Origin: an uncultured Pontibacter sp.
GTDB lineage: Bacteria > Bacteroidota > Bacteroidia > Cytophagales > Hymenobacteraceae
DNA: 64,000 nt
Direction of reading: 5' to 3'
Assembly: GCF_947495565.1 (NCBI RefSeq)
Contig: NZ_CANLZM010000006.1
Location: 124,001-188,000, forward strand
A program made the translations under genes and the position numbers. Numbering within the stretch: the stretch's first letter is position 1; each line of letters opens with the position of its first letter. Positions 1 through 64,000 of this stretch are shown in pieces. The notes beneath the pieces were generated by a model. It was not told the origin of the DNA. It did no database searches and saw only the letters and a program-made list of their open reading frames with translations.

Positions 1-376
1 GCACCAGAAACAGGAACGCTGCCAAAGAGCGTGTTTTCAGGTCGAAGCGGTTTTCCAGAAACTCGTAGGCTGTGTATACTTTCAGGCGGTAAAAAATCGG
101 GATAACCGTAATGGAAATGATCACCATCGCGATCGGCAGGCCGAAGTAAAACTGCACGAAACGCATGCCGTCTTCATAGGCCTGCCCAGGAGTAGACAGA
201 AAGGTAATGGCACTTGCCTGCGTCGCCATAATGGACAGCCCGATGGTCCACCACTTCATGCTGTTGTCGCCTTTCAGATAGCCTTCAATATCTTTGCTGC
301 CGCGCGTTTTCCAGACGCCATAGGTCACAATAAACCCTAGCGTACCCAGCAGCACTACCCAGTCAAGTGGCCTCAT
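1..376 (-). CDS. Sodium:solute symporter (SSS family), N-terminal part, cut by window edge
   Basis: The visible N-terminal 125 residues begin MRPLDWVVLLGTLG and hold the start of an SSS-family Na+-coupled transporter. A first membrane helix is followed by the family-typical stretch WWTIGLSIMATQASAITFLS and GQAYEDGMRFVQ, then another helix and FYRLKVYTAYEFLENRF. The start ATG overlaps the TGA of the small upstream gene (ATGA), so the two are translationally coupled. With the PIG-L deacetylase upstream on the same strand it probably forms one transcription unit, importing a sugar, amino acid or related solute. The substrate cannot be read from this fragment. Most of the protein lies outside the window. 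Confidence 0.88.
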   Translation of the reverse strand, partial: MRPLDWVVLLGTLGFIVTYGVWKTRGSKDIEGYLKGDNSMKWWTIGLSIMATQASAITFLSTPGQAYEDGMRFVQFYFGLPIAMVIISITVIPIFYRLKVYTAYEFLENRFDLKTRSLAAFLFLV

Positions 377-519
377 TCGTATAGTTTTGTGATGATGTAA
401 AAAAGGATGATCAGGAAAGCTAGGTTGCCCAGCACCAGCCAGTACATGCCGGCCCAGCGCTTAAAAAACGGAGGCTTCCCGATTAGTATCTCTTCGTCTG
501 CAGGATTATGGTTTTTCAT
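373..519 (-). CDS. Small single-helix membrane protein, putative symporter partner (48 aa)
   Basis: This 48-residue frame starts MKNHNPADEEILIGKPPFFK. It has a hydrophilic acidic N-terminus, then one membrane helix (about residues 27-43, WLVLGNLAFLIILFYII), and ends KLYE. Its TGA overlaps the ATG of the SSS symporter by the ATGA arrangement. Small one- or two-helix proteins encoded directly before SSS transporters are a known pattern in bacteria, and they may be accessory subunits. Function here is inferred from position and topology only. The start lies about 60 bases from the deacetylase stop, in the same orientation. Confidence 0.72.
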   Translation of the reverse strand: MKNHNPADEEILIGKPPFFKRWAGMYWLVLGNLAFLIILFYIITKLYE

Positions 520-582
520 GGATGATTTCTTTAGGACAGAAGACGCTTAACTACCATACATACCTTTTTCTCTGATTCTTAA

Positions 583-3126
583 TTATTTAACCACACGCTG
601 AGCCTTACTTCCGGAGGCGCTATCGCCTTTACCCAGCGAGATAAGGTTGGCAAACAGGCGGTAAGCGCCGGACACGCCAGCAGGCAGTTCCCTGAAAAAG
701 GAGTAGCCGGTATAAATGTAGTTGCCTGCGCCATATTTTGCCACCAGCAAACCTCCGTTCCGGGCCGGCTCGCCGGGGTCGTTGGACGAGAGAATAGGTG
801 TAAACTCTTCGCTCCACTCGTTCGGGAAGTATAAACCGCGCTCCTGCACCCAACCTTCAAAATCTTTTTTCGTGATCTTGTTCGGCGTGTTGAGCACCGG
901 ATGGTTCGGGGCAAGCAATCTTACTTCGGCATCCTCCACGGTGACGCGGTCCCGGCTGAGCTTTAACGGATATGGCGCTATGTTTGGCAGCACCAGGCTA
1001 TGGTTGGTGTTATACTGCACAATCAGGTTACCGCCCTGCTTCACGTACTCCAACAAAGTAGGCTGGTAGTACTTCAGGCGATCCACGGTGTTGTAGGCGC
1101 GTACGCCAAGGATCACGGCATCAAATTGCTGTAAATAATTCAGGCGCATGTCCTCATCGTTCAGCAGCGTTACGTTATAACCTATTTGCTGCAGGCTTTT
1201 CGGAATATCGTCGCCGGCTCCCATCAGGTATGCTACTTTCTGGCCGCGCTTCTGTATATCCAGCTTCACAATTTTAGCAGCAGCTTCCGGAAACGTTACC
1301 TGTGCCGGAATATGGCTGTAATTTATCTCGCTCAGACCTTTTGAGTATGCTTTTCCGGCAACGGTAGCCACCGCCTTCAGCTGCGCCTCCTCCTGCTTTT
1401 TAGGCGGATACACTGTAAAACTTATACTTTGCTCAGCGCCTTTCGCGGCCAGGTTAAACGGAACAGCAGCTGGTTCTGTGCGCCAGCCTTTTGGCAGTTC
1501 TAACGTCAGCTCTCCGCTTACACTTTCTTTACCGGCTTTAACGAGCACCTGCACCTGCTTTGGCTCACCGTTGGCAAACATGAGCACTTTTTCACCCAGG
1601 TTTACAAAAACCGGTGGCGTTACCACAAACGGCCTGTACACCTCGCCCTCCACCGGGTCGGTACGTTTGTAAACTACCGGCACTGTTAGCTGCAGCGGCT
1701 CCCCGGCAATTTGCACGGTAAAAGTGGCCTGCGCGGCGGGTGCGTTTTCTGGCTGCCCCACCTCCTGTTGCTCTGTCACGGCAAACATACCCAATGTACC
1801 GGCTTCGCGCAGCCAGTACGGCTGTGAGTAAGGCATGTTTTGCAGTAGCAGCTTGCTTGTGCCATACTTCAGCGGCTCATTATTTTTCAGGTTGATGTTC
1901 AGCGTGGTGTCTGATGAGGCGAAGCTATACTTTATACTTTGCAGCGTAACAGGCGTTTCGGAACGGTTAATGGCCTCAACCTGCAGCCTGACCGGCTGGC
2001 CGGGAGCGGCGGCATAATCGCTTGCCGTTACTTCCAGATACAGCCCCGAAGTATGCTGCAGCACATCCTGTAGTTCCTCCAGCTTTACACGCTTCCAGTA
2101 GCCGTCAGGTAGTTTTTCGAGTTCTTTTCGGGCAGCAAGCAGCGTTGGCACTACTGCAGCAGGCGCTGTAGGTTTATAGTTGCTGATAGCCTGCTCTATT
2201 AGCCGCTGCACTTTTTCGCCGCCCTTTACGCGGCTCCAGCTGGTGTTAATGCCTTCAAACAGCCCTTGCTGCGCCTTCTCGCCGGCGGTGTGCTGCAGGT
2301 ACTCTATACTAGTGCCCCGTGCGCCGCTGGCCCCAAAGCCCTGGCTCTTGTGCATGCTGCGGCTGCGGGCTGCTATTTCGCCGTAAGACTCGCCAAGCAA
2401 CGGGTTAAAACCGCCTACGTCAATTTTCAGCAGTTCTTTGCCATACTTCTCAAACTCCTCCTGGCTCTTAAACGACCATACCCCTGTATTCCAGAGTAAA
2501 CGCTTAGGCTGCCATACTTCCACATACTTCAGCTGCTCCGGAAAACGTTTTGGATCGGCAGCCGCCTTAAAAGCCTCTGCAGCAAGTATGGCCGAGGCGC
2601 TGTGGTGGCCGTGACCGGCACGCTCATCCGGCGGAAAGCGTGTCACCATCACATCGGGCCTGAATTTCCTGATCGTCCAAACCATATCTGCCAGCACCTG
2701 CTCTTTGTCCCAGATGTTAAAAGTCTCTTCGGGGTTTTTAGAGAAACCAAAGTCATTGGCGCGGGTAAAGAACTGGTGGCCTCCGTCGGTGCGCCGCGCC
2801 TGCAGCAGCTCCTGCGTCCGGATAATGCCCAGGCCTTCGCTTATCTCCGCTCCAATCAAGTTTTGTCCCCCGTCGCCGCGCGTAACTGCCAGGTAGCCGG
2901 TGTTGTAGAGCTTCTCGTTGGCCAGGTAAGCGATTAAGCGCGTGTTTTCATCATCAGGGTGTGCAGCCACATAGAGCGCAGTGCCCAGCACATTCAGTTT
3001 TTGCAGATCCTGCAGTATTTTAGCGGACGAGGGCTTCTGCGGCGTCTGAGCCTGCAGTGGCTGCAGCAGCAGCAATAACGCGGCCGCGGATAACAGCGCC
3101 TGAAGCAAAGGGTGATGTATCTTCAT
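583..3126 (-). CDS. Secreted PIG-L family deacetylase (LmbE-like) with C-terminal GATase-like region
   Basis: An exported protein of about 847 residues. The chosen ATG gives a clean signal peptide (residues 1-27, ending LQAQ); a longer frame to 3192 exists, but its extra 22 residues do not look like a signal. The PIG-L/LmbE zinc motif AHPDDE sits at residues 55-60, with the matching GHGHHSAS motif near residue 170. The family removes N-acetyl groups from GlcNAc-type substrates. A middle region resembles NPCBM/Ig-like beta domains. The C-terminal part (ILGVRAYNT, YVKQGGNLIVQYNT) resembles a ThuA/class-I glutamine-amidotransferase-like fold. It is probably transcribed with the symporter downstream, suggesting periplasmic deacetylation of an acetylated sugar conjugate followed by uptake. 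Substrate unknown. Confidence 0.85.
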   Translation of the reverse strand: MKIHHPLLQALLSAAALLLLLQPLQAQTPQKPSSAKILQDLQKLNVLGTALYVAAHPDDENTRLIAYLANEKLYNTGYLAVTRGDGGQNLIGAEISEGLGIIRTQELLQARRTDGGHQFFTRANDFGFSKNPEETFNIWDKEQVLADMVWTIRKFRPDVMVTRFPPDERAGHGHHSASAILAAEAFKAAADPKRFPEQLKYVEVWQPKRLLWNTGVWSFKSQEEFEKYGKELLKIDVGGFNPLLGESYGEIAARSRSMHKSQGFGASGARGTSIEYLQHTAGEKAQQGLFEGINTSWSRVKGGEKVQRLIEQAISNYKPTAPAAVVPTLLAARKELEKLPDGYWKRVKLEELQDVLQHTSGLYLEVTASDYAAAPGQPVRLQVEAINRSETPVTLQSIKYSFASSDTTLNINLKNNEPLKYGTSKLLLQNMPYSQPYWLREAGTLGMFAVTEQQEVGQPENAPAAQATFTVQIAGEPLQLTVPVVYKRTDPVEGEVYRPFVVTPPVFVNLGEKVLMFANGEPKQVQVLVKAGKESVSGELTLELPKGWRTEPAAVPFNLAAKGAEQSISFTVYPPKKQEEAQLKAVATVAGKAYSKGLSEINYSHIPAQVTFPEAAAKIVKLDIQKRGQKVAYLMGAGDDIPKSLQQIGYNVTLLNDEDMRLNYLQQFDAVILGVRAYNTVDRLKYYQPTLLEYVKQGGNLIVQYNTNHSLVLPNIAPYPLKLSRDRVTVEDAEVRLLAPNHPVLNTPNKITKKDFEGWVQERGLYFPNEWSEEFTPILSSNDPGEPARNGGLLVAKYGAGNYIYTGYSFFRELPAGVSGAYRLFANLISLGKGDSASGSKAQRVVK

Positions 3127-3502
3127 AGTATCAAGTTTGCAGCGTATGCGGCTGCTCCATATAGCTAAGGTAATCTCTGTAAAGCTAAGCAATTATGAGT
3201 TGCGATGGTAAACTACCGCCTGCCTTTCTGGCGAAGGGCGACAGCCTTTGGATATATAACAGCTATCGCACGTTATACTTCAGGTAATATGGCTTTAAGC
3301 AGCAATAAACTGGCTTTTTTACAAAGTATGAAAAATCTTGAAAAACGATAGGATTAAAATCAGTAAAGTACTATGTTTGTGCAGTTTCAGGCCTTAGCTT
3401 TCCAGTACTTATTGCCCTTGACTTAACTCTTGGAAGTGTAAAACGTAGAACATACACCTGCGAGAGCGTTACATACCTCTACCTAATTATGTGACATATT
3501 AT
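3127..3502. other. Divergent intergenic region with candidate promoter
   Basis: Lies between the divergently transcribed deacetylase and the unknown membrane protein. No convincing small ORF was seen. TATGTTTG at 3372-3379 (plus) fits the Bacteroidota -7 consensus TAnnTTTG, but it lies about 125 bases before the chosen start and has no TTG at the proper -33 spacing, so it is a weak candidate. The region also holds TATACTT at about 3270 and AAGTAT at about 3325, copies of the abundant motif. Confidence 0.4.
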
Positions 3503-4198
3503 ATGCCTAGCCAAAGAGAAAGCAATATAAATGACTTTGCGTTTGACTACCTGCGCAACCATTACACTACCCGTTTTGGCGCCAAGCACATTTTGGTGGA
3601 TAAAGACGAGCAAACAAAGCAGGGAAGTATAACACAAGGGCTTTTTTCTATGAAGAAAGAAGATAACACACTCTTTGTAGCGGCTTTGCATACCCATCAT
3701 TCCCCTGAAATTACGAGAGCACTTGTTAAGTATAAAAAGAAAGGCTTTAATGTGTTTCGCTTTGCCCTCACGTTGCTTACGCTTATTTCGGTTTTACTGG
3801 CGGGCCTGCTGCTAGGGCAGTTGGTTTCAGGAGCTGTAGCTGCTGTAGTACTGGCTATTAGTGTTTTTGCGCTTTACTCTTTTGTGGGTAAGCGGCTGCA
3901 GCAGCGAAAGTTAGCTCGTCTGCTGGATACACTGAAGAAAACGCCCGCTGACGAGCAGTGGCTTGGCCTCTCCATCAGCAGCCTCACCTTCCGTAACAAC
4001 GATCTAGCAAAGCAACTGCTGGCCATGTGCGAACGCCGCGGCGTTGGTATAATTACCGTAGGCCAGCGCGCTAAGGTAATCCTAATGAAAGAGCCACAAG
4101 CGGCTACCTGCCGACGCGGAGATTTTCTATCCCATTACAACGCTGATGCCCGCATACGCAAGGCGCTCTTAGGAGATTCGGTCTTACGCGTAGCATAG
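3503..4198 (+). CDS. Unknown two-helix membrane protein (231 aa)
   Basis: I do not recognise this protein. A soluble N-terminal segment of about 82 residues (with ILVDKDEQTKQGSITQGLF and KKEDNTLFVAALHT) is followed by two adjacent membrane helices (about residues 85-128). A basic linker QQRKLARLL and a second soluble segment of about 95 residues follow, with RGVGIITVGQRAKVILMKEP. The strand pattern on both sides of the helices loosely recalls a restriction-endonuclease-like or substrate-binding alpha/beta core interrupted by a membrane hairpin; that is a guess. I use the ATG at 3503. An in-frame GTG at 3491 would add four residues. It is monocistronic as far as can be seen. Confidence 0.65.
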   Translation: MPSQRESNINDFAFDYLRNHYTTRFGAKHILVDKDEQTKQGSITQGLFSMKKEDNTLFVAALHTHHSPEITRALVKYKKKGFNVFRFALTLLTLISVLLAGLLLGQLVSGAVAAVVLAISVFALYSFVGKRLQQRKLARLLDTLKKTPADEQWLGLSISSLTFRNNDLAKQLLAMCERRGVGIITVGQRAKVILMKEPQAATCRRGDFLSHYNADARIRKALLGDSVLRVA

Positions 4199-4300
4199 TA
4201 GTCCTCCCCTTTTTCTTCGCTGTTGTTCCTCTGTTCGCAACAATAGCGCTTCTGCTTTAGTACACATCCTACATGCACCCGTTACTGAAACTTAGAAGCT

Positions 4301-4384
4301 ATGACACTTATTCTTTTAATCATACTTGTAATTGCTTTAATTATTGGTGTAATCTGGTTTAAGTCTAACACCCCAAAGCGATAA
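4301..4384 (+). CDS. Possible 27-residue membrane peptide
   Basis: ATG to TAA frame of 28 codons coding for MTLILLIILVIALIIGVIWF followed by KSNTPKR. It is a nearly pure membrane helix with a positively charged C-terminal tail, giving N-out/C-in topology by the positive-inside rule. It lies 15 bases upstream of the DUF2461 gene on the same strand. The composition (hydrophobic helix then K/R tail) is that of a genuine bacterial membrane microprotein rather than random sequence. There is no strong ribosome-binding site, which is normal for this phylum. No function can be assigned. Confidence 0.42.
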   Translation: MTLILLIILVIALIIGVIWFKSNTPKR

Positions 4385-4399
4385 CATAATGTAGCCTCC

Positions 4400-5065
4400 A
4401 TGAACATCCCATTTATACTTGATTTTCTGCAAAATCTGCGGCAGAACAACAGTAAAATTTGGATGGACGCAAACCGTGAGGAATACCTGCAGGCAAAGGC
4501 GTTTTTTGTGGAGGTGGTGGAGCAACTGATTGCGCAACTGCAGCAGTTCGATGCCTCTCTGCATGGAGTTACAGCACGGGAATGCATCTTCAGAATCAAC
4601 AAGAACGATTTCTCTAAAAAGGGAGAAGCGCCTTATAAAGGGCATTTTGGAGCAGGCATTTCACCTGGTGGGCGGCACTCTCCTTTTCCGAACTATGTGC
4701 TGTTGCTGGAGCCCAACGGACTGTCGCGGGTAGGTGGAGGAATACGGAAGCCAACTAGTAAGCAGTTAAAGTTAATACGGGAGGAGATTGACTATAATCC
4801 CAACCAACTGCAGTCGGTGCTGGATAACGCAGCCTTTAAAAACATATTTGGCGAGTTGCGCGGCGACAAGGCTGTACATGCACCGAAAGGGTACGACAAG
4901 TCTCATCCGGAGCTGGAGCTGCTAAAGTATAAAGGCTTTCAGGTACTGCATTATTTCAGCGATGAGGAAGTAAGCCACCCTCAGTTTACGGAGCGCGTGC
5001 CGCTGCTGCTTCGGCAGGTAAAGCCGCTCCACGATTTTCTGAACAACGCCATAACCGAATTATAG
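4400..5065 (+). CDS. DUF2461 domain-containing protein
   Basis: A 221-residue cytosolic protein whose whole length matches the DUF2461 (TIGR02453) family in my recollection. Typical features are FILDFLQNLRQNNSKIWMDA at the N-terminus, IFRINKNDFSKKGEAPYKGH, HFGAGISPGGRHS and a C-terminal LLLRQVKPLHDFL. The biochemical function of the family is not established. The stop TAG shares its last base with the GTG start of the next gene, and that gene in turn overlaps the Rieske gene by one base. The three are therefore very likely one transcription unit with coupled translation. Confidence 0.85.
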   Translation: MNIPFILDFLQNLRQNNSKIWMDANREEYLQAKAFFVEVVEQLIAQLQQFDASLHGVTARECIFRINKNDFSKKGEAPYKGHFGAGISPGGRHSPFPNYVLLLEPNGLSRVGGGIRKPTSKQLKLIREEIDYNPNQLQSVLDNAAFKNIFGELRGDKAVHAPKGYDKSHPELELLKYKGFQVLHYFSDEEVSHPQFTERVPLLLRQVKPLHDFLNNAITEL

Positions 5066-5442
5066 TGAAACAACTAACCTACTCTCTGGCATGCCTGCTG
5101 CTGCTAACACTGCTTTCTTCCTGTCGTCAGGAACCCAAGCGCATGCCCGATACGCTGCCTGATGTATACGGCTACATCACTGATATCAAATTCACCTCAA
5201 AAAATGATGAAAAAGCCAAAGCCCTGGTGGCGGTAAAATCTTTAGAGGGTGTGCCGGCCAATTATGCTGATGCCAGCGTTAGCATTGATGAGCATACCCT
5301 GATTGAGGACGAGGCAGGTGAGCAACTGAAACTAGACCAATTACGCGAAGGGCACCAGATACAGGCTTGGTTTGACGGAGATGTGCTGGAAAGCCGGCCA
5401 GTACGAGGTAAAGCCAAAGCTGTACGCATACGCTACGAATAA
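5065..5442 (+). CDS. Small lipoprotein, DUF3221-like
   Basis: A 125-residue exported lipoprotein. The signal sequence MKQLTYSLACLLLLTLLSSC ends in a lipobox (LSSC, Cys20). The mature part is a small beta-rich domain: YGYITDIKFT, an ALVAVKSLEGVP segment, VSIDEHTLIEDEAGE, then LREGHQIQAWFDGDVLESRP and AKAVRIRY. This order resembles the DUF3221/YobA-type OB-like domain. The start is GTG and overlaps the preceding stop by one base; the stop TAA overlaps the Rieske ATG (TAATG). Function unknown. Confidence 0.75.
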   Translation: MKQLTYSLACLLLLTLLSSCRQEPKRMPDTLPDVYGYITDIKFTSKNDEKAKALVAVKSLEGVPANYADASVSIDEHTLIEDEAGEQLKLDQLREGHQIQAWFDGDVLESRPVRGKAKAVRIRYE

Positions 5443-5792
5443 TGCCTGATAACCTGGAAAACAAGTATAACTGGCACAAAGTATACGCATCTGCTGAGGA
5501 AGCCGCCCAGCAAGTGCCGCTACGCAAGCTCCAGCAGCTGGAGCTAAACGGCAAGCAGATTTGCTTTGCCCACACCCAAACTGGTTTCTTTGCCGTAGAA
5601 GATGCCTGCCCGCACTTAGGATATTCTCTCTCGCGGGGCACCACCAACTACCTTAACGAAGTTATTTGCCCCTGGCACAGCCACAGGTTTAACCTCGAGA
5701 ATGGCCGAGAATGTAAGTACCGGTCACGCAATGCTGTTACTTATCCTGTAGAGGTACAGGAAGACGGTGTTTATATCGGCATTCCCAAATAA
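5442..5792 (+). CDS. Rieske [2Fe-2S] protein
   Basis: A 116-residue soluble Rieske ferredoxin. Cluster ligands are visible as C56-P-H58 (ACPHLGYSLSRG) and C76-PW-H79 (ICPWHSHRF), the two CxH and CxxH boxes of the fold. There is no signal peptide or membrane anchor, so it acts in the cytoplasm, probably as an electron carrier or as the ferredoxin part of a two-component oxygenase or nitrite reductase-like system. No partner enzyme is adjacent. It is the last gene of the overlapping DUF2461-lipoprotein-Rieske chain. Confidence 0.9.
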   Translation: MPDNLENKYNWHKVYASAEEAAQQVPLRKLQQLELNGKQICFAHTQTGFFAVEDACPHLGYSLSRGTTNYLNEVICPWHSHRFNLENGRECKYRSRNAVTYPVEVQEDGVYIGIPK

Positions 5793-5923
5793 AACTTTAC
5801 TTATATAGTATAAAAATATATTTACTTTGCTTTAGCCTTCTGATTCTTTCAAACGTAAAAAGATGCTTGTCGGGGGTGGTTTAAGAAGGCTCCTGGTGCA
5901 CTGTACTTTTTTACCTATACTTC

Positions 5924-6409
5924 ATGAAGGCATCATCACCTTACGCAGCAGAATTTGAAGAGGAAATAGCAACTTGGCCCACGCCTATCGAACTGAGGCA
6001 CCAGGAAGGGGATATTTTCGTAACGCTACTGCCACACAAAAACTACATTGAGACTAAATGGAATGGCCATGTTACAGCCGCAGATACGGTAACGGCTGCC
6101 AAAGTGTACCTGGCACTCCTTCAAACCTACCATTGCCCTGACAGGCTGCTCAACGACAAGGCAAACGTTACCGGCGACTGGTCAGAGGCCAACGACTGGC
6201 TTGAGTTTGAGTGGCTGCCGCAGGTTATACGTGCTGGCATGCATTACATGGCGCACATATACTCCAGCAACATGTTCAGCAGATTGTCTGCCCGCGATCT
6301 TTTCCTGCGGGTAACGCCGCGCCTTCAGATGCAGAATTTCAATAACCGCAAAGAAGGCCTGCATTGGCTGCTAACGTGTAGCCCCCCACAGTTGGAGCAG
6401 AGCGCTTAG
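5924..6409 (+). CDS. STAS/SpoIIAA-like protein of an uncharacterised family (paralogue of 46541)
   Basis: A 161-residue cytosolic protein with no signal or membrane segment. The core reads WNGHVTAADTV, LLNDKANVTGDW, WLEFEWLPQVIRAG and YMAHIYSSNMFS, and it aligns along its length with the protein at 46541-46975. Shared positions include WNGxV, the LND and GxW motifs, W-x2-EW-x-P, RAG and AH. The size and alpha/beta rhythm suggest a STAS or SpoIIAA-like fold, as in small bacterial proteins that bind partners or lipids; this is inference. The upstream region is AT-rich. Transcription would end at the hairpin at 6414-6439. Confidence 0.68.
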   Translation: MKASSPYAAEFEEEIATWPTPIELRHQEGDIFVTLLPHKNYIETKWNGHVTAADTVTAAKVYLALLQTYHCPDRLLNDKANVTGDWSEANDWLEFEWLPQVIRAGMHYMAHIYSSNMFSRLSARDLFLRVTPRLQMQNFNNRKEGLHWLLTCSPPQLEQSA

Positions 6410-6413
6410 CCCT

Positions 6414-6439
6414 GCGGTTGCCTATAAATTGGCAACCGC
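6414..6439. terminator. Hairpin between convergent genes
   Basis: Perfect 9-bp stem GCGGTTGCC / GGCAACCGC with an 8-base loop, just after the plus-strand gene at 5924-6409. It covers the last codons and stop of the minus-strand gene at 6422-6622. There is no U-run on either side, so terminator function is likely but not certain. Confidence 0.45.
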
Positions 6440-6622
6440 TTCAGGAGCTGCTGCTGCAGTAATCTCTACTGTATCCAGCATCACGTCCATTACAGGGGCT
6501 TCTAACGCTTCAGGAGCTTCACGTAAAACAAGGATTTCTTTTTGTTCCGGTACTTGGTATGTCTCCTGAACAGCAAAACCAAAACCAAACATTGATGCGG
6601 CGATTAGAATGAGGATTTTCAT
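6422..6622 (-). CDS. Small secreted hypothetical protein (66 aa)
   Basis: Begins MKILILIAASMFGFGFAVQ, a signal peptide probably cleaved near residue 18. The mature chain is acidic and Ala/Glu/Val/Pro-rich (EKEILVLREAPEALEAPVMD, VEITAAAAPEAVANL). No domain is recognised. It is convergent with the STAS-like gene and its stop codon lies inside the 9-bp hairpin. The region upstream (6623-6917) is AT-rich and shared with the divergent permease gene, with no other gene visible in it. Confidence 0.55.
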   Translation of the reverse strand: MKILILIAASMFGFGFAVQETYQVPEQKEILVLREAPEALEAPVMDVMLDTVEITAAAAPEAVANL

Positions 6623-6892
6623 AGTGGTAGATTTTTAAATTGTGTAACTCTATTTTGTTATTGCAAACTTACTATACAGTACTATGTAATGCAAAGTACT
6701 GTTACATACAATACTACCTAATTATACCAACCACTATATTTTATCCGTGAATACGCCTAAAAAGTAGACGAATGTGCTTTAACTATTTCCTGTTTTTTAT
6801 GCTCTTTATCAGGAGCATCTACCTTTTGGTATTAAACATTGATATTATTTTAGCCTGAGGCTTATTACTATCTAACAAAGGCTAAAAACGCG

Positions 6893-6900
6893 TAACTTTG
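6893..6900 (+). promoter_or_regulatory. Candidate -7 promoter box (TAACTTTG) for the APC permease
   Basis: TAACTTTG matches the Bacteroidota -7 consensus TAnnTTTG exactly and ends 17 bases before the permease ATG, leaving a very short leader. No TTG is present at the usual -33 spacing. Confidence 0.5.
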
Positions 6901-6917
6901 AGCGTTTTTTACTACTT

Positions 6918-8390
6918 ATGCAAAATTTAACCGAACTCACTAAAGAGGAGAAAGAACGCGGCAACAGCGGGTTTAAGCGTGAAATCACCCTCTATGACGC
7001 CATCATGATCGTAACAGGCGGCATGATCGGCTCCGGCATCTTCATTGTAACCGCCGATATTTCCCGTGCCGTTATCAGCCCCGGCTATATGCTGCTGGTG
7101 TGGCTTATCTCAGGCTTCCTGACGATGGTAGGCGCCGTTAGTTATGGCGAGCTGTCTTCTATGTTCCCGAATGTGGGCGGCCAGTATGTGTACCTCAAAG
7201 AGGCTTACAACAAAATGGTTGCTTTTCTATATGGCTGGACGCTTTTTCTGGTGATCCAGACAGGTGTGATTGCCGCCGTGGGCGTTGCGTTTGCGCGATT
7301 TACTGGTGTGCTGCTGCCGTGGTTCAGCGAGGATAACGTACTGCTGCGCTTAGGCGGGCTGGAATTTACATCGGTGCAGTTGCTGGCAATTACAAGCATC
7401 ATTTTTTTAACCTACATAAATTCTAAAGGTGTAAAAAGCGGCAAGCTGATCCAGAACATATTCGGCAGCACCAAACTAATTGCGCTGTTCGGGCTTATAC
7501 TTTTCGGCCTGCTGCTGGGCGTAAACGAAACTGCCATAGAAGCCAACTTCAGCAACTTTTGGGGCGAAAGCGGATCTTCCACAGCTGTACCAACCGGCAT
7601 GGCTTTAGTTTCGGCCTTGGGCATGGCCATGGTTGGCGCACTTTTCTCCGCCGACTCCTGGAACAATATTGGCTTCTCAGGCGATGAGATCGTGAACCCC
7701 AAACGCACAATTGTACTAAGTATGGTTATTGGTTCGGCAATTGTAATGGGTGTTTACATGCTGATAAACCTGGTATACCTGCTGGTGCTTCCGATGCACG
7801 GGTCCGCAGATGCAGCCACTGCCCTAGGCCAGGGCATCACCTTTGCCGATAACGACAGGGTAGCCGCCGCAGCCGCTGAAGTAATTGGTGGTTACAAGGC
7901 TACCGTAGCCATTGCCATCCTGATTATGGTTTCTACTTTCAGCTGTAACAATGGAGCCATACTTTCGGGAGCCCGTGTATATTACGCCATCGCTAAGGAC
8001 GGGCTGTTTTTTGAGCGCATGGGTCGCCTGAACAAGAACGGAGTGCCGGCAGGCGCGCTATGGCTGCAATGCCTGTGGGCTTGTATGCTCTGCCTCTCCG
8101 GCACCTACGGCGACTTGCTAGATTATGTGGTATTCGCGGTAATGCTTTTCTACATCCTGACTATAATCGGAGTATTTGTACTACGTAAAAAGCGGCCTGA
8201 CCTTCCCCGCCCTTACAAAGCTTTTGGTTACCCAGTGTTGCCTGCGCTCTACGTGCTGCTGGCTTCTGCCATTTGTATTATTCTGCTCATCTACAAACCG
8301 GTGTTTACCTGGCCAGGGCTGGTGATAGTGGCACTGGGGATTCCGGTGTTTTATCTTTTCGGCAGTAGGTTCGGCAGGTCTAAATCGTAA
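6918..8390 (+). CDS. APC-superfamily amino acid permease
   Basis: A 490-residue integral membrane protein with about 12 helices. The N-terminal family signature is plain: REITLYDAIMIVTGGMIGSG followed by IFIVTADISR, the unwound TM1 substrate-binding segment of APC transporters. Later come SYGELSSMFPNVGGQYVYLK (TM3 region), SADSWNNIGFSGDEI and NPKRTIVLSM, which fit the LAT/basic amino-acid exchanger branch. It imports or exchanges amino acids across the inner membrane. A -7-like box lies 17 bases upstream and a strong terminator 11 bases downstream, so it is monocistronic. AAGTATACTT overlaps the stop codon. Confidence 0.9.
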   Translation: MQNLTELTKEEKERGNSGFKREITLYDAIMIVTGGMIGSGIFIVTADISRAVISPGYMLLVWLISGFLTMVGAVSYGELSSMFPNVGGQYVYLKEAYNKMVAFLYGWTLFLVIQTGVIAAVGVAFARFTGVLLPWFSEDNVLLRLGGLEFTSVQLLAITSIIFLTYINSKGVKSGKLIQNIFGSTKLIALFGLILFGLLLGVNETAIEANFSNFWGESGSSTAVPTGMALVSALGMAMVGALFSADSWNNIGFSGDEIVNPKRTIVLSMVIGSAIVMGVYMLINLVYLLVLPMHGSADAATALGQGITFADNDRVAAAAAEVIGGYKATVAIAILIMVSTFSCNNGAILSGARVYYAIAKDGLFFERMGRLNKNGVPAGALWLQCLWACMLCLSGTYGDLLDYVVFAVMLFYILTIIGVFVLRKKRPDLPRPYKAFGYPVLPALYVLLASAICIILLIYKPVFTWPGLVIVALGIPVFYLFGSRFGRSKS

Positions 8391-8401
8391 AGTATACTTG
8401 C

Positions 8402-8449
8402 AACCAACTAAAAAGCCCGACGCCTTTGCTTCGGGCTTTTTAGTTGGTT
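8402..8449 (+). terminator. Long perfect terminator hairpin
   Basis: Perfect 19-bp inverted repeat (arms 8402-8420 and 8431-8449; core AAAAAGCCCGA / TCGGGCTTTTT) with a 10-base loop. The T-run is part of the stem. It follows the APC permease stop. Confidence 0.85.
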
Positions 8450-8537
8450 TATTTCAGTAATCTGCATCTCCTGGCTATAAAACAAAACGCCCTGCTGCTG
8501 CTCACGTAGTAACTCCTGAATAACACAAAAGAACTAT

Positions 8538-9098
8538 ATGAGCAAAGAAGAAGGTATCCCGCCAGGGTGGAGTTACAACCCGGCCACCTGGGGCCAGCGC
8601 ATGCCCATCGTAATAGCAGCTATGGTTGGTTTTGCTATCGCCACCTACCTGGCGCTTTTTCAGTTTAAGGTAATTGATACGGTCTGGGAGCCGTTTTTCG
8701 GGGATGGAAGCCGTAAGATACTTACCTCCAAAACCTCCCAGATACTTCCTATTCCAGACGCTGCCCTTGGAGCCATTGGCTACCTTGTAGATGCACTGGC
8801 CGGTGTAATCGGCGGCATCCGCAGGTGGCGCACCATGCCCTGGATTGTGATTGCCTTTGGCCTTGCCGTTGGCCCATTGGGCTTTATAAGCGTACTGCTG
8901 GTAGTGCTACAACCAGTTATGTACGACTCCTGGTGCACCCTCTGCCTTGCCACAGCACTTATATCGGTGGTAATGATTGGCCCTGCAATGGACGAAATGC
9001 TGGCCAGCCTGCAGTATATGAAGCGCGTTAAAGATGCTAAGGTATCGATGTGGAAGGCTTTTTGGGGTTATAAAGAAGTACAGGGAAGAGTAATTTAA
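8538..9098 (+). CDS. Vitamin K epoxide reductase (VKOR)-like membrane protein lacking the loop cysteines
   Basis: A 186-residue membrane protein with four or five helices. The VKOR active-site CxxC is present as C133-TL-C136 (DSWCTLCLATA) at the start of a late helix, and the helix before it (PDAALGAIGYLVDALAGV) also fits the VKOR bundle. In VKOR proteins a second Cys pair lies in the periplasmic loop and shuttles electrons. Here that loop (GDGSRKILTSKTSQILPIP) has only serines, and C133 and C136 are the only cysteines in the protein. It may therefore work with an external thiol partner or have changed role. It is followed 8 bases later by the SPW-repeat gene, a likely operon partner. Confidence 0.8.
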   Translation: MSKEEGIPPGWSYNPATWGQRMPIVIAAMVGFAIATYLALFQFKVIDTVWEPFFGDGSRKILTSKTSQILPIPDAALGAIGYLVDALAGVIGGIRRWRTMPWIVIAFGLAVGPLGFISVLLVVLQPVMYDSWCTLCLATALISVVMIGPAMDEMLASLQYMKRVKDAKVSMWKAFWGYKEVQGRVI

Positions 9099-9106
9099 GA
9101 AAGGTT

Positions 9107-9508
9107 ATGTGGGCACAAATTATAAATGCAATACTAGGTATCTGGCTGATGGTCTCTGCTGCCATACTTGGCTACAACGACGTGAAGATCATAACAGATA
9201 ACGAGCACATTGTGGGGCCGGTAGTTGCAAGCTTTGCCATTATTTCGTGGTGGGAGGCTACACGCGTAACGCGCCTTTATAACATACCGCTTGGGCTGTG
9301 GCTACTGCTGGCGCCATGGGTGCTGGGCTATGACAACAGCCTGGCAACTACCAACAGCATGCTTGTTGGTGCGCTTGTAACAGGGCTAAGTTTTGTGAAA
9401 GGCAAAGTGGATGGGAGCTATGGCGGTGGCTGGTCAGCCGTCTGGAATGCTGACACCATGCATGCACGCGAGGCCAGAAAGCAGCCACGAACGGACCTGG
9501 AGAACTAA
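9107..9508 (+). CDS. SPW-repeat membrane protein
   Basis: A 133-residue protein with four helices arranged as two similar halves: ILGIWLMVSAAILGY near residue 8 and PLGLWLLLAPWVLGYD near residue 65. This is the internal duplication of SPW-repeat proteins (PF03779). It acts in the inner membrane; the family's function is unknown. It sits 8 bases after the VKOR-like gene, so the two are probably co-transcribed. The stop codon is directly followed by the palindrome AAGTATACTT, exactly as seen after the APC permease stop. Confidence 0.82.
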   Translation: MWAQIINAILGIWLMVSAAILGYNDVKIITDNEHIVGPVVASFAIISWWEATRVTRLYNIPLGLWLLLAPWVLGYDNSLATTNSMLVGALVTGLSFVKGKVDGSYGGGWSAVWNADTMHAREARKQPRTDLEN

Positions 9509-9880
9509 AAGTATACTTGCTGGGCAGTTAGACTGCATTTGATTTTCAGCAGATTAACCTGCGTGTGCATTTACTCAAAGCCTATCAACCTCATAATTGA
9601 CATCCCAAAAGATCTTCATATCTTTTCAGAACCGTCCTGATTCTCTGTTCAGAACTCACTGAAGTAATGAGCTTTATGGTGAAAAAGCACGGGGGAAGTA
9701 TGCGGAAGATGAAACGGAAGTTATACTTGCAGGAAGGAGATTGATAGGATTTCATACTTTGGGAGAAGTCCAGTGCAGCATTTAAAGGCATGGGCGGAGG
9801 CCTTAGTGTTTAAATTGAAGTTATACTTCTCATTCTCTTCTCCTGAAAAACTTCTATCTTTCTCATCGTACAAACATAGC
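9509..9880. other. Intergenic region without a recognisable gene
   Basis: About 370 bases. It starts with AAGTATACTT (9509-9518) directly after the SPW stop, then a short hairpin-like GCAGTTAGACTGC. It carries several further AAGTAT/ATACTT copies (about 9681, 9724, 9755, 9824). A longer in-frame extension of the downstream hydrolase runs through part of it but does not read like protein. No terminator or convincing promoter was seen. Confidence 0.4.
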
Positions 9881-10555
9881 ATGAGCAAAGCATACTTCAT
9901 CAGCGGTCTTGGGGCCGACTGGCGCATGTTTCAGTTCCTGAAGCTCCCGGATTATGTACCTTATGAGCACGTGGAGTGGATTAAACCGGCCAGCCGGGAC
10001 GAGCCTTTGCAGGACTACGTTCAGCGCCTGCAGGAGCAGATCACAGACCCTGACCCGATATTGGTAGGCCTCTCGTTTGGAGGTTTAGTAGCCATTGAGC
10101 TGGCCAAGCTGCTCAAGGCGCGTAAGACAATTATCATATCAAGCCTTGCTACTCACCATGCACTGCCGGTCTATTACCGGGCGCTGGGCAAAACTAAACT
10201 GCACCACTGGATGCCCTTCCGGCTGATGCAAAGTGTATACCCGGTAGCTCCTTTTTTCTTTGGGGCGCATACCCCTCCCGAGCGCAATGTGCTTAAGCTG
10301 GCTATTTTCGATATAGATGAGGAGTTCTTACGCTGGGCGCTGGGGCAGCTGCTGACGTGGCCACAGCAGGAGGTGCTGCCGGGGCTGGTGCAGATACACG
10401 GCACCCGAGACCTCATACTGCCGCTGCACGACCGTACAGACATCATCAAAGTAAAGGGCGGAGAGCATTTGATGGTACTGCACCAGGCTGACGAAATAAG
10501 TGCTATCTTGAGCCGCATATTAGAAGAGACATGGATAAAAGCAGATACATCGTGA
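9881..10555 (+). CDS. Alpha/beta hydrolase
   Basis: A 224-residue cytosolic alpha/beta hydrolase. The nucleophile elbow GLSFGG places Ser65 as nucleophile. The acid is probably in HGTRDLILP and the histidine in KGGEHLMVLH near the C-terminus; the oxyanion region is FISGLGADWR. The ATG at 9881 gives a normal hydrolase N-terminus, whereas an upstream extension to 9773 would add 36 unlikely residues. The last 25 bases overlap the next gene in another frame, so translation is coupled to the 83-residue protein and then to the FAD oxidoreductase. The substrate is unknown; esterase or thioesterase activity is plausible. Confidence 0.82.
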   Translation: MSKAYFISGLGADWRMFQFLKLPDYVPYEHVEWIKPASRDEPLQDYVQRLQEQITDPDPILVGLSFGGLVAIELAKLLKARKTIIISSLATHHALPVYYRALGKTKLHHWMPFRLMQSVYPVAPFFFGAHTPPERNVLKLAIFDIDEEFLRWALGQLLTWPQQEVLPGLVQIHGTRDLILPLHDRTDIIKVKGGEHLMVLHQADEISAILSRILEETWIKADTS

Positions 10556-10782
10556 CCACCACAGATGGGAAGCAGGTAGACCTTACCCAAGCCATCATTT
10601 TGCGCAGCAACAACCTCTATCCGTTTGGGCAGCACAACTACGCGATTTACGAAACCCCTGAGGGAGTTTTTGTAAAAGCGATGAATAGTGGCGAGCGCGA
10701 AATCATGCTGACGCACTTTGAACAACTGGACGAAACATCGGCCAGAAATTACGACCATCCATACTTCCGGACAGACAATTAG
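10531..10782 (+). CDS. Small conserved-looking hypothetical protein (83 aa)
   Basis: An 83-residue cytosolic protein starting MDKSRYIVTTTDGKQVDLTQ, with a beta-rich middle (YAIYETPEGVFVKAMNSGER) and a polar C-terminus. I do not recognise a family. It overlaps the hydrolase gene by 25 bases upstream, and its stop is three bases before the ATG of the FAD oxidoreductase, so the three genes are almost certainly one operon. A partner role for one of the flanking enzymes is possible but not shown. Confidence 0.62.
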   Translation: MDKSRYIVTTTDGKQVDLTQAIILRSNNLYPFGQHNYAIYETPEGVFVKAMNSGEREIMLTHFEQLDETSARNYDHPYFRTDN

Positions 10783-10785
10783 CCT

Positions 10786-11931
10786 ATGCAACTAAGCTTT
10801 TGGGAACAGGAAACATACTTTAACAACCTTGATGTACTGATTATTGGCAGTGGAATTGTGGGGTTAAACGCTGCCCTGCACCTGAAAAAGAAACAGCCAC
10901 AGCTAAAAGTACTGGTAGCCGAACGCGGCCTGCTGCCCACCGGGGCAAGCTCAAAAAACGCCGGATTTGCCTGTTTCGGCAGCCCCTCTGAGTTGCTCGA
11001 CGATCTGCAGCATCATTCTGAAAGCGAGGTTTTCGGGCTGGTGGAGCGCCGCTGGAAAGGTTTGCAGCGCCTGCGCCATAACCTGGGAGATACTGCCATA
11101 GATTACCACCGCTGGGGAGGATATGAATTATTTGAGCCACGGCAGCAGGAACTCTACGAGGCTTGCTTAGATAAGCTGCCCTACTTAAATAATCAGCTCA
11201 AGAGTATTATCGGGGAGCAGGAAGTGTTCCAATCCGCAGACCATAAAATTTCCTCCTTTGGTTTTAAGGGAGTGCAGCACCTGCTTCTGAGCACCGCCGA
11301 AGGCCAAATAGACACAGGCAAGATGATACTGGCCCTTACCCAGAAGGTGCAGCAACTGGGCGTGCTGGTACTAAATGGCCTGGAAATACAGGCGCTGCAG
11401 GAAAACAAGCAGGATGTGGGTGCGGTTACAGCCCAAGGTATCTACCTGAAAGCTACAGCTGTGCTGATTGCCACCAACGGCTTTGCCCAAACACTGCTGC
11501 CTACCTTACAGGTACAGCCTGCACGCGCGCAGGTTCTTATCACAAAGCCCATTGAGAATCTTAAACTTAAAGGAACTTTCCACTACGACAAAGGCTATTA
11601 TTACTTCCGTAACATAGGCAAGCGGGTGCTTTTTGGAGGGGGCCGAAATTTGGCTATTCAAGCGGAAACTACAACGGAACTGGGCATGACAACCTTGATT
11701 CAGGACAGGCTGGAAGAGCTGCTGCATCAGGTTATACTTCCGGAGACTCCGTTTGAGGTAGAGCACCGCTGGAGCGGCATTATGGGCATAGGTACCGGAA
11801 ACGCTAAAACGACGCTTGTGCAGCAAGTAACCAACCGTGTGAGCTGTGCCGTTCGGCTAGGTGGTATGGGAATTGCCATCGGGTCTCTGGTTGGCGAGGA
11901 AGGCGCTGACTTGGTGCTGCAGCAGGTATAG
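10786..11931 (+). CDS. FAD-dependent oxidoreductase, DAO/glycine oxidase family
   Basis: A 381-residue flavoenzyme of the D-amino-acid oxidase (PF01266) family. The Rossmann dinucleotide motif is VLIIGSGIVGLNAALHL near residues 17-33, followed by the acidic residue in VAERG and the TGASSKNAGFAC segment typical of the glycine/sarcosine oxidase branch. A second FAD-contact region is AVLIATNGFA, and the C-terminal GG-containing FAD motif is RLGGMGIAIGSLVG. It would oxidise an amino or similar group with release of reduced flavin. There is no signal peptide, so it is cytosolic. It is the last gene of the hydrolase-small protein-oxidoreductase operon, and a terminator hairpin follows. Confidence 0.87.
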   Translation: MQLSFWEQETYFNNLDVLIIGSGIVGLNAALHLKKKQPQLKVLVAERGLLPTGASSKNAGFACFGSPSELLDDLQHHSESEVFGLVERRWKGLQRLRHNLGDTAIDYHRWGGYELFEPRQQELYEACLDKLPYLNNQLKSIIGEQEVFQSADHKISSFGFKGVQHLLLSTAEGQIDTGKMILALTQKVQQLGVLVLNGLEIQALQENKQDVGAVTAQGIYLKATAVLIATNGFAQTLLPTLQVQPARAQVLITKPIENLKLKGTFHYDKGYYYFRNIGKRVLFGGGRNLAIQAETTTELGMTTLIQDRLEELLHQVILPETPFEVEHRWSGIMGIGTGNAKTTLVQQVTNRVSCAVRLGGMGIAIGSLVGEEGADLVLQQV

Positions 11932-11958
11932 ATAAGTATAGGTTTTACTTTGAAAACA

Positions 11959-11995
11959 AAAGAGGCAACCGTTATCTGATACCGGCTGCCTCTTT
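11959..11995 (+). terminator. Terminator hairpin after FAD oxidoreductase
   Basis: Inverted repeat AAAGAGGCA (11959-11967) / TGCCTCTTT (11987-11995), extended inward by CCG/CGG across one mismatch. It is followed by a short T-containing stretch. It could serve both converging genes. Confidence 0.7.
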
Positions 11996-12016
11996 ACTTG
12001 CTGTGTTTGGTTTTAC

Positions 12017-12241
12017 CTAAGCTGTTGCCCATTTAGCAGTGTTTTGATGAGACATGGTGGTGAGAAAGCGTTTTTGCGCTTCCTGCTCGGCGTTGTAAAA
12101 GGCAGCGTACTCCTCCTCCCCTAACTCCTCGCGAAGGGCTATGTGAAATAGCGCCATCTCTGGATAAAACTTGTACTGTTCCTGGCGCTCTTGAGGGCTG
12201 CTCCGGTTAAAATCATAGAAACTCTTCATGATAGGCTTCAC
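12017..12241 (-). CDS. Small hypothetical cytosolic protein (74 aa)
   Basis: A polar, helix-rich protein beginning MKPIMKSFYDFNRSSPQERQ, with EMALFHIALREELGEEEYAA and AFYNAEQEAQKRFLTT. No family is recognised. A start at the second methionine (12229) is equally possible. It converges on the FAD oxidoreductase and ends near the shared hairpin. Composition and codon use resemble neighbouring genes, which supports it as real. Confidence 0.55.
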   Translation of the reverse strand: MKPIMKSFYDFNRSSPQERQEQYKFYPEMALFHIALREELGEEEYAAFYNAEQEAQKRFLTTMSHQNTAKWATA

Positions 12242-12610
12242 TCTTTAAACAATTGATTTATAAATAATTAAACATCCCCTAACATACTCTTCCCAAAGGG
12301 TTTAAGTTTTGCTGTTTTTACTGCTTTTTAAGATTTTCCATTTAGAATCAGTTTATTAACTAATTTGTAGGGTCTTTTCACTAAAATTTTTTCAAGAGTT
12401 CACTTAGAAGTTGCCTTATCTTGGATATCTTTTATTCTTTTCGGCAGCTTTATTGAGCCTACATTGCGCTGTTTATACTTAATATAAGCATAATTCAAAA
12501 AATAAGTATGGCTATATATAAAGCAGTCGGGCCCAGCCATACTTGGCTGGGCCCGACTGCTTTACTTCTTATGGATTATAAGTTAAAGTATAACTCAGTT
12601 CGGCTATACC
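12242..12610. other. AT-rich intergenic region with one strong terminator
   Basis: Between the 74-residue protein and the M49-type peptidase, both on the minus strand. The part 12242-12500 is AT-rich leader or promoter sequence with no gene. The part 12520-12563 holds a perfect hairpin that ends the peptidase transcript. Several AAGTAT/ATACTT copies occur around it. Confidence 0.5.
12520..12563 (-). terminator. Perfect 19-bp terminator hairpin with ATACTT loop
   Basis: Arms 12520-12538 and 12545-12563 (core GCAGTCGGGCCCAGCC / GGCTGGGCCCGACTGC) pair perfectly. The six-base loop is exactly ATACTT. It lies downstream of the minus-strand M49-type peptidase. It is one of four hairpins in this window whose loop is the abundant AAGTAT/ATACTT motif. 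Confidence 0.8.
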
Positions 12611-14272
12611 TTATTTCTGCAAGCCAAGTACATCTGTGCCTTGCTCAAAAACAATATCAACCGGAATGTTGGCTTCAGAAAGCCTGTCTAGGTCAGCCTG
12701 TAGTTGCTGACTGATCTGCCCCTGCTCGTTTAGCAGCGTACCTACGCCTGCGTAATCTCCGTTGCCCTGCAGTGTCAGTATCTTCTCCGAAAGCTTATTC
12801 ATGGCCTCGCGCATTTTCTCGTAGTTCACGCGGTATTTGCCGGTTTCCTCGTCACGTTCAAAAGCGCCGTTGTCCTTAAAGAAATTGAAACGCACCATAT
12901 TTGCCTTACCGTGTGCGCTGGCCGCACCAAAACGAACAGAACGGAAAATACCGGCCAGGAAGGTCGTGTAATACTCCTTTAAGTCGCCTGCTACCTCGCC
13001 TTTTTCATGCAGCTGCGTAATCATGTACAGGCCCAGAATGTCAGCTTTGCCTTCTTCCAGCGCAGAGGCGTGTTCTTTAAGGGCTTCGCGTACGGTGCCT
13101 TTATTATTGATAGTGTTCTTGATGCCCAAACCGTGCGCCACTTCATGAAACATGGTGTTGGCAAAGAATGCGTCGAAGGTTACATACTGCTGCTGGTCTT
13201 CTGCAATCAGCTCCTCCGCAATCGGCTCCATGATCTTATCGAACTTGGCCTGCATGGCATTTTTGAGCTGCAGCCGACGCGTGCCTTTCTTCAGCTGCAC
13301 TTCCTCGTCGTTAGGCAAGTTGATGGCAATCGTTTTGCTGCCCGCGTTGCTGTCGCCGGCATAGTATACCACATCGTAAGCGTTTAAGTCAGAGTCTGTG
13401 CCCGGCGTTTCAGTTTTATACTTGGCTGGCACCGGCAGGCCGCGCTGTAGCTCCGGCAGAAAAGCGGCATACTTTGAGAGGCGGTCGCTCCACTCCATAT
13501 CCTTCACCAGCACATAGGCTTCGTGCGCGGCTTTGTAGCCAAAGAGCTTATCCTCATAAGTTTCAATCGGCCCGATGACGATATCCAGCTTGTTGGTTTT
13601 CATGTCCATCCAGGCGAGGTCTGATGGCTGGTAATTATCTGTTAGCATGGCCTCAGCACGCAGGTTCAGGTACTTTTTAAGGCCAGCGTCCTCAGCCAGG
13701 CTGGCAGCCTGCTTCAGCAACTCTGACACACGCGTCACTTCCTCCTTAAATTGCACATGATAAGGCACCGTCATCAGCTTATCGTTTTCATCGCGGCGTA
13801 AAAAAGTATACTGGCTGGTTTTGTCGCTTAAGTTAGCCTGCTCAAACTCTTCTTTTGTGATATCACTCGGGTAGAAATTGGTGCCCTCAGGCTTAGGGCC
13901 TACTCCTGGTATAAACGGCTCGTTGTTGTTCAGGCGGTCCCAGGGGCCGTAGTTAATCTGTGTATACTTTCTGGCAGCCTCGTTATCAAGTGTTGTTAGC
14001 AGAGAGTCTCTTTTGCCATAGGCTTCGTACCAGAACAGCTTGTTCATGATGTCAGATGCCTCGATCAGCAGCGGAATCATTTTCTTTTCATTCTCGCTCA
14101 GGCTACTCAGGTCGGCTGTAAGGCGCACCGATGTATAAGTATCCAGTTTTTGCTGCAGATCGTCAGTCGCGACAGCCTCTGTAGTGTTTTCCGTACCTTC
14201 GGTGGTGTTGCTGCTGCAGCCAAAAGTTGCCGCAGCCATAGCCGAGGCAAAAAGTATGTGGCGTGGTTTCAT
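12611..14272 (-). CDS. Peptidase family M49 (dipeptidyl-peptidase III-like) lipoprotein
   Basis: A 553-residue lipoprotein: signal peptide, then the lipobox Cys in ATFGCSSN at residue 19. The zinc site is H376-EVA-H380 in MFHEVAHGLG, followed about 26 residues later by the helix ALEEGKADILGLY carrying the third ligand. This corresponds to HELLGH...EECRAE of dipeptidyl-peptidase III, but with the one-residue-shorter HExxH form found in bacterial M49-like zinc hydrolases. It probably cleaves di- or oligopeptides in the periplasm or on the surface. It is transcribed alone, with a strong hairpin downstream. Confidence 0.8.
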   Translation of the reverse strand: MKPRHILFASAMAAATFGCSSNTTEGTENTTEAVATDDLQQKLDTYTSVRLTADLSSLSENEKKMIPLLIEASDIMNKLFWYEAYGKRDSLLTTLDNEAARKYTQINYGPWDRLNNNEPFIPGVGPKPEGTNFYPSDITKEEFEQANLSDKTSQYTFLRRDENDKLMTVPYHVQFKEEVTRVSELLKQAASLAEDAGLKKYLNLRAEAMLTDNYQPSDLAWMDMKTNKLDIVIGPIETYEDKLFGYKAAHEAYVLVKDMEWSDRLSKYAAFLPELQRGLPVPAKYKTETPGTDSDLNAYDVVYYAGDSNAGSKTIAINLPNDEEVQLKKGTRRLQLKNAMQAKFDKIMEPIAEELIAEDQQQYVTFDAFFANTMFHEVAHGLGIKNTINNKGTVREALKEHASALEEGKADILGLYMITQLHEKGEVAGDLKEYYTTFLAGIFRSVRFGAASAHGKANMVRFNFFKDNGAFERDEETGKYRVNYEKMREAMNKLSEKILTLQGNGDYAGVGTLLNEQGQISQQLQADLDRLSEANIPVDIVFEQGTDVLGLQK

Positions 14273-14444
14273 GGGTTAGTTTAAGGTTAGTTTTAATGTT
14301 GAAGATAGCAGATTTTTGCGCTTATGGCAAAAAGTGAGCGTTAAGAAAGGAGTTAGAGTAACTAGACTCAGCACTTCAGACAGATGCTTTCAGGTGCCGC
14401 TAGTTCTTTTGAGTTTTAAAAGATTATATCATCTCTTAAACAAA

Positions 14445-14474
14445 AATGGGAAGCAACCGCAGCCGCTCCCCATT
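14445..14474 (-). terminator. Terminator of the deoxynucleoside kinase gene
   Basis: Stem AATGGGAAGC (14445-14454) / GCTCCCCATT (14465-14474), with one G-U pair in the minus-strand transcript, followed on that strand by TTTTTG. The position 32 bases after the kinase stop fits. Confidence 0.6.
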
Positions 14475-14505
14475 CTCAGAAGTATAAGTAAGTATAAATT
14501 TAGGT

Positions 14506-15120
14506 CTAAAACAGGCCGAACAACTCGCGCTGTATCTTTTCAATAATGCTGCCCAAATCTTCCGGATTGGCAACAAAATCCATGTTATTTACATCTATCA
14601 CCAACAGCTTACCCAAGTCATAATTGCTCATCCAGGTGTTATAGTGCTCATTCAGGTTGCGCAGGTAGTTAATGCTGATGCTGCTCTCGTAATCGCGGTT
14701 GCGTTTTTCAATCTGCCCGATCAGCTTTGGCAGGTCAGCTTTCAGGTATATCATCAGGTCGGGCGCTTTCACCATACTGATCATCGACTGGAACAGCGCG
14801 TGGTAATTGTCGTAGTCGCGCGTGCTCATCAGGCCGGACTGGTGCAGGTTTTTTGCGAAGATATGCGCATCCTCGTAAATAGTACGGTCCTGGATTACGC
14901 TCTGGCTGGTTGCCTGTATCTGCTGCACCTGGTTAAAACGGCTATTCAGGAAGAACACCTGCAGATGAAAAGCCCAGCGCTCCATGTCCTCATAAAAATC
15001 CTTCAGGTAGGGATTATTGTCCACTGCCTCCAGGTATAAATCCCAGTTAAAGTGTTGGGCCAGCTTGGTGGCCAGCGTTGTTTTGCCGGCGCCAATGTTG
15101 CCAACTATCGCGATATGCAT
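14506..15120 (-). CDS. Deoxynucleoside kinase (deoxyadenosine/deoxyguanosine kinase type)
   Basis: A 204-residue cytosolic kinase of the dNK family (PF01712). The P-loop is GNIGAGKTTLA (residues 7-17). The nucleoside-binding glutamate region is LYLEAVDNNPYL, and the DRT motif is in IQDRTIYEDAHIF. The lid-like arginine helix is IEKRNRDYESS. It phosphorylates deoxynucleosides for nucleotide salvage. TACTTTTG at 15153-15160 on the minus strand matches the -7 consensus about 33 bases upstream of the ATG. Confidence 0.9.
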   Translation of the reverse strand: MHIAIVGNIGAGKTTLATKLAQHFNWDLYLEAVDNNPYLKDFYEDMERWAFHLQVFFLNSRFNQVQQIQATSQSVIQDRTIYEDAHIFAKNLHQSGLMSTRDYDNYHALFQSMISMVKAPDLMIYLKADLPKLIGQIEKRNRDYESSISINYLRNLNEHYNTWMSNYDLGKLLVIDVNNMDFVANPEDLGSIIEKIQRELFGLF

Positions 15121-15152
15121 GGTAATCTGTAACTTTTAATACAATAGGACTG

Positions 15153-15160
15153 CAAAAGTA
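15153..15160 (-). promoter_or_regulatory. Candidate -7 promoter box (TACTTTTG) for the deoxynucleoside kinase
   Basis: On the minus strand TACTTTTG fits TAnnTTTG exactly, about 33 bases before the kinase start. A TTG lies upstream, but at 25 rather than 19-23 bases. Confidence 0.45.
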
Positions 15161-15295
15161 AGCGATTTTAAAGCAGCTTTATCTACAAGTTCCCCACCAG
15201 GTTATTAACATTTGCGAAATGCTATACTTGTACTTCAGTTTAACTTCCCTTCCAGCCTGCCGTACACTTACATATCAACCAAACATTTGAAAGCT

Positions 15296-15472
15296 ATGAC
15301 AAAAGGACATAATCAGGATCCAAACAAACAGAGCAAACCATTTGCAAAAAGTTCTGACGACAAAAAGGAAAACCGCCACCTGACGGACCAGAAGCAGAAC
15401 AAAAGCCCAAACCAGGGCCGCAACGAGAACAAAGAACAGTCGGGCGGCACAAAGGGTAAAAACGCTATTTAA
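15296..15472 (+). CDS. Small hydrophilic K/N/Q-rich protein (58 aa)
   Basis: A 58-residue protein starting MTKGHNQDPNKQSKPFAKSS. It is almost entirely polar (Lys, Asn, Gln, Gly, Asp) without hydrophobic segments, so it is probably disordered. The ATG at 15296 is preferred because an upstream extension (to 15212) has a different composition. A 22-bp perfect terminator 14 bases after the stop supports a real, separately transcribed gene. Similar short, charged proteins in this phylum are stress- or nucleic-acid-associated, but no function can be claimed here. Confidence 0.55.
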   Translation: MTKGHNQDPNKQSKPFAKSSDDKKENRHLTDQKQNKSPNQGRNENKEQSGGTKGKNAI

Positions 15473-15485
15473 AGTATAATCCATT

Positions 15486-15538
15486 AAAAAGCAGCGAGCC
15501 CCGGCAGAAGTATAAACTGCCGGGGCTCGCTGCTTTTT
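15486..15538. terminator. Perfect 22-bp bidirectional terminator with AAGTATAAA loop
   Basis: Arms 15486-15507 and 15517-15538 (core GCAGCGAGCCCCGGCAG / CTGCCGGGGCTCGCTGC) are fully complementary, A-rich on the left and T-rich on the right. It can therefore end both the plus-strand 58-residue gene and the minus-strand gene at 15555. The nine-base loop is AAGTATAAA. Confidence 0.85.
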
Positions 15539-15554
15539 TGATTACGAAAATAAC

Positions 15555-16184
15555 TTAGCGCCTGTCCTTTTTTCTGTCCTCATACGCATCTTTGGCTTCG
15601 CGGCTTTTCTTTAGCGTTGCAAACTCTACCTGCAACGCTGCGATCTTAATTTTATCGCCTGTGCTCAGCAAGTCAAGCACTTCTGTTTTGCGGGTGTTCA
15701 GTTCCCCCACCACAAACTCAGCGTAAGACCAATCTTTCAGGCTCCAGTCCTGGCGGTAGCCGCGGGTATACTCTAGGGCACGGGTAAAGGCGTCTCGCAG
15801 GTGCACCGGCTTTATTTTGCTGATAGTGGAAGTGCCTGTTAGCTCACGCTCCCAGCGCTCCAGCTCTTGGCCATCCAGGTCTACCAGTTCCCCTTCGTGC
15901 CGCAGTTCCCATGCCTCGTAGCGCTGTTTGTAGTCGTTATACTCGCTTCTGGACTTATCTGATAGCTTTTTAGTATTGTTATCCAAACTGTATGTCAGCT
16001 CCTCAAACTCTTTTTTTACGGTAGGCCACTCTGCGGCAATGGTGCTATCCGCCTGCGTACTGCGTTTTTGCATCCAGGTGCGGAGGTCGTCCAGGTCACG
16101 CTCCAGCTGCGACTGCGCCTGTGCCATACCGGCCGTAATCACAGTCAGGGCAATGGCCAGCACTAGTTTCAGGTGTTTCTTCAT
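15555..16184 (-). CDS. Secreted coiled-coil hypothetical protein (209 aa)
   Basis: Signal peptide MKKHLKLVLAIALTVITAGM ending at AQAQ (about residue 24). The mature chain is strongly charged and helical (LERDLDDLRTWMQKRST, EFEELTYSLDNNTKKL, ELERWERELTG, LQVEFATLKKSREAK), so it is probably a periplasmic coiled-coil or helical-bundle protein. No catalytic motif or known family is evident. It is monocistronic and converges on the 58-residue gene at a shared hairpin. Confidence 0.65.
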   Translation of the reverse strand: MKKHLKLVLAIALTVITAGMAQAQSQLERDLDDLRTWMQKRSTQADSTIAAEWPTVKKEFEELTYSLDNNTKKLSDKSRSEYNDYKQRYEAWELRHEGELVDLDGQELERWERELTGTSTISKIKPVHLRDAFTRALEYTRGYRQDWSLKDWSYAEFVVGELNTRKTEVLDLLSTGDKIKIAALQVEFATLKKSREAKDAYEDRKKDRR

Positions 16185-16340
16185 AGTAATTCTGAATTAT
16201 GCTTATAAACTTTAACAGGCATATCCCGTAAATATTGTGCCAGAAATATATTCTTTGCCGGATAAATTTCCTGTTGTAAAGGCTAACCGGTTAAGTGGCA
16301 GGTAACAAAACCTTAACAGCAATCGCGCGCAGCTCTACCA

Positions 16341-16348
16341 TACTTTTG
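16341..16348 (+). promoter_or_regulatory. Candidate -7 promoter box (TACTTTTG) for the GAF-like gene
   Basis: TACTTTTG matches TAnnTTTG, 76 bases upstream of the ATG at 16425. It partly overlaps a copy of ATACTT. No -33 TTG at standard spacing. Confidence 0.35.
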
Positions 16349-16424
16349 AGCTTAAACCTCGTTAATACTTAGTAGTACCGTTAAAGTAAAGTACGGCCTC
16401 ACAGGCTTGTCAACAGCATAGTGT

Positions 16425-18866
16425 ATGAGTAAAACTCCCAAAGGTAATTTTCATGAGACGGTAGTCTCCATGAGCAGCAACGATGACGTAAAGCTGAGCA
16501 CAAACGATTTTCCGTTTAAAACCACGCTCAGCCTGTCTCCGCTTATTTCTTACTGGGAGGAGAAAATAAAAAACGACCCTAGCTGCAACGCCGACCGCAT
16601 CCGCGACCTGATGACCCTTCTCCGGAACACCCCGGAGCTGATCGGCCCGATCCAGGATGTGTCGGTAATAGACAAGTATGTGGACACCGTTGACGTGCTG
16701 ATGGAAGATATTTTTCCGGGGGCACTGTGGGAAAACGACCTCAAAGCTGTGTCGGTGCCATTCCGGTTCCACAGCTTTTACGCCACACCCAAGCTGGAGG
16801 AGCTGGCGCTGCTGGAAGGCAACAACTCATCAGAGAAACTGGCCCTGGACCGGAAAACACTGCTTTTCCGCCTCACACTGCAAGCTTATACTATTATCCT
16901 GGCTAAGTTTTACAACGCCAACTTTGTTATTGATGAGCCCTTTGTGTTTACCGTGCACGATAAGTTTACAGGCCTGCCACGCCACTATAAGGTAGATGTA
17001 GACCTGAAGTTTATGCAGGTAAAACCGAAGGGGGAGATAAAACCGCTGAAACCGCAGCAGATAAACTTTCTGATAAACCGCTACAACAACCTTGACCTCT
17101 GGATGCAGATGCTGCCGCCGGAAGATTTTGAGTTCAGCGGCTTTGCCATTTACGATTTTACAGATGTAACGCTAGAGGAAACCATCTCCTCTCTCCGTTT
17201 TGATCTGCTGGATAAAGACTCTGTAAGTACAGAAGAAGGTTTTATGAGCCTGCAGCAGAAGCTGCGCGTGCTTTTCGGGCTGCCCGGCATTCAGCTCGGC
17301 TTCGCCTCCTGCCCTAACCTGCGCGAGTTCGACACCAGCTACGCCCGCCGCATCTGGACTGGCCTCATCCTTACGCAAGACTGCGAGCTTTCTTTAAACG
17401 ATCTGAAGGACTCGATTTATGAGCCAGTACTGAAACAGGGCAACACCGTAGTGGTAGAAGACCTGAAAGTGATGCCGCACCCTACGCGTATGGAGCAGAA
17501 GCTGCTGGAGCTGGGCCTGCGCAACCTCATTATAGCCCCGCTGCAGTACGAAGGCACCACAATTGGACTGATGGAGCTGGCCTCGCCCATTCCGGGAGAA
17601 CTGAACGCCCTTTCAACTATAAAACTGAAGGAGATACTGCCTCTGTTTGCCCTGGCCATGAACCGCAGCCTGGAAGAGCTTCGCAGCAGCATCCAAAGCA
17701 TTATCAAGGAAAAGTATACTGCCATACACCCTATTGTAGAGTGGCGCTTTACACAGGCGGCTATTAACCTGCTCGAGAAAATGGAGCGTAACAGCAGCCC
17801 CGAAACGGAACAGATCATTTTCAGGGAGATTTTCCCAATTTACGGCTCGTCCGACATCCGCAGCTCTGCCGCAGAACGCAACAAAGCCATACAAGGCGAC
17901 CTGCTGGAGCAATTGGTGCTGGCCAAAGAAGTTATACTTGCCGTGAAGGACAAAATGCCGCTGCCTATACTGGATGAGTTGATGTTTAAGATCGACAAGC
18001 TCTCGCAAAGCATACTGCATGAGCTAAGCTCCGGCGACGAGGTGGTTATACTTGATTTTCTGCGTTCTGAGATAGAGCCTCTCTTCGATTACTTTCTGAG
18101 GAAAGAAGCATCTGCAGCAGAGGCAGTGCAAGTATACCGGTCTGCCATCAACAACCCTTACAGAGCCGTTTACAACAAGCGCCGTGCTTACGAGGAAAGC
18201 CTGTTCATGATAAACGAGACAATCTCCAGCTTTCTGGACCGTGAGGAGGAGAAGGCCCAGCAGATTTTCCCGCACTATTTTGAGAAGTATAAGACAGATG
18301 GGCTTGATTACAACATCTACATTGGCGCCTCCTTACTCAGCTCCGGAGACTTCCAGCCGATTTACCTCAAAAACATGCGCCTATGGCAGCTGATGCTTAC
18401 CTGCGAGATTGCCCGCCGCATACAAAAGTTACGCGCCAGCCTTAAACTGCCGCTCGAAATTACACAGCTCATACTTGTCCACTCCGACCCTATCTCTATC
18501 CGGTACAGGCTGGATGAGAAGAAGTTTGACGTGGACGGCGCCAACAACATCAGCTACGAGATCATTAAAAAGCGGATTGATAAGGCAAACGTGCGCGGCA
18601 CCGAGGAGCGACTGACCCAGCCAGGCAAAATCGCGATTGTGTATACCCAGCAGAAAGCTTTGCAGGAGTATCAGCGCTACCTTGATTTTCTGCAGTCAGA
18701 GGGATACATAGAAGACGAGATTGAGCACCTGGAGGTGGAGGACCTGCAAGGGGTGCAAGGGCTAAAGGCTCTGCGCGTAACAGTAAACCTGAAAGAGGAG
18801 CTGCGCCATAATATAGATGCCGGCGATGAGCTCCTGAACATAGCGCAATCTGCCAGCCTTAACTGA
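16425..18866 (+). CDS. Large cytosolic GAF-domain-like protein (813 aa)
   Basis: An 813-residue soluble protein without signal or membrane segments. A region of about residues 320-420 looks like a GAF domain (GNTVVVEDLKVMPHPTRMEQ, RNLIIAPLQYEGTTIGLMEL, LNALSTIKLKEILPLFALA). The N-terminal 300 residues and the C-terminal 390 residues are long helical regions with no catalytic motif that I recognise; there is no histidine kinase, GGDEF or phosphatase core. The last part (IYIGASLLSSGDF, ILVHSDPISIRYRLDEKKFD) may be another regulatory fold. It probably senses a ligand or acts as a scaffold. It stands alone with about 265 AT-rich bases after it. A start at the second Met (residue 16) is possible. 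Confidence 0.7.
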   Translation: MSKTPKGNFHETVVSMSSNDDVKLSTNDFPFKTTLSLSPLISYWEEKIKNDPSCNADRIRDLMTLLRNTPELIGPIQDVSVIDKYVDTVDVLMEDIFPGALWENDLKAVSVPFRFHSFYATPKLEELALLEGNNSSEKLALDRKTLLFRLTLQAYTIILAKFYNANFVIDEPFVFTVHDKFTGLPRHYKVDVDLKFMQVKPKGEIKPLKPQQINFLINRYNNLDLWMQMLPPEDFEFSGFAIYDFTDVTLEETISSLRFDLLDKDSVSTEEGFMSLQQKLRVLFGLPGIQLGFASCPNLREFDTSYARRIWTGLILTQDCELSLNDLKDSIYEPVLKQGNTVVVEDLKVMPHPTRMEQKLLELGLRNLIIAPLQYEGTTIGLMELASPIPGELNALSTIKLKEILPLFALAMNRSLEELRSSIQSIIKEKYTAIHPIVEWRFTQAAINLLEKMERNSSPETEQIIFREIFPIYGSSDIRSSAAERNKAIQGDLLEQLVLAKEVILAVKDKMPLPILDELMFKIDKLSQSILHELSSGDEVVILDFLRSEIEPLFDYFLRKEASAAEAVQVYRSAINNPYRAVYNKRRAYEESLFMINETISSFLDREEEKAQQIFPHYFEKYKTDGLDYNIYIGASLLSSGDFQPIYLKNMRLWQLMLTCEIARRIQKLRASLKLPLEITQLILVHSDPISIRYRLDEKKFDVDGANNISYEIIKKRIDKANVRGTEERLTQPGKIAIVYTQQKALQEYQRYLDFLQSEGYIEDEIEHLEVEDLQGVQGLKALRVTVNLKEELRHNIDAGDELLNIAQSASLN

Positions 18867-19131
18867 GAAAAGCTTAAGTATAAAATATCTTAAATATAAT
18901 ATTTATCTAATTTTTAAAACTTTTTTCAACTGCACATTATGGCACTCAATATTAACTAAAGTCTCTAACTAACAGATATTTACACATTATACACAGGTTG
19001 CAACATTATTACCCTTTTAAAGATTTATTCACATCAAGTGCAATTTTTTAAAAAGAGATTGCGTTCTCAGGGGGACTTGCAGGATATAGGCATCCGGTAA
19101 GTGTTGTTTCATCAAATCAACTTTTAGCCCA

Positions 19132-19938
19132 ATGAAACTGAGAAACAAATTTATGCCTGCCATGCTGATGTTAGGTGTGGTGGCGTTTAGCTCTTGCGAC
19201 AAGCAGGAAAATGAATCAATCCAGCCGGAGCTGGAGCAGGGAGTAATCTCTCATATTATGGCAGACTCTGCTGAGCTTACCTCCTACAACTTTGCAGGCA
19301 AGCAGCTGAGCCAGGTAAATCATTTTGATGTAGAAACAGGCGACCTGGAGAGCTACGAAAAGTATCAGCGCGACTCAAAAGGACGTATTGTAAAAAGCAG
19401 CACTTACGCCGGCGGCAGCAATACTTTGCTATCGGAGCAGAATTTCACCTTCAACACGAACGGCGAGCTGACCAAGAGCAACATGGCTTATTACAGCGGC
19501 AGCAAACTGGAGTACACTGCTTACGCCACTTACGAGTACGACTCAAACAAGAAGCTGGAGAAGAAATCCATTTTTGAAGGTGAGGACAAAGCAGACCAGG
19601 AAAAACTGAAGTCTTACACCAAGTATGAGGTGCTTCCAAACGGTAACTACACGCAGGAGAAGCAGTACGTGATAGACGACAACAACGAAGCCAAGCTTTT
19701 CTCTACCACAACCAACTCTTTCGACTCCAGCGTAAACCCTTTCCTGTCGTTTGCCGAGCCTGGTGCCGCCAGCAGCCCTAACAACCTGGTAGCATCGTCT
19801 ACAGTGGTGCACAACAGCAAAAAGACTTACAAATACAGCTACACGTACACGTACGATGAGCGCGGCTACCCGCTTACACAAACTGCGGTATCCCCGAACG
19901 GCAAAAGCCAGACGTTTAAGTACCTGTATAGCAACTAA
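19132..19938 (+). CDS. Hypothetical lipoprotein with YD/RHS-like strands (268 aa)
   Basis: Lipoprotein signal with Cys23 (VVAFSSCDKQE). The mature part has regularly spaced strand-like units (FAGKQLSQVNHFDVETGDLE, YQRDSKGRIVKSSTY, NFTFNTNGELTKSN, YATYEYDSNKKLEKKS, YTYTYDERGYPLTQT). They resemble the YD/RHS-type beta repeats seen in Bacteroidota surface lipoproteins. Function unknown; it is probably surface-exposed. It is followed by an imperfect hairpin near 19957-19998. Confidence 0.65.
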   Translation: MKLRNKFMPAMLMLGVVAFSSCDKQENESIQPELEQGVISHIMADSAELTSYNFAGKQLSQVNHFDVETGDLESYEKYQRDSKGRIVKSSTYAGGSNTLLSEQNFTFNTNGELTKSNMAYYSGSKLEYTAYATYEYDSNKKLEKKSIFEGEDKADQEKLKSYTKYEVLPNGNYTQEKQYVIDDNNEAKLFSTTTNSFDSSVNPFLSFAEPGAASSPNNLVASSTVVHNSKKTYKYSYTYTYDERGYPLTQTAVSPNGKSQTFKYLYSN

Positions 19939-19956
19939 GCATAAAGAAGCTACATT

Positions 19957-19998
19957 AACAACAGCGGCTCCTGGCATTAGCTAGGGGCCGCTGCTGTT
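19957..19998 (+). terminator. Imperfect terminator hairpin
   Basis: Arms 19957-19972 (AACAACAGCGGCTCCT) and 19983-19998 (AGGGGCCGCTGCTGTT) pair with two mismatches and run into TTTT. Placed 19 bases after the lipoprotein stop. Confidence 0.65.
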
Positions 19999-20081
19999 TT
20001 ACACCTAGCCAGTTGGTAGTGGTGTTTGTGCAATGATTTCAGCATAAATCAGTATATTGGGATACAAAACAATATACCACC

Positions 20082-20306
20082 ATGGCAAAAACGAAATTAA
20101 CAGTACTCAGCAACGGGTCGGTGCGCGTAGAGGGCGATGATTTTGAGATAGTAGACAAAGAGGGAAACAGCTACGGTTTGGGCGGGCGTACGCTCGTGTC
20201 GATCTGCCGCTGCGGCCTTTCCAGCAATAAGCCTTTCTGCGACGGATCTCATAAAGGGCATTTTGAGCATAATGCCGAAGCGTTTGATCTTCCGCCTAAA
20301 AAATAA
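20082..20306 (+). CDS. CDGSH iron-sulfur domain protein
   Basis: A 74-residue protein whose C-terminal half is the CDGSH [2Fe-2S] fold: C42-R-C44-GLSSNKPF-C53-DGS-H57, the three-Cys one-His ligand set. It is a small soluble electron-transfer or cluster-transfer protein. It is encoded 8 bases before the DUF2007/zinc-ribbon gene, so the two are probably co-transcribed and end at the hairpin at 20712-20749. Confidence 0.92.
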   Translation: MAKTKLTVLSNGSVRVEGDDFEIVDKEGNSYGLGGRTLVSICRCGLSSNKPFCDGSHKGHFEHNAEAFDLPPKK

Positions 20307-20314
20307 TACAACCT

Positions 20315-20716
20315 ATGGCAGAGCGCCTGGTAACAATTGCCACCTTTAATGAGCTTACTGAAGCACACATCCTGAAAGGCCGCCTGGAGGCAGAGGGCAT
20401 ACTTTGCTTTTTAGGAGATGAGCACATTGTGGGCGTGCAGCCCTTCTACTCAGTGGCAGTGGGAGGCGTAAAGCTTAAAGTAACTGAGGGCGATGTAGCA
20501 GAAGCCCGAGCCATACTTGCCCGCATTCAGGAAGGGTCTGGCCAGTTTGACTACGACACGATAGAAATGGCGCCGCCTACGCAGGAATATACCCGCACCA
20601 TAACGTGCCCAAACTGCGGCTCTGACAATGTGGGCGAACTCGGTTTTCCGTTGCCTTTTGTCAGCCGCAGGTATACTTGCTACAACTGCAGCCACACCTG
20701 GAAAGGGCGTAAATAA
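20315..20716 (+). CDS. DUF2007 protein with C-terminal zinc ribbon
   Basis: A 133-residue cytosolic protein. The N-terminal about 70 residues form the DUF2007 ferredoxin-like domain (TIATFNELTEAHILKGRLEA, GVKLKVTEGDVAEARAILA), associated with signal-transducing PII-like folds. The C-terminus is a zinc ribbon with CPNCG and CYNCSHTW. The combination is common in this phylum but its role is not known. It is the second gene of the CDGSH unit. Two Ile-Leu pairs are written ATA CTT, making copies of the abundant motif within the gene. Confidence 0.82.
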   Translation: MAERLVTIATFNELTEAHILKGRLEAEGILCFLGDEHIVGVQPFYSVAVGGVKLKVTEGDVAEARAILARIQEGSGQFDYDTIEMAPPTQEYTRTITCPNCGSDNVGELGFPLPFVSRRYTCYNCSHTWKGRK

Positions 20717-20749
20717 GAAAGGGAGCCTATTGCGGCTCCCTTTCTTATT
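20712..20749. terminator. Perfect 16-bp bidirectional terminator
   Basis: Arms 20712-20727 and 20734-20749 (core AAGAAAGGGAGCC / GGCTCCCTTTCTT) with a six-base loop. It lies between the plus-strand DUF2007 gene and the convergent SusD-like gene, A-rich on one side and T-rich on the other, so it can stop both. Confidence 0.85.
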
Positions 20750-20762
20750 TATTAATTGCTAC

Positions 20763-22115
20763 CTATAAGTTCTCTGCAAACGGAATCGGGAAGCTTTCCC
20801 ATACATCATCCCCAACCCTATCAATCGGCAGCTCGTCTAGGCGGCCGTAGCGTCGCATGTCTACCCAGCGGTGACCTTCAAAGTATAAGGAGTAGCGGCG
20901 CTGTTCCAGCATCTCATCCAGCAGCGCCTGCTCTGTCCGCGGCCCTGCGTAAGGCTGCAGCCCGTGCCCGGTACGAATCACGTTCAATGCCCTTACGGCC
21001 TCTTCAAAGTTACCAGTCTGGATGTTTGCCTCCGCGTAAATAAGTATAAGTTCCTCATTTCGGATAATCGGTACCTGATCGGTATTGGTGGCATAAAGCG
21101 CCACGTCGTATTGCCCCGTCAGGCCGCTTTGTGTAGCTGGCGCATCCCGCAACGAAACTTTCGAGGCCCGGTCATCATTCGGAGCGATATCGGCAATATA
21201 ACTTGGGTGCGCAATACGCACCTCGCCGGCAGAATTAGGCGCAGTGTACAGCGGGTTCAATTGATCTCCGGGCAAGGTACTGAACGCATAGTATATGCCC
21301 TTTTCAAACGGCTGGTCCAGTCCGAAGAAAGAAGCCTCCAGCATAGTTAAGGCCTCGGCAAAGTTCTCGCGGTACACTGCTACACGCGCAGCCAAGGCCC
21401 GGTTAAACTCCAGAAACTCGCCTGAGGTAAGCACAGTCCTGTCGGAGCTGGAAATCAGATCATTATAACCACTTGATAACGGAAACGGCAGTACTCCGGG
21501 CGCGTTTAGCAGATGCCCCTGCCCCTCATCCAAAAGAGCAGCTATAGCTGTTAAAGCCTCTGTTTTACTCACCACTGGCCCCAGGTTCTCAGGGTCATCT
21601 ACATCCAGGCGTATACCGTTCTCATTCATCAAAGTCAGGTTCATGAGCAGCTGGTGTGCCTTTATGGTTTTAGCGAAGCCTAGATAGCTCTGCGCCTGCT
21701 CTTCTGAAATCAAATCAGTATTGTTAACAGCCCCAATCAGGATGTTTGTGTTTTTAACGACCCTGTAGCGCGTCGCCCAAGGGTTGGTAGTATAAAAGGT
21801 GTTATTGTCCAACACGGCACTTCCGGCCCCAAGCAAATCAGAGGTAAAACGCGGGTCTGCCCCGGAAAAGCGGTAATGCTCGCGCCCCACCACGCCTACA
21901 TCATCATAATAAGTACCTAAAACGTTGCGCATCCCCGACTCAGTGCCAACCACCAGGTTGTTCAGGTCATCAATCGTAGCATTTTCCAACACCGATTCGA
22001 TGGTGGGGTTATTCGGGTCTCCGATTTCGTTTATCTCACAACCCGGTAACACGAGGGCCATTGCCAGCAGCACCGCCACAGGCTTATACTTTAGTTGCTC
22101 TATATAGTCTTTCAT
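20763..22115 (-). CDS. SusD/RagB family outer-membrane nutrient-binding lipoprotein
   Basis: About 450 residues. Signal peptide with a lipobox at LVLPGCEIN, then the SusD-like start DPNNPTIESVLENAT. The C-terminal SusD signature is present: RNEELILIYAEANIQTGN, EAVRALNVIRTGHGL and the LDEMLEQRRYSLYFEGHRW box before YGRLDELP. It binds substrate on the cell surface and works with the SusC-like TonB channel encoded just upstream (19 bases). The start ATG at 22115 gives the best signal; an in-frame ATG at 22124 adds three residues. No glycosidase is next to the pair, so the substrate is open. Confidence 0.9.
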   Translation of the reverse strand: MKDYIEQLKYKPVAVLLAMALVLPGCEINEIGDPNNPTIESVLENATIDDLNNLVVGTESGMRNVLGTYYDDVGVVGREHYRFSGADPRFTSDLLGAGSAVLDNNTFYTTNPWATRYRVVKNTNILIGAVNNTDLISEEQAQSYLGFAKTIKAHQLLMNLTLMNENGIRLDVDDPENLGPVVSKTEALTAIAALLDEGQGHLLNAPGVLPFPLSSGYNDLISSSDRTVLTSGEFLEFNRALAARVAVYRENFAEALTMLEASFFGLDQPFEKGIYYAFSTLPGDQLNPLYTAPNSAGEVRIAHPSYIADIAPNDDRASKVSLRDAPATQSGLTGQYDVALYATNTDQVPIIRNEELILIYAEANIQTGNFEEAVRALNVIRTGHGLQPYAGPRTEQALLDEMLEQRRYSLYFEGHRWVDMRRYGRLDELPIDRVGDDVWESFPIPFAENL

Positions 22116-22134
22116 GAGAATCATACTTTAAAGA

Positions 22135-25101
22135 TTAAAACCCGATTGAGAAATGGAAGAAGAAACGCCTGGAAGCCGGAAAAGGCGTTACGTCTACCCC
22201 TGTGGAGAGGCCGTTGCCGCCAAAGTTGGAAACTTCCGGGTTATAGCCGTCATAATCGGTGATGGTGAATAGGTTGTTGGCGGAGGCTCCTACCCGTAAC
22301 GAGCGGACAACCCCTCCGAAATTGCCAGCCAGAAAGGCTATTGGCACATTATAGTATAAACCTATCTCGCGGAGACGCAGGTAAGATGAGTTTTGCACAA
22401 ATGGCTCAGCAGAAACACCCAGCGCGTTTATCCGCTCCTGCGCATTAGCCACTCCATCTCCGTTGTCGTCGTCATCGTAATCAAAAGTGGTACCGCCCAG
22501 GTCGGTGAGTAGCTGCGTCAGGTTAATGTTGTCGCCGCCTTTTTTCCAGTGCAGCAGAAAAGAGAAGGTGAAGTTTTGCTTTACCGTGAAGAAGTTATGG
22601 AAGTTCATCTGGAAGTCCGGCTCGGCATTGCCTAGCTGCACCACCCCCTCATCGCCGCGTATACCTACAATCTGTGTCGCCGACTCGCCTTCTTCTATAA
22701 AAAAGGTACCGAGCGTACTACCGAATGCACCCAGCGGGAAAGCCGGCACGTTCAGCTCCGTCACCTCCGACACGTTTTTCCAGAAGCTCGTTTTAGAGTC
22801 CCACTTAAAATTAGTTGATTCAATCGGCTTTGCACTCAAGGATAGCTCTACGCCTCTGTTACGCAGCTCACCGGCATTTAAAACCTCTGTTGTAAAGCCC
22901 GAAGAAGAGGGCACGCTACGAAATACGATAAGATCCGAAACGGTTTTGACATAATAAGTAGCCTCTAGCAAAAACTTGTTGTTCAGCACACTTATGTCAA
23001 ACCCTGTCTCAAATTCCTTCTGCCGCTCCTGCTCTATTTCGTCGTTGCCTAGTTGTGTGTTGGTAAGCAAACCGCCGGAGCCGCCTGTGTTAGACGAAAC
23101 CAAGGAGGTAAATTTAGCGCCAAACGGCGGAAAACCACCTGACTCTCCGTAAGCGGCGCGTAGCTTCATGAGGCTCACATTATCGTAAGTCCAGAAATCG
23201 AACTCTGCCAGGTTTGCGGCCAAGGAGAACTTAGGGAATACATTAAAGTCGTTCACATCAGCGTTGTTCGATGATTTATCAAGACGCAAGCCAGCAGTTG
23301 CAATTATTCGGTCTTGCCAGTTCAGCTCCTCCTGCACAAACAAGCCTTTGTTGCGCACCTCCAACCGTGTTTGCTCCACCGAAACAGCACTTGCCTGGTC
23401 GAGGTTGGTTTGTGTGCCGATCAGCTGTGTCGCCACGTTCAGCACCTGGTCCTGGTTAAAGTTCTCGCGGGTAGCGCCCAAAGTGGATGTCAGGAAAAAC
23501 GTATCATCAGACAGGCTCAGGTTGTTTACCAGGAAAGCTGCAAAGTTGGTGTTCAGGTTGTAGTTGTTGCCAAGTATAGATGCGCCGCTGGTGCCCCGCC
23601 CATTTGCCTGGAACTGCAGCAACCTTGGGAAGAGCGCCCGCGTGCGCAGGTTGTAAAAGTCCAGGCCGGCCCGAACAACCAGTTTCGTGTTGCTCATGGA
23701 GCTTTCCTGCAGCTGCGTGTTCAGGGTAAGGCCACCTAGAAAGCGGTCGGTGTTTTCCTGGTTCGTGATCAGGTCGCGGGTCTGCAGAAAATTAGAGGCG
23801 CCAAAAGGGTTATCAGGGTAAAGGCCGTTCTCATCCGGGAAAAGATCCACAAAACTTGGGGTAGACGAAAGCGCCACGCCAAAAGAAACACCGGCGTTAT
23901 CATTGTTCGTAAGCCCGCGATTTGCTGTAGAGTTGATGTAATTGGTGCTCAGGCTAAAGTCAAAACGGTCAGAAATAGTATGGTCCAGGTTAAAGCGCAG
24001 CGACTTTTTCTCATAGCCGGTATTCTCAATGATGCCTTCCTCATCCATAATCAGGCCTCCTACAAAAAAGCGGGTGCGCTCGTTACCGCCACTAATATTC
24101 AGGCGCGTGTTGTAGAGCATACCTGTGTTACCATACAGTTCCTCTTCGTAATCTATAATGCGTCCGGCATCACGGGCTGCCACAAAAGCAGGTACTGCAT
24201 CAGCTCCGAAAGAGGCTGCTACACGGTCTTCGGTCAGGGTGCGCATACCCAGCAGCTTTGCCACACGTGCAATGCCCACATCCTGCGACAAATCAACCAA
24301 TGTTTTACCGGCAGCTCCGCGTTTTGTAGTGATGATAACCACACCAGCAGAGGCAAGAGAACCATAGATAGCCGCCGCCGATGCCCCTTTCAGCACTTCT
24401 ATACTTTCAATGTCATCGGGGTTAAGGTCTGCAATTCGGTTTGAGGCATTATCCTGGTTAGAGGAACTACCACCCCCTGCGGCATTAGTCACAGCGTTGA
24501 GGCCAGCCGATATACTGGAGTTATCCACTATGATGCCATCTACCACGTACAGCGGCTGCGCATTCCCAAAAATTGAGGTGATGCCGCGCAGTTTCATGGC
24601 GATGCCACCACCAGGCGCTCCGGAGTTAGACACCACGTTGGCGCCCACCAGCTTACCGCTTATGGCGGCATCCATGGTTTGCGGGGTGGTAATCCCGGTT
24701 ATTTCGCGTGTGTTAATGGTAGCGACGGCATTCGCGGCATTGGCTCTTTTCACGGTGGTGGCCAGGCCGGTTACCACTACCTCATCCAGGCTGGTTACGC
24801 TTTCCTTTAACTCGACGTCCAGTTGTGTAACTGCCGGTGTAATGTCGAAGGTTTGGGAAGTGTAGCCCAGGAAGGAGAAAGTGATTTTGCCGGATGCCGT
24901 GGGCAGCGTGATGCTGTAATCGCCGTCGGCGGTAGTGTTTGTGCCAACAGTAGTGCCCGGCACCACCACACTCACACCAGGCAAAGCCCTGCCAGATCCG
25001 GCATCAGTTACAGTGCCTCGAACAGTGGTTTGTCCGAACAAGGCAAATGGCACCAGAAAAAGCAGCAATACAAGCAGCTTTAGTAGGTAAAGTCTTTTCA
25101 T
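22135..25101 (-). CDS. SusC/RagA family TonB-linked outer-membrane transporter
   Basis: A 988-residue outer-membrane protein. Order of parts: signal peptide (1-23), carboxypeptidase D regulatory-like domain (RGTVTDAGSGRALPGVSVVV to SYTSQTFDI), TonB-box region (LDEVVVTGLAT), plug domain with the SusC/RagA signature (LYVVDGIIVDNS, DIESIEVLKGASAAAIYGSL), and a long beta-barrel ending in a terminal Phe (FFFHFSIGF). It imports the substrate captured by the SusD partner using TonB energy. The AAGTAT/ATACTT motif is sparse here (about two copies in 3 kb). Confidence 0.93.
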   Translation of the reverse strand: MKRLYLLKLLVLLLFLVPFALFGQTTVRGTVTDAGSGRALPGVSVVVPGTTVGTNTTADGDYSITLPTASGKITFSFLGYTSQTFDITPAVTQLDVELKESVTSLDEVVVTGLATTVKRANAANAVATINTREITGITTPQTMDAAISGKLVGANVVSNSGAPGGGIAMKLRGITSIFGNAQPLYVVDGIIVDNSSISAGLNAVTNAAGGGSSSNQDNASNRIADLNPDDIESIEVLKGASAAAIYGSLASAGVVIITTKRGAAGKTLVDLSQDVGIARVAKLLGMRTLTEDRVAASFGADAVPAFVAARDAGRIIDYEEELYGNTGMLYNTRLNISGGNERTRFFVGGLIMDEEGIIENTGYEKKSLRFNLDHTISDRFDFSLSTNYINSTANRGLTNNDNAGVSFGVALSSTPSFVDLFPDENGLYPDNPFGASNFLQTRDLITNQENTDRFLGGLTLNTQLQESSMSNTKLVVRAGLDFYNLRTRALFPRLLQFQANGRGTSGASILGNNYNLNTNFAAFLVNNLSLSDDTFFLTSTLGATRENFNQDQVLNVATQLIGTQTNLDQASAVSVEQTRLEVRNKGLFVQEELNWQDRIIATAGLRLDKSSNNADVNDFNVFPKFSLAANLAEFDFWTYDNVSLMKLRAAYGESGGFPPFGAKFTSLVSSNTGGSGGLLTNTQLGNDEIEQERQKEFETGFDISVLNNKFLLEATYYVKTVSDLIVFRSVPSSSGFTTEVLNAGELRNRGVELSLSAKPIESTNFKWDSKTSFWKNVSEVTELNVPAFPLGAFGSTLGTFFIEEGESATQIVGIRGDEGVVQLGNAEPDFQMNFHNFFTVKQNFTFSFLLHWKKGGDNINLTQLLTDLGGTTFDYDDDDNGDGVANAQERINALGVSAEPFVQNSSYLRLREIGLYYNVPIAFLAGNFGGVVRSLRVGASANNLFTITDYDGYNPEVSNFGGNGLSTGVDVTPFPASRRFFFHFSIGF

Positions 25102-25323
25102 AGAGCAGGATTTAAATTTTGAAGATAAACATCTATGTCACAACCATATACTTCTATCTCGCAATGGCTGAATGCTAGGGTATAAATACGCAACTATATC
25201 ATTTTTGTATAAACTTTCTAATATTTATTTATCATAACATAAGCTAATGCAACTATTAGAATGGAAGCGGTACTGCAAATTCTCTCTGGTATTCCATCCT
25301 TGCTAATCCTTATAAATAATAAA

Positions 25324-25349
25324 AGCCGCAACCATTTCTGGCTGCGGCT
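25324..25349 (-). terminator. Terminator of the acyl-CoA-binding protein gene
   Basis: AGCCGCAACCA (25324-25334) / TGGCTGCGGCT (25339-25349) pair with one mismatch. On the minus strand a TTTTATTATT stretch follows. Confidence 0.65.
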
Positions 25350-25375
25350 ATACCTGAAATATAAGAAACGGGTTC

Positions 25376-25630
25376 TTAGCTCGCTAATTCGTTTACGTAC
25401 TGCACATACTCCTCGCGGGCGCTGTCCTGGCTTTTGCCTTCTTGCTTTTTCCACGCATCCCATTTGGCAATATTCTTAAAGTCGAAGCCGCCGGGGCGGT
25501 CAGTGTTTACGTCACCTTCAGAGGCTTGCTTGTACAGGGCGTACAGCTTTAGCAATACATCGTTGCTGGGGCGTTCAGATAATGTTTTAGACTTTGCTAC
25601 TGCGTTTTCGAATTCTTCTTGAGTGGCCAT
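25376..25630 (-). CDS. Acyl-CoA-binding protein
   Basis: An 84-residue soluble four-helix protein of the ACBP family. Visible signatures are EEFENAVAKSKTL, the ligand helix NDVLLKLYALYKQASEGDVN, then RPGGFDFKNIAKWDAWKKQE and the C-terminal YVQYVNEL. It binds long-chain acyl-CoA esters in the cytoplasm and buffers or delivers them to lipid metabolism. It is monocistronic, with a hairpin downstream and AT-rich sequence upstream shared with the divergent peptidase gene. Confidence 0.92.
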   Translation of the reverse strand: MATQEEFENAVAKSKTLSERPSNDVLLKLYALYKQASEGDVNTDRPGGFDFKNIAKWDAWKKQEGKSQDSAREEYVQYVNELAS

Positions 25631-25799
25631 AGTTTATACTTTGTTTTAGTTCTGATGATGATCCAAGTTACAAAAAAGAGCTCGGCATGCATAACTTTAT
25701 ACTTATTTTGTTTGCCGAAGATTTTCTATAAATTTATACACCCGTAGCAGCTCCTGTTATAGCCACCTCCGGGAAGTATAAAAACTAACAAATCATACT

Positions 25800-28007
25800 A
25801 TGAAATACCTGAAGCCTAAAGCGGCTGCCTCGGCATCGCTTTTGATGGCCTGCCTCGTGGCAGGCTCCGGCTGCTCGTCCAGCAATACTGGCGGCGGCAC
25901 AACAGCCTCTGCCACTGCAGAAGCTACCACCGAGGCTGCCGTTGAACGAACCGCAGCGCAGCCGCCGGTGGCTAAAAAAGACCCTAAAGAATTAACCACC
26001 CACGGCCACACCCGCACAGATAACTACTATTGGCTAAACGAGCGCGAAAACCCGGAAGTAATCTCCTATCTAAACGCTGAAAACGACTACACCAAGCAGA
26101 TGCTGTCTGACACAGAGGAACTGCAGGAGCAGCTGTATGAGGAGATCGTGGGCCGCATTAAGCAGACCGATGAGTCGGTGCCATACAAAGACAATGGCTA
26201 CTGGTACTTTGTGCGCTACGAAGAGGGCAAAGAATACCCTGTTTACGCCCGCAAAAAAGGCACCATGGAGGCGCAGGAGCAGGTAATGCTAAACGCCAAC
26301 CAACGAGCCGAAAACCAAAGCTATTACAACGCCTCCGGCCTGAGCGTAAGCCCGAACAATCAGCTGCTGGCCTTCGGCGAGGATACCGTGAGCCGCCGCA
26401 AGTATACTATTCGCTTTAAAAACCTGCAGACCGGCGAGATGCTGGCCGATGCCATACCAAACACTACAGGCGGAGCCGTATGGGCCAACGACAATAAAAC
26501 TGTGTACTATTCGGTAAAAGACCCGGCGTTGCGCTCTTTCAAAATCTTTAAGCATACTTTGGGCACACCAGCCGAACAAGACCAGGAGATCTTCCATGAG
26601 GCCGACGAGACTTTTAGCACGTTTGTCTTCAAAACCAAGTCTGATAAGTATATCATGATCGGCAGCAACAGCACCATGGCGCAAGAGTACCGCTACCTGG
26701 ATGCTGACAAGCCGGACGGCAAATTTAAAGTGATACAGCCGCGTGAGCGAGGCCTGGAGTACAGCGTAGACCATTTCGGCGACAATTTCTACATTGTTAC
26801 CAACAAGGATGGCGCCACCAACTTTAAGCTGATGCAGACGCCGGTGAGCAAGCCAGGCAAGGAAAACTGGAAAGAACTGCTGCCGCACCGCGAGGATGTA
26901 CTGCTGGAGGGCATCGAGATATTTAAAGACTACCTCACGCTGCAGGAACGTAAAAACGGCCTGACCAACATCCGTGTTAAAAGCTGGAAAGACCCTAAAA
27001 CTGACTATTACATCAATTTTGAGGAAGAAGCTTACACAGCTTACATTGCCAATAACCCGGATTTCGACAGCAAGGAACTGCGTTTTGGCTATACTTCCCT
27101 CACCACGCCTTACTCTACCTATGACTATAACATGCAAACGAAGGAGCGTGAACTGCTGAAGCGCGATGAGGTAGTAGGCGATTTTGATCCGGAAAACTAC
27201 GAAGCGAAGCGCATTTATGCCACCGCCGATGACGGCACTAAAATTCCGATATCGCTGGTTTACCGCAAAGGCCTGAAATTAGATGGCAACAACCCTACCC
27301 TGCAGTATGCTTACGGCTCTTACGGCAGCAGCACCAACCCTGGCTTCAGCTCGGTTCGCCTCAGCCTTCTGGACCGTGGTTTTGTATATGCCATCGCACA
27401 CATTCGCGGAGGACAGGAAATGGGCCGCAAGTGGTACGAAGACGGTAAACTGCTGAAAAAGAAAAACACCTTCACTGACTTTATAGACGCTTCTGAGTTC
27501 CTGATCGAGCAGAAGTATACTAACCCGGATAAATTGTTTGCACAAGGTGGAAGCGCCGGCGGTTTACTAATGGGTGCTGTCGTGAATATGCGTCCGGAGC
27601 TTTACAAAGGAGTGATAGCCGCTGTACCGTTTGTGGATGTGGTTACTACGATGCTCGACACAAGTATACCACTCACCACCGGAGAGTTCGACGAATGGGG
27701 CAACCCGGCCAATAAAGAGTATTACGACTATATGCTGTCTTACTCGCCATACGACAACGTAGAAGCCAAGCCTTACCCGAACATGCTCGTAACCACCGGC
27801 CTCCACGACTCGCAGGTGCAGTACTGGGAGCCTGCCAAGTGGGTAGCCAAACTTCGCGAGATGAAGACCGATGACAATATGCTGCTGCTGCACACCAACA
27901 TGGAAGCCGGCCACGGCGGTGCCTCCGGCCGTTTCCAGCGTTACAAGGAGACAGCCCTGCAGTATGCCTTCCTGCTAAACCTGCTGGAGCAGCAGAACCA
28001 GCAGTAG
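25800..28007 (+). CDS. S9 family peptidase, oligopeptidase B-like lipoprotein
   Basis: A 735-residue exported lipoprotein (lipobox VAGSGCSSS near residue 25). The region from residue 57 is the S9A propeller (THGHTRTDNYYWLNERENPE). The catalytic domain has Ser585 in GGSAGGLLMG, Asp670 in LHDSQVQYWEP and His705 in EAGHGG. The flanking segments (HIRGGQEMGRKWYEDGKLLK, TSIPLTTGEFDEWGNP) match protease II/oligopeptidase B, which cuts after basic residues in short peptides. Unlike the classical cytosolic enzyme it carries a lipoprotein signal, so it acts in the periplasm or at the surface. Terminator at 28038-28072. Confidence 0.9.
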   Translation: MKYLKPKAAASASLLMACLVAGSGCSSSNTGGGTTASATAEATTEAAVERTAAQPPVAKKDPKELTTHGHTRTDNYYWLNERENPEVISYLNAENDYTKQMLSDTEELQEQLYEEIVGRIKQTDESVPYKDNGYWYFVRYEEGKEYPVYARKKGTMEAQEQVMLNANQRAENQSYYNASGLSVSPNNQLLAFGEDTVSRRKYTIRFKNLQTGEMLADAIPNTTGGAVWANDNKTVYYSVKDPALRSFKIFKHTLGTPAEQDQEIFHEADETFSTFVFKTKSDKYIMIGSNSTMAQEYRYLDADKPDGKFKVIQPRERGLEYSVDHFGDNFYIVTNKDGATNFKLMQTPVSKPGKENWKELLPHREDVLLEGIEIFKDYLTLQERKNGLTNIRVKSWKDPKTDYYINFEEEAYTAYIANNPDFDSKELRFGYTSLTTPYSTYDYNMQTKERELLKRDEVVGDFDPENYEAKRIYATADDGTKIPISLVYRKGLKLDGNNPTLQYAYGSYGSSTNPGFSSVRLSLLDRGFVYAIAHIRGGQEMGRKWYEDGKLLKKKNTFTDFIDASEFLIEQKYTNPDKLFAQGGSAGGLLMGAVVNMRPELYKGVIAAVPFVDVVTTMLDTSIPLTTGEFDEWGNPANKEYYDYMLSYSPYDNVEAKPYPNMLVTTGLHDSQVQYWEPAKWVAKLREMKTDDNMLLLHTNMEAGHGGASGRFQRYKETALQYAFLLNLLEQQNQQ

Positions 28008-28037
28008 TACATTGTAAATTATGGCTAAATAATCTTT

Positions 28038-28072
28038 ACCTGCCAATTCTGCTTAAACCAGAGTTGGCAGGT
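28038..28072 (+). terminator. Terminator hairpin after the S9 peptidase
   Basis: 14-bp stem (28038-28051 with 28059-28072; ACCTGCCAATTCTG / CAGAGTTGGCAGGT, one G-U) followed by TTTTATTT. Confidence 0.85.
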
Positions 28073-28112
28073 TTTTATTTGCAACATGATCTGCACCATT
28101 TCACTTTATACC

Positions 28113-29261
28113 ATGAAAACACAACGCCAATTAACTTTATTACCTGTACTTGCCCTGCTAATTCTGTGTCTCTCCTGTGGGGAGCAATCAAAAGGATATG
28201 AAATTACGGGGAATGTTGCAGACCTTGCTGACGGCACAAAAGTTATACTTCAGAATGGGGAAACCGGAGAAACCATAGACTCCGCATTTGTACAGCAAAA
28301 CTACTTTCAGTTCAAGGGCAAGTTGGATGAAGCCCCACAGTTACTCTCTCTGCTATTTTCCTATAAAAACGAACCCTTGTACACTACCCTGTTCATCGGT
28401 AACGAAGCGGTAGAAGTAAAAGGTAACATAAGTGATTTACCAAAGAATCTGGTTGTTACCGGTTCTGAGCACCATGTCTATAAGCACCGGCTTGATAGCC
28501 TAACCGCTGATTTGGACATCTCCAGAAATAAGTATCTGTCAGACATGTTTGCGTTGAGAGCCAATGGAGCGTGGAATGACAGCTTACAGGCAGCCTATTG
28601 GGGCGAAAACGGACATATCACTTTAATAGATTTACAAACTAGCCAAATCCAAAACAGGTTCTACAGCAATAATCTTGAGTCAGAATATACGCTTTTACAG
28701 CTCGTACTAAATAAGGCCGCAATTGCTCCAGACACACTTCGTGCTTTTTATAATCGCCTCTCCCCAAAGTATAAAGACAGTAAGTATAGCAAAGTACTCG
28801 CTACTTACCTTGCTCATCCGGAACTAGAGCTCAAAAATCAATTTTACGACTTTGAGGCTGAGGACAAAAGCGGCACCAAAGTAAAACTGTCTGAGTTAAT
28901 AGGCGACAAGTATATTCTGCTCGATTTTGCATCTCCAGGCTGTAGCTGGTGCAAAAAAGCACTCCCATCACAGAAGCAAATCGCTACTAAGTTCCGGGAA
29001 CAGTTAAAGCCCGTTACATTTTATGTAGACAAAAACAAAGAGGAGTGGGTGAAGCACAACAGGAAAGAAGACATAACCTGGGCCAGTTTATGGGATAAGA
29101 ACGGCCGCCACAGTGATGCCTACACCAAGTATAGAGTAGCTGCCACTCCAACTTATTTTTTAATCAACAGACAAGGAGTTATAGTTGGCAAATGGGAAGG
29201 CTATCAGGATAAGCTTGAGGAAGAAATTTTACAGATTCTCCACGCTCAGCAGCTGAATTAA
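28113..29261 (+). CDS. TlpA/ResA-like thioredoxin lipoprotein with DUF4369 domain
   Basis: About 382 residues. Lipoprotein signal with Cys in LCLSCGEQ. The N-terminal DUF4369-type domain reads YEITGNVADLADGTKVILQN through AVEVKGNISDLP. The C-terminal thioredoxin fold has the redox pair in SPGCSWCKKALPSQ and the cis-Pro segment VAATPTYFLINRQGVIVGKW. It is a periplasm-facing thiol-disulfide oxidoreductase of the type common in Bacteroidota. I start at 28113 because it begins with a normal signal sequence; an in-frame ATG at 28086 would add nine residues. The preceding terminator separates it from the peptidase. Confidence 0.87.
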   Translation: MKTQRQLTLLPVLALLILCLSCGEQSKGYEITGNVADLADGTKVILQNGETGETIDSAFVQQNYFQFKGKLDEAPQLLSLLFSYKNEPLYTTLFIGNEAVEVKGNISDLPKNLVVTGSEHHVYKHRLDSLTADLDISRNKYLSDMFALRANGAWNDSLQAAYWGENGHITLIDLQTSQIQNRFYSNNLESEYTLLQLVLNKAAIAPDTLRAFYNRLSPKYKDSKYSKVLATYLAHPELELKNQFYDFEAEDKSGTKVKLSELIGDKYILLDFASPGCSWCKKALPSQKQIATKFREQLKPVTFYVDKNKEEWVKHNRKEDITWASLWDKNGRHSDAYTKYRVAATPTYFLINRQGVIVGKWEGYQDKLEEEILQILHAQQLN

Positions 29262-29341
29262 GATTAGGTAGAACAAGATGATTTTAACTAAGCGATAGGC
29301 AGATACAACTGCTATTTAAAATAAAAATAACATCATAAAAC

Positions 29342-29371
29342 TTGCAACATTGTTGCAAAAAACTACCTTTG
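29342..29371 (+). promoter_or_regulatory. Promoter TTG-N19-TACCTTTG overlapped by a 17-bp dyad operator
   Basis: TTG at 29342-29344 and TACCTTTG at 29364-29371 are separated by exactly 19 bases, the canonical Bacteroidota sigma-70 promoter layout. The -33 TTG is the first part of a perfect dyad TTGCAACA-T-TGTTGCAA (29342-29358). A repressor bound there would block RNA polymerase. The symmetry and length fit a Fur/Zur-type or similar metalloregulator, and the genes downstream fit metal uptake. The regulator's identity is inference. Confidence 0.7.
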
Positions 29372-29413
29372 CTTTCTATTTTAAATTCCATATAAAATAT
29401 TTACCTTAATAAG

Positions 29414-29731
29414 GTGAAATGCTTTCGTGCACATATCGCTTTGCTTCTACTGGTACTATTCGCAAGAGTACTTATACCGGAGGCTGCGGTTTTATCTTTG
29501 CATGAGCACAAACATACAGAAGACGCCACGCCAACTTCTGACTTCAAAGTGAGTACCAAGCACCAGCATTGCAATGTAGACGACCTTTACAATGCTGACT
29601 TCACTTCTCCATCTTTCTCTTTTGAGTTAAAATTAACTCCGGTGGAGGCTCTCTATGTGCAGCCCTACAGCTTTGCCTGGAAATTCACTTACCCCCACAA
29701 CACCTATCTGCGCGGCCCGCCTGTGGCTTAG
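29414..29731 (+). CDS. Small exported His-rich protein (105 aa), first gene of the metal-uptake region
   Basis: GTG start, then a basic N-terminus and hydrophobic signal segment (HIALLLLVLFARVLIPEAAV). The mature chain has clustered His and acidic residues (LHEHKHTEDATP, KHQHCNVDD) that could bind metal, and ends YLRGPPVA. Short exported proteins of this build often precede TonB receptors in Bacteroidota. It sits 43 bases after the promoter/operator and 236 bases before the TonB receptor. No named family is recognised. A metal-chaperone or metal-sensing role is inferred from the His pattern and the context. Confidence 0.6.
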   Translation: MKCFRAHIALLLLVLFARVLIPEAAVLSLHEHKHTEDATPTSDFKVSTKHQHCNVDDLYNADFTSPSFSFELKLTPVEALYVQPYSFAWKFTYPHNTYLRGPPVA

Positions 29732-29967
29732 GCAGGTAAACTTTATACTTCCTTTCTGAGGCAGGTGCTCCTTTGCATTTGCCTGAGCAGCTTGCTTATA
29801 CTTGTCCTCCAGCTGGTTTGGCTGTAAGTATAGCTATGCTCAGGTCTGTCCGCACGTGTCACTCTAGTAGCGCTTTGCCTGCCGCTGTTTTCTGCTTTCC
29901 CTTTCTTGATACAGTATAAATTCACGGCTTTGCAGCCGCGGCAACAGGCATTCTATACCTATACCCA

Positions 29968-32400
29968 ATGAAAAAAATTCTTCTCCTTATACTTTTCCTT
30001 TCAATCCAGATAGTTGCCACAGCGCAAAACAGCGGCAGTATCAGCGGGAAACTGATTACCCCGGGCGGGAGTCCGGCAGAAGGCATAACGGTGATGCTGA
30101 CGCAGGGGAATTTTGCCACTCTAACCGATTTAAACGGGGATTATATTTTGCAGAACCTGCCGCTGGGCAGCCATATGGTGGTAGCCAGAGGGTTAGGCTT
30201 CAAAGAAGTGCGCCGCGAAGTACTGCTTTCCGCAGATGCCCCAGCTGCTATCTTGAACATCACTCTCACGGCTAGCAGCAATGCGCTGCAGGAGGTGGAG
30301 GTGCTAGGCCGCAAGGAGACTTCCTATAAAAGCGAGTATTCCTTTATCGGCACTAAAACCGCCTCCCTTGTTATCGACGTGCCGCAAACCATCTCCACGG
30401 TAACCAAGGAGCTGATGGAGGACCAGCAGGCCTACCGCCTGACCGACGTGGTGAAGAACATTGCGGGCGTTAACCTGTACACGCACTACGACGACATGAC
30501 GGTGCGCGGCTTCCGCAATGGCTACGAAAGTGGCTACAGGCTCCTGAACGGGATGCGCTCGGGCTACAGTTACGGGAATGGCTTTTTTCGGATCCCGGTG
30601 ACGGCCAACATTGAGCGGGTGGAGGTGCTGAAAGGCCCTGGCGCGGCACTTTTCGGCGACATTAACCCGGGTGGCACGATCAACATGGTGACCAAGAAAC
30701 CGCTGGAGGAAGAACGCAAGGCGGTGAGCTTTTCGGTAGGCAGCTTCAACACAGTACGCACCGCCCTCGACTTTACCGGTCCGCTGAACGAGAACCAAAC
30801 CATGCTCTACCGTCTCAACTTCAGCTATGAGGATACCGAAACCTTCCGCGACATCATCGACAATAAATCCCTCCTCATTGCGCCCACGGTAACCTTTCTG
30901 CCGACCGACAAAACGACCATCAACGCAGAGCTGGTGTACAGCAACTTCGACGGCTACCTGGACCGTGGGCTAGTGATTCGTGGGGGCGATCTGTTCGGTA
31001 TGCCTTTCTCGTCGGCGCTTAATCAGCCAAGCGATTATTTCAAGATCAACGATTTTTACCTGAATGCCTCCCTTAACCACGGGTTTACAGACTGGCTTTC
31101 ATTCAACGCATCATACCTGAAGTTTACCTACTCTGAGGACCTGAGCGAGCACCGCACTGGCTATAATTTCCTAGATGCCCCGGCCAACACCATCATGGAC
31201 CTACGCTATTACAACCGCGTGGCGGAGGAGTATACCAACAGCTTCTCCGGGTACTTTACCCTGAACGCCAACACCGGTGCCATTAGCCATAAAATAGCTG
31301 TTGGGGCCGATTATATCGAGTTCAATACAGATAAGAACAGCTCGATGTGGGAGGCGAGGCAGCAGCTGATCGACGGAAAACCGGTGCAGCTGTCCTTCGA
31401 CCTGAACAACCCCTTTTACGAGCTGCGCGACCCGAGCAAGTACATCAGGCGCCCGCTGCCGAGCTGGTTCACAGACTATATTAACGCGGTATACAACACC
31501 ACCGGTATTTACGTGCAGGACCAGGTGGACCTGACCTCCAGGCTGAGCATGTTGGGCGGTTTGCGTTATGAGATGTTCCGGGATGAGCGCGACTACGGCG
31601 ATGGTGAGGAGCAGGTGCTGCAAAGCGTACTGTTGCCGCGCCTGGGCCTGACCTACAGTATACTCGACAACCTGAACTACTTTGCCAGCTACAGCCAGGG
31701 CTTTAAGCCGCTGAAGCCGGAGTTTATTAAGTTTCCTGAGCGCTACGGCAGCCAGGAGCCTTTCAAGAACGAAACCAGCTACCAGATTGAAACCGGCCTG
31801 AAAGGCGAGTTCTTCAACAAAGGCCTTTTCGCGACGCTCTCGCTTTACCAGATCGAGAAAAAGAACATGCTGGTGAACACGGCGCAACTCACTCTGGAAG
31901 GCAATCCGATCTATCGCCAAAACGGCAAGGCGCGCTCGCAGGGTGCTGAACTGGAACTGAGCGGTACCCTTCGCCCAAACCTGAGCCTTAACTTCAACTA
32001 TGCCTATAACCGCACAGAGGTGCTGGAGTCGAGTGTGGCGGTAGAAAACGGCATGCCGCTGGCCAATGCGCCGGAGCACGCGGGAGGTTTGTGGGCCAAG
32101 TATACCTTCGATTTGCCTGCGCTGCGCGGCTTAGGCTTTGCTGTGGGTGGGCAGCACATGAGCCGCCGCCGCATGGAAAGCCAGGTGAACGACATCCAGT
32201 CAGGGGAAATGCTGTGGTCGTACTGGCCATCTTACACCACCCTGGATGCTGCCCTTTTCTACAACATCAACAAGTTTAAGTTTAACCTGAACATGAACAA
32301 CCTGCTGGACGAGAAGTACTTCGTGGGCGGCTACGATTACTACCGCTCAAGCCCGGGCGCGCCACGCAATTTTATGGCAACGATAGGCTATACTTTTTAA
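29968..32400 (+). CDS. TonB-dependent siderophore/metal receptor with carboxypeptidase-like domain
   Basis: An 810-residue outer-membrane receptor. Signal peptide (1-19), then a carboxypeptidase-regulatory-like domain (GSISGKLITPGGSPAEGITV to NLPLGSHMVVARG). Next is a TonB-dependent siderophore receptor plug (TIGR01783 type): VIDVPQTISTVTKELMEDQQ, MTVRGFRNG, ANIERVEVLKGPGAALFGDI, NPGGTINMVTKKP. The barrel ends in RNFMATIGYTF with terminal Phe. It has no STN signalling domain, unlike the receptor at 54482. Together with the operator upstream and the ABC genes downstream it suggests regulated uptake of a metal complex. The AAGTAT/ATACTT motif is absent from 29998 to 32097. Confidence 0.9.
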   Translation: MKKILLLILFLSIQIVATAQNSGSISGKLITPGGSPAEGITVMLTQGNFATLTDLNGDYILQNLPLGSHMVVARGLGFKEVRREVLLSADAPAAILNITLTASSNALQEVEVLGRKETSYKSEYSFIGTKTASLVIDVPQTISTVTKELMEDQQAYRLTDVVKNIAGVNLYTHYDDMTVRGFRNGYESGYRLLNGMRSGYSYGNGFFRIPVTANIERVEVLKGPGAALFGDINPGGTINMVTKKPLEEERKAVSFSVGSFNTVRTALDFTGPLNENQTMLYRLNFSYEDTETFRDIIDNKSLLIAPTVTFLPTDKTTINAELVYSNFDGYLDRGLVIRGGDLFGMPFSSALNQPSDYFKINDFYLNASLNHGFTDWLSFNASYLKFTYSEDLSEHRTGYNFLDAPANTIMDLRYYNRVAEEYTNSFSGYFTLNANTGAISHKIAVGADYIEFNTDKNSSMWEARQQLIDGKPVQLSFDLNNPFYELRDPSKYIRRPLPSWFTDYINAVYNTTGIYVQDQVDLTSRLSMLGGLRYEMFRDERDYGDGEEQVLQSVLLPRLGLTYSILDNLNYFASYSQGFKPLKPEFIKFPERYGSQEPFKNETSYQIETGLKGEFFNKGLFATLSLYQIEKKNMLVNTAQLTLEGNPIYRQNGKARSQGAELELSGTLRPNLSLNFNYAYNRTEVLESSVAVENGMPLANAPEHAGGLWAKYTFDLPALRGLGFAVGGQHMSRRRMESQVNDIQSGEMLWSYWPSYTTLDAALFYNINKFKFNLNMNNLLDEKYFVGGYDYYRSSPGAPRNFMATIGYTF

Positions 32401-32428
32401 GGAAGACGGGTGCGATTTTGATGCTTTT

Positions 32429-32532
32429 GCTGGTGCGAGCTTGCAGCTCGTACCTCTCTTTCTGCTCTTCTTGAGTAGCGATAATGTAGAGGAAGACACA
32501 ATATAAAGTACGAGCTACAAACTCGCACCAGC
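32429..32532. repeat. Paired inverted palindromic repeat (BIME/REP-like)
   Basis: A 25-base arm at 32429-32453 (inner part CGAGCTTGCAGCTCG, itself palindromic) is repeated inverted at 32508-32532 with two transitions, separated by 54 bases. It lies between the TonB receptor and the ABC operon. Two palindromic units in opposite orientation are the build of a bacterial interspersed mosaic element. Confidence 0.65.
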
Positions 32533-32621
32533 GGAGGGACAAAATTTACAGACATAACATACTTTATACTTTAAAAAGCTAACTCCTAAATACTTACCAA
32601 TTAGTCAAACTAAAAAATCAA

Positions 32622-33332
32622 ATGAACACAGTTTTAGAAGCAAAGCAACTCCGGAAGGAGTACCTCAGCAAAGTGGCGCTGCAGGGGCTAGACCTGCAGA
32701 TCAACGCTGGTGAAATCTTCTGCCTGCTCGGGCAGAACGGCGCGGGCAAATCCACGACTATCAATCTGTTTCTGGGTTTTATACAGCCTACTTCCGGTGC
32801 GGCTTTTATCAATGGGCTGGAGGTGGCAGCCAACGTGACAAAGGTGAAGGAGTTTTTAGCTTATATCCCTGAAAACGTAATGCTCTACCCCAACCTGACG
32901 GGGCTGGAGAACCTGGCCTTGTTCAGTAGCCTGGCTGGTTTCGATTATAAAAAGGATGAGCTGATATACTACCTGGTGCAGGCGGGCCTGCCTGCCGAGG
33001 CCGCTGGCCGAAGGATAGGTGGTTACTCCAAGGGTATGCGCCAGAAGGTGGGTATCGCCATTGCGGTGGCCAAGCATGCCAGCGTGCTGCTGCTCGACGA
33101 GCCTACCTCCGGCCTCGACCCCAAAGCCAGCAACGAGTTCTCGGAGCTGCTGCTTAAACTCAGCGACCAGGGCACGGCTATTTTTATGGCTACCCACGAC
33201 ATCTTCCGTTCGAAAGAAGTTGGCTCGCGCATCGGTATTATGCGCGAAGGGGAACTGGTGGATGTGCTGCCGGCCGCTACTCTTAATGCCAACGAACTGG
33301 AAAGCCTGTACCTGAACTATATGCACGTGTAA
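32622..33332 (+). CDS. ABC transporter ATP-binding protein
   Basis: A 236-residue ATPase. Walker A is GQNGAGKST, the ABC signature is YSKGMRQKVGIA, Walker B is LLLDEPTSGLDP, and the H-loop is ATHD. It is a single-domain ABC-2 type subunit that powers the two permeases encoded directly downstream (2- and 3-base gaps). Such three-gene sets handle export or membrane insertion rather than classical import. Their place behind the TonB receptor suggests they act in the same metal or natural-product pathway, but a 220-base gap with a repeat element separates them, so co-transcription is not certain. Confidence 0.9.
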   Translation: MNTVLEAKQLRKEYLSKVALQGLDLQINAGEIFCLLGQNGAGKSTTINLFLGFIQPTSGAAFINGLEVAANVTKVKEFLAYIPENVMLYPNLTGLENLALFSSLAGFDYKKDELIYYLVQAGLPAEAAGRRIGGYSKGMRQKVGIAIAVAKHASVLLLDEPTSGLDPKASNEFSELLLKLSDQGTAIFMATHDIFRSKEVGSRIGIMREGELVDVLPAATLNANELESLYLNYMHV

Positions 33333-33334
33333 GG

Positions 33335-34756
33335 ATGATCAAAAGTATAGCAAAGAAAGAATTTTTCAGCACCCTCCGCGACAGCCGTTTTGTGGCGCTT
33401 AGCGTTATCGTGCTGCTGCTTTTGCTGGCGGCCACGGTGGTGGGGCTGCACAGTTACAACACCCTGCAGCAAGAGCGTGGCGTGGCGCAGCAAACCGTTA
33501 ATGACCAGTTCGCCAACGCCCAGGATAGGCACCCGCACCGCATGGCGCATTACGGTTCCTACGCTTTCCGGCCGAAGTCAAGTATAAGCTTCCTTGATTT
33601 CGGACTGGATTCATATACGGGGGCTTCGGTATACATGGAGGCGCACCGCCAAAACAGCGCTAACTTTAGCCAGGCGCAGCAATCCGGTTCCCTGATTCGT
33701 TTCGGGGAGATGACGGTGGCTTTTGTGCTGCAAATGCTCATTCCACTGCTCATCATCTTTCTGTGTTTCGGAGCCTTTACGCAGGAGAAGGAGACGGGCA
33801 CGCTGAAGCTTTTGCTGAGCCAGGGCGTTTCGCTGCGGCAGGTGGCTTGGGCAAAGGTGGCCGGTTACAGCAAAGTGGTGGCGCTGGTGACGGCCCCTGC
33901 GCTGGTGCTGGCAAGCATGCTGCTGTTTGGTAAGGGCGGCTTCGAGTTGGGCGGTGATGTGCTGCTACGGCTGCTGGGGTTTATGGTGTTTTACCTGGCG
34001 TACTTCTTCATATTTATTGTGCTGTCGGTGGTGGTGTCGGCTTTGCACCAGCGCTCCAGCACGGCCCTCGTCACGCTGCTGGGCATCTGGATTCTGTGCT
34101 GCGTGATCATACCCAAGGCATCTGCCAACCTGGGCGCCAGCCTTTATACTACGCCCACCAAAGCGCAGATGGATGCCGATGTGCACAAGGAAGTGGCCAA
34201 AGGTATAGACGGCCATAACTCGCAGGATGCCCGCGCCGAGGCGCTAAAGCAGGAGCTGCTGCAAAAGTACAAAGTCAAAACTATGGAAGAACTGCCCGTG
34301 AACTTCGATGGTATCTGGATGGCTGTGGGCGAGGAACAGAGCAGCAAGGTATACCAAGAGCACTTTGGTGAGCTGACGGATATTTTCGAGAAACAGAACC
34401 GCATCTCGGAGTACGCTGGCTTGCTGAACCCTTACCTGGCGGTGCGCCACCTCTCGATGGGTATGGCTGGTGCCGACTTCAGCCATTATATCCACTTCCA
34501 GCAAACGGCCGAAAATTATCGCTACAACATAGCCCAGGAACTGAACCACCTGCAAGCCACAAAGTTAAAGTATGGCGACAAGGAAACCCGCCTGAGCAGC
34601 GAAACCTGGGCGGCCATGAAACCCTTCACCTACGAAACCCCGACGGCCGGCTGGGCGCTGGGCAAGCACCTCGTATCCGTAGTGGCGCTGCTGTTGTGGG
34701 TGGCGCTGGTGTGCACGCTGGGTATAAAACTGATTGATAACACCAAAGTGGCCTAA
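33335..34756 (+). CDS. ABC-2 type transporter permease (first)
   Basis: A 473-residue inner-membrane protein. An N-terminal helix (FVALSVIVLLLLLAATVVGL) is followed by a long periplasmic region and a cluster of five or six helices after residue 125 (VLQMLIPLLIIFLCFGAFTQ, EKETGTLKLLLSQGVSLRQV). The EKExGTLxLLLSQ cytosolic coupling helix is the hallmark of NosY-like ABC-2 permeases. A second extracytoplasmic region lies between residues 260 and 440, then a final helix. The start is 2 bases after the ATPase stop. It pairs with the next permease. Confidence 0.87.
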   Translation: MIKSIAKKEFFSTLRDSRFVALSVIVLLLLLAATVVGLHSYNTLQQERGVAQQTVNDQFANAQDRHPHRMAHYGSYAFRPKSSISFLDFGLDSYTGASVYMEAHRQNSANFSQAQQSGSLIRFGEMTVAFVLQMLIPLLIIFLCFGAFTQEKETGTLKLLLSQGVSLRQVAWAKVAGYSKVVALVTAPALVLASMLLFGKGGFELGGDVLLRLLGFMVFYLAYFFIFIVLSVVVSALHQRSSTALVTLLGIWILCCVIIPKASANLGASLYTTPTKAQMDADVHKEVAKGIDGHNSQDARAEALKQELLQKYKVKTMEELPVNFDGIWMAVGEEQSSKVYQEHFGELTDIFEKQNRISEYAGLLNPYLAVRHLSMGMAGADFSHYIHFQQTAENYRYNIAQELNHLQATKLKYGDKETRLSSETWAAMKPFTYETPTAGWALGKHLVSVVALLLWVALVCTLGIKLIDNTKVA

Positions 34757-34759
34757 ACG

Positions 34760-36142
34760 ATGAAGAAATTCTGGATACTGCTAAAATTCGAGTGGCTCAA
34801 CTTCCGGGCTGATAAAGGGCTGCTGATCCTGACGATGCTTACCTTAATGGCGGGTCTGTACGGCATTTACTACGGCACCACCGAGATACAGCGGCAGCGC
34901 GAGAACATTGCCGCCCTGAAGGTGCTGACGGAGCATAACATGGAGGAACTGAAAGCTAAATACCCGGACGGTACGGATGCCGGCGACATCGGCTACTATC
35001 ACTCCACCTTTGCCGTGAACAATCCCGATGCCTGGGCCGGTCTCTCGCTGGGCCAGCGCGACGTGAACCCTTACTACATCAAACTGCGCCTCCTTAACCT
35101 GCAGTCGCAGCTCTACGACACCGAGAACATCAACCCGCTAAAGGTGCTCTCCGGCAATTTCGACCTGGCTTTTGTGCTGGTATACTTGTTTCCGCTGCTC
35201 ATTATCGGCTTGTGCTTTAATATTTTGTCAGTGGAGAAGGAGCAGGGTACGCTGCCGCTGTTGCTGTCGCAGCCCATTGGCTTGCCGCTAATAGTAAGTG
35301 CTAAGCTCACCTTCCGGATGATGATCGTGCTGGGGCTGGCCTTGCTGCTCTCGGTGGTGGCCATGGTATGGGGACAGGTGCTGCCGGATCTGCGGGTGGC
35401 GCTTTGGCTGAGCGTGGTGGTGCTATACTGTCTCTTCTGGTTCGGCGTGGCCTTTGTGGTGGCGGCCCTGCAGAAGAACTCCGCCTTCAATGCCGTGACG
35501 CTGCTGGGGGTATGGCTGTTACTGACCATTATTATACCTGCACTGCTGAACGTGTACATTGCCGTGAAGCAGCCGATGCCGCAGGCGCTGGAGCTTACAA
35601 TCAAACAGCGGGAGGTGGTGCACGGCGGCTGGGACAAACCCAAGCGCGAAACCATGGACAAGTTCTTCGCCATCTACCCCGAGTGGACCGACACAACCGA
35701 AATTCAAGGCCGTTTTGCGTGGCGCTGGTACTATGCCTTCCATCATCTAGGCGATGTGGCCGTGGCGGATTTGGCTCGGGAGTATCAGGAAGGGCTGCAG
35801 GCGCGCCATCAACTGGTGGAGCAGCTGAATGCTTGGTCAGTGCCTGTTAACGTGCAGACCATCTTCAACGCCATGGCCGGCTCTGATTTGCCGTCTTATG
35901 TGGGCTTCCTACAGAGCGCCACCAGTTACCACGATGCGCTTCGGGATTTTTATTATCCTTTCCTGTTCAACCAGGTAAAATTCACCAATGCGGATTATGC
36001 CAAAGAGCCAAGGCACAGGTTTACCAGTTCACCGGATTTTGCAACGGTGTCTGCTGGTTTGTATAAGCTTGGGCTGAGCGTGTTGCTGGTTTTTGTGGTG
36101 GTTTTTTTTCTCTTCAGAAATGTGAAGTTAAAAGTACGATAA
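34760..36142 (+). CDS. ABC-2 type transporter permease with DUF3526-like region (second)
   Basis: A 460-residue membrane protein organised like its upstream neighbour: N-terminal helix, extracytoplasmic segment, helices from about residue 125 (FDLAFVLVYLFPLLIIGLCF), coupling motif EKEQGTLPLLLSQPIGLPLI, further helices, then a large extracytoplasmic region typical of DUF3526 permeases and a last helix near the C-terminus (LYKLGLSVLLVFVVVFFLF). It presumably forms a heterodimer with the first permease. The gene starts 3 bases after it and a strong terminator follows. Confidence 0.87.
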   Translation: MKKFWILLKFEWLNFRADKGLLILTMLTLMAGLYGIYYGTTEIQRQRENIAALKVLTEHNMEELKAKYPDGTDAGDIGYYHSTFAVNNPDAWAGLSLGQRDVNPYYIKLRLLNLQSQLYDTENINPLKVLSGNFDLAFVLVYLFPLLIIGLCFNILSVEKEQGTLPLLLSQPIGLPLIVSAKLTFRMMIVLGLALLLSVVAMVWGQVLPDLRVALWLSVVVLYCLFWFGVAFVVAALQKNSAFNAVTLLGVWLLLTIIIPALLNVYIAVKQPMPQALELTIKQREVVHGGWDKPKRETMDKFFAIYPEWTDTTEIQGRFAWRWYYAFHHLGDVAVADLAREYQEGLQARHQLVEQLNAWSVPVNVQTIFNAMAGSDLPSYVGFLQSATSYHDALRDFYYPFLFNQVKFTNADYAKEPRHRFTSSPDFATVSAGLYKLGLSVLLVFVVVFFLFRNVKLKVR

Positions 36143-36172
36143 CACGCTTCCAATAAATTTAAGTTAGACATG

Positions 36173-36205
36173 AGAAAGTCCCGCTGTTTTGCAGCGGGAC
36201 TTTCT
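36173..36205 (+). terminator. Terminator of the ABC operon
   Basis: Perfect 14-bp stem AGAAAGTCCCGCTG / CAGCGGGACTTTCT (36173-36186, 36192-36205) with a five-base loop, followed by GTTTTTTT. Confidence 0.9.
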
Positions 36206-36324
36206 GTTTTTTTAACCATAGACAGCTAAACAAAAAGACTTACAAGGCCTTCATACTTGCTTATCCATCCAAGAAAACAAGAACCAGGTATAATCCATCA
36301 TCTTCTAGTTTTAAAGTATAAATC

Positions 36325-37323
36325 TTACTGCACCTTCAGCACAATTTTGCCGAACTGCTTGCTTTCTTCCATGTAGCGCATTGCTTGCTCGGCCTCCTCC
36401 AGAGGGTACACAATATCCACTACCGGCTTAATCCCCTTCTCTTGCACCAACTGCACCATGTTGGCAAAGTCCTGCGCGGTGCCCATGGTGCTGCCGTAGA
36501 TGGCAAGCTGCTTCCAGAAAATCTCTGCCGGGTTAATCTGCCCGATCATGCCAGTAGTGCCACCGTAAATACCGATGCGCCCGCCTGGTTTTGCCAGCTT
36601 CACCAGTTGCACAAACCCCTCGCCTGCCGCACTGTCTATCAGCACATCAAACCCGCCTGTCTGCGCCTTCAGCTCTTTTCCCCAGTTCTCTGCTTTATAG
36701 TTTATACCTCCGGCAACACCCAGGTCTTTAGCCAAATCGATTTTTTCCTCAGTACCGGAAGTTACCCATACTTCGGCTCCGGCAGCTAAAGCAAACTGAA
36801 TGGCAAACAAAGCCACACCGCCACCTGCACCTGTTACCAGCACCTTTTCGCCTGGCTGCAGCTGGCACTTTGTAAACAGCGCGCGGTATGCTGTTACGCC
36901 GGCCAGCGGAAGGGCTGCGGCCTCTTCAAAACTCAGGTGCAGCGGCTTCTGGTACAGGTTTTCGGCAGGCACTTTCACATACTCTGCAAAGGCCCCGTCT
37001 TGTGGCATGCCCATAATTTTATACTTCTCAGAGTGTGCCCGCGGGTTGTCGCCCCAATCTGCTGAAGGATCCACAATCACTTCCTGGTTCAGCCAGGTTT
37101 TATCCACACCCTCTCCTACTTCTGCTACCACGCCCGCACAATCTGAGCCAAGTATAGCCGGATATTTTTTGATGAAGTACTTGCCTTTCTGTATCCAGAC
37201 ATCGCGCCGGTTCAGGGCAGCGGCCTTTACCTGCACCACCGCCTCGCCAGGGCCCGCAGTAGGTTTTTCTTTATCTATAACTGTAAAAAGTTTGTTGATA
37301 TCTTCTAAGTATACTGCTTTCAT
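36325..37323 (-). CDS. Zinc-free MDR-type quinone oxidoreductase / NAD(P)H-dependent dehydrogenase
   Basis: A 332-residue cytosolic enzyme of the medium-chain dehydrogenase/reductase superfamily. The N-terminal GroES-like part reads AVVQVKAAALNRRDVWIQKG and LGSDCAGVVAEVGEGV. The Rossmann part has VLVTGAGGGVALFAIQFALA and the NADPH-contact segment EVWVTSGTEEK. The catalytic and structural zinc ligands of alcohol dehydrogenases are not complete, which points to the quinone oxidoreductase/enoyl-reductase branch. The ATG at 37323 is used; a further upstream in-frame extension is not protein-like. It is divergent from the GNAT gene. Confidence 0.85.
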   Translation of the reverse strand: MKAVYLEDINKLFTVIDKEKPTAGPGEAVVQVKAAALNRRDVWIQKGKYFIKKYPAILGSDCAGVVAEVGEGVDKTWLNQEVIVDPSADWGDNPRAHSEKYKIMGMPQDGAFAEYVKVPAENLYQKPLHLSFEEAAALPLAGVTAYRALFTKCQLQPGEKVLVTGAGGGVALFAIQFALAAGAEVWVTSGTEEKIDLAKDLGVAGGINYKAENWGKELKAQTGGFDVLIDSAAGEGFVQLVKLAKPGGRIGIYGGTTGMIGQINPAEIFWKQLAIYGSTMGTAQDFANMVQLVQEKGIKPVVDIVYPLEEAEQAMRYMEESKQFGKIVLKVQ

Positions 37324-37457
37324 TGCACTTGCTTTATTAGGTTGATACGCACTTAACCAGACAAAGATAAGCTTTCCGGGATGAGTTGAAAGTATAGGCT
37401 CTGTTGGCATTTATACTTGCAGCCCTTAACTTGCACGCCACGCTAACAACCACCGCC

Positions 37458-37958
37458 ATGAGTAAAAGTTACCGCATCCGCCAGGCCACTGCTGCCGACA
37501 TCCCGACCCTGATACAACTTGCCGAGGCCACCTGGGAACCCACTTACAACAGTATACTTACCAAGGAGCAGATTGACTTTATGTTTGAGCAAATTTACGC
37601 TGAAGCAGCACTGGAGAAGCAGCTAAAGCAGGGACAGACTTTCCTACTTTTAGAGGAGGGAGAAGAGCCTGTAGGCTTTGCTTCTTTTTCTGAGAAGGAC
37701 GCCGCAGCAAAAGTTTACAAGCTAAACAAGATATACCTGCTGCCTCAGACGCAGGGCAAAGGCTACGGAAAATTGCTGCTGCAGGCCGTGGAGCATGAGG
37801 TAAAACAACTCGGCGCCACCATACTCGACTTAAACGTGAACCGCTACAACTCCGCCAAAGTGTTTTATGAGCGCTGCGGCTATCAAGTGTGGCAGCAGGA
37901 AGACATTCCCATCGGCCCATACTGGATGAATGACTTTGTGATGCGAAAAACGCTTTAG
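37458..37958 (+). CDS. GNAT family N-acetyltransferase
   Basis: A 166-residue cytosolic GNAT. It begins SYRIRQATAADIPTLIQLAE. Strand 4 and the acetyl-CoA pyrophosphate loop are KIYLLPQTQGKGYGKLLLQA, matching Q/R-x-x-G-x-G/A. The C-terminal ATILDLNVNRYNSAKVFYERCG followed by YQVWQQE is the standard RimI-like ending. The substrate is not deducible. The upstream in-frame extension to 37404 is rejected because the start at 37458 matches the domain edge. Confidence 0.9.
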   Translation: MSKSYRIRQATAADIPTLIQLAEATWEPTYNSILTKEQIDFMFEQIYAEAALEKQLKQGQTFLLLEEGEEPVGFASFSEKDAAAKVYKLNKIYLLPQTQGKGYGKLLLQAVEHEVKQLGATILDLNVNRYNSAKVFYERCGYQVWQQEDIPIGPYWMNDFVMRKTL

Positions 37959-38081
37959 TGTGATATTAATTAGATGCTGCCTTGAAGTATGCTTTTGTAG
38001 ATAGATGAACTTCCCTGCTCCCGATAAGGAAGTTTCTGCTTAATCAGAAAAAGGAGTTTATACTATTAGTATCAAACATAA

Positions 38082-38106
38082 AAAGGGCGACCATTGGCCG
38101 CCCTTT
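38082..38106 (-). terminator. Terminator of the S8 peptidase gene
   Basis: AAAGGGCG (38082-38089) / CGCCCTTT (38099-38106), with three further pairs possible inside across one mismatch. It is followed on the minus strand by TTTATG. Confidence 0.6.
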
Positions 38107-38137
38107 AAACTTCTATTCACTTTAAACTTATACTTTA

Positions 38138-39361
38138 CTAGCGGTGTGCAATAGGATCTGCAGTGCCGTCCGGGTCGTTTTGTACATAACCATCTGTAGC
38201 AATGTTGCCTAGCAGCAGAAGACCTGCTACGTGCGGAGAGGCCATAGATGTACCGCTGATAGTGTTATAGCCGCCGCTCTTCCAAGTAGAGTTGATGCCA
38301 ACGCCTGGCGCACAGTAATCTACAGGCGGGTTGCCATAATTGGAGAACGAGGCAAAACGATCGTTGCTATCCATTGCCGATACAGTGTAGATGTTGCTAT
38401 GATTCGCACGGGCCGGAGATGAGTTGTTTGCATGCGTGCCCTCGTTACCGGCAGCCAGCGCAAACTTGATTCCTTTAGAGGCTGCCGCTACCACAGCATC
38501 ATCCAAAGCCTGAGAAACCGGGCCTCCAAGGCTCATGTTGGCCACATCGCCAGATTTACCGTTAGCAGCCACATAATCTACACCGGCAATAACGCCAGAG
38601 TAAGAACCGCTACCACGCGAGTCAAGCACTTTAACAGCTACAACCGTGGCGTCGTAAGCTACACCAAGTACACCTTCTGAGTTGTTCTTGGCACCGATAG
38701 TACCCGCTACGTGTGTGCCGTGGCCGTTTCCGTCGTCAGCCGACCCTGCGTCTCTGCCTGAGGTAAACATCGTTACACTGCGGGCAACATCCACGTTCAG
38801 GTCTGGGTGGTCCAAATCGATGCCTGAGTCGATAACCCATGCTGTTTTACCGGCGCCGCTGCCGCTGCCTACCCTGGTAATACCGTAAGGTACTGTTTGG
38901 CCGACAGAACCGCCACCGCCGCCTTTGTCAGGCTTAGCCAGCATCACCACTCTATCCGGCTCTACATAATCTACACGCGGGTCTTGCCGAAGCGTCTGCG
39001 CTTCAGTTGAGGAAAGCTTTACGGCCACACCTTTAACAGCATGCCCAAACGTTTGCTCTAACTTAAAATCGCTGATGCCGTTCTCAGCCATAATGTTTTT
39101 GCTGAGGTCGCGCACCATTTCTATTCGCTGCTCATAGGTTGCGCTCTCGCTCATGCGCAGGCTTGCACCATCTTTATATACAACTATGTACTGACCTGAT
39201 ATAATTGCACCATTTTCACTTTCTGACTGAAATTCAGCCGTAGGTTCAGCTACTTCGCCCGACTCGTTATCGCAGGCAGTAAAGGTGCAGGAAAATGTCA
39301 CTGCTGCTGCTCCTAACATAAGAGAGCGTACTACACTTCTAAAATGTAATGTGTTTTTCAT
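38138..39361 (-). CDS. Subtilisin-like S8 family serine peptidase with I9 propeptide
   Basis: A 407-residue exported protease. The signal region ends in a lipobox-like SCTFTACDNES (Cys30). Residues 57-138 are an inhibitor I9 propeptide (GQYIVVYKDGASLRMSES to RVDYVEPDRVV). The catalytic triad is D178 (VIDSGIDLDHPDL), H214 (GNGHGTHVAG) and S372 (SGTSMASPHVAG), with oxyanion Asn306 in AAGNEG. This is a proteinase K/thermitase-like layout. A Gly-rich linker (PDKGGGGGS) separates propeptide and protease. It is secreted and probably autoprocessed, acting on extracellular protein. Confidence 0.92.
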   Translation of the reverse strand: MKNTLHFRSVVRSLMLGAAAVTFSCTFTACDNESGEVAEPTAEFQSESENGAIISGQYIVVYKDGASLRMSESATYEQRIEMVRDLSKNIMAENGISDFKLEQTFGHAVKGVAVKLSSTEAQTLRQDPRVDYVEPDRVVMLAKPDKGGGGGSVGQTVPYGITRVGSGSGAGKTAWVIDSGIDLDHPDLNVDVARSVTMFTSGRDAGSADDGNGHGTHVAGTIGAKNNSEGVLGVAYDATVVAVKVLDSRGSGSYSGVIAGVDYVAANGKSGDVANMSLGGPVSQALDDAVVAAASKGIKFALAAGNEGTHANNSSPARANHSNIYTVSAMDSNDRFASFSNYGNPPVDYCAPGVGINSTWKSGGYNTISGTSMASPHVAGLLLLGNIATDGYVQNDPDGTADPIAHR

Positions 39362-39748
39362 GTGAGAAAAATTAAGGTGAGATAAAATTATTCAACAAAT
39401 CAATAATTCTAATGTATTGATATTAGATGTTATAGACAAATTATTTTATAAAAATATTTACCCACTCTATATAGAAATTGCTCTATAAGGCCGTCAGGCC
39501 ATTATTTATTTTAAGGCGGCTTGCACCCATTTTTTGTAATTAATTACCTGCTGCTGCACAACCTATGCCTGCTGTTACAGCTGCTGCAACCGCTTCATTA
39601 CGCAGTTGTATTTAAGCGGGATAACATCAATTTAAACTTATTAGAAAATTACAATCAAAACTAACTATAGGCGCTATAAAAACATGGTCATTCTTATCCT
39701 CTATACTTAAAAACAAGTATATTTAAGTAAACAAGAAAAGTAAGCGCC
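39362..39748. other. AT-rich divergent intergenic region
   Basis: Between the S8 protease (minus) and cyclophilin (plus). No gene with a start codon was found. A 23-codon open stretch on the minus strand (39540-39615, ending in VTAGIGCAAAGN) has no start codon and is preceded directly by a stop, so it is not called. AAGTAT and ATACTT copies lie near 39702 and 39716. No consensus promoter was identified. Confidence 0.4.
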
Positions 39749-40516
39749 ATGAAAAAGAAGATTTTATCTTACCTGAGCCGCCACATGCTGTTGGCTGTGT
39801 GCCTGCTCCCACTTTTTAGCTGCAACAATACCTCTACAGAGGCAGACAATGAAAACACAGAAGCCTCAGCCGAAGACGAACAAACGCTGGAGCCCCTGAC
39901 AACCGAGAATGCCGTGGCTAAACTTGAAGCTTACGGGCAGAACAACCAGGATAGCCTGGCCGTTATCAGCACGCGCCACGGCAGCATTAAAGTGCGCCTC
40001 TACAAAGACACTCCGCTGCACCGCGCTAACTTTGTGCGCCTAACCAAGGCCGGCTTTTACGACCAGGGAGAGTTTTACCGCGTAGTTGAGGGCTTTGCCG
40101 TGCAAGGCGGCGACTCTGACGAACGGGAAATGAGCCAAGGGGCTTACAAGATTCCGCAGGAGTTTAACCCCAACTATATACATAAACGCGGTGCTCTGGC
40201 CATGGCCCGCTACGGTGATGAACGCAACCCGGATAAGGAGTCATCATCCCATAACTTCTATATTGTAACAGGCAAACCCGTAAGTAAAGAGCAACTGCTA
40301 GCTTTTGAGCAAAAGCACGAAATCGATTATACCCCGGAGCAGGAGCAAACATACTTATCTGTTGGCGGTGAACCAGGCTTGGATACAGAATATACCGTGT
40401 TCGGAGAAGTGGTAGAAGGTATGGATGTGGTGGAGAAAATTGAGCAGGAGCCTGTAGACGCTTCCGATTGGCCACGCCAAGTCGTGCCGCACACTGTCAA
40501 AATTGTAAAAGAGTAG
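39749..40516 (+). CDS. Cyclophilin-type peptidyl-prolyl isomerase lipoprotein
   Basis: A 255-residue lipoprotein (lipobox PLFSCNNTS, Cys25) with an acidic linker and a cyclophilin domain from about residue 68: VISTRHGSIKVRLYKDTPLH, NFVRLTKAGFYDQGEFYRV, FAVQGGDSD, GALAMARYGDERNPDKESSS and HNFYIVTG, then YTVFGEVVEGMDVVEKIE. The QGGD and FGEV boxes are conserved. It assists folding of exported proteins in the periplasm. It converges on the M13 peptidase gene at a shared terminator. Confidence 0.92.
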   Translation: MKKKILSYLSRHMLLAVCLLPLFSCNNTSTEADNENTEASAEDEQTLEPLTTENAVAKLEAYGQNNQDSLAVISTRHGSIKVRLYKDTPLHRANFVRLTKAGFYDQGEFYRVVEGFAVQGGDSDEREMSQGAYKIPQEFNPNYIHKRGALAMARYGDERNPDKESSSHNFYIVTGKPVSKEQLLAFEQKHEIDYTPEQEQTYLSVGGEPGLDTEYTVFGEVVEGMDVVEKIEQEPVDASDWPRQVVPHTVKIVKE

Positions 40517-40533
40517 AAATACTTTGATATGAA

Positions 40534-40563
40534 AAGAGGCGCTGCAGAGATGCAGCGCCTCTT
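40534..40563. terminator. Bidirectional terminator between cyclophilin and M13 peptidase
   Basis: Perfect 13-bp stem AAGAGGCGCTGCA / TGCAGCGCCTCTT with a GAGA loop, followed on the plus strand by CTTTTTT and preceded by GAAA for the minus strand. Confidence 0.85.
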
Positions 40564-40614
40564 CTTTTTTAAACTTATACTTCAAAAGTGGATTTATTTG
40601 ATTCCACTTGCCGT

Positions 40615-42684
40615 TTACCAGATCTTAATCCGCTGTTCCTCGTTGCGCACCATGGCATCATCCTGCTTACAGTTAAATGCCTTGTAAAACTGCGGCATGT
40701 TGGCAACCGGCCCATTTGTACGGAAGCGGCCCGGCGAGTGCGGATCAGTCAGGATTTGCTGGTTCTGTGCCTCATCGCGCATATTTACGCGCCAGATCTG
40801 CGCCCATGCCAGGAAGAAGCGCTGCTCCGGCGTGAAGCCGTCTATCTTGCCCGGGTTCTTCTCTGCCAGCGCTTTTTGTAACGCGGAGTAGGCAATATTC
40901 AGGCCGCCGATGTCGGCAATGTTCTCGCCCAAAGTAAGTTTACCGTTTACATGCAGGTTATCCAGCACCGTGTACTTGTTGTACTGATCGGCCACGGCTT
41001 CGGCGCGGGCGTTAAACTTCTCCAGGTCGGCTTTCGTCCACCAGTCTTTCAGGTTGCCCTCAAAATCATACTTGGCTCCCTGGTCGTCAAAGCCGTGGGT
41101 TAGCTCATGGCCGATGACGGCACCCATGCCACCGTAGTTTACCGCATCGTCGGCGTTCGGGTCGAAGAACGGCGGCTGCAGGATACCGGCAGGAAACACA
41201 ATCTCGTTCATACTTGGGTTATAGTAGGCGTTCACCGTTGGCGGCGACATAAACCACTCCTCACGGTCTATGGGCTGGCCTATCTTCCCGATGTTATCTT
41301 TAAAGGCAAACTGGCTGGCACGCATTACGTTGGCAGCGTATGACTCACGGTTTATCTGCAGCCCCTGGTAGTCTTCCCATTTATCAGGGTAGCCAATCTT
41401 CACAGCAAAGGATTGCAGCTTCTGCATGGCCCGCTCCTTTGTCTCCTCTCCCATCCAGTCAATATCGCGCACGTGCTCTTTAAACGCTTCCTGCAGGTTA
41501 TTTACCATATCCAGTGCCTTTTGCTTGGCCTCCGGGGAGAAGGTCTTCTGCACATATAGCTGGCCTAAGGCCTCCCCCAAGGCACTGTCGGCAGAGCGCA
41601 GCACGCGCTTCCAGCGTGGCTGCATTTCCTGTGCGCCGCTCAGCACTTTGCCATAGAAGTTGAAGTTCTCCTGCACAAGATCCTGGCTTAAGTATGGCGC
41701 AGCAGTACGGGCCAAATGCCACTTGGCATAGGTTTTCCAGTCGTCCAGCGGCACGTTCTTCAGCATGCTGTTCAGTTCCTTAAAAAAGTCAGGCTGGCCC
41801 ACTATGATTTCCTTGGCGGCTGTAGCGCCCATGCCGTTCAGCAACAGGTTCACCTTCAGGTTCGGGTTTTGGCTCGTGAACTCCTGAATCGTCATCTTGT
41901 TATAGTTGGCATACGGGTCGCGCAGGTCTACGCGGGCTCTGGACGCTTTGGCCAGCCGCGTTTCTATGCTTATAACCGTCTGGGCTTTTTTCTGTGCCGA
42001 TGCTGCATCTTCGCCCATTAGCTCAAACATGTTTTGCAGGTGCTTTACATATTCTGTGCGGATGGTTTTGGAGCGTTCATCGTCTTTCAGGTAATAATCG
42101 CGGTCAGGCAGGCTGAGGCCGCCTTGCCCTGCCTGCAAAGCATATTGGGTGCTTACCTTGTCGTCCTGAGACACATACATGCTGAAGAAGCCGCTCACGC
42201 CTTTGGTTTTCAGATCGGCCACAGCACTAATCAAGTCATCAGAAGTCTTGGCGGCGCTTATTTTGTCCAACTCCGGCTTTATCGGGTTTAACCCGGCATT
42301 GTTTGCAGCCACAGAGTCCATGCCGACGGCGTAGAAATCGCCCACCAGCTGTGTGGCAGAGCCTGCTGCAGCCGTGGTGTTGGATGCTGCTTCTGTGAGC
42401 AGCTCTCGCAGCACGGCGTTGTTCTTCTCGGCCAGCTCGTTGAATGAACCCCAGCGGCTCTCAGAAGCCGGAATCGGATTGTTTTTTAACCAGCCGCCGT
42501 TCGCGTATTGGTAAAAATCCTGGCAGGGCCTAACGGTTGTGTCCAAATTGGCTAGATCAAGGCCGCGGCCCTGCATTACTTCTGCTGTGTCAGCAGCGCT
42601 ACCTTCTGTAGTCGAGGAGCTGCAACTTGCCAAGGCCAGGCCTGCCAGCACCATCGAAAACGGCAATAGGTGTGTTCTTTTCAT
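40615..42684 (-). CDS. M13 family (neprilysin/PepO-like) zinc metallopeptidase lipoprotein
   Basis: A 689-residue lipoprotein (lipobox LALASCSSS). The M13 N-terminal domain begins DTTVRPCQDFYQYANGGWLK. The catalytic helix is VIGHELTHGFDDQG (zinc ligands His526 and His530) and the second is GENIADIGGLNIAY with the third ligand Glu and conserved Asp. The substrate-binding NAYYNPSMNEIVFPAGILQP precedes the zinc site, and the C-terminal RTNGPVANMPQFYKAFNCKQ box (full family ending) is intact. It degrades oligopeptides in the periplasm or at the surface. Confidence 0.93.
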   Translation of the reverse strand: MKRTHLLPFSMVLAGLALASCSSSTTEGSAADTAEVMQGRGLDLANLDTTVRPCQDFYQYANGGWLKNNPIPASESRWGSFNELAEKNNAVLRELLTEAASNTTAAAGSATQLVGDFYAVGMDSVAANNAGLNPIKPELDKISAAKTSDDLISAVADLKTKGVSGFFSMYVSQDDKVSTQYALQAGQGGLSLPDRDYYLKDDERSKTIRTEYVKHLQNMFELMGEDAASAQKKAQTVISIETRLAKASRARVDLRDPYANYNKMTIQEFTSQNPNLKVNLLLNGMGATAAKEIIVGQPDFFKELNSMLKNVPLDDWKTYAKWHLARTAAPYLSQDLVQENFNFYGKVLSGAQEMQPRWKRVLRSADSALGEALGQLYVQKTFSPEAKQKALDMVNNLQEAFKEHVRDIDWMGEETKERAMQKLQSFAVKIGYPDKWEDYQGLQINRESYAANVMRASQFAFKDNIGKIGQPIDREEWFMSPPTVNAYYNPSMNEIVFPAGILQPPFFDPNADDAVNYGGMGAVIGHELTHGFDDQGAKYDFEGNLKDWWTKADLEKFNARAEAVADQYNKYTVLDNLHVNGKLTLGENIADIGGLNIAYSALQKALAEKNPGKIDGFTPEQRFFLAWAQIWRVNMRDEAQNQQILTDPHSPGRFRTNGPVANMPQFYKAFNCKQDDAMVRNEEQRIKIW

Positions 42685-43072
42685 AAGGTGTTAGTTTGGT
42701 TAGATGACTGGGTTATTTATGCTTTAAGTTAGATGATACTTACGTAAAAAGCAGTTTATACTTTGCCGGTTTTCATACGGGAAAATCTACGAATGTGTGC
42801 ACGTCATCATTTTTCTGCCGATGCGCAGACAAGTTGCCTCCTGCCCTAATCACCAAAGCTAGCAATGTAACATGCCTCGGCAAATGTAAGCTGGAAGCTT
42901 GCTATCATGGGAAACCACAAGTTAAAAACTCGCAGTAGGATGGCTGACTTTATACTTGTATCTCGATCGTTGCTTCTGTTAGCTAAAGCAAAACCGGATT
43001 TCAGACTATCAAAAAAAAACGCCCCGGCTATACTTTATAGCCGGGGCGTTTTTGCAAGTATAAACCTGGTGC
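42685..43072. other. Intergenic region upstream of M13 and downstream of S9 peptidase
   Basis: No gene was seen. 42685-42790 is the leader of the M13 gene. Copies of ATACTT occur near 42738, 42760 and 42953. The far end carries the terminator at 43015-43053 and one further AAGTATA at 43057. Confidence 0.45.
43015..43053 (-). terminator. Perfect 18-bp terminator with TATACTTTATA apex
   Basis: Arms 43015-43032 and 43036-43053 (core ACGCCCCGGCTATA / TATAGCCGGGGCGT). The apex reads TATACTTTATA, so the loop region contains the ATACTT motif. It lies 20 bases downstream of the minus-strand S9 peptidase stop. Confidence 0.85.
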
Positions 43073-45541
43073 TTACTGCACCGGGCGGTTCTTCACGTAC
43101 TTCTCCAGCCACTGGTCCATCTCCCACAGCATGTGCAGCACCGACTCCTTAGCGCGGTAACCGTGGCTCTCAGCTGGCAAAAACACCAGACGAGCCGTAG
43201 CACCATGTCCTTTCAGGGCGTTGTAAAAACGCTCACTCTGGATCGGGAAAGTGCCGGAGTTATTGTCTGCCTCACCGTGGATAAGCAGGATTGGCTCGTT
43301 CACTTTGTTGGCAAACGAGAACGGCGACATCTGGAAGTATACTTCCGGAGCATCCCAATACGTACGCTCCTCCGCCTGGAAACCGAACGGCGTGAGAGTA
43401 CGGTTATAAGCACCGCTACGCGCAATACCGGCGGCAAACAGATCGGAGTGCGCCAGCAGGTTGCCGGTCATAAAGGCTCCGTAAGAGTGGCCTCCTGCAG
43501 CCACACGGTTCGGATCGGCCACGCCCATTTTCACCACTTCGTTAATAGCGGCCTTGGCGCTAGACACCAGCTGCTGCACATACGTATCGTTTGGCTGTGC
43601 ATCGCCTTCGCCTACAATCGGAATATCGGTTCTATCAAGCACGGCGTAGCCCTGCGTTACCCAGAATAGCGGAGAGCCCCAGCTGATGCGCGTAAACTCA
43701 TAAGGAGAGCTTTTTACCTGTCCGGCAGCAGAGGCGTCTTTAAACTCACGTGGGTACGCCCACAGCAGCATCGGCAGCGGTGCATCGCCTTTCTTGTAGT
43801 CTTTCGGCAAGTATAAAATAGCTGTCAGGTTCACGCCGTCTTCACGCTTATACTTCAGCATTTGCTTCTGCACACCCTCCAGCTGCGGTGTTGGGTGCGG
43901 AAACTTTGTGATTTGCGTCAGTTTTTTATCATCCATGTCACGCACGAAATAGTTCGGCGGGTCGTTCTCAGATTCTCTTCTGGTGATAATCTTCATTTCC
44001 TTCAAGTCGATGATATCCACCGGGCGCTCATAGTATGGTGCCTCGGATCTCCAAAGTATATCTGCCTTCTTAGACTTCAAGTTAAACTCGCTCACATACG
44101 GACGATTACCCTCCGGCGACCCTCCCTCCGAAATCATGTAAATGTTCTGCTTCTTTTTATCTGTCAGCAGCACGCTTCGGCCATACTTGTTCTTGGTGAA
44201 CACAGGCGAGCCTGGGTCGGTATAGTTATCCTCGTAGGAACGCTCGATCAGAACAGTGGCTTTGGCGGCTGGCTTGGCAGGGTTAACCAAAGTGCTGCGC
44301 TCCTGGCGGGTTTTCCACCAGCGCTCATTTACGATGGCCATATCGTCTCCCCACATCATGCCACGGTAGCGGTATTTGGTAGCGGCTATTTGCGTAGGTT
44401 TGTCGTTAAACGGGGCAGCCAGCATGTATACGTGGTCACGCACGGCGGCCTCTTTGTTGGCGTCGCCTCCATCCTGCGCTTCTGCCCAGTAAAGGGTTGC
44501 AGGCTTATCAGGGCGCCAGTTATAGCCGCGCGGGCCTTTGGCTACGGCATCAAACGCAATCGGAATATCCTCGGCAAGCGGCAGCTGCGCCAGCTCTTTC
44601 ACCACCTGTCCGTTGCGGTTCCATACTTCCACCTTGTAAGGGAAGTAGTAATGCGGCACAAGATAAGAGTATGGTTTCTGCATGGTCTCCACCAGCAGGT
44701 ACTGGCCGTCAGGCGAGGTTTCCATGCTTTTGATGATGCCTGCCTCTCCTACCGGCTCCTGCTTTCCGTCCACAGAAACCAGCTTGAGCTGCGTTTGCAT
44801 GTAGTAGTCAAACAGCTGCTCGTCGTTGCGGTTCTTCAGCAGATCCTGGTAGGTGCGTGAGGGTTTAACTTTGCCGATGTTCTGCTGCACGGTTGGGCCT
44901 GCGGGCACGTTAGAGGCCTTGGGCATTTCGCCACGCTTCTCGTCCACAAACTTTACCACCAGCGTTTTGCTATCCGGCAGCCACTCGAACGGGCGGCCAC
45001 TGTACGCATCGTTAATAACAGCCTCTGTCAGCTTTTTTGCCTGCTTTGTGCTCAGGTCGGCCATCCAGAGCTCTATGCCGTTGGCTTTGGTGTTGGTGAA
45101 CGCCACATACTTCTCATCCGGCGACCAGGCCACATTGGATAACTGGGCGTTCTGGGGCAGGCCTTTTATCTCGGATTCATCGCCATTGCTTACCTTTTTC
45201 AGCTTGAGCCCATTGTAATAGTAGCCGCGGCTCGGGCCATTGGTAGCCGGGTTAATGCGCATACCGGCCAGACGGCTCTCCGGCGCAGCCACCTCCTCTA
45301 TACTTGGGTAACCCGCACTTTCCATCAGCAGCATCCAGTCGCCTTTGGCGCTTATACTTACCGACGGCGTGTTTGGCGCCTCAATAATAGCGGCCATTGT
45401 TTCAGGTGGTCTTTGGTAGCCGGAGTTGGCCTCCTGCCCCTTTTGGGCAAGTGCCGCTGGTGCAGCACCGCCACCCAACAGCAGCAGGCACAGCAGCTGT
45501 GAGGCTACGCGCTTAGCGGCTTTGTTTTTAGTAAGGTTCAT
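43073..45541 (-). CDS. S9 family (prolyl oligopeptidase/glutamyl-endopeptidase-like) secreted peptidase
   Basis: An 822-residue exported enzyme with a signal peptide ending near APAALAQ. The N-terminal propeller has repeated WSPDEKYVAFTN-like blades (LPQNAQLSNVAWSPDEKYVA, MLMESAGYPSIEEV). The C-terminal alpha/beta hydrolase has nucleophile Ser686 in AAGGHSYGAFMTGNLLA, LLIHGEADNNSGTFPIQ for the acid and PAESHGYRAKESVLH for the histidine. This resembles the plant/bacterial glutamyl endopeptidase-like S9 branch. It is dense in the AAGTAT/ATACTT motif (nine copies by hand count), including the perfect palindrome at 43333-43346. Confidence 0.9.
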   Translation of the reverse strand: MNLTKNKAAKRVASQLLCLLLLGGGAAPAALAQKGQEANSGYQRPPETMAAIIEAPNTPSVSISAKGDWMLLMESAGYPSIEEVAAPESRLAGMRINPATNGPSRGYYYNGLKLKKVSNGDESEIKGLPQNAQLSNVAWSPDEKYVAFTNTKANGIELWMADLSTKQAKKLTEAVINDAYSGRPFEWLPDSKTLVVKFVDEKRGEMPKASNVPAGPTVQQNIGKVKPSRTYQDLLKNRNDEQLFDYYMQTQLKLVSVDGKQEPVGEAGIIKSMETSPDGQYLLVETMQKPYSYLVPHYYFPYKVEVWNRNGQVVKELAQLPLAEDIPIAFDAVAKGPRGYNWRPDKPATLYWAEAQDGGDANKEAAVRDHVYMLAAPFNDKPTQIAATKYRYRGMMWGDDMAIVNERWWKTRQERSTLVNPAKPAAKATVLIERSYEDNYTDPGSPVFTKNKYGRSVLLTDKKKQNIYMISEGGSPEGNRPYVSEFNLKSKKADILWRSEAPYYERPVDIIDLKEMKIITRRESENDPPNYFVRDMDDKKLTQITKFPHPTPQLEGVQKQMLKYKREDGVNLTAILYLPKDYKKGDAPLPMLLWAYPREFKDASAAGQVKSSPYEFTRISWGSPLFWVTQGYAVLDRTDIPIVGEGDAQPNDTYVQQLVSSAKAAINEVVKMGVADPNRVAAGGHSYGAFMTGNLLAHSDLFAAGIARSGAYNRTLTPFGFQAEERTYWDAPEVYFQMSPFSFANKVNEPILLIHGEADNNSGTFPIQSERFYNALKGHGATARLVFLPAESHGYRAKESVLHMLWEMDQWLEKYVKNRPVQ

Positions 45542-45573
45542 ATCAGGTATGATAAAGTTTAGGTTAGTGTATG

Positions 45574-45581
45574 CAAAAGTA
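45574..45581 (-). promoter_or_regulatory. Candidate -7 promoter box (TACTTTTG) for the S9 peptidase
   Basis: Minus-strand TACTTTTG, 33 bases upstream of the ATG, the same distance as the identical box before the deoxynucleoside kinase. Just upstream are two short perfect palindromes: CTTAGCCTAAG (45591-45601) and GGTTTAACC (45601-45609). Confidence 0.45.
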
Positions 45582-45684
45582 GACTAGAGGCTTAGCCTAA
45601 GGTTTAACCTAAGATAATATGATTTCCCATATATTCATACTATATTAGTAAATGTCTGTTTTATCCACAATTTCAACAAGGTAT

Positions 45685-46447
45685 ATGCTAAAAAACGACC
45701 TTCTGCTTTTCCTTGCCGCGCTGCTGCTCTTACCGCTAAGCACACAGGCGCAAAGGATAGCCAAACTTGAAATTGGCAAAAAAGAGACATACACTGTGGC
45801 GGGCAACCTGCTGCAGGTAGATACGCTCATCCTTCATGACAAAGGAATGATAAGATTTGCCGAAGGGCAGCAACATCTGCTGGAAGTACAGCTCGCTTAT
45901 ATTGGCGAAGGCTGCACTATTACTGCTGCCGGAACAAACGGAAAATCCGGCTCTTTAGGAAGAAATGGAGAAGACGGAACCGATGCCCGAAGCCAGCGCA
46001 TTAAAATGATTCTAGTAAAGCTCGGCAGCCTGACACTCGATACGCGCGGAGGTACTGGCGGAGACGGTTATAGAGGGAAAAAAGGACGAATGTGGCGGGA
46101 GGAAACGTTTACGAGGCAAGAACCGAACGGAAAAGGCGGCTATACCACTGTTACCTATACGGAAATGATGGACGGCACCCCGGCGAACCCGGCACTTCGC
46201 CAGGCCTTGGAGGAAACGGTGCCGATGTAGTGTTTTACTATAGTACAAGCGGGTTTAAGCCAAACTTTAATCGCGATGATGCGCCGCATAGTATAACGGT
46301 ACTCTACCAGGCAGGCCAAACGGGGGAAGAGGGTCACGACGGGTACTCCTACTTCAATTTTCGGAGCACATGGGCATTTCCTATACAGCGCCAACTACGG
46401 ATACAAGCAACGGCAATGTGCGGATAACAAAAATAGTTGCCAATTAA
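45685..46447 (+). pseudogene. Secreted Gly-rich/collagen-like protein with two single-base frameshifts
   Basis: Signal peptide MLKNDLLLFLAALLLLPLST-QAQ, then a beta-rich region and Gly-rich segments (GTNGKSGSLGRNGEDGTD, GGTGGDGYRGKKGR). The frame breaks near the C-run 46178-46181. Restoring one base gives DGTPGEPGTSPGLGGNGADV and VLYQAGQTGEEGHDGYSYF. A second break at the T-run 46358-46361, again one base short, leads into FSEHMGISYTAPTTDTSNGN and VRITKIVAN before TAA at 46445-46447. The repaired product is about 254 residues. Uncorrected, the first frame stops at 46230. Both breaks lie in homopolymers, so real decay, slippage-based variation or sequencing error are all possible. Confidence 0.7.
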
Positions 46448-46540
46448 CAGCTGCAAGCACTGTCGGCCGCCCTTATACGTCATAGTTAGACACTTGTTTC
46501 ATACTTTTCTTATCTTTACCGAAGTTAAACAAATAAATGA

Positions 46541-46975
46541 ATGGCAAAAGTAGCAGAACTTACATCCTCCACAGGCAAGGTATTTCTTACTGTTGAGTAT
46601 GATGAGGTCAACAACTGGGTTTATAACTGCTGGAACGGTTATGTTAGCCCTGAAAATATAAGACAGGGTTGCTTGGCTGTGCTTGAAGCTTTTCAATACC
46701 AAGAATCGGTTTGTATCTTAAACGACAACAGGCAGTTGGTGGGCCGTTGGGACGACTCTGTGGAGTGGATAGAAAAAGAATGGATGCCACGCGCCCTAAG
46801 GGCTGGTCTCCTTTATTTTGCCCATGTAGCTAATCAAGAATCCTTTGCCGCTGCTTCTGCAGCTCAGTTATCCAGCCGCACCCACGGACTTTTTGAGATG
46901 TGTATCTTTGGAGATTTGCAGCAAGCCCAGAAGTGGCTTAAAGCATGCCAGCAGGCAGGGCAAAACCATCTTTAA
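46541..46975 (+). CDS. STAS/SpoIIAA-like protein (144 aa), paralogue of 5924-6409
   Basis: A 144-residue cytosolic protein. Key stretches are CWNGYVSPENI, ILNDNRQLVGRWDDSVEWIE, KEWMPRALRAGLLYFAHVAN and the C-terminal QAQKWLKAC. These correspond one by one to stretches of the protein at 5924-6409 (WNGxV, LND, GxW, W-E-x-EW-x-P, RAG, AH, WL). No signal, membrane segment or catalytic motif is seen. The function of the family is unknown; the fold guess is STAS-like. It is transcribed alone. Confidence 0.68.
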   Translation: MAKVAELTSSTGKVFLTVEYDEVNNWVYNCWNGYVSPENIRQGCLAVLEAFQYQESVCILNDNRQLVGRWDDSVEWIEKEWMPRALRAGLLYFAHVANQESFAAASAAQLSSRTHGLFEMCIFGDLQQAQKWLKACQQAGQNHL

Positions 46976-47075
46976 AAGACGACCTCCGACACTTTAGCCG
47001 CAACAAACTTTATTTTCTCCGAAACTTATCACTCATAAATAGGCTTTAAGAGGTAACGACACCGTATTCTTATCC

Positions 47076-47369
47076 ATGAGCAAAAGTTTTAATACACCCG
47101 ATAAAGTAATTTATGTGTGCACAGGCAGCAAGTGCAAGAAGAAAGGCGGCAAAGACCTGGGCAAGTTTTTCAGGGGCATGATTAAGGAAATGGGACTGAA
47201 AGGCCAAGTAGAAGTTGTAAAAACCGACTGCACCGACCGCTGCGACTTCGCCCCCGTTACCTGCATGCAGCCCGATAACATCTGGACAGCCCACACCGAC
47301 GAGCGTAAGGCTAAAGAGGCTTTTGAGCAGCATATTCTCCAGCAGACAGCCAAACAAGAAACTCCTTAA
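47076..47369 (+). CDS. Thioredoxin-like [2Fe-2S] ferredoxin
   Basis: A 97-residue protein. The N-terminal VIYVCTGSKCKKKGG supplies C15 and C20, and TDCTDRCDFAPVTCMQPDNI supplies C52 and C56 (C63 extra). C-x4-C ... C-x3-C is the ligand set of thioredoxin-like ferredoxins, as in the NuoE C-terminal domain and (2Fe-2S) ferredoxin proteins. It is a cytosolic electron carrier with no partner gene adjacent. Its stop codon lies inside the left arm of the 26-bp terminator that follows. Confidence 0.87.
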   Translation: MSKSFNTPDKVIYVCTGSKCKKKGGKDLGKFFRGMIKEMGLKGQVEVVKTDCTDRCDFAPVTCMQPDNIWTAHTDERKAKEAFEQHILQQTAKQETP

Positions 47370-47417
47370 AATGAGAGCGGCCCCGGAAGTATCCGGGGCC
47401 GCTCTCATTTTAAGGAG
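47362..47417. terminator. Perfect 26-bp terminator with AAGTAT apex
   Basis: Arms 47362-47387 and 47392-47417 pair without mismatch (core ATGAGAGCGGCCCCGG / CCGGGGCCGCTCTCAT). The four-base loop AGTA makes the apex read GGAAGTATCC. The left arm contains the ferredoxin stop codon. It can serve both the ferredoxin gene and the convergent ferritin gene. Confidence 0.85.
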
Positions 47418-47429
47418 CTTTGATGAGGA

Positions 47430-47966
47430 TTATCCCTCATACGTATCTTCATACTTTATTTTCGGCACGCGCTTGTCTATCTCGTAATGGCCGGTTCCTT
47501 CCTCACCAATCACCTCGAACAGCTCCAGCGCACGGCGGGCTACATACTCTTCTTCAATCTGCTCCTTCAGGAACCACTGCAGAAATGTAAAGGTCACGTA
47601 ATCTTTTTCTTTCTGGCATTTGTCAGCCATGCGGTTAAACGACTGCGTTACGGCAATCTCCTGCTGCAGGGCCTGCTCAAACACGCTTCTAAAAGAGTCG
47701 AACTCCACCTGAATGTTAGAAACACTAGGCGATACGGCACGGCCGCCCATATCAGATACAAACTTAAAGAGGCGCAGCATGTGCTTACGCTCCTCGTCAG
47801 ACTGGTTTTTAAAGTAGCCAGCGCTATAATCGAAACCGTTGCGGTCGCACCAGCTGCTCATAGCCAGGTACATGGCCGAGGCCTCTGCCTCCATTTTTAT
47901 CTGGTCGTTCAGTATTTGCTCTATCGACTCGCTAAGCGAGGTTCTCAGTCTCAGTAAATCTTTCAT
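47430..47966 (-). CDS. Ferritin
   Basis: A 178-residue four-helix iron-storage protein. Ferroxidase residues are visible in the family pattern: QIKMEAEASAMYLAMSSWCD (Glu and Tyr of helix A), SDEERKHMLRLFKFVSDMGG (helix B ExxH), EIAVTQSFNRMADKCQKEKD (helix C) and FLQWFLKEQIEEEYVARRAL (helix D). It oxidises Fe(II) and stores iron as a 24-mer in the cytosol. A 26-bp hairpin follows. It is convergent with the ferredoxin-like gene. Confidence 0.93.
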   Translation of the reverse strand: MKDLLRLRTSLSESIEQILNDQIKMEAEASAMYLAMSSWCDRNGFDYSAGYFKNQSDEERKHMLRLFKFVSDMGGRAVSPSVSNIQVEFDSFRSVFEQALQQEIAVTQSFNRMADKCQKEKDYVTFTFLQWFLKEQIEEEYVARRALELFEVIGEEGTGHYEIDKRVPKIKYEDTYEG

Positions 47967-48100
47967 AAGTCGGGGTGTTTAGGTAGTTGATTAGATAATG
48001 CGGTGCAGTTGGCACCTCCTCATTAATACCTGAAGTTAAGCACTTAGGTTGTGCCTGTGCAACTCTCTCCGCAAATTCGGAAGAAGTCTAAATAAAAAAA

Positions 48101-48118
48101 GCACAGCTGCTGCTGTGC
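48101..48118 (-). terminator. Terminator of the 117-residue hypothetical gene
   Basis: GCACAGC (48101-48107) / GCTGTGC (48112-48118) with a four-base loop. On the minus strand it is followed by TTTTTTTATTT, a textbook intrinsic terminator 31 bases after the stop of the gene at 48149. Confidence 0.8.
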
Positions 48119-48148
48119 CTGGTTTCATCTCCCCGAATTGCTGTGCTG

Positions 48149-48502
48149 CTAAACCAGCGTTGCGTTCAGGCACTCGTGCAGCATGCTGTTTAGCTCCAGC
48201 ACAAAACGCGCCCCGGCAAGTAGCTCTTTAAAAGTATAAAGCTCGGCCAGCGTCAGCACAAAACAGCGGTCGCAGCCGCAAACAGTTACAATGCCAAAAT
48301 CAGAGGAACGCTCCGGGCTGCTGGCCATCACATCCAGGTCTATACTATCCACGGCCTGCTTCAGGCGCAGGAAAGCGTCTAACTTTAGTATAGATACTTC
48401 TCCGGCAAAATGCAGCACCAAGCGGTTTCGGCGGTCACACTGGTAAACGGCGCCTGCTTCAGAAGTATAAATTTCGGCAAGTTTAGTGGCTGTATGCATC
48501 AT
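48149..48502 (-). CDS. Hypothetical protein (117 aa)
   Basis: A 117-residue cytosolic protein. Alternating strands and helices (GAVYQCDRRNRLVLHFAGEV, LRLKQAVDSIDLDV, DFGIVTVCGCDRCFVLTLAE, LYTFKELLAGARFVLELNSM). CGCDRC is a possible metal-binding or redox triad. No family is recognised. It has its own intrinsic terminator. The start may be the first or second methionine. Confidence 0.6.
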   Translation of the reverse strand: MMHTATKLAEIYTSEAGAVYQCDRRNRLVLHFAGEVSILKLDAFLRLKQAVDSIDLDVMASSPERSSDFGIVTVCGCDRCFVLTLAELYTFKELLAGARFVLELNSMLHECLNATLV

Positions 48503-48618
48503 GTGGTGTAACTTAGCTGTACTGGCTTCGGATTGTATTGCAAAGCTAATTACTATTTAGAACCAGTCCAAATAAAAACGCTTACTTATTTAGATTTAGT
48601 TCAGATAAATTTACAAGT

Positions 48619-48993
48619 ATGGAAAATCAACTTGATAAAGTAAACCTGGCGGAGAAGTTCGGCCAGTTCTCCGACCACTGGAACCCGCGCATTGTTGGGG
48701 AGCTTAATGGCCAGCAAGTGAAGCTGGCAAAGTTTCTGGGGCCTTTCGAGTGGCACCACCACGAGCATGAGGATGAGTTTTTCCTGGTGATAAAGGGAGC
48801 GTTTGAGATGCACCTGCGGGATAAAGTGGTAACGCTGCAGCCGGGCGAGTTTATGATCGTGCCGCGAGGCGTGGAGCATCGGCCGGTAGCCAACCAGGAA
48901 GCTGAGGTTCTGATGTTTGAGCCTGCCAGCACTGTTAACACCGGCAACCTGGAAGCCAGCGAACGTACCCGGAAGGATCTGGAAAGGCTGTAG
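48619..48993 (+). CDS. Cupin domain protein
   Basis: A 124-residue single-domain cupin. The first cupin motif is WHHHEHEDEFFLVIKGAFEM (two His, Glu), and the second is LQPGEFMIVPRGVEHRPVAN with the final His. The metal ligand set H-x-H-x4-E ... H is complete. Binding of a metal and a small ligand is expected; the reaction is unknown. It is followed by a block of palindromic repeats (49041-49233). Confidence 0.9.
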   Translation: MENQLDKVNLAEKFGQFSDHWNPRIVGELNGQQVKLAKFLGPFEWHHHEHEDEFFLVIKGAFEMHLRDKVVTLQPGEFMIVPRGVEHRPVANQEAEVLMFEPASTVNTGNLEASERTRKDLERL

Positions 48994-49367
48994 TTGTCGG
49001 TTTAGACTTTGAAGGAGCTGCTCTTTCGGACTCTCCGCTCTTTCGGATTTGCAATCCGAAAGTATACTTTGCGTCCGCTCACCTCGGCTCTTTCGGATTT
49101 GTAATCCGGAAGTATGCTTTTGCCAGGATTTATAATCCGATTTTATACTTTGTCAGCTGTTGAGCTGCGGCTATAAGTTAAAAATCGGATTGCAAATCCT
49201 CATAGTAGGTGCTTCGGGATTGCAAACCCCGAAGAGCAGGAATCCTAAAGAGCAGGCAAATACAAGTCTCGCCCTTGCTGTGTTTTTTAGCCAGCAAGGT
49301 ATTGGTGAACGGCAAGTATGCACACTAAAGTTAACGGCATTAAGGGGTGGTTGAACAATGGCGCAAA
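48994..49367. other. Non-coding region filled with palindromic repeats
   Basis: Between the cupin gene and the convergent unknown gene at 49368. It contains five palindromic units of one type (see the repeat entry), several AAGTATA/TATACTT copies and a CCTTGCTG/CAGCAAGG hairpin at 49273-49299 without a U-run. No gene is supported. Confidence 0.6.
49041..49233. repeat. Cluster of five REP-like palindromes (GGATTTGCAATCC type)
   Basis: Units at 49041-49061 (TTTCGGATT-TGC-AATCCGAAA), 49091-49111 (CGGATTTGTAATCCG core), 49126-49139 (GGATTTATAATCCG), 49186-49199 (CGGATTGCAAATCC) and 49213-49233 (TTCGGGATT...AACCCCGAA). They share GGATT-nnn-AATCC and vary mostly by changes that keep pairing. Copies of AAGTAT/ATACTT follow the first three units directly. 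Confidence 0.75.
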
Positions 49368-50408
49368 CTACAGCGCCTTCACCTTGTTCACCTTGGTAAG
49401 TATAACTTTCAGGTTGAGGCGCACCAGATCGCCCATGCACTTACACTTCAGGAATTCTTCTGAGTTATGATGCTCGAATAGCTCCTGCTTTAGCTGCTCT
49501 ATTTTATCCGGCGTAGAGATTATGTCGTTACGCATACAGTCGATCAGGTCTTTGAGGCGGTAGCGGGCCGATTTAAGGCGGCGGAACATGAGGGTGCGCT
49601 CCTCGTTCTGGTACTGCTTCACTACATCCGGCTTCAGCAGCTTGAGCACGAGGTCCACAATTACGTTATTGTCTTTGAAAAACTGCGGCAGGTACATCGT
49701 CTTTTTTCCTTCGTAAGACTGCTGGTCGAAGTCGATAGGGCGAACGCGGTACTGCTCATCCTCAAAATCTGGCGTTACGTCCACCACATAGTTGTAAGAG
49801 CGCATATCGCCGAGCAAACGCACAAAGCAGCGCTCATTAAACTTCACGAACTCTTTAGCGATACGCACTTTGTTGGTGTTGGGCCTGTTCACGTACTCTT
49901 TGATGAATACATCGCCCGGTATACCGGCTATGTGCTCCTCTATCAGGCTATCCCCGTCCACCAGGTAGTTAATGCGGCTCGGCGAGAGAATATGCTCCAG
50001 CTCCAGCCCATAGATGCGCGAGGCATCAGCGCGCTTCACGTAAAAATAGTCGTAGTTATCGTTTAGCTGGTTCATGATCTGCACCCGGAACGGGTTGGAG
50101 TTGCCGAAGGTGCAGTAATCGATCCGCGACACGTATAGGTGCTCCATCACCGACATATCACCGTCTGTTTTAAGCAGCGCGTAGATCATGGTCAGGCCGC
50201 GGTTTAGCTCTTCCTGCGTCTGCTGATCGTACATCACCGACTCCCACAGCGTATCGTGCCCCTGCTTGTCGTAATACGGGAAGGAGTCGGAGAAATGCAG
50301 CAGGCTCTCGTACAGCACCGGCAACTTTGTTTCGCGGTCGTAATGATGCAGGTATTTGCGCAGCCCTCCGTTGATCGGGTAAAACAGCTTCTTTTTAGAG
50401 ATATACAC
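49368..50408 (-). CDS. Unknown cytosolic protein (346 aa) downstream of a LytTR regulator
   Basis: Not recognised. It starts MYISKKKLFYPINGGLRKYL. Features: YLVDGDSLIEEHIAGIPGDV, IAKEFVKFNERCFVRLLGDM, SYNYVVDVTPDFEDEQYRV, RPIDFDQQSYEGKK, and a C-terminal Cys pair KCKCMGDLVRLNL. The HIAGIPGD...EFVKFNERCFVRLLGD...RPIDFDQ series loosely recalls protein-kinase-like folds (an RPIDFD acidic strand), but the usual HRD and DFG motifs are absent. It lies in the same direction as the response regulator, separated by 184 bases of inverted repeats. Confidence 0.7.
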   Translation of the reverse strand: MYISKKKLFYPINGGLRKYLHHYDRETKLPVLYESLLHFSDSFPYYDKQGHDTLWESVMYDQQTQEELNRGLTMIYALLKTDGDMSVMEHLYVSRIDYCTFGNSNPFRVQIMNQLNDNYDYFYVKRADASRIYGLELEHILSPSRINYLVDGDSLIEEHIAGIPGDVFIKEYVNRPNTNKVRIAKEFVKFNERCFVRLLGDMRSYNYVVDVTPDFEDEQYRVRPIDFDQQSYEGKKTMYLPQFFKDNNVIVDLVLKLLKPDVVKQYQNEERTLMFRRLKSARYRLKDLIDCMRNDIISTPDKIEQLKQELFEHHNSEEFLKCKCMGDLVRLNLKVILTKVNKVKAL

Positions 50409-50411
50409 TTT

Positions 50412-50604
50412 GGAGTTAGAAAGTTTAGAAGTTAGAGAGTTAATGAGTTAGAGAGGTATGAAAGTATACTCTATCGTACTTTCATACCTCATATTGTTAC
50501 TGCAGATAAATTACGATTTACTTCGACCAATCGCTATACTTTACGCAATCGATTCAAGTTATACCTCTCTAACTTTCTAACTCCCAAATTCTCTAACTTT
50601 CTAA
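50412..50604. repeat. Inverted GTTAGA-type repeats flanking a 14-bp perfect hairpin
   Basis: 50412-50457 is made of GTTAGAAAG/GTTAGAGAG-like units; 50562-50604 holds the same units inverted. Between them GAGGTATGAAAGTA (50453-50466) pairs perfectly with TACTTTCATACCTC (50477-50490), and this hairpin includes AAGTATACTC. The right inverted block runs into the last codons of the response regulator gene. Confidence 0.6.
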
Positions 50605-51342
50605 CAGGTTGTTCTGGTTGAGCACCTGGAGCACTTCGTTTTTGTAGAAGCGGCCGATCGGAATTTCTGTTTTTCCGATATCAACAGCGGTGGCCGAGAA
50701 AGCCTGAATTTTATCCAGGGCAATAATAAAAGAGCGGTGGATGCGCAAAAACTTGTCTGTTGGCAGCTTCTCTTCCAGGAAAGATATTTTTTGGTAAGAT
50801 ATAATCTCCTTCGTCTCCGTCTTTACCCGAATGTAATCTTTCAGGCTCTCAATGTACAGGATGTCCGACAGCATCACTTTCACCATTTTCTTATCTGCCT
50901 TCAGGTAAATAAAAGCTTCTTTATAATCTTGCGTGGAGGCCGATGCAGCCGTAAGGGCAGGCGCAGCCGGTGCGGCCGTCTGTTGCTCCAGAGCCGATGC
51001 CTTGGATACCGCTTTCAGGAACCGCTCAAAAGCAATTGGCTTCAGCAGGTAATCCAACGCGTTCAGTTCGAAGCCTTCTACAGCATAATCGCGGTAGGCG
51101 GTGGTAAAGATCACTTTGGGCGGGTTTGCCAGCGATTTTAGAAAATCAATGCCAGTAAGCTTTGGCATTTGGATATCCAGAAACAGCAGATCGATATGCT
51201 CGCTTTGCAGACAGCCGTACGCCTCCACAGCATTATTGCAGCGGCACACCAGTTCCAGATTCTCCAGCCTTTGGATAAATGTCTCCAGCACATCCAGCGC
51301 CAGCGGCTCATCATCCACAATCATGCAGCGTATTTTATTCAT
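50593..51342 (-). CDS. LytTR-family response regulator
   Basis: A 249-residue two-domain regulator. Receiver: DDE at residues 10-12, phospho-acceptor Asp56 in LLFLDIQMPKLTG, Thr in VIFTTAYRDYAVEGF and the lysine in YLLKPIAFERFLKA. After an Ala-rich linker (residues 125-145) comes the LytTR DNA-binding domain: AFIYLKADKKMVKVMLSDIL, YIESLKDYIRVKTETKEIIS, LPTDKFLRIHRSFIIALDKI. It acts with the LytS-type kinase encoded just upstream. Promoter targets are unknown. Confidence 0.93.
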   Translation of the reverse strand: MNKIRCMIVDDEPLALDVLETFIQRLENLELVCRCNNAVEAYGCLQSEHIDLLFLDIQMPKLTGIDFLKSLANPPKVIFTTAYRDYAVEGFELNALDYLLKPIAFERFLKAVSKASALEQQTAAPAAPALTAASASTQDYKEAFIYLKADKKMVKVMLSDILYIESLKDYIRVKTETKEIISYQKISFLEEKLPTDKFLRIHRSFIIALDKIQAFSATAVDIGKTEIPIGRFYKNEVLQVLNQNNLLES

Positions 51343-51485
51343 AGTGTAGGTGTATCAACAAAGGAACGTATGAAAAACAAACTCTCCCTTTGATGGCTAA
51401 AGTATAGTTCGGACACAAGTTCTATAAACAGTATGCCTCCCGCGGGTTTTCAACTTGTGGTGCAACCTTGCGGCAAGTTGTCACT

Positions 51486-52592
51486 TTACTCAAAAGCAAT
51501 CTCTAACATGGCGGCGTAGCTATCCTGCTCCTCCTCTACCTCCAGCTCGTAGCGGCCTTCGTACAGCAACTCCAGGCGGCGCTGCAGGTTTTTAAGCCCG
51601 ATGCCAGAGGCCATGTCGCGGCAGTTGCTGCTGGCTTTGTCGCAGCACTTGCAGTTCTCCACCAACAGCACCAGCTTGCTCTCGGTCACTTTAACATCAA
51701 TGCGAATCCAGGCGCCTTGTGTTTCGGTGCTTACACCGTGCTTAAAAGCATTCTCCACAAAAGGCAGCAGCAGCATAGGGGCAATCTGCTTGCCGGCTAT
51801 ACTTCCGGTAGCTGTAAATTGCACATCCACTCGGTCTCCGTACCGTACTTTCTCCAGGGCGATATAGTTTTTAATGTACTCCAGCTCCTTCTCCAGCGGC
51901 ACGGTGGCGGCATTGGCATCGTGCAGCATGTAGTCCATCAGGCCTGATAGCTTCAGTACCACCTCAGGCGCATTATCCGATTTCTTGAGCGTGAGCGAGT
52001 ATAAACTATTCAGCGTGTTAAACAGGAAGTGCGGATGGATCTGGCCTTTCAGGAATTTCAGTTCCGCCTCCAGCTTGTCCTGCGTCAGGTTTCGGGTGGC
52101 CTGCTGGTGGCTGTACCAGTTCTTGAGCAGCGCGATAACCGCCGTAATGGCCACCACATAGTTGATGTTGACGATGTTCTTGATAAAGCGGTAGAACGTC
52201 AGATTGTCTTCAGTGCAGGTGCTGGGGCAGAAAATCGGGTGGATCAGGAAGGGCAGCAGCACAAACTGCATCAGCGCACCGATGGCCCCCATCAGCAGCA
52301 GCAGGTACACAAAAAACTCCAGGTAACGCTTCTGCAGCAGGTAGCGCGGCATCAGATAGTACATGTTAAAGTATACCAGCGCCATTTTAAACGGCAGCTC
52401 CACCAGCTCCACCATAAAGGCGTTGTAGTAATCATCGATATAACTGCCGTACAGCAACCCGAAGAAAACCACATACACCGTCCAGAAGGCCAGGTGCAGC
52501 AGCAGGCGGTTTTGCGTTACATTCCGGACCTCCGGCAGGCTCCAGGTAGTGCCGGTTTCCAGGGTGTTGGCCGTGCTCAACTTTATCTCCAT
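51486..52592 (-). CDS. LytS/YehU-type sensor histidine kinase with a cysteine cluster
   Basis: A 368-residue inner-membrane kinase. Four membrane helices lie between about residues 30 and 150 (LHLAFWTVYVVFFGLLYGSY, VYLLLLMGAIGALMQFVLLP, VVAITAVIALL). The PF06580 kinase core has the phospho-acceptor His in KGQIHPHFLFNTLNSLYSLT, N-box LLLPFVENAFKHGV and the C-terminal GIGLKNLQRRLELLYEG. Between the ATPase strands, VLLVENCKCCDKASSNCRDM has four Cys in eleven residues. The ATG at 52592 is preferred; an upstream one (52619) adds nine residues. It pairs with the LytTR regulator 143 bases downstream. Confidence 0.88.
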   Translation of the reverse strand: MEIKLSTANTLETGTTWSLPEVRNVTQNRLLLHLAFWTVYVVFFGLLYGSYIDDYYNAFMVELVELPFKMALVYFNMYYLMPRYLLQKRYLEFFVYLLLLMGAIGALMQFVLLPFLIHPIFCPSTCTEDNLTFYRFIKNIVNINYVVAITAVIALLKNWYSHQQATRNLTQDKLEAELKFLKGQIHPHFLFNTLNSLYSLTLKKSDNAPEVVLKLSGLMDYMLHDANAATVPLEKELEYIKNYIALEKVRYGDRVDVQFTATGSIAGKQIAPMLLLPFVENAFKHGVSTETQGAWIRIDVKVTESKLVLLVENCKCCDKASSNCRDMASGIGLKNLQRRLELLYEGRYELEVEEEQDSYAAMLEIAFE

Positions 52593-52808
52593 AGTACAAA
52601 GGTATACTTTCTCGTGCAAGCCGCTACGGTAGCCTGCACTGTTTTAGACTGACCGCCAGCTTTGTGGGCTTAGCGGCAATTTATACTTGCCCAACAGCAG
52701 CGGAGCCGGTAAAGGTTTAAAGCGGCAAGTTTCTTAGGTCTTATTGCACAAAGCAATGACAAATTATCGGCAGGAATTTATACTTTTAGTGCCAGTTCAC
52801 CTACATCC

Positions 52809-53486
52809 ATGTCCAAACAGTCACAAAAGCTTCAGGAGTACGAAGCGCTATTCAGGCGCAACTATGAGCGCCTGTGCCAGCGGGTGCAGTGCATCACGGG
52901 TGACGCTGCCGTAGCCGAAGACCTGGTGCAGGAGGTGTTCATCAGTTTTTGGAACGACGCGCAGTGGCAGGAGGTGGAGAATCCGGAGGCTTACCTTTAC
53001 CGGGCTGCCATCAACAAGACACTTAATCATGTCAGCAGCCAAAAGCGCCGGAGTGTTATAGCGCAGCAGTATCAGCAGGAGCAGCCGCAGACTGTTGAGC
53101 CAAACCAGGAGTTAGAGCTGCAGGAACTGCAATATAAAATACAGCAGACCATTGATATGCTACCGCCCATGTGCCAGAAGGTATTTCTGCTGAGCCGCTA
53201 CGAGGAGATGACGCACAAAGAAATTGCAGACTTCCTGAACATCTCCCCCAACACCGTGGATAACCACATTAAAAAAGCCCTGGCCATACTTCGGAAAGCA
53301 CTTTTAGGCCTGCTCCTGGTGTGCCTCGAAATTATTTTCAGATTTTTTCCTGAGGGAGTAGCGGTACCGACACGTTCACCTGTCATACTTATGCAAAGCG
53401 ATAAAAACAACTGGTGCCTTGGCAAGAGCCGCCAAGCTATAATCAAACTTAAAGCAGCAAGCTGCACCTCCTACTATGGATATTAA
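52809..53486 (+). CDS. ECF sigma factor (Bacteroidota sigma-70 type)
   Basis: A 225-residue ECF sigma factor. Region 2: LFRRNYERLCQRVQCITGDA, VAEDLVQEVFISFWND. Region 4: LPPMCQKVFLLSRYEEMTHK, EIADFLNISPNTVDNHIKKA with the helix-turn-helix. It continues with a hydrophobic tail and about 40 extra residues, overlapping the FecR start by 11 bases. It is the first gene of a FecI-FecR-FecA type module and directs transcription of surface uptake genes when released by the FecR protein. An ATACTT copy lies just before the start region. Confidence 0.9.
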   Translation: MSKQSQKLQEYEALFRRNYERLCQRVQCITGDAAVAEDLVQEVFISFWNDAQWQEVENPEAYLYRAAINKTLNHVSSQKRRSVIAQQYQQEQPQTVEPNQELELQELQYKIQQTIDMLPPMCQKVFLLSRYEEMTHKEIADFLNISPNTVDNHIKKALAILRKALLGLLLVCLEIIFRFFPEGVAVPTRSPVILMQSDKNNWCLGKSRQAIIKLKAASCTSYYGY

Positions 53487-54465
53487 CTACTGGGATATAG
53501 CCGCCAAACACTTCGCAGGCAAGGCCACGCCTGCCGAGGAGAAAGCGCTGCGCCAGTGGCTGGAGCAGAATCCGGAGAATCGGGAGCAGTACGAGGCGCA
53601 ACAGCAACTCTGGAAACTGACAACGCCTGCTCCCGCTACAGCGGTAGATACCGATGCCGCCTGGCAAAAAGTGCGCACAAGGCTGCAGCCGCCGCACAGC
53701 CAGCAGGCAAAAGTTATTCCGCTGTACCGGCAGCTATGGCGCGTGGCCGCCGCCGTGGTTATACTTGTCGGCATCGTCTGGCTGGCCAAGCTGTACTTCC
53801 TGCCTTATTATGGGCTGGAGGTAGTAAGGTCAGGCAGCGGGCAGATGGCGGTTATACTTCCGGACAGCAGCCAGGTGTGGCTGAACAAAGAAAGTATACT
53901 TGCCTACGACCCGGACTTTGACGGGCCGCAGCGGGAGGTGCAGCTGGAGGGTGAGGCGTTCTTTGAGGTGACGCATAACCCACAGCAGCCTTTTGTAATT
54001 GAGGCGGAGGCGTCGGAAACGCAAGTGCTGGGAACCTCCTTTAACCTGCGCGCATACCCCCAAGAGCAGACGGTGGAGCTGACGGTGAATACAGGAAAAG
54101 TAGCCTTTACGGCTACAGAAGGTTCAGCGCAGGCCATTGTTACACCGGGCTTCGGGGCCATACTTCAGAAACAGAAAAACAGCGTTGAGAAGTATGAAGC
54201 GGCAGGTGAAAATACTTGGGCTTGGAAAACCGGAAAGCTGCACTTCAACGGGCAGCCGCTGCGGGAGGTGGTAAGTGATTTGGAACGCTACTACAATCTA
54301 AAAATCCAGCTAAAACAACCAAATCTAGGCAGCTGTCGCTTTACGGGCACTTTCCAAAACTCAGACCTGCAGGAAGTGCTGCAGGTGCTGGAGGCATCGC
54401 TGCAAGTAAAAATCGCAAAGCAAAACGAACAGACTTATACGATCACAGGCGAAGGCTGCCACTAA
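53476..54465 (+). CDS. FecR-family anti-sigma factor
   Basis: A 329-residue single-pass inner-membrane protein. The N-terminal cytosolic segment (DUF4880-like: DIAAKHFAGKATPAEEKALR, QWLEQNPENREQY) binds the sigma factor. The membrane helix is VAAAVVILVGIVWLAKLYF (about residues 90-108). The periplasmic FecR domain has SGSGQMAVILPDSSQVWLNK, REVQLEGEAFFEVTHNPQQP and LGTSFNLRAYPQEQTVELTV, then a DUF4974-like C-terminal STN-fold (LHFNGQPLREVVSDLERYYN). It relays the receptor signal to the ECF sigma factor, with which it overlaps by 11 bases. Confidence 0.93.
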   Translation: MDINYWDIAAKHFAGKATPAEEKALRQWLEQNPENREQYEAQQQLWKLTTPAPATAVDTDAAWQKVRTRLQPPHSQQAKVIPLYRQLWRVAAAVVILVGIVWLAKLYFLPYYGLEVVRSGSGQMAVILPDSSQVWLNKESILAYDPDFDGPQREVQLEGEAFFEVTHNPQQPFVIEAEASETQVLGTSFNLRAYPQEQTVELTVNTGKVAFTATEGSAQAIVTPGFGAILQKQKNSVEKYEAAGENTWAWKTGKLHFNGQPLREVVSDLERYYNLKIQLKQPNLGSCRFTGTFQNSDLQEVLQVLEASLQVKIAKQNEQTYTITGEGCH

Positions 54466-54481
54466 AGAAACCACACCTTCT

Positions 54482-57118
54482 ATGAACAAACGACTACTAT
54501 GCCTGAGCATAGGCTGGCTGGCTATTGCCTTTACCGTGCTGGCGCAAACAAACATGCTGGACCAAAAGGTGACGGTCAGGCAAGACAACGCCACTATCCA
54601 GCAGGTGCTCGCGGAGCTGTCCGAGAAGTATAGTATCAACTTCTCCTACGGCAACGACCTGGTGCCACTGCAGCAGAAAGCAAGTATAAACGCAGATAAC
54701 CAGCCGCTGCGCCAAGTACTGAAGGAGCTGTTGAAAAGCAGCAACACGAGTTATAGTTTGATTGGCAACCAAATTATACTTCAGCCTCTAAAAAAGTCAA
54801 CACCAAAGCGGATAACGATCAGCGGGCATATTACAGATGCAGCTTCCGGAGAGAGTTTGGCAGGGGCTATTGTAACCAATGGTACAGCCGGAGCGACAGC
54901 CAACACCTATGGCTTTTACAGCCTGACTGTACCCGCCGCCGGGCAAGTGCAGCTGCAGGTGCGTTACCTGGGTTACGAACCGCTGCACGTTTCTCTTCCC
55001 GCTGTTTCTGCGGATACCAGTATACAGCTGCAGCTCCAGCCGCTTTCCAACCAGATAGCCGAAGTAAGTATAACCGTTGAGAAAGCCACTGACCTGCAGC
55101 AGGCCAACCGCCTTACCATGCGCGGATCTGACGTGAAGCAGCTACCGCGCCTGATGGGTGAGGCCGATGCAGTAAAGGCTATCCAACTGATGCCCGGTGT
55201 GCTGGGCGGCCGCGAAGGCTCCTCCGACCTGATCGTGCGCGGCGGCAGCCCCGACCAGAACCTCATCCTGCAGGATGGTGTGCCGGTATATAATGTGTCG
55301 CACCTGCTAGGCATGTTTTCAGTATTTAACCCGGATGCCATTAAATCAGTGGAGCTGATAAAAGGTGGTTTTCCGGCTCCTTATGGCGGCAGGCTATCGT
55401 CGGTGGTGGATGTGCAGCTGAAGGAAGGCAATAATCAGCAGTTCTCTGGTGAGGGTGCCGTGGGGCTGATTTCTTCTAAGCTGATGCTGGAAGGGCCGAT
55501 CAAGAACGAGAAAACGTCTTACCTGGTGGCGGCACGGCGCACGTACCTTGATGCACTGGCCGCCGCCGCAGCGGCCATGAGCGGGGAAGACATCAGCAAT
55601 TATAACTTCTACGACCTCAACGCCAAAATCAATCACACTTTCTCCCCTACCAACAGACTCTACCTGAGCGTGTACAGCGGCCAGGACAAATTTTCGGATA
55701 AGCAGGAATTCTACAGCACAGGCACTAGTGAGCAACAAAAGTATAAAATGCACTGGGGCAACATCACCAGCGCCCTCCGCTGGAACCACGTGTTCAACCC
55801 GAAGCTCTTCAGCAACACCACCCTCACCTACAGCCGCTATCGCTTTGCGCAGCAGTCAGAGGTGGAGAGCCCGCAACTAAGCCGGTCTGTGGACTATGGC
55901 TTGGGCATCAGAGATTTGGGTGCCAGAATAGATTTTGATTACCTGCCCCACACCCGGCACAGTGTTCGGTTCGGCGGCAGCTACACCTTTCATACTTTCA
56001 GGCCAGAGGTTACCACGCTTCAGACAGATTCCATCACCCTCACCACCGACTCCTTCTCCACCATACAGGCACACGAGTTTTATACTTATGCTGATGACCG
56101 CATTCAGTTAAGCGAGCGACTGCAGGCCATATTGGGACTTCACTTTTCTGGTTTTGCCGTGAACGGAGAGGTTTATACTTCGCTGCAACCGCGCCTGGCG
56201 CTGGGCTATACTTCGGCCAGTGGCGTGAGCGTGCGGACCTCTTTTGCCACCATGGTACAGTACCTGCACCTGCTCAGCAACACCTCCACCGGCACCCCTA
56301 CCGACATCTGGGTACCCGCCACCGACAAAGTGAAGCCACAGCGTTCGTGGCAAGCCACAATCGGTGCAGCCATCGTACTGGGGCAGCAGTGGGAACTGAC
56401 ATCCGATGTATACTATAAGGAAATGCAGGACGTGGCCGAGTTTAAGGATGGGGCTGATTTTATTAGTGAGTTCTTCCGGAGCGGCCCCGAAACCAACTTC
56501 GCCAACTTTGTGTCGCCGCCCTACGAAACGCGCATTGTAAGCGGCAAAGGCTGGAGCTATGGCTCGGAGTGGCTGCTGCGCAAGCGGCAGGGCAAGACCA
56601 CCGGCTGGCTCGGCTATACGTTGGCGTGGTCTTGGCGGCAGTTGGACAGCATCAACTTTAATCAGAAGTACCCCTATACTTACGATAGCCGCCACAGCAT
56701 CTCGCTGGTAGCCAACCACCAGCTTTCCGAAAAACTTAGTATAGGCGGCAGCTGGGTCTACCGCACCGGCTACGTCACCACCTTGCCAGAGGCAAAATAC
56801 AAAGCTTATAACGAGCCGGTGTATCAACCGGGAGCATGGCACCCCTCCGTGGAAACGGTTGATTACCTGGGCGAGCGCAACAACTACCGCATGCCTTCTT
56901 ACCACAGGTTAGACCTCAGCCTGACGCACACCAAGAAGAAAAAAAGGGGCGAGCGCAGCTGGAATATATCTATCTACAATGCCTACAACCATAAGAACCC
57001 ATTTTTTATGCGCCTGCCCCAGCCAAGTTCCGGCGGCGACGGCAGCTTACCACGCCGCCTGTACAAGGTGTCCTTGTTTCCGGTGCTCCCATCAGTTAGT
57101 TATGGTTTTAAATTTTAA
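54482..57118 (+). CDS. FecA-like TonB-dependent receptor with STN and carboxypeptidase-like domains
   Basis: An 878-residue outer-membrane receptor. Signal peptide (1-21), STN/secretin-TonB short domain (TVRQDNATIQQVLAELSEKY to SSNTSYSLIGNQIIL), carboxypeptidase-regulatory-like domain (ISGHITDAASGESLAGAIVT), plug (LPRLMGEADAVKAIQLMPGV, DLIVRGGSPDQNLILQDGVP, SVELIKGGFPAPYGGRLSS) and barrel ending SVSYGFKF. The STN domain touches FecR in the periplasm, so this receptor signals substrate occupancy. It lies 16 bases after FecR and 12 before the DUF4249 gene. Motif density is high: 20 AAGTAT/ATACTT sites in 52809-57982. Confidence 0.93.
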   Translation: MNKRLLCLSIGWLAIAFTVLAQTNMLDQKVTVRQDNATIQQVLAELSEKYSINFSYGNDLVPLQQKASINADNQPLRQVLKELLKSSNTSYSLIGNQIILQPLKKSTPKRITISGHITDAASGESLAGAIVTNGTAGATANTYGFYSLTVPAAGQVQLQVRYLGYEPLHVSLPAVSADTSIQLQLQPLSNQIAEVSITVEKATDLQQANRLTMRGSDVKQLPRLMGEADAVKAIQLMPGVLGGREGSSDLIVRGGSPDQNLILQDGVPVYNVSHLLGMFSVFNPDAIKSVELIKGGFPAPYGGRLSSVVDVQLKEGNNQQFSGEGAVGLISSKLMLEGPIKNEKTSYLVAARRTYLDALAAAAAAMSGEDISNYNFYDLNAKINHTFSPTNRLYLSVYSGQDKFSDKQEFYSTGTSEQQKYKMHWGNITSALRWNHVFNPKLFSNTTLTYSRYRFAQQSEVESPQLSRSVDYGLGIRDLGARIDFDYLPHTRHSVRFGGSYTFHTFRPEVTTLQTDSITLTTDSFSTIQAHEFYTYADDRIQLSERLQAILGLHFSGFAVNGEVYTSLQPRLALGYTSASGVSVRTSFATMVQYLHLLSNTSTGTPTDIWVPATDKVKPQRSWQATIGAAIVLGQQWELTSDVYYKEMQDVAEFKDGADFISEFFRSGPETNFANFVSPPYETRIVSGKGWSYGSEWLLRKRQGKTTGWLGYTLAWSWRQLDSINFNQKYPYTYDSRHSISLVANHQLSEKLSIGGSWVYRTGYVTTLPEAKYKAYNEPVYQPGAWHPSVETVDYLGERNNYRMPSYHRLDLSLTHTKKKKRGERSWNISIYNAYNHKNPFFMRLPQPSSGGDGSLPRRLYKVSLFPVLPSVSYGFKF

Positions 57119-57130
57119 GATTTGATCAGG

Positions 57131-57982
57131 ATGAAAAAGATAAAGTATACTTTACCGCTGCTATGCCTGTTTTTTATACTTACCAGCTGCGAAACGGTAG
57201 TAGAAGTAGATTTGCCCACACATGAGCCAAAGCTGGTTGTTAATGCCGTTATCAACCCAGATAGTATACTCACAGTAGATGTGAGCGCGAGCCAGAGCGC
57301 CCTTTCCAATCAACCGCACGGGCAGGTAGAAAATGCTACTGTACAGGTGTACCATGCCGGGCAGCTTTTATATACGCTGCCGCATACAGGCAACGGTAAG
57401 TATAAAGCAGATCAAAAACCGCAGGTGCAGCAGCACTACGAACTGAAGGTAGAAGCGCCGGGCCTGCCAAAGGCCAGCGCAACAACTTATATTCCTGCAG
57501 CACCGCTCATCCGTAACCTGATAGCTACACCTGTTGCGAGCACAGCCTGGTCAGGGACTACCGTCAGCGCCACTTTTACCCTAACAGATGCTCCAGGCCA
57601 GGAAAACTTCTACTACATACAGGCCTATACGCCAGACACAAGCTACTTGGATGCAAAACCTTTCAAGAGATCTGTAAGCCTTGAGCTAGCTGAGCCGTTT
57701 GAATACGAATTTACGATGGAGGATCGATACTTTTTCAGTGATAAGCTATTTGAAGGAAAGGCGGTAACGCTGCGCCTACACTTGGAGAACTCTCTTGAGC
57801 AGACAACTTATATACGTATTGCGCAGATAACCAGAGCATACTACGATTATGTCCGTACGCTCGATAAGCAATCATACAGAGATAACTTTGCCACACCTCC
57901 CGGGCCTGTATTCAACAACATAGCAGGTGGCCTAGGGCTTTTTGCAGGCTATAACGCTACGGTGCTGGCAGTAAAACCTTAA
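57131..57982 (+). CDS. DUF4249 lipoprotein, partner of the TonB receptor
   Basis: A 283-residue lipoprotein (signal KIKYTLPLLCLFFILTSC with lipobox Cys). The DUF4249 hallmark follows at once: ETVVEVDLPTHEPKLVVNAV and NPDSILTVDVSASQS, and the mature part is beta-rich with a C-terminal FNNIAGGLGLFAGYNATVLA. DUF4249 proteins regularly follow FecA-like receptors in Bacteroidota and are thought to be surface substrate-capture subunits. The ATG at 57131 is used rather than a TTG at 57122. It is the last gene of the sigma-FecR-receptor unit. Confidence 0.88.
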   Translation: MKKIKYTLPLLCLFFILTSCETVVEVDLPTHEPKLVVNAVINPDSILTVDVSASQSALSNQPHGQVENATVQVYHAGQLLYTLPHTGNGKYKADQKPQVQQHYELKVEAPGLPKASATTYIPAAPLIRNLIATPVASTAWSGTTVSATFTLTDAPGQENFYYIQAYTPDTSYLDAKPFKRSVSLELAEPFEYEFTMEDRYFFSDKLFEGKAVTLRLHLENSLEQTTYIRIAQITRAYYDYVRTLDKQSYRDNFATPPGPVFNNIAGGLGLFAGYNATVLAVKP

Positions 57983-58154
57983 ACAAACCGACTATGGCAC
58001 CCAAACGGCAAGAGAAGTAACCAGCATGCACTTTTAATGCTGCAGTATTTTTTCTTAGACGATGGATCTTGTAGGAAGGTATTAACATCAAATGAGAACA
58101 CGGGAGATTCCTCTATCATTTATGAGTACCATTACCCAAAAGGTCAACTGGCCG

Positions 58155-58178
58155 GGCGTTAGTTATAAGTCTAACGCC
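58155..58178 (-). terminator. Hairpin after the ATL gene
   Basis: GGCGTTAG / CTAACGCC with an eight-base loop, 16 bases beyond the stop of the minus-strand ATL gene. No clear U-run, so confidence is limited. Confidence 0.4.
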
Positions 58179-58193
58179 ACCTGCTGCTCTATA

Positions 58194-58535
58194 CTACAGC
58201 AGTTCCTGCGCGGGGTCCCAGAACAGCTTGCTAAAATCTACTACCCTGTCGTTCTCCACCTGCACCCCCTCTTGTTCCAGCCGCTGCTGCATGGCGCTTG
58301 GCTCGTCAAAGTGCTGCTTGCCTGTCAGCATACCGTTGCGGTTTACGACGCGGTGCGCCGGAATTTTTGTTAGGGGGTGCGAGGCAATCAGTGCCCAACC
58401 TACCATTCTTGCCGAGCCTTTTGCCCCTAAGTAACTGGCTATGGCCCCATAAGAGGTTACACGGCCTTGCGGTATAAGCTGCACCACTTCATACACGTTC
58501 TGAAAGAAATTCTCCTTGCTATCTTTTTTTGCCAT
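58194..58535 (-). CDS. Alkyltransferase-like (ATL) protein, MGMT fold without the catalytic Cys
   Basis: A 113-residue cytosolic DNA-binding protein. It matches the C-terminal domain of O6-methylguanine-DNA methyltransferase: VYEVVQLIPQGRVTSYGAIA, SARMVGWALIASHPLTKIPA and HRVVNRNGMLTGKQHF. The active site PCHRV of MGMT is PAHRV here, so it cannot accept an alkyl group. ATL proteins instead flip out O6-alkylguanine and hand the lesion to nucleotide excision repair. It is transcribed alone, convergent with the DUF4249 unit. Confidence 0.92.
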   Translation of the reverse strand: MAKKDSKENFFQNVYEVVQLIPQGRVTSYGAIASYLGAKGSARMVGWALIASHPLTKIPAHRVVNRNGMLTGKQHFDEPSAMQQRLEQEGVQVENDRVVDFSKLFWDPAQELL

Positions 58536-58726
58536 TTCAGTATCCGCTGTTTAAACCTTCGCTATCGTTGTTTGTCTTTTAATAGTGCCTGTTTGTAGAG
58601 TTTAAGTTACGGCAACTTTTATACTAGGCAAGATTGGCTGTATATTTAAAGCTGTAAAAAACTGCCAGGCTAGCTTTATACTTGTATGGCAGGCACCCCA
58701 ATTACTAAACCTGTGTTAAAACACAA

Positions 58727-59851
58727 ATGAACAAAACATTAAAAACGATCCTGATCCTGGTAACTGTTACGGCAGTGGGCTACTTTATTTATAAGCAAAC
58801 AACAGCCGAACCTGATAAAGCAGCTGCCATGGGCGGCGGTGGCGGCGGCCCTATGGCTCAGAAAGTAGCAGTGGATGTTTACGTAGTATCACCGGCTGCG
58901 TTTCAGAACAAGATAGCCACCACCGGAAGCGTACTGCCGAACGAGGACGTGGAGCTGCGTAGCGAGATTGCGGGCCGCGTGACAAGCATAAACTTTAAAG
59001 AAGGCAGCCGCGTGAGCAAAGGCCAACTGCTGGTAACGGTAAACGATGCCGAAATGCGCGCGCAGCTGCAGAAACTGGAGTCTAACCAGAAACTGTACCG
59101 CGACATGGAAGAGCGCCAGCGTACCCTGCTGGAGAAAGAGTACATCAGCGCGCAGGAATACGACCAGGTTAGCAACCAATTGGCCACCGCTACCGCCGAT
59201 ATTCAGGCGCTGAAAGCCACCTTGGCGAAGGCTTATGTCCGCGCACCCTTTGATGGTGTAATCGGGCTTCGGCAGATAAGCGAGGGCAGTTACGTGTCGG
59301 CTACTACGCCTATTGCGCGCATTGTAGACATCAGCCCTGTTAAAATAGACTTTGCCATACCTGGCCGCTATAGCCAGCAGGTGAAAGCCGGCGACAAAAT
59401 TACCTTTACTGTGGAAGGAAGACCGGAAGTATACAATGCCTTTATCTATGCGGTGCAACCAGGCATAGACCCCGCTACCCGCACCTTGCAGGTACGCGCC
59501 CTTTTTGAGAACGAAAATCAGGAAGTGAGACCAGGGGCTTTCGTAAGCGTAAGCCTTTCTCTGAAAGACTCAGACGATGCCATACTTATCCCAACAGAGG
59601 CTATTATACCGGAAGCTACTGGGCATAAAATATTCCTGGTAAAGAACGGGAAAGCCGTGCCGCAGATGGTAAAAATCGGCCAACGCTCAGAAACTTTGAT
59701 TCAGATTATGGAAGGCGTGGCTCCCGGCGACACCATCATCCGCTCCGGTATACTACAGGTGCGCGATGGTTCTAACCTGAACATCCGCAAAGTACGAACC
59801 GCTGAGACGGCATTGCCAACTCCTGCACAAGAACCAACTGACACAGAATAA
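58727..59851 (+). CDS. RND efflux periplasmic adaptor (membrane fusion protein)
   Basis: A 374-residue periplasmic adaptor anchored by an N-terminal helix (TILILVTVTAVGYFIYK), then a Gly-rich linker (MGGGGGGPM). Lipoyl/barrel-sandwich halves are EDVELRSEIAGRVTSINFKE and AYVRAPFDGVIGLRQISEGS. The intervening hairpin has LLEKEYISAQEYDQVSNQLA, and beta-barrel and membrane-proximal domains follow (RPEVYNAFIYAVQPGIDPAT, RVRSGAF-like EVRPGAFVSVSL). It joins the inner-membrane pump to the TolC channel. First gene of the RND operon. Confidence 0.93.
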   Translation: MNKTLKTILILVTVTAVGYFIYKQTTAEPDKAAAMGGGGGGPMAQKVAVDVYVVSPAAFQNKIATTGSVLPNEDVELRSEIAGRVTSINFKEGSRVSKGQLLVTVNDAEMRAQLQKLESNQKLYRDMEERQRTLLEKEYISAQEYDQVSNQLATATADIQALKATLAKAYVRAPFDGVIGLRQISEGSYVSATTPIARIVDISPVKIDFAIPGRYSQQVKAGDKITFTVEGRPEVYNAFIYAVQPGIDPATRTLQVRALFENENQEVRPGAFVSVSLSLKDSDDAILIPTEAIIPEATGHKIFLVKNGKAVPQMVKIGQRSETLIQIMEGVAPGDTIIRSGILQVRDGSNLNIRKVRTAETALPTPAQEPTDTE

Positions 59852-60070
59852 ATTGCAGCGCATCTATGCTGTAAAATGGTATAGAAGCGTTATAAAAGAT
59901 GGCGCTATTTGTACCTGCTGCTGATTGTGCAGGGGATGAAGAGACACTACCAAGCGTGAAAACAAACTTAACCACATTTAAACAAGGGTAAAAGATAACA
60001 GGAAGCATTTAAAAGCATTGACTGATGCTGAGAGCTCCGACTTCTGCCCCTGCTACTACCTGATATTTGT

Positions 60071-63000
60071 ATGGCAAGTTTATCAAACATAAGTATAAAA
60101 CGCCCTGTGCTGGCTATTGTGATGAGCATCACGATCATAGTATTCGGGTTTATTGGCATTACCTACCTGGGCGTGCGCGAGTACCCTAGCGTGGACCCAC
60201 CGATTGTAAACGTGAGAACCTCTTACACCGGAGCCAACGCCGAGACGATAGAGTCTGAGATTACGGAGCCGCTGGAGGAATCCATCAACGGTATTTCCGG
60301 TATCAGAACCCTTACCTCTACCAGCAGCGAAGGGAGCAGCAACATTACCGTGGAGTTTAACCTGGACGTGGACCTGGAAACAGCCGCCAACGACGTGCGC
60401 GACCGTGTAGCCAGGGCGCAACGCAGGCTTCCGGAAGACGCCGAGCCGCCCACCGTTGCGAAAGCCGACGCTGATGCCAATCCTATTCTTTTCCTAGGCA
60501 TCCGAAGCGAAAACCGCACAATGCTGGAGCTTTCGGATATAGGCATGAACGTGTTTAAAGAGCAGCTGCAGACCATACCGGGCGTAAGTGAAATCATGAT
60601 TTGGGGCGACAAACGCTATTCTATGCGCCTCTGGATGGACCCCGATAAACTGGCCGCCCTACGGGTAACGCCCCTGGAAGTACAAAACGCCCTGGCACGC
60701 CAGAACGTGGAGCTGCCATCCGGAAGTATAGAGGGTGCCACCACAGAGCTTTCTGTCAGAACGATGGGCCGAATCGCTACGCCTGAGGAGTTTAACAACC
60801 TGATTGTGCGCCAGGACGATGACCGCCTGATCCGTTTCCAGGACATTGGGTATGCGCAGCTCTCGCCTGAAAACGAGAAAACAGTGCTCCGCTACAATGG
60901 CATCCCAATGATTGGCGTAGTGCTGGTGCCGCAGCCGGGCTCTAACCAAATTGAAATTGCCGATGAGTTTTACAGACGCTTGGAGCATATCAAAAAAGAT
61001 ATTCCGGACGATCTGCAGCTAACCATCGGGTTTGACAACTCACAGTATATCAGAGCATCTATCGCAGAAGTACAGGAAACTATTTTTGTGGCTTTCGGCC
61101 TCGTGGTAGTCATCATTTTTCTGTTCCTGCGCGACTGGCGCTCTACTTTAATTCCTGTCGTTGCCATCCCGGTATCCCTCATAGGGTCTTTCTTTATTAT
61201 GTATGTGATGGATTTTTCCATCAACGTGCTTACGCTGCTAGGTATCGTGCTGGCTATTGGCCTGGTGGTAGATGATGCCATTGTCATGCTGGAGAATATC
61301 TATACCCGGATAGAGCGTGGCGAGGAGCCCATGAAGGCCGCTAAAAAAGGGGCATCGGAGATTTACTTCGCTATTATTTCCACTACCGTTGCACTGGCGG
61401 CTGTATTTATGCCGGTTGCCTTTCTGGAAGATACCACAGGGCGTCTGTTCCGGGAGTTTGGCATTGTAGTAGCCGGCTCCGTTATCATATCGTCTTTTGT
61501 CTCGCTTACCCTTACGCCGATGATGTCTTCGCGCATTCTGAAGCACAGGGAAAGGCCAAATTGGTTCTACCGTAAAACAGAGCCATTTTTCACGTCTCTC
61601 ACCAACGGGTATCGCCGAAGCCTAGAGGCATTTATGAGTGTACGTTGGGTAGCATTTATACTTATCGTTATCTCAGCGGGAGCTATCTGGTGGCAAATGA
61701 CTACGCTGCAGTCGGAGTTAACACCGGATGAAGATAGAAGCGGACTCCGCATAAACGCTACTGGCCCGGAGGGAGCGTCCTTCGAATTTATGGACCAGTA
61801 CATGAACGAACTGACAGCGCTTGTGAACGACTCGGTGCAGGGCATCTCCAGCATCACCTCCATGACGCGTAACTCAAATTCCGGGTTTATCCGCCTTCGA
61901 CTGGTGCCTTCGGATGAGCGCGGCAAGACGCAGCAGCAAATTGTAGAGGATTTGCCAGCGCTGATAAACCAAATACCTGGCGCAAGGGCTTTTGCCTCCG
62001 GCGATAAAGGCTTGGGTGGCGGCCGTGGCTCAGGGCAGCCGGTGCAGTTTGTGGTTCAGTCTCAGAACATGGAGAAGCTCCGCGAAATTATACCTCCTTT
62101 CTTAGAGGCAGCCCAGCAGGACCCTACGTTTAACTTTGTGGACGTGAACCTGAAGTTTAACAAGCCTGAGCTGCGCGTGGAGATTGATCGTGAAAAGGCG
62201 CAGTCGTTAGGCGTAACAGTGCGCGATATTGCCCAGACTATACAGTTAGGCTTGAGCGGACAGCGTTTCGGATACTTTGTTAAAGGCGGCAAGCAATACC
62301 AAATACTGGGGCAGGTAGCCCGCGAGAACCGCAGCGAACCCCTGGACCTGCGCAGCCTTTACGTAAAGAGCAGCTCCGGTGAGCTGATACAATTGGACAA
62401 CCTGATCGAGCTGAAGGAAGAAAGCGCTTCGCCGCAAGTATACCGCTTTAACCGCTTCGCGGCCGCTACCTTCAGCGCCTCCCTTGCCAAAGGCAAAACG
62501 ATTGGTGACGGTGTAGAAGCCATGGATGCAATTGCTGACCAGGTGCTGGACGAGACATTCCAGACATCGCTTACAGGGCAGTCCAGAGATTTCTCTGAGA
62601 GCTCAGGTAGTTTGATGTTTGCTTTCCTGCTGGCTTTGGGGCTAATTTACCTGGCGCTTTCAGCACAGTTCGAGAGTTTCCGAGATCCTGTTATCATCAT
62701 GTTTACCGTGCCGCTCGCGCTTTCCGGCGCTTTGCTCAGCCTTTGGTTCTTCGATCAGACACTGAACATCTTCAGCCAGATAGGTATGATTATGCTGGTA
62801 GGCCTGGTAACAAAGAACGGCATCCTGCTGGTTGAGTTTGCCAACCAGCGCAAAGAAGAAGGCTTAAGCAAGCTGGAGGCTGCCACAGACGCGGCCGTAT
62901 CCCGTTTCCGCCCTATCCTCATGACATCGCTCTCTACTATACTTGGTACGTTGCCTATTGCGCTGGCTTTGGGCACAGGTGCTGAGAGCCGGGTGCCAAT

Positions 63001-63166
63001 GGGTATTGCCGTGGTGGGCGGTTTGATTCTGGCTACCGGGCTTACACTTTATGTTATCCCAGCGGTGTATTCATACTTCTCCTCAGCAGAGGCCAACGTT
63101 ATCCGAGACCTGGACGAGAAGGAAGAGACAGCAGAGGCGAAAAAGCCGCAGCCGGAGTATGTCTAA
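60071..63166 (+). CDS. RND family efflux pump permease (HAE1/AcrB-like)
   Basis: A 1031-residue inner-membrane pump with 12 helices and two large periplasmic loops. It begins SNISIKRPVLAIVMSITIIV, followed by FGFIGITYLGVREYPSVDPP and IVNVRTSYTGANAETIESEI. The proton-relay Asp pair of TM4 is in GIVLAIGLVVDDAIVMLENI. The second half repeats the fold (LIYLALSAQFESFRDPVIIM, GLVTKNGILLVEFANQRKEE). It drives export of drugs, detergents or metabolites using the proton gradient. It is preceded by 219 bases and followed 58 bases later by a TolC gene, with the same direction throughout. Confidence 0.95.
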   Translation: MASLSNISIKRPVLAIVMSITIIVFGFIGITYLGVREYPSVDPPIVNVRTSYTGANAETIESEITEPLEESINGISGIRTLTSTSSEGSSNITVEFNLDVDLETAANDVRDRVARAQRRLPEDAEPPTVAKADADANPILFLGIRSENRTMLELSDIGMNVFKEQLQTIPGVSEIMIWGDKRYSMRLWMDPDKLAALRVTPLEVQNALARQNVELPSGSIEGATTELSVRTMGRIATPEEFNNLIVRQDDDRLIRFQDIGYAQLSPENEKTVLRYNGIPMIGVVLVPQPGSNQIEIADEFYRRLEHIKKDIPDDLQLTIGFDNSQYIRASIAEVQETIFVAFGLVVVIIFLFLRDWRSTLIPVVAIPVSLIGSFFIMYVMDFSINVLTLLGIVLAIGLVVDDAIVMLENIYTRIERGEEPMKAAKKGASEIYFAIISTTVALAAVFMPVAFLEDTTGRLFREFGIVVAGSVIISSFVSLTLTPMMSSRILKHRERPNWFYRKTEPFFTSLTNGYRRSLEAFMSVRWVAFILIVISAGAIWWQMTTLQSELTPDEDRSGLRINATGPEGASFEFMDQYMNELTALVNDSVQGISSITSMTRNSNSGFIRLRLVPSDERGKTQQQIVEDLPALINQIPGARAFASGDKGLGGGRGSGQPVQFVVQSQNMEKLREIIPPFLEAAQQDPTFNFVDVNLKFNKPELRVEIDREKAQSLGVTVRDIAQTIQLGLSGQRFGYFVKGGKQYQILGQVARENRSEPLDLRSLYVKSSSGELIQLDNLIELKEESASPQVYRFNRFAAATFSASLAKGKTIGDGVEAMDAIADQVLDETFQTSLTGQSRDFSESSGSLMFAFLLALGLIYLALSAQFESFRDPVIIMFTVPLALSGALLSLWFFDQTLNIFSQIGMIMLVGLVTKNGILLVEFANQRKEEGLSKLEAATDAAVSRFRPILMTSLSTILGTLPIALALGTGAESRVPMGIAVVGGLILATGLTLYVIPAVYSYFSSAEANVIRDLDEKEETAEAKKPQPEYV

Positions 63167-63224
63167 GCTTTGCCAGCATCAATAATTTTAGCCAAAGGAT
63201 TTTAACGCGATAGATCAAGTATAA

Positions 63225-64000
63225 ATGTTTTCATACAGAGCCGCAGCGCTTATTTTGATAGGGTTAGCACTGTTACTACCAGGCCGGGCCCAAAGCCAGG
63301 AGCAGCTTTCGCTGGAGCAGGCCATCCGCATAGGTTTACAGAACAATTATGATATACAGATTGCCAACAGGCAGGAAGCTATTTCTGAAAACAACGTAAC
63401 GCTTGGCAACGCTGGTTTTTTGCCTAACATAGACGGCAGAGCAAACCGTACTTTCAGTGAGAACAACTCCAGGCAGGAGTTTAGCACAGGCCCGGACAGA
63501 GTGCGCACTGGTGCCAGTTCCAACAACCTCGGCTACGGTGTAAACCTTAACTGGGTAATCTTTGATGGCCTGGGCATGTTTATAAACCTGGAGCGGCTGA
63601 AGGCACTGGAGAAATCAGGAGAGCTCCTGACCAAGCAGACCATTGAGAACACGCTTGCTAATATTGCCGCGAGCTATTTTGAGGTGGCGCGTCAGTCTTT
63701 TAAAATACAGGCGCTGCAAGACGCAATTGCCATTTCGGAAGCTCGCGTGGAAATAGCTCAGGCGCAGTACGAGGTTGGCGTAAGTGCTAAAGTAGAAATT
63801 CTGCGGGCGCAGGTAGATTATAATGCCGACAGATCTGAACTCCTGCTGCAGCAGGAGTTGCTGCAAAATGCCAAAATTAACCTGAACCAACTGCTGGGCC
63901 GCAACCCGGATATTGACTTTGCGGTGACAGACAGCATGATGGTTGATGCCACGGTAAACTATAGTGCCGCATCCGGCAGCCTTAATGCCGCCAACCCGCT
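63225..64000 (+). CDS. TolC family outer-membrane efflux protein, cut by window edge
   Basis: The visible 258 residues begin MFSYRAAALILIGLALLLPG, a signal peptide ending near RAQSQ. The TolC start follows: LSLEQAIRIGLQNNYDIQIA, NRQEAISENNVTLGNAGFLP. The helical hairpin has SYFEVARQSFKIQALQDAIA, EARVEIAQAQYEVGVSAKVE and ILRAQVDYNADRSELLLQQE, ending in NLNQLLGRNPDIDFAV. It forms the outer-membrane channel of the tripartite pump encoded upstream. The C-terminal half is beyond the window. ATG at 63225, with AAGTATA 8 bases before it. Confidence 0.93.
   Translation, partial: MFSYRAAALILIGLALLLPGRAQSQEQLSLEQAIRIGLQNNYDIQIANRQEAISENNVTLGNAGFLPNIDGRANRTFSENNSRQEFSTGPDRVRTGASSNNLGYGVNLNWVIFDGLGMFINLERLKALEKSGELLTKQTIENTLANIAASYFEVARQSFKIQALQDAIAISEARVEIAQAQYEVGVSAKVEILRAQVDYNADRSELLLQQELLQNAKINLNQLLGRNPDIDFAVTDSMMVDATVNYSAASGSLNAANP

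Follow-up and report, generated by a model that had tools for sequence, protein, structure and literature searches.

AAGTATR, a dense interspersed word with one-letter dialects within Pontibacter, as a candidate DNA-uptake sequence

Genomes of Pontibacter carry a short DNA word, AAGTATR, that is real, dense, evolving and genome-wide, and that has dialects within the genus, the latter being a new finding. With a probability of about 0.5, we infer that it serves uptake or self-recognition in the manner of a DNA-uptake sequence (DUS), and that DNA uptake drives its accumulation by way of a dedicated reader. The window, by which we mean the whole stretch of DNA analysed (64,000 bases), comes from a genome of the genus Pontibacter (Hymenobacteraceae, Bacteroidota) whose nearest named species, judged by one protein, are P. 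litorisediminis (92% identity), P. anaerobius (91%) and P. flavimaris (90%).

A preliminary description of the window had reported that the hexamer ATACTT and its complement AAGTAT are far too frequent throughout it, and this is borne out, as 196 copies are present versus ~40 expected under an order-2 Markov model. The heptamer AAGTATA occurs 129 times in the window (63 + 66), where Markov models of order 2 and order 3 predict 12 and 26 copies. Across all 44 contigs of the genome (4.52 Mb) it occurs 8,095 times (3,975 + 4,120), and the reversed word, serving as control, has 436 copies (217 + 219). The excess holds at the higher Markov orders proposed earlier as a check: in a 464-kb sample of the genome (the window plus 20 stretches of 20 kb) we count 866 copies, where the expectation is 94 at order 2, 182 at order 3 and 430 at order 4, the last of these models already holding much of AAGTATA itself. 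Alignment of 1,359 AAGTAT sites from this sample gives a sharp 7-mer, AAGTATR, whose position 7 is A in 64% and G in 27% of sites (4% each for C and T), with a mild preference for A just before the word (40%), avoidance of T after it (9%) and little beyond. The excess first described for AAGTATA / TATACTT is therefore real, while the word itself is refined to AAGTATR. Its longest gap in the window is 2,110 bases (29988 to 32098), and in a 5.2-kb stretch where 20 sites had been counted by eye the number is slightly higher, with 24 hexamers (16 + 8), 22 of them AAGTATR. The features of the window are as follows.

1 to 64000, 79 sites on the plus strand and 102 on the minus strand: AAGTATR, interspersed word, from site positions and Markov expectation
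52809 to 57982, no strand assigned: stretch counted by hand in the preliminary description, with 22 AAGTATR in 5.2 kb
8390 to 8399, no strand assigned: palindromic double site AAGTATACTT, from site positions
9509 to 9518, no strand assigned: palindromic double site AAGTATACTT, from site positions
43335 to 43344, no strand assigned: palindromic double site AAGTATACTT, from site positions
49060 to 49069, no strand assigned: palindromic double site AAGTATACTT, from site positions
53892 to 53901, no strand assigned: palindromic double site AAGTATACTT, from site positions
57143 to 57152, no strand assigned: palindromic double site AAGTATACTT, from site positions

The hand-counted stretch encodes, in a row, a sigma factor, a FecR-like protein, a TonB-dependent receptor with an STN domain and a DUF4249 protein, a group that by its predicted products looks like a cell-surface signalling uptake locus.

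The excess had been claimed to be no codon effect and to extend to all frames, both strands and the spaces between genes, and our controls agree. Within 356 ORFs of the 464-kb sample (called by a simple longest-ORF rule, with no gene finder) AAGTATR occurs 911 times, versus 156 once synonymous codons have been shuffled gene by gene, which rules out a codon or dipeptide effect as the cause. Each of the six orientation and frame classes is raised 3.7 to 12.1 fold over the shuffle, sense and antisense sites are 448 and 463, and strands are near balance (605 to 626 in the complete 5-kb bins of the own-genome sample). Relative to an order-2 model AAGTATA is enriched 9.1-fold in coding and 8.3-fold in intergenic DNA, and the spacing of sites is near random (CV 1.12).

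A mutational or compositional bias, or codon or dipeptide usage, might produce such a word without any reader, and would fit its AT-richness and its density of 4.7 per kb between genes versus 2.3 in genes. However, as intergenic and coding enrichment are so similar, the higher intergenic density mostly reflects base composition. The reversed word is rare; one-mismatch neighbours reach 1.35 times expectation and two-mismatch neighbours 0.97–0.99; and second contigs of the same cell reach 1.4 to 2.8 times the order-2 expectation, versus 9.5 to 15 times in 20-kb chromosome samples. Together with the synonymous shuffle and the fact that related species differ by one letter, these observations make this explanation practically untenable, and in its simple form, as mutation or composition bias, it is refuted by the reversed-word, mismatch and second-contig controls. 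In a small sample the word was scarce on three second contigs, two gene islands and one ribosomal operon.

Among 204 genomes of the family, a large AAGTATA excess is found only in Pontibacter (50 genomes with our own), the other 154 reaching at most about 2.5 times the reversed-word control, and in a sample of 291 genomes of the order no large AAGTATA excess was seen in the 246 from other families. A scan of other taxa for similar words, covering 51 loci of at least 12 kb among 66, with one locus per genome so that a genome-wide word and a local repeat are indistinguishable, gave best scores of 17.2 (L114) and 15.8 (L098) versus 19.9, 32.1 and 37.2 for three Pontibacter loci. In L114, from Marinifilum flexuosum, CCTTGGCA occurs 18 times in 22 kb versus 0.8 expected, which could mean either a repeat confined to this locus or a further interspersed word. 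Separately, several Pontibacter loci, word-free ones (L028, L179, L180) included, and our own-genome and G175 samples show an excess of TCCGGA and of the dicodons TTC-AGG and TTC-CGG, apparently independent of AAGTATR. The word had been put forward as undescribed in this phylum, and we likewise found no earlier description among open-licence PubMed Central papers.

The comparison with related genomes, suggested at the outset, reveals one-letter dialects by clade. Several Pontibacter genomes poor in AAGTATA have another enriched word one letter off, and we refer to AAGTATA/AAGTATR as the A dialect, AACTATA/AACTATR as the C dialect and AGGTATA/AGGTATR as the G dialect, counts of AACTATA and AGGTATA being confined to Pontibacter. 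When the 50 genomes (our own included) are classed by count, 19 have AAGTATA alone (4,114 to 11,818 copies), 12 have AGGTATA (5,748 to 9,303) and four have AACTATA (12,524 to 13,168), so that 35 have one dominant word. Four more carry AAGTATA and AACTATA together (10,614/3,531; 9,116/6,094; 7,552/8,118; 5,110/11,674), and in one of these, G191, both words are present in each of two 20-kb stretches. The word is weak in two genomes (G163, G188), and the remaining nine have none of the three. In one of the nine, G182, TATATA reaches 4.5 times its expectation in 53 kb (loci L174, L175, L193), with A avoided two bases before it and T two bases after; this could represent a fourth dialect set in a different register.

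A ComEC tree covering all 50 genomes (midpoint root, one gene) places the four AACTATA genomes and three of the four mixed ones in one clade of seven (100/100), and clusters the 12 AGGTATA genomes, with weak support (92/68), with P. ruber, which has AAGTATA. As AAGTATA is spread across many lineages it is probably the ancestral word. The word-free genomes fall into two supported groups (G160, G174 and G182 with the weak-word G188; G154, G176, G180 and G184), with G183 and G193 unplaced, a pattern that probably reflects more than one loss of the word. Word-free genomes are larger on average (5.81 Mb, n = 9) than the others (4.62 Mb, n = 41; Mann-Whitney p 1.2e-5, with sizes rounded and kinship ignored).

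Aligned loci, a comparison that the preliminary description had suggested to see whether sites are gained and kept, also speak for an evolving word. AAGTATR sites of the window region are intact in 20–50% of cases versus 7–20% for control words of the same composition, and exceed the controls in 13 of 13 comparisons (13 of 14 named Pontibacter loci, 21 to 36 sites each, the C-dialect P. fetidus among the 13). The AACTATR sites of P. fetidus, in turn, are conserved no better than controls and coincide with AAGTATA in eight relatives at only 0 to 2 of 17 to 31 positions. A dialect switch in which old sites are converted one by one is therefore not supported; it seems instead that sites are lost and new ones gained when a dialect changes.

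The word is strong enough to shift amino-acid usage. Asn-Tyr (AAC TAT) stands at 1.54 times expectation in the C dialect versus 1.15 in the A dialect, and Thr-Ile (ACT ATA) at 1.45 versus 1.06. For Lys-Tyr the A dialect has 1.22 and the C dialect 0.91, for Ser-Ile 1.20 and 1.01, and Gly-Ile stands at 1.34 in the G dialect versus 1.17 in the A dialect. A rough scaled strength, taken as the log of word enrichment over one-mismatch enrichment (an inference from a ratio, with no fitted model), comes to 2.0 to 2.6 for each of the three dialects, both within genes and between them. A force this weak, acting evenly on every site, is better matched by a transmission bias than by selection on where sites lie.

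A transmission bias of this kind would arise if a competence pathway free of type IV pili had a DNA-binding component whose sequence specificity favoured fragments bearing the word, so that word-bearing fragments from kin would recombine into the chromosome more often. The resulting weak drive (scaled strength ~2 per site) would accumulate the word wherever homologous DNA is exchanged, indifferent to strand, frame or gene. If the specificity of the reader shifted by one base, sometimes via a stage accepting two words, old sites would decay and new ones arise elsewhere, which would yield AAGTATR, AACTATR and AGGTATR, and where the reader was lost the word would fade.

The uptake signal sequences (USS) of Pasteurellaceae are longer than the Pontibacter word, depend on type IV pili and belong to an unrelated phylum. 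They share the genome-wide excess, which has been explained by molecular drive, and uptake words have been described for both Pasteurellaceae and Neisseriaceae (PMC1939737). The preliminary description likened AAGTATA to HIP1 and to DNA-uptake sequences, and the counts, the frame independence, the near strand balance and the conservation of sites between species support the likeness; dialects, too, are reported for both DUS (PMC3630211) and HIP1 (PMC4390886). In Neisseriaceae the DUS dialects differ by one to a few letters and follow the phylogeny, S. muelleri has two at once (2,257 and 2,292 copies), and the top density is 5,918 in 2.4 Mb, so that DUS and the Pontibacter word are alike in their thousands of interspersed copies, clade dialects, two-word genomes and similar density (PMC3630211). 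Of the features of DUS, Pontibacter shows the genome-wide excess in both orientations, the clade dialects and, in a small sample, scarcity in foreign DNA and constrained genes. The differences are that DUS have 10–12 bases versus 7 here, that palindromic double sites are favoured in Pontibacter, and that the reader of DUS is the type IV pilin ComP (PMC3868556) whereas no pilus ATPase was found in Pontibacter.

Specifically, no PilB/PilT-type ATPase was seen in the 50 Pontibacter genomes. Their PF00437 matches are confined to short P-loop matches that score no more than 25.9 bits, and three of the 50 genomes narrowly exceed the cut-off, which 13 of 14 control genomes pass (in most genomes 31 of 32–45 first-look candidates were scored). 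The known DUS receptors are thus unlikely readers. ComEC, by contrast, is present in all 50 genomes, including all nine word-free ones, and is uninformative as a marker of the word. A ComEA-like protein of 314 aa, which has two HHH_3 stretches and what looks like a membrane anchor, is full length in 19 of the 20 loci read and was found in the four word-free genomes read (G154, G160, G182, G184), so that the competence genes do not track the word. A further set of PF12836 matches, of about 750 aa, was discarded as a competence protein, since the one read is what we take to be Tex. In G167 (loci L209, L232) comEC and the ComEA-like gene are both broken, and its AAGTATA density (~1.0 per kb) is the lowest in its clade of nine; this single case is possibly one of word decay after loss of competence. 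Outside that clade G147 has a still lower density with an uninterrupted comEC. The reading frame of comEC is interrupted in the word-rich drafts G185 and G187, which may reflect an assembly error or mean that ComEC is not needed.

Within the same phylum, transformation has been studied in Riemerella, where it needs ComEC, DprA, ComF, RecA and a helix-hairpin-helix protein. Also required are a DUF5689 protein, a DUF1343 protein and an outer-membrane barrel protein that has a carboxypeptidase-regulatory domain and of which homologues are reported only in Flavobacteriaceae (PMC8459023). R. columbina prefers its own DNA, although the k-mer count given in Table 3 of PMC7965970 yielded only A/T-rich words and no sharp word of the Pontibacter kind. 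By analogy, transformation and own-DNA preference in Riemerella make an uptake word without pili plausible. Accounts of natural transformation in Pontibacter were searched for among open-licence PubMed Central papers, and no demonstration was found there, the one paper retrieved being concerned with LexA. At a little less than even odds, Pontibacter would possess a pilus-free, sequence-specific uptake system, perhaps a Riemerella-like outer-membrane barrel with a surface protein, whose specificity shifts one letter at a time.

The main rival to an uptake word is a chromosome-organising site. In such a model a dimeric protein that organises or segregates the chromosome would bind the word as a half-site and prefer the palindrome, selection would maintain its many chromosomal sites, and the dialects would follow its specificity. 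Palindromic double sites are indeed 3 to 8.5 times commoner than expected across dialects, the half-sites in palindromes numbering 50 versus 17 expected in the A dialect, 196 versus 23 in C and 16 versus 4 in G, which suggests a symmetric reader; to our knowledge they are no hallmark of DUS. The site-poor second contigs and the near-random spacing are likewise consistent with an organiser. However, more than 8,000 individually selected sites would be a heavy load, and a strength that hardly differs between genes and intergenic DNA suggests a process rather than selection on where sites lie. Moreover, G175 shows no KOPS-like strand polarity, and the absence of the three words from 9 of 50 species ill suits an essential organiser. 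We consider this model rather unlikely.

Strand polarity also bears on the possibility that the word is a Chi site of the AddAB nuclease, which would protect incoming linear DNA and recombine it. Like Chi of RecBCD/AddAB the word is short and over-represented, and an AddB-like protein of ~970 aa, whose identity we take from its size and PDDEXK domain, is found in 50 of 50 genomes, word-free ones included. In our own-genome samples the G-rich strand holds 668 of 1,239 sites (668 to 571, 54%) and strand bias correlates with GC skew (r 0.47), yet G175 is balanced (515 to 508, r 0.11), the strand being assigned here by GC skew with the origin unmapped. Replication polarity of the Chi or KOPS kind was not seen in G175 and is weak in our own genome.

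AddB showed no convincing link to the dialects. Up to 17 genomes were aligned (7 A, 4 C-clade and 4 G, plus the uncounted G182 and G160), drawn from 20 genomes per locus or, for ComEC, from 50; among the A genomes G195 carries the C word as well, and the C set includes the mixed G159 and G191. Of 647 AddB positions invariant in the seven A-word genomes, only four are changed in all four G-dialect genomes, none of them in the N-terminal half. The C clade has 43 changed positions, three of which lie at 63–69 in the N-terminal part, a point in favour of Chi, but this rate (6.6%) is like that of ComEC on the same long branch (16 of 232, 6.9%). A search for dialect-following residues in AddB, Tex, the ComEA-like protein and ComEC gave no convincing set, and none of the families searched yielded a gene for the reader. 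Given that AddB also occurs in word-free genomes, a Chi site is not supported and is in our view very improbable.

A coupling to DNA methylation likewise finds no support in the three m6A methyltransferase families searched. An asymmetric 7-mer ending in R resembles the recognition sites of type IIG/IIL enzymes, which would suit a word that is the target of a methyltransferase. In the HIP1-like version of this idea, which follows the model of Elhai 2015, an orphan methyltransferase would mark the word, the marks would steer mismatch repair, and mutations toward the methylated site would be kept; HIP1 of cyanobacteria is likewise dense, short and interspersed, and in some genomes is replaced by alternative words with matching methyltransferases (PMC4390886). 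Unlike the asymmetric Pontibacter word, however, HIP1 is a palindrome of 8 tied to orphan methyltransferases; in Pontibacter the half-site dominates, with 50 of 866 AAGTATA sitting in the palindrome AAGTATACTT. A search for a matching methyltransferase, as proposed in the preliminary description, showed that m6A enzymes occur in some genomes (PF01555 in 31 of 50, PF02086 in 13 of 50, strong PF02384 matches patchily), but none of these three families is common to all word-bearing genomes. Word-rich G156, with 9,120 sites, has neither PF01555 nor PF02086 and only weak PF02384 matches (best 7.0e-5). A C5 enzyme fits poorly, since the sole cytosine changes strand between the A and C dialects. We regard a HIP1-like origin as improbable.

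If the word is indeed read during DNA uptake, Pontibacter would provide a third, independent case of an uptake word, in Bacteroidota and without type IV pili, so that the evolution of the word would be separable from that of the pilus. It would also be the first dialect system of uptake words in Bacteroidota, one in which four genomes combine two words. The 50 genomes of this one genus would allow a comparison of single-letter shifts, of intermediates with two words and of lineages with none, and adding the right word to DNA could ease genetic work on environmental strains.
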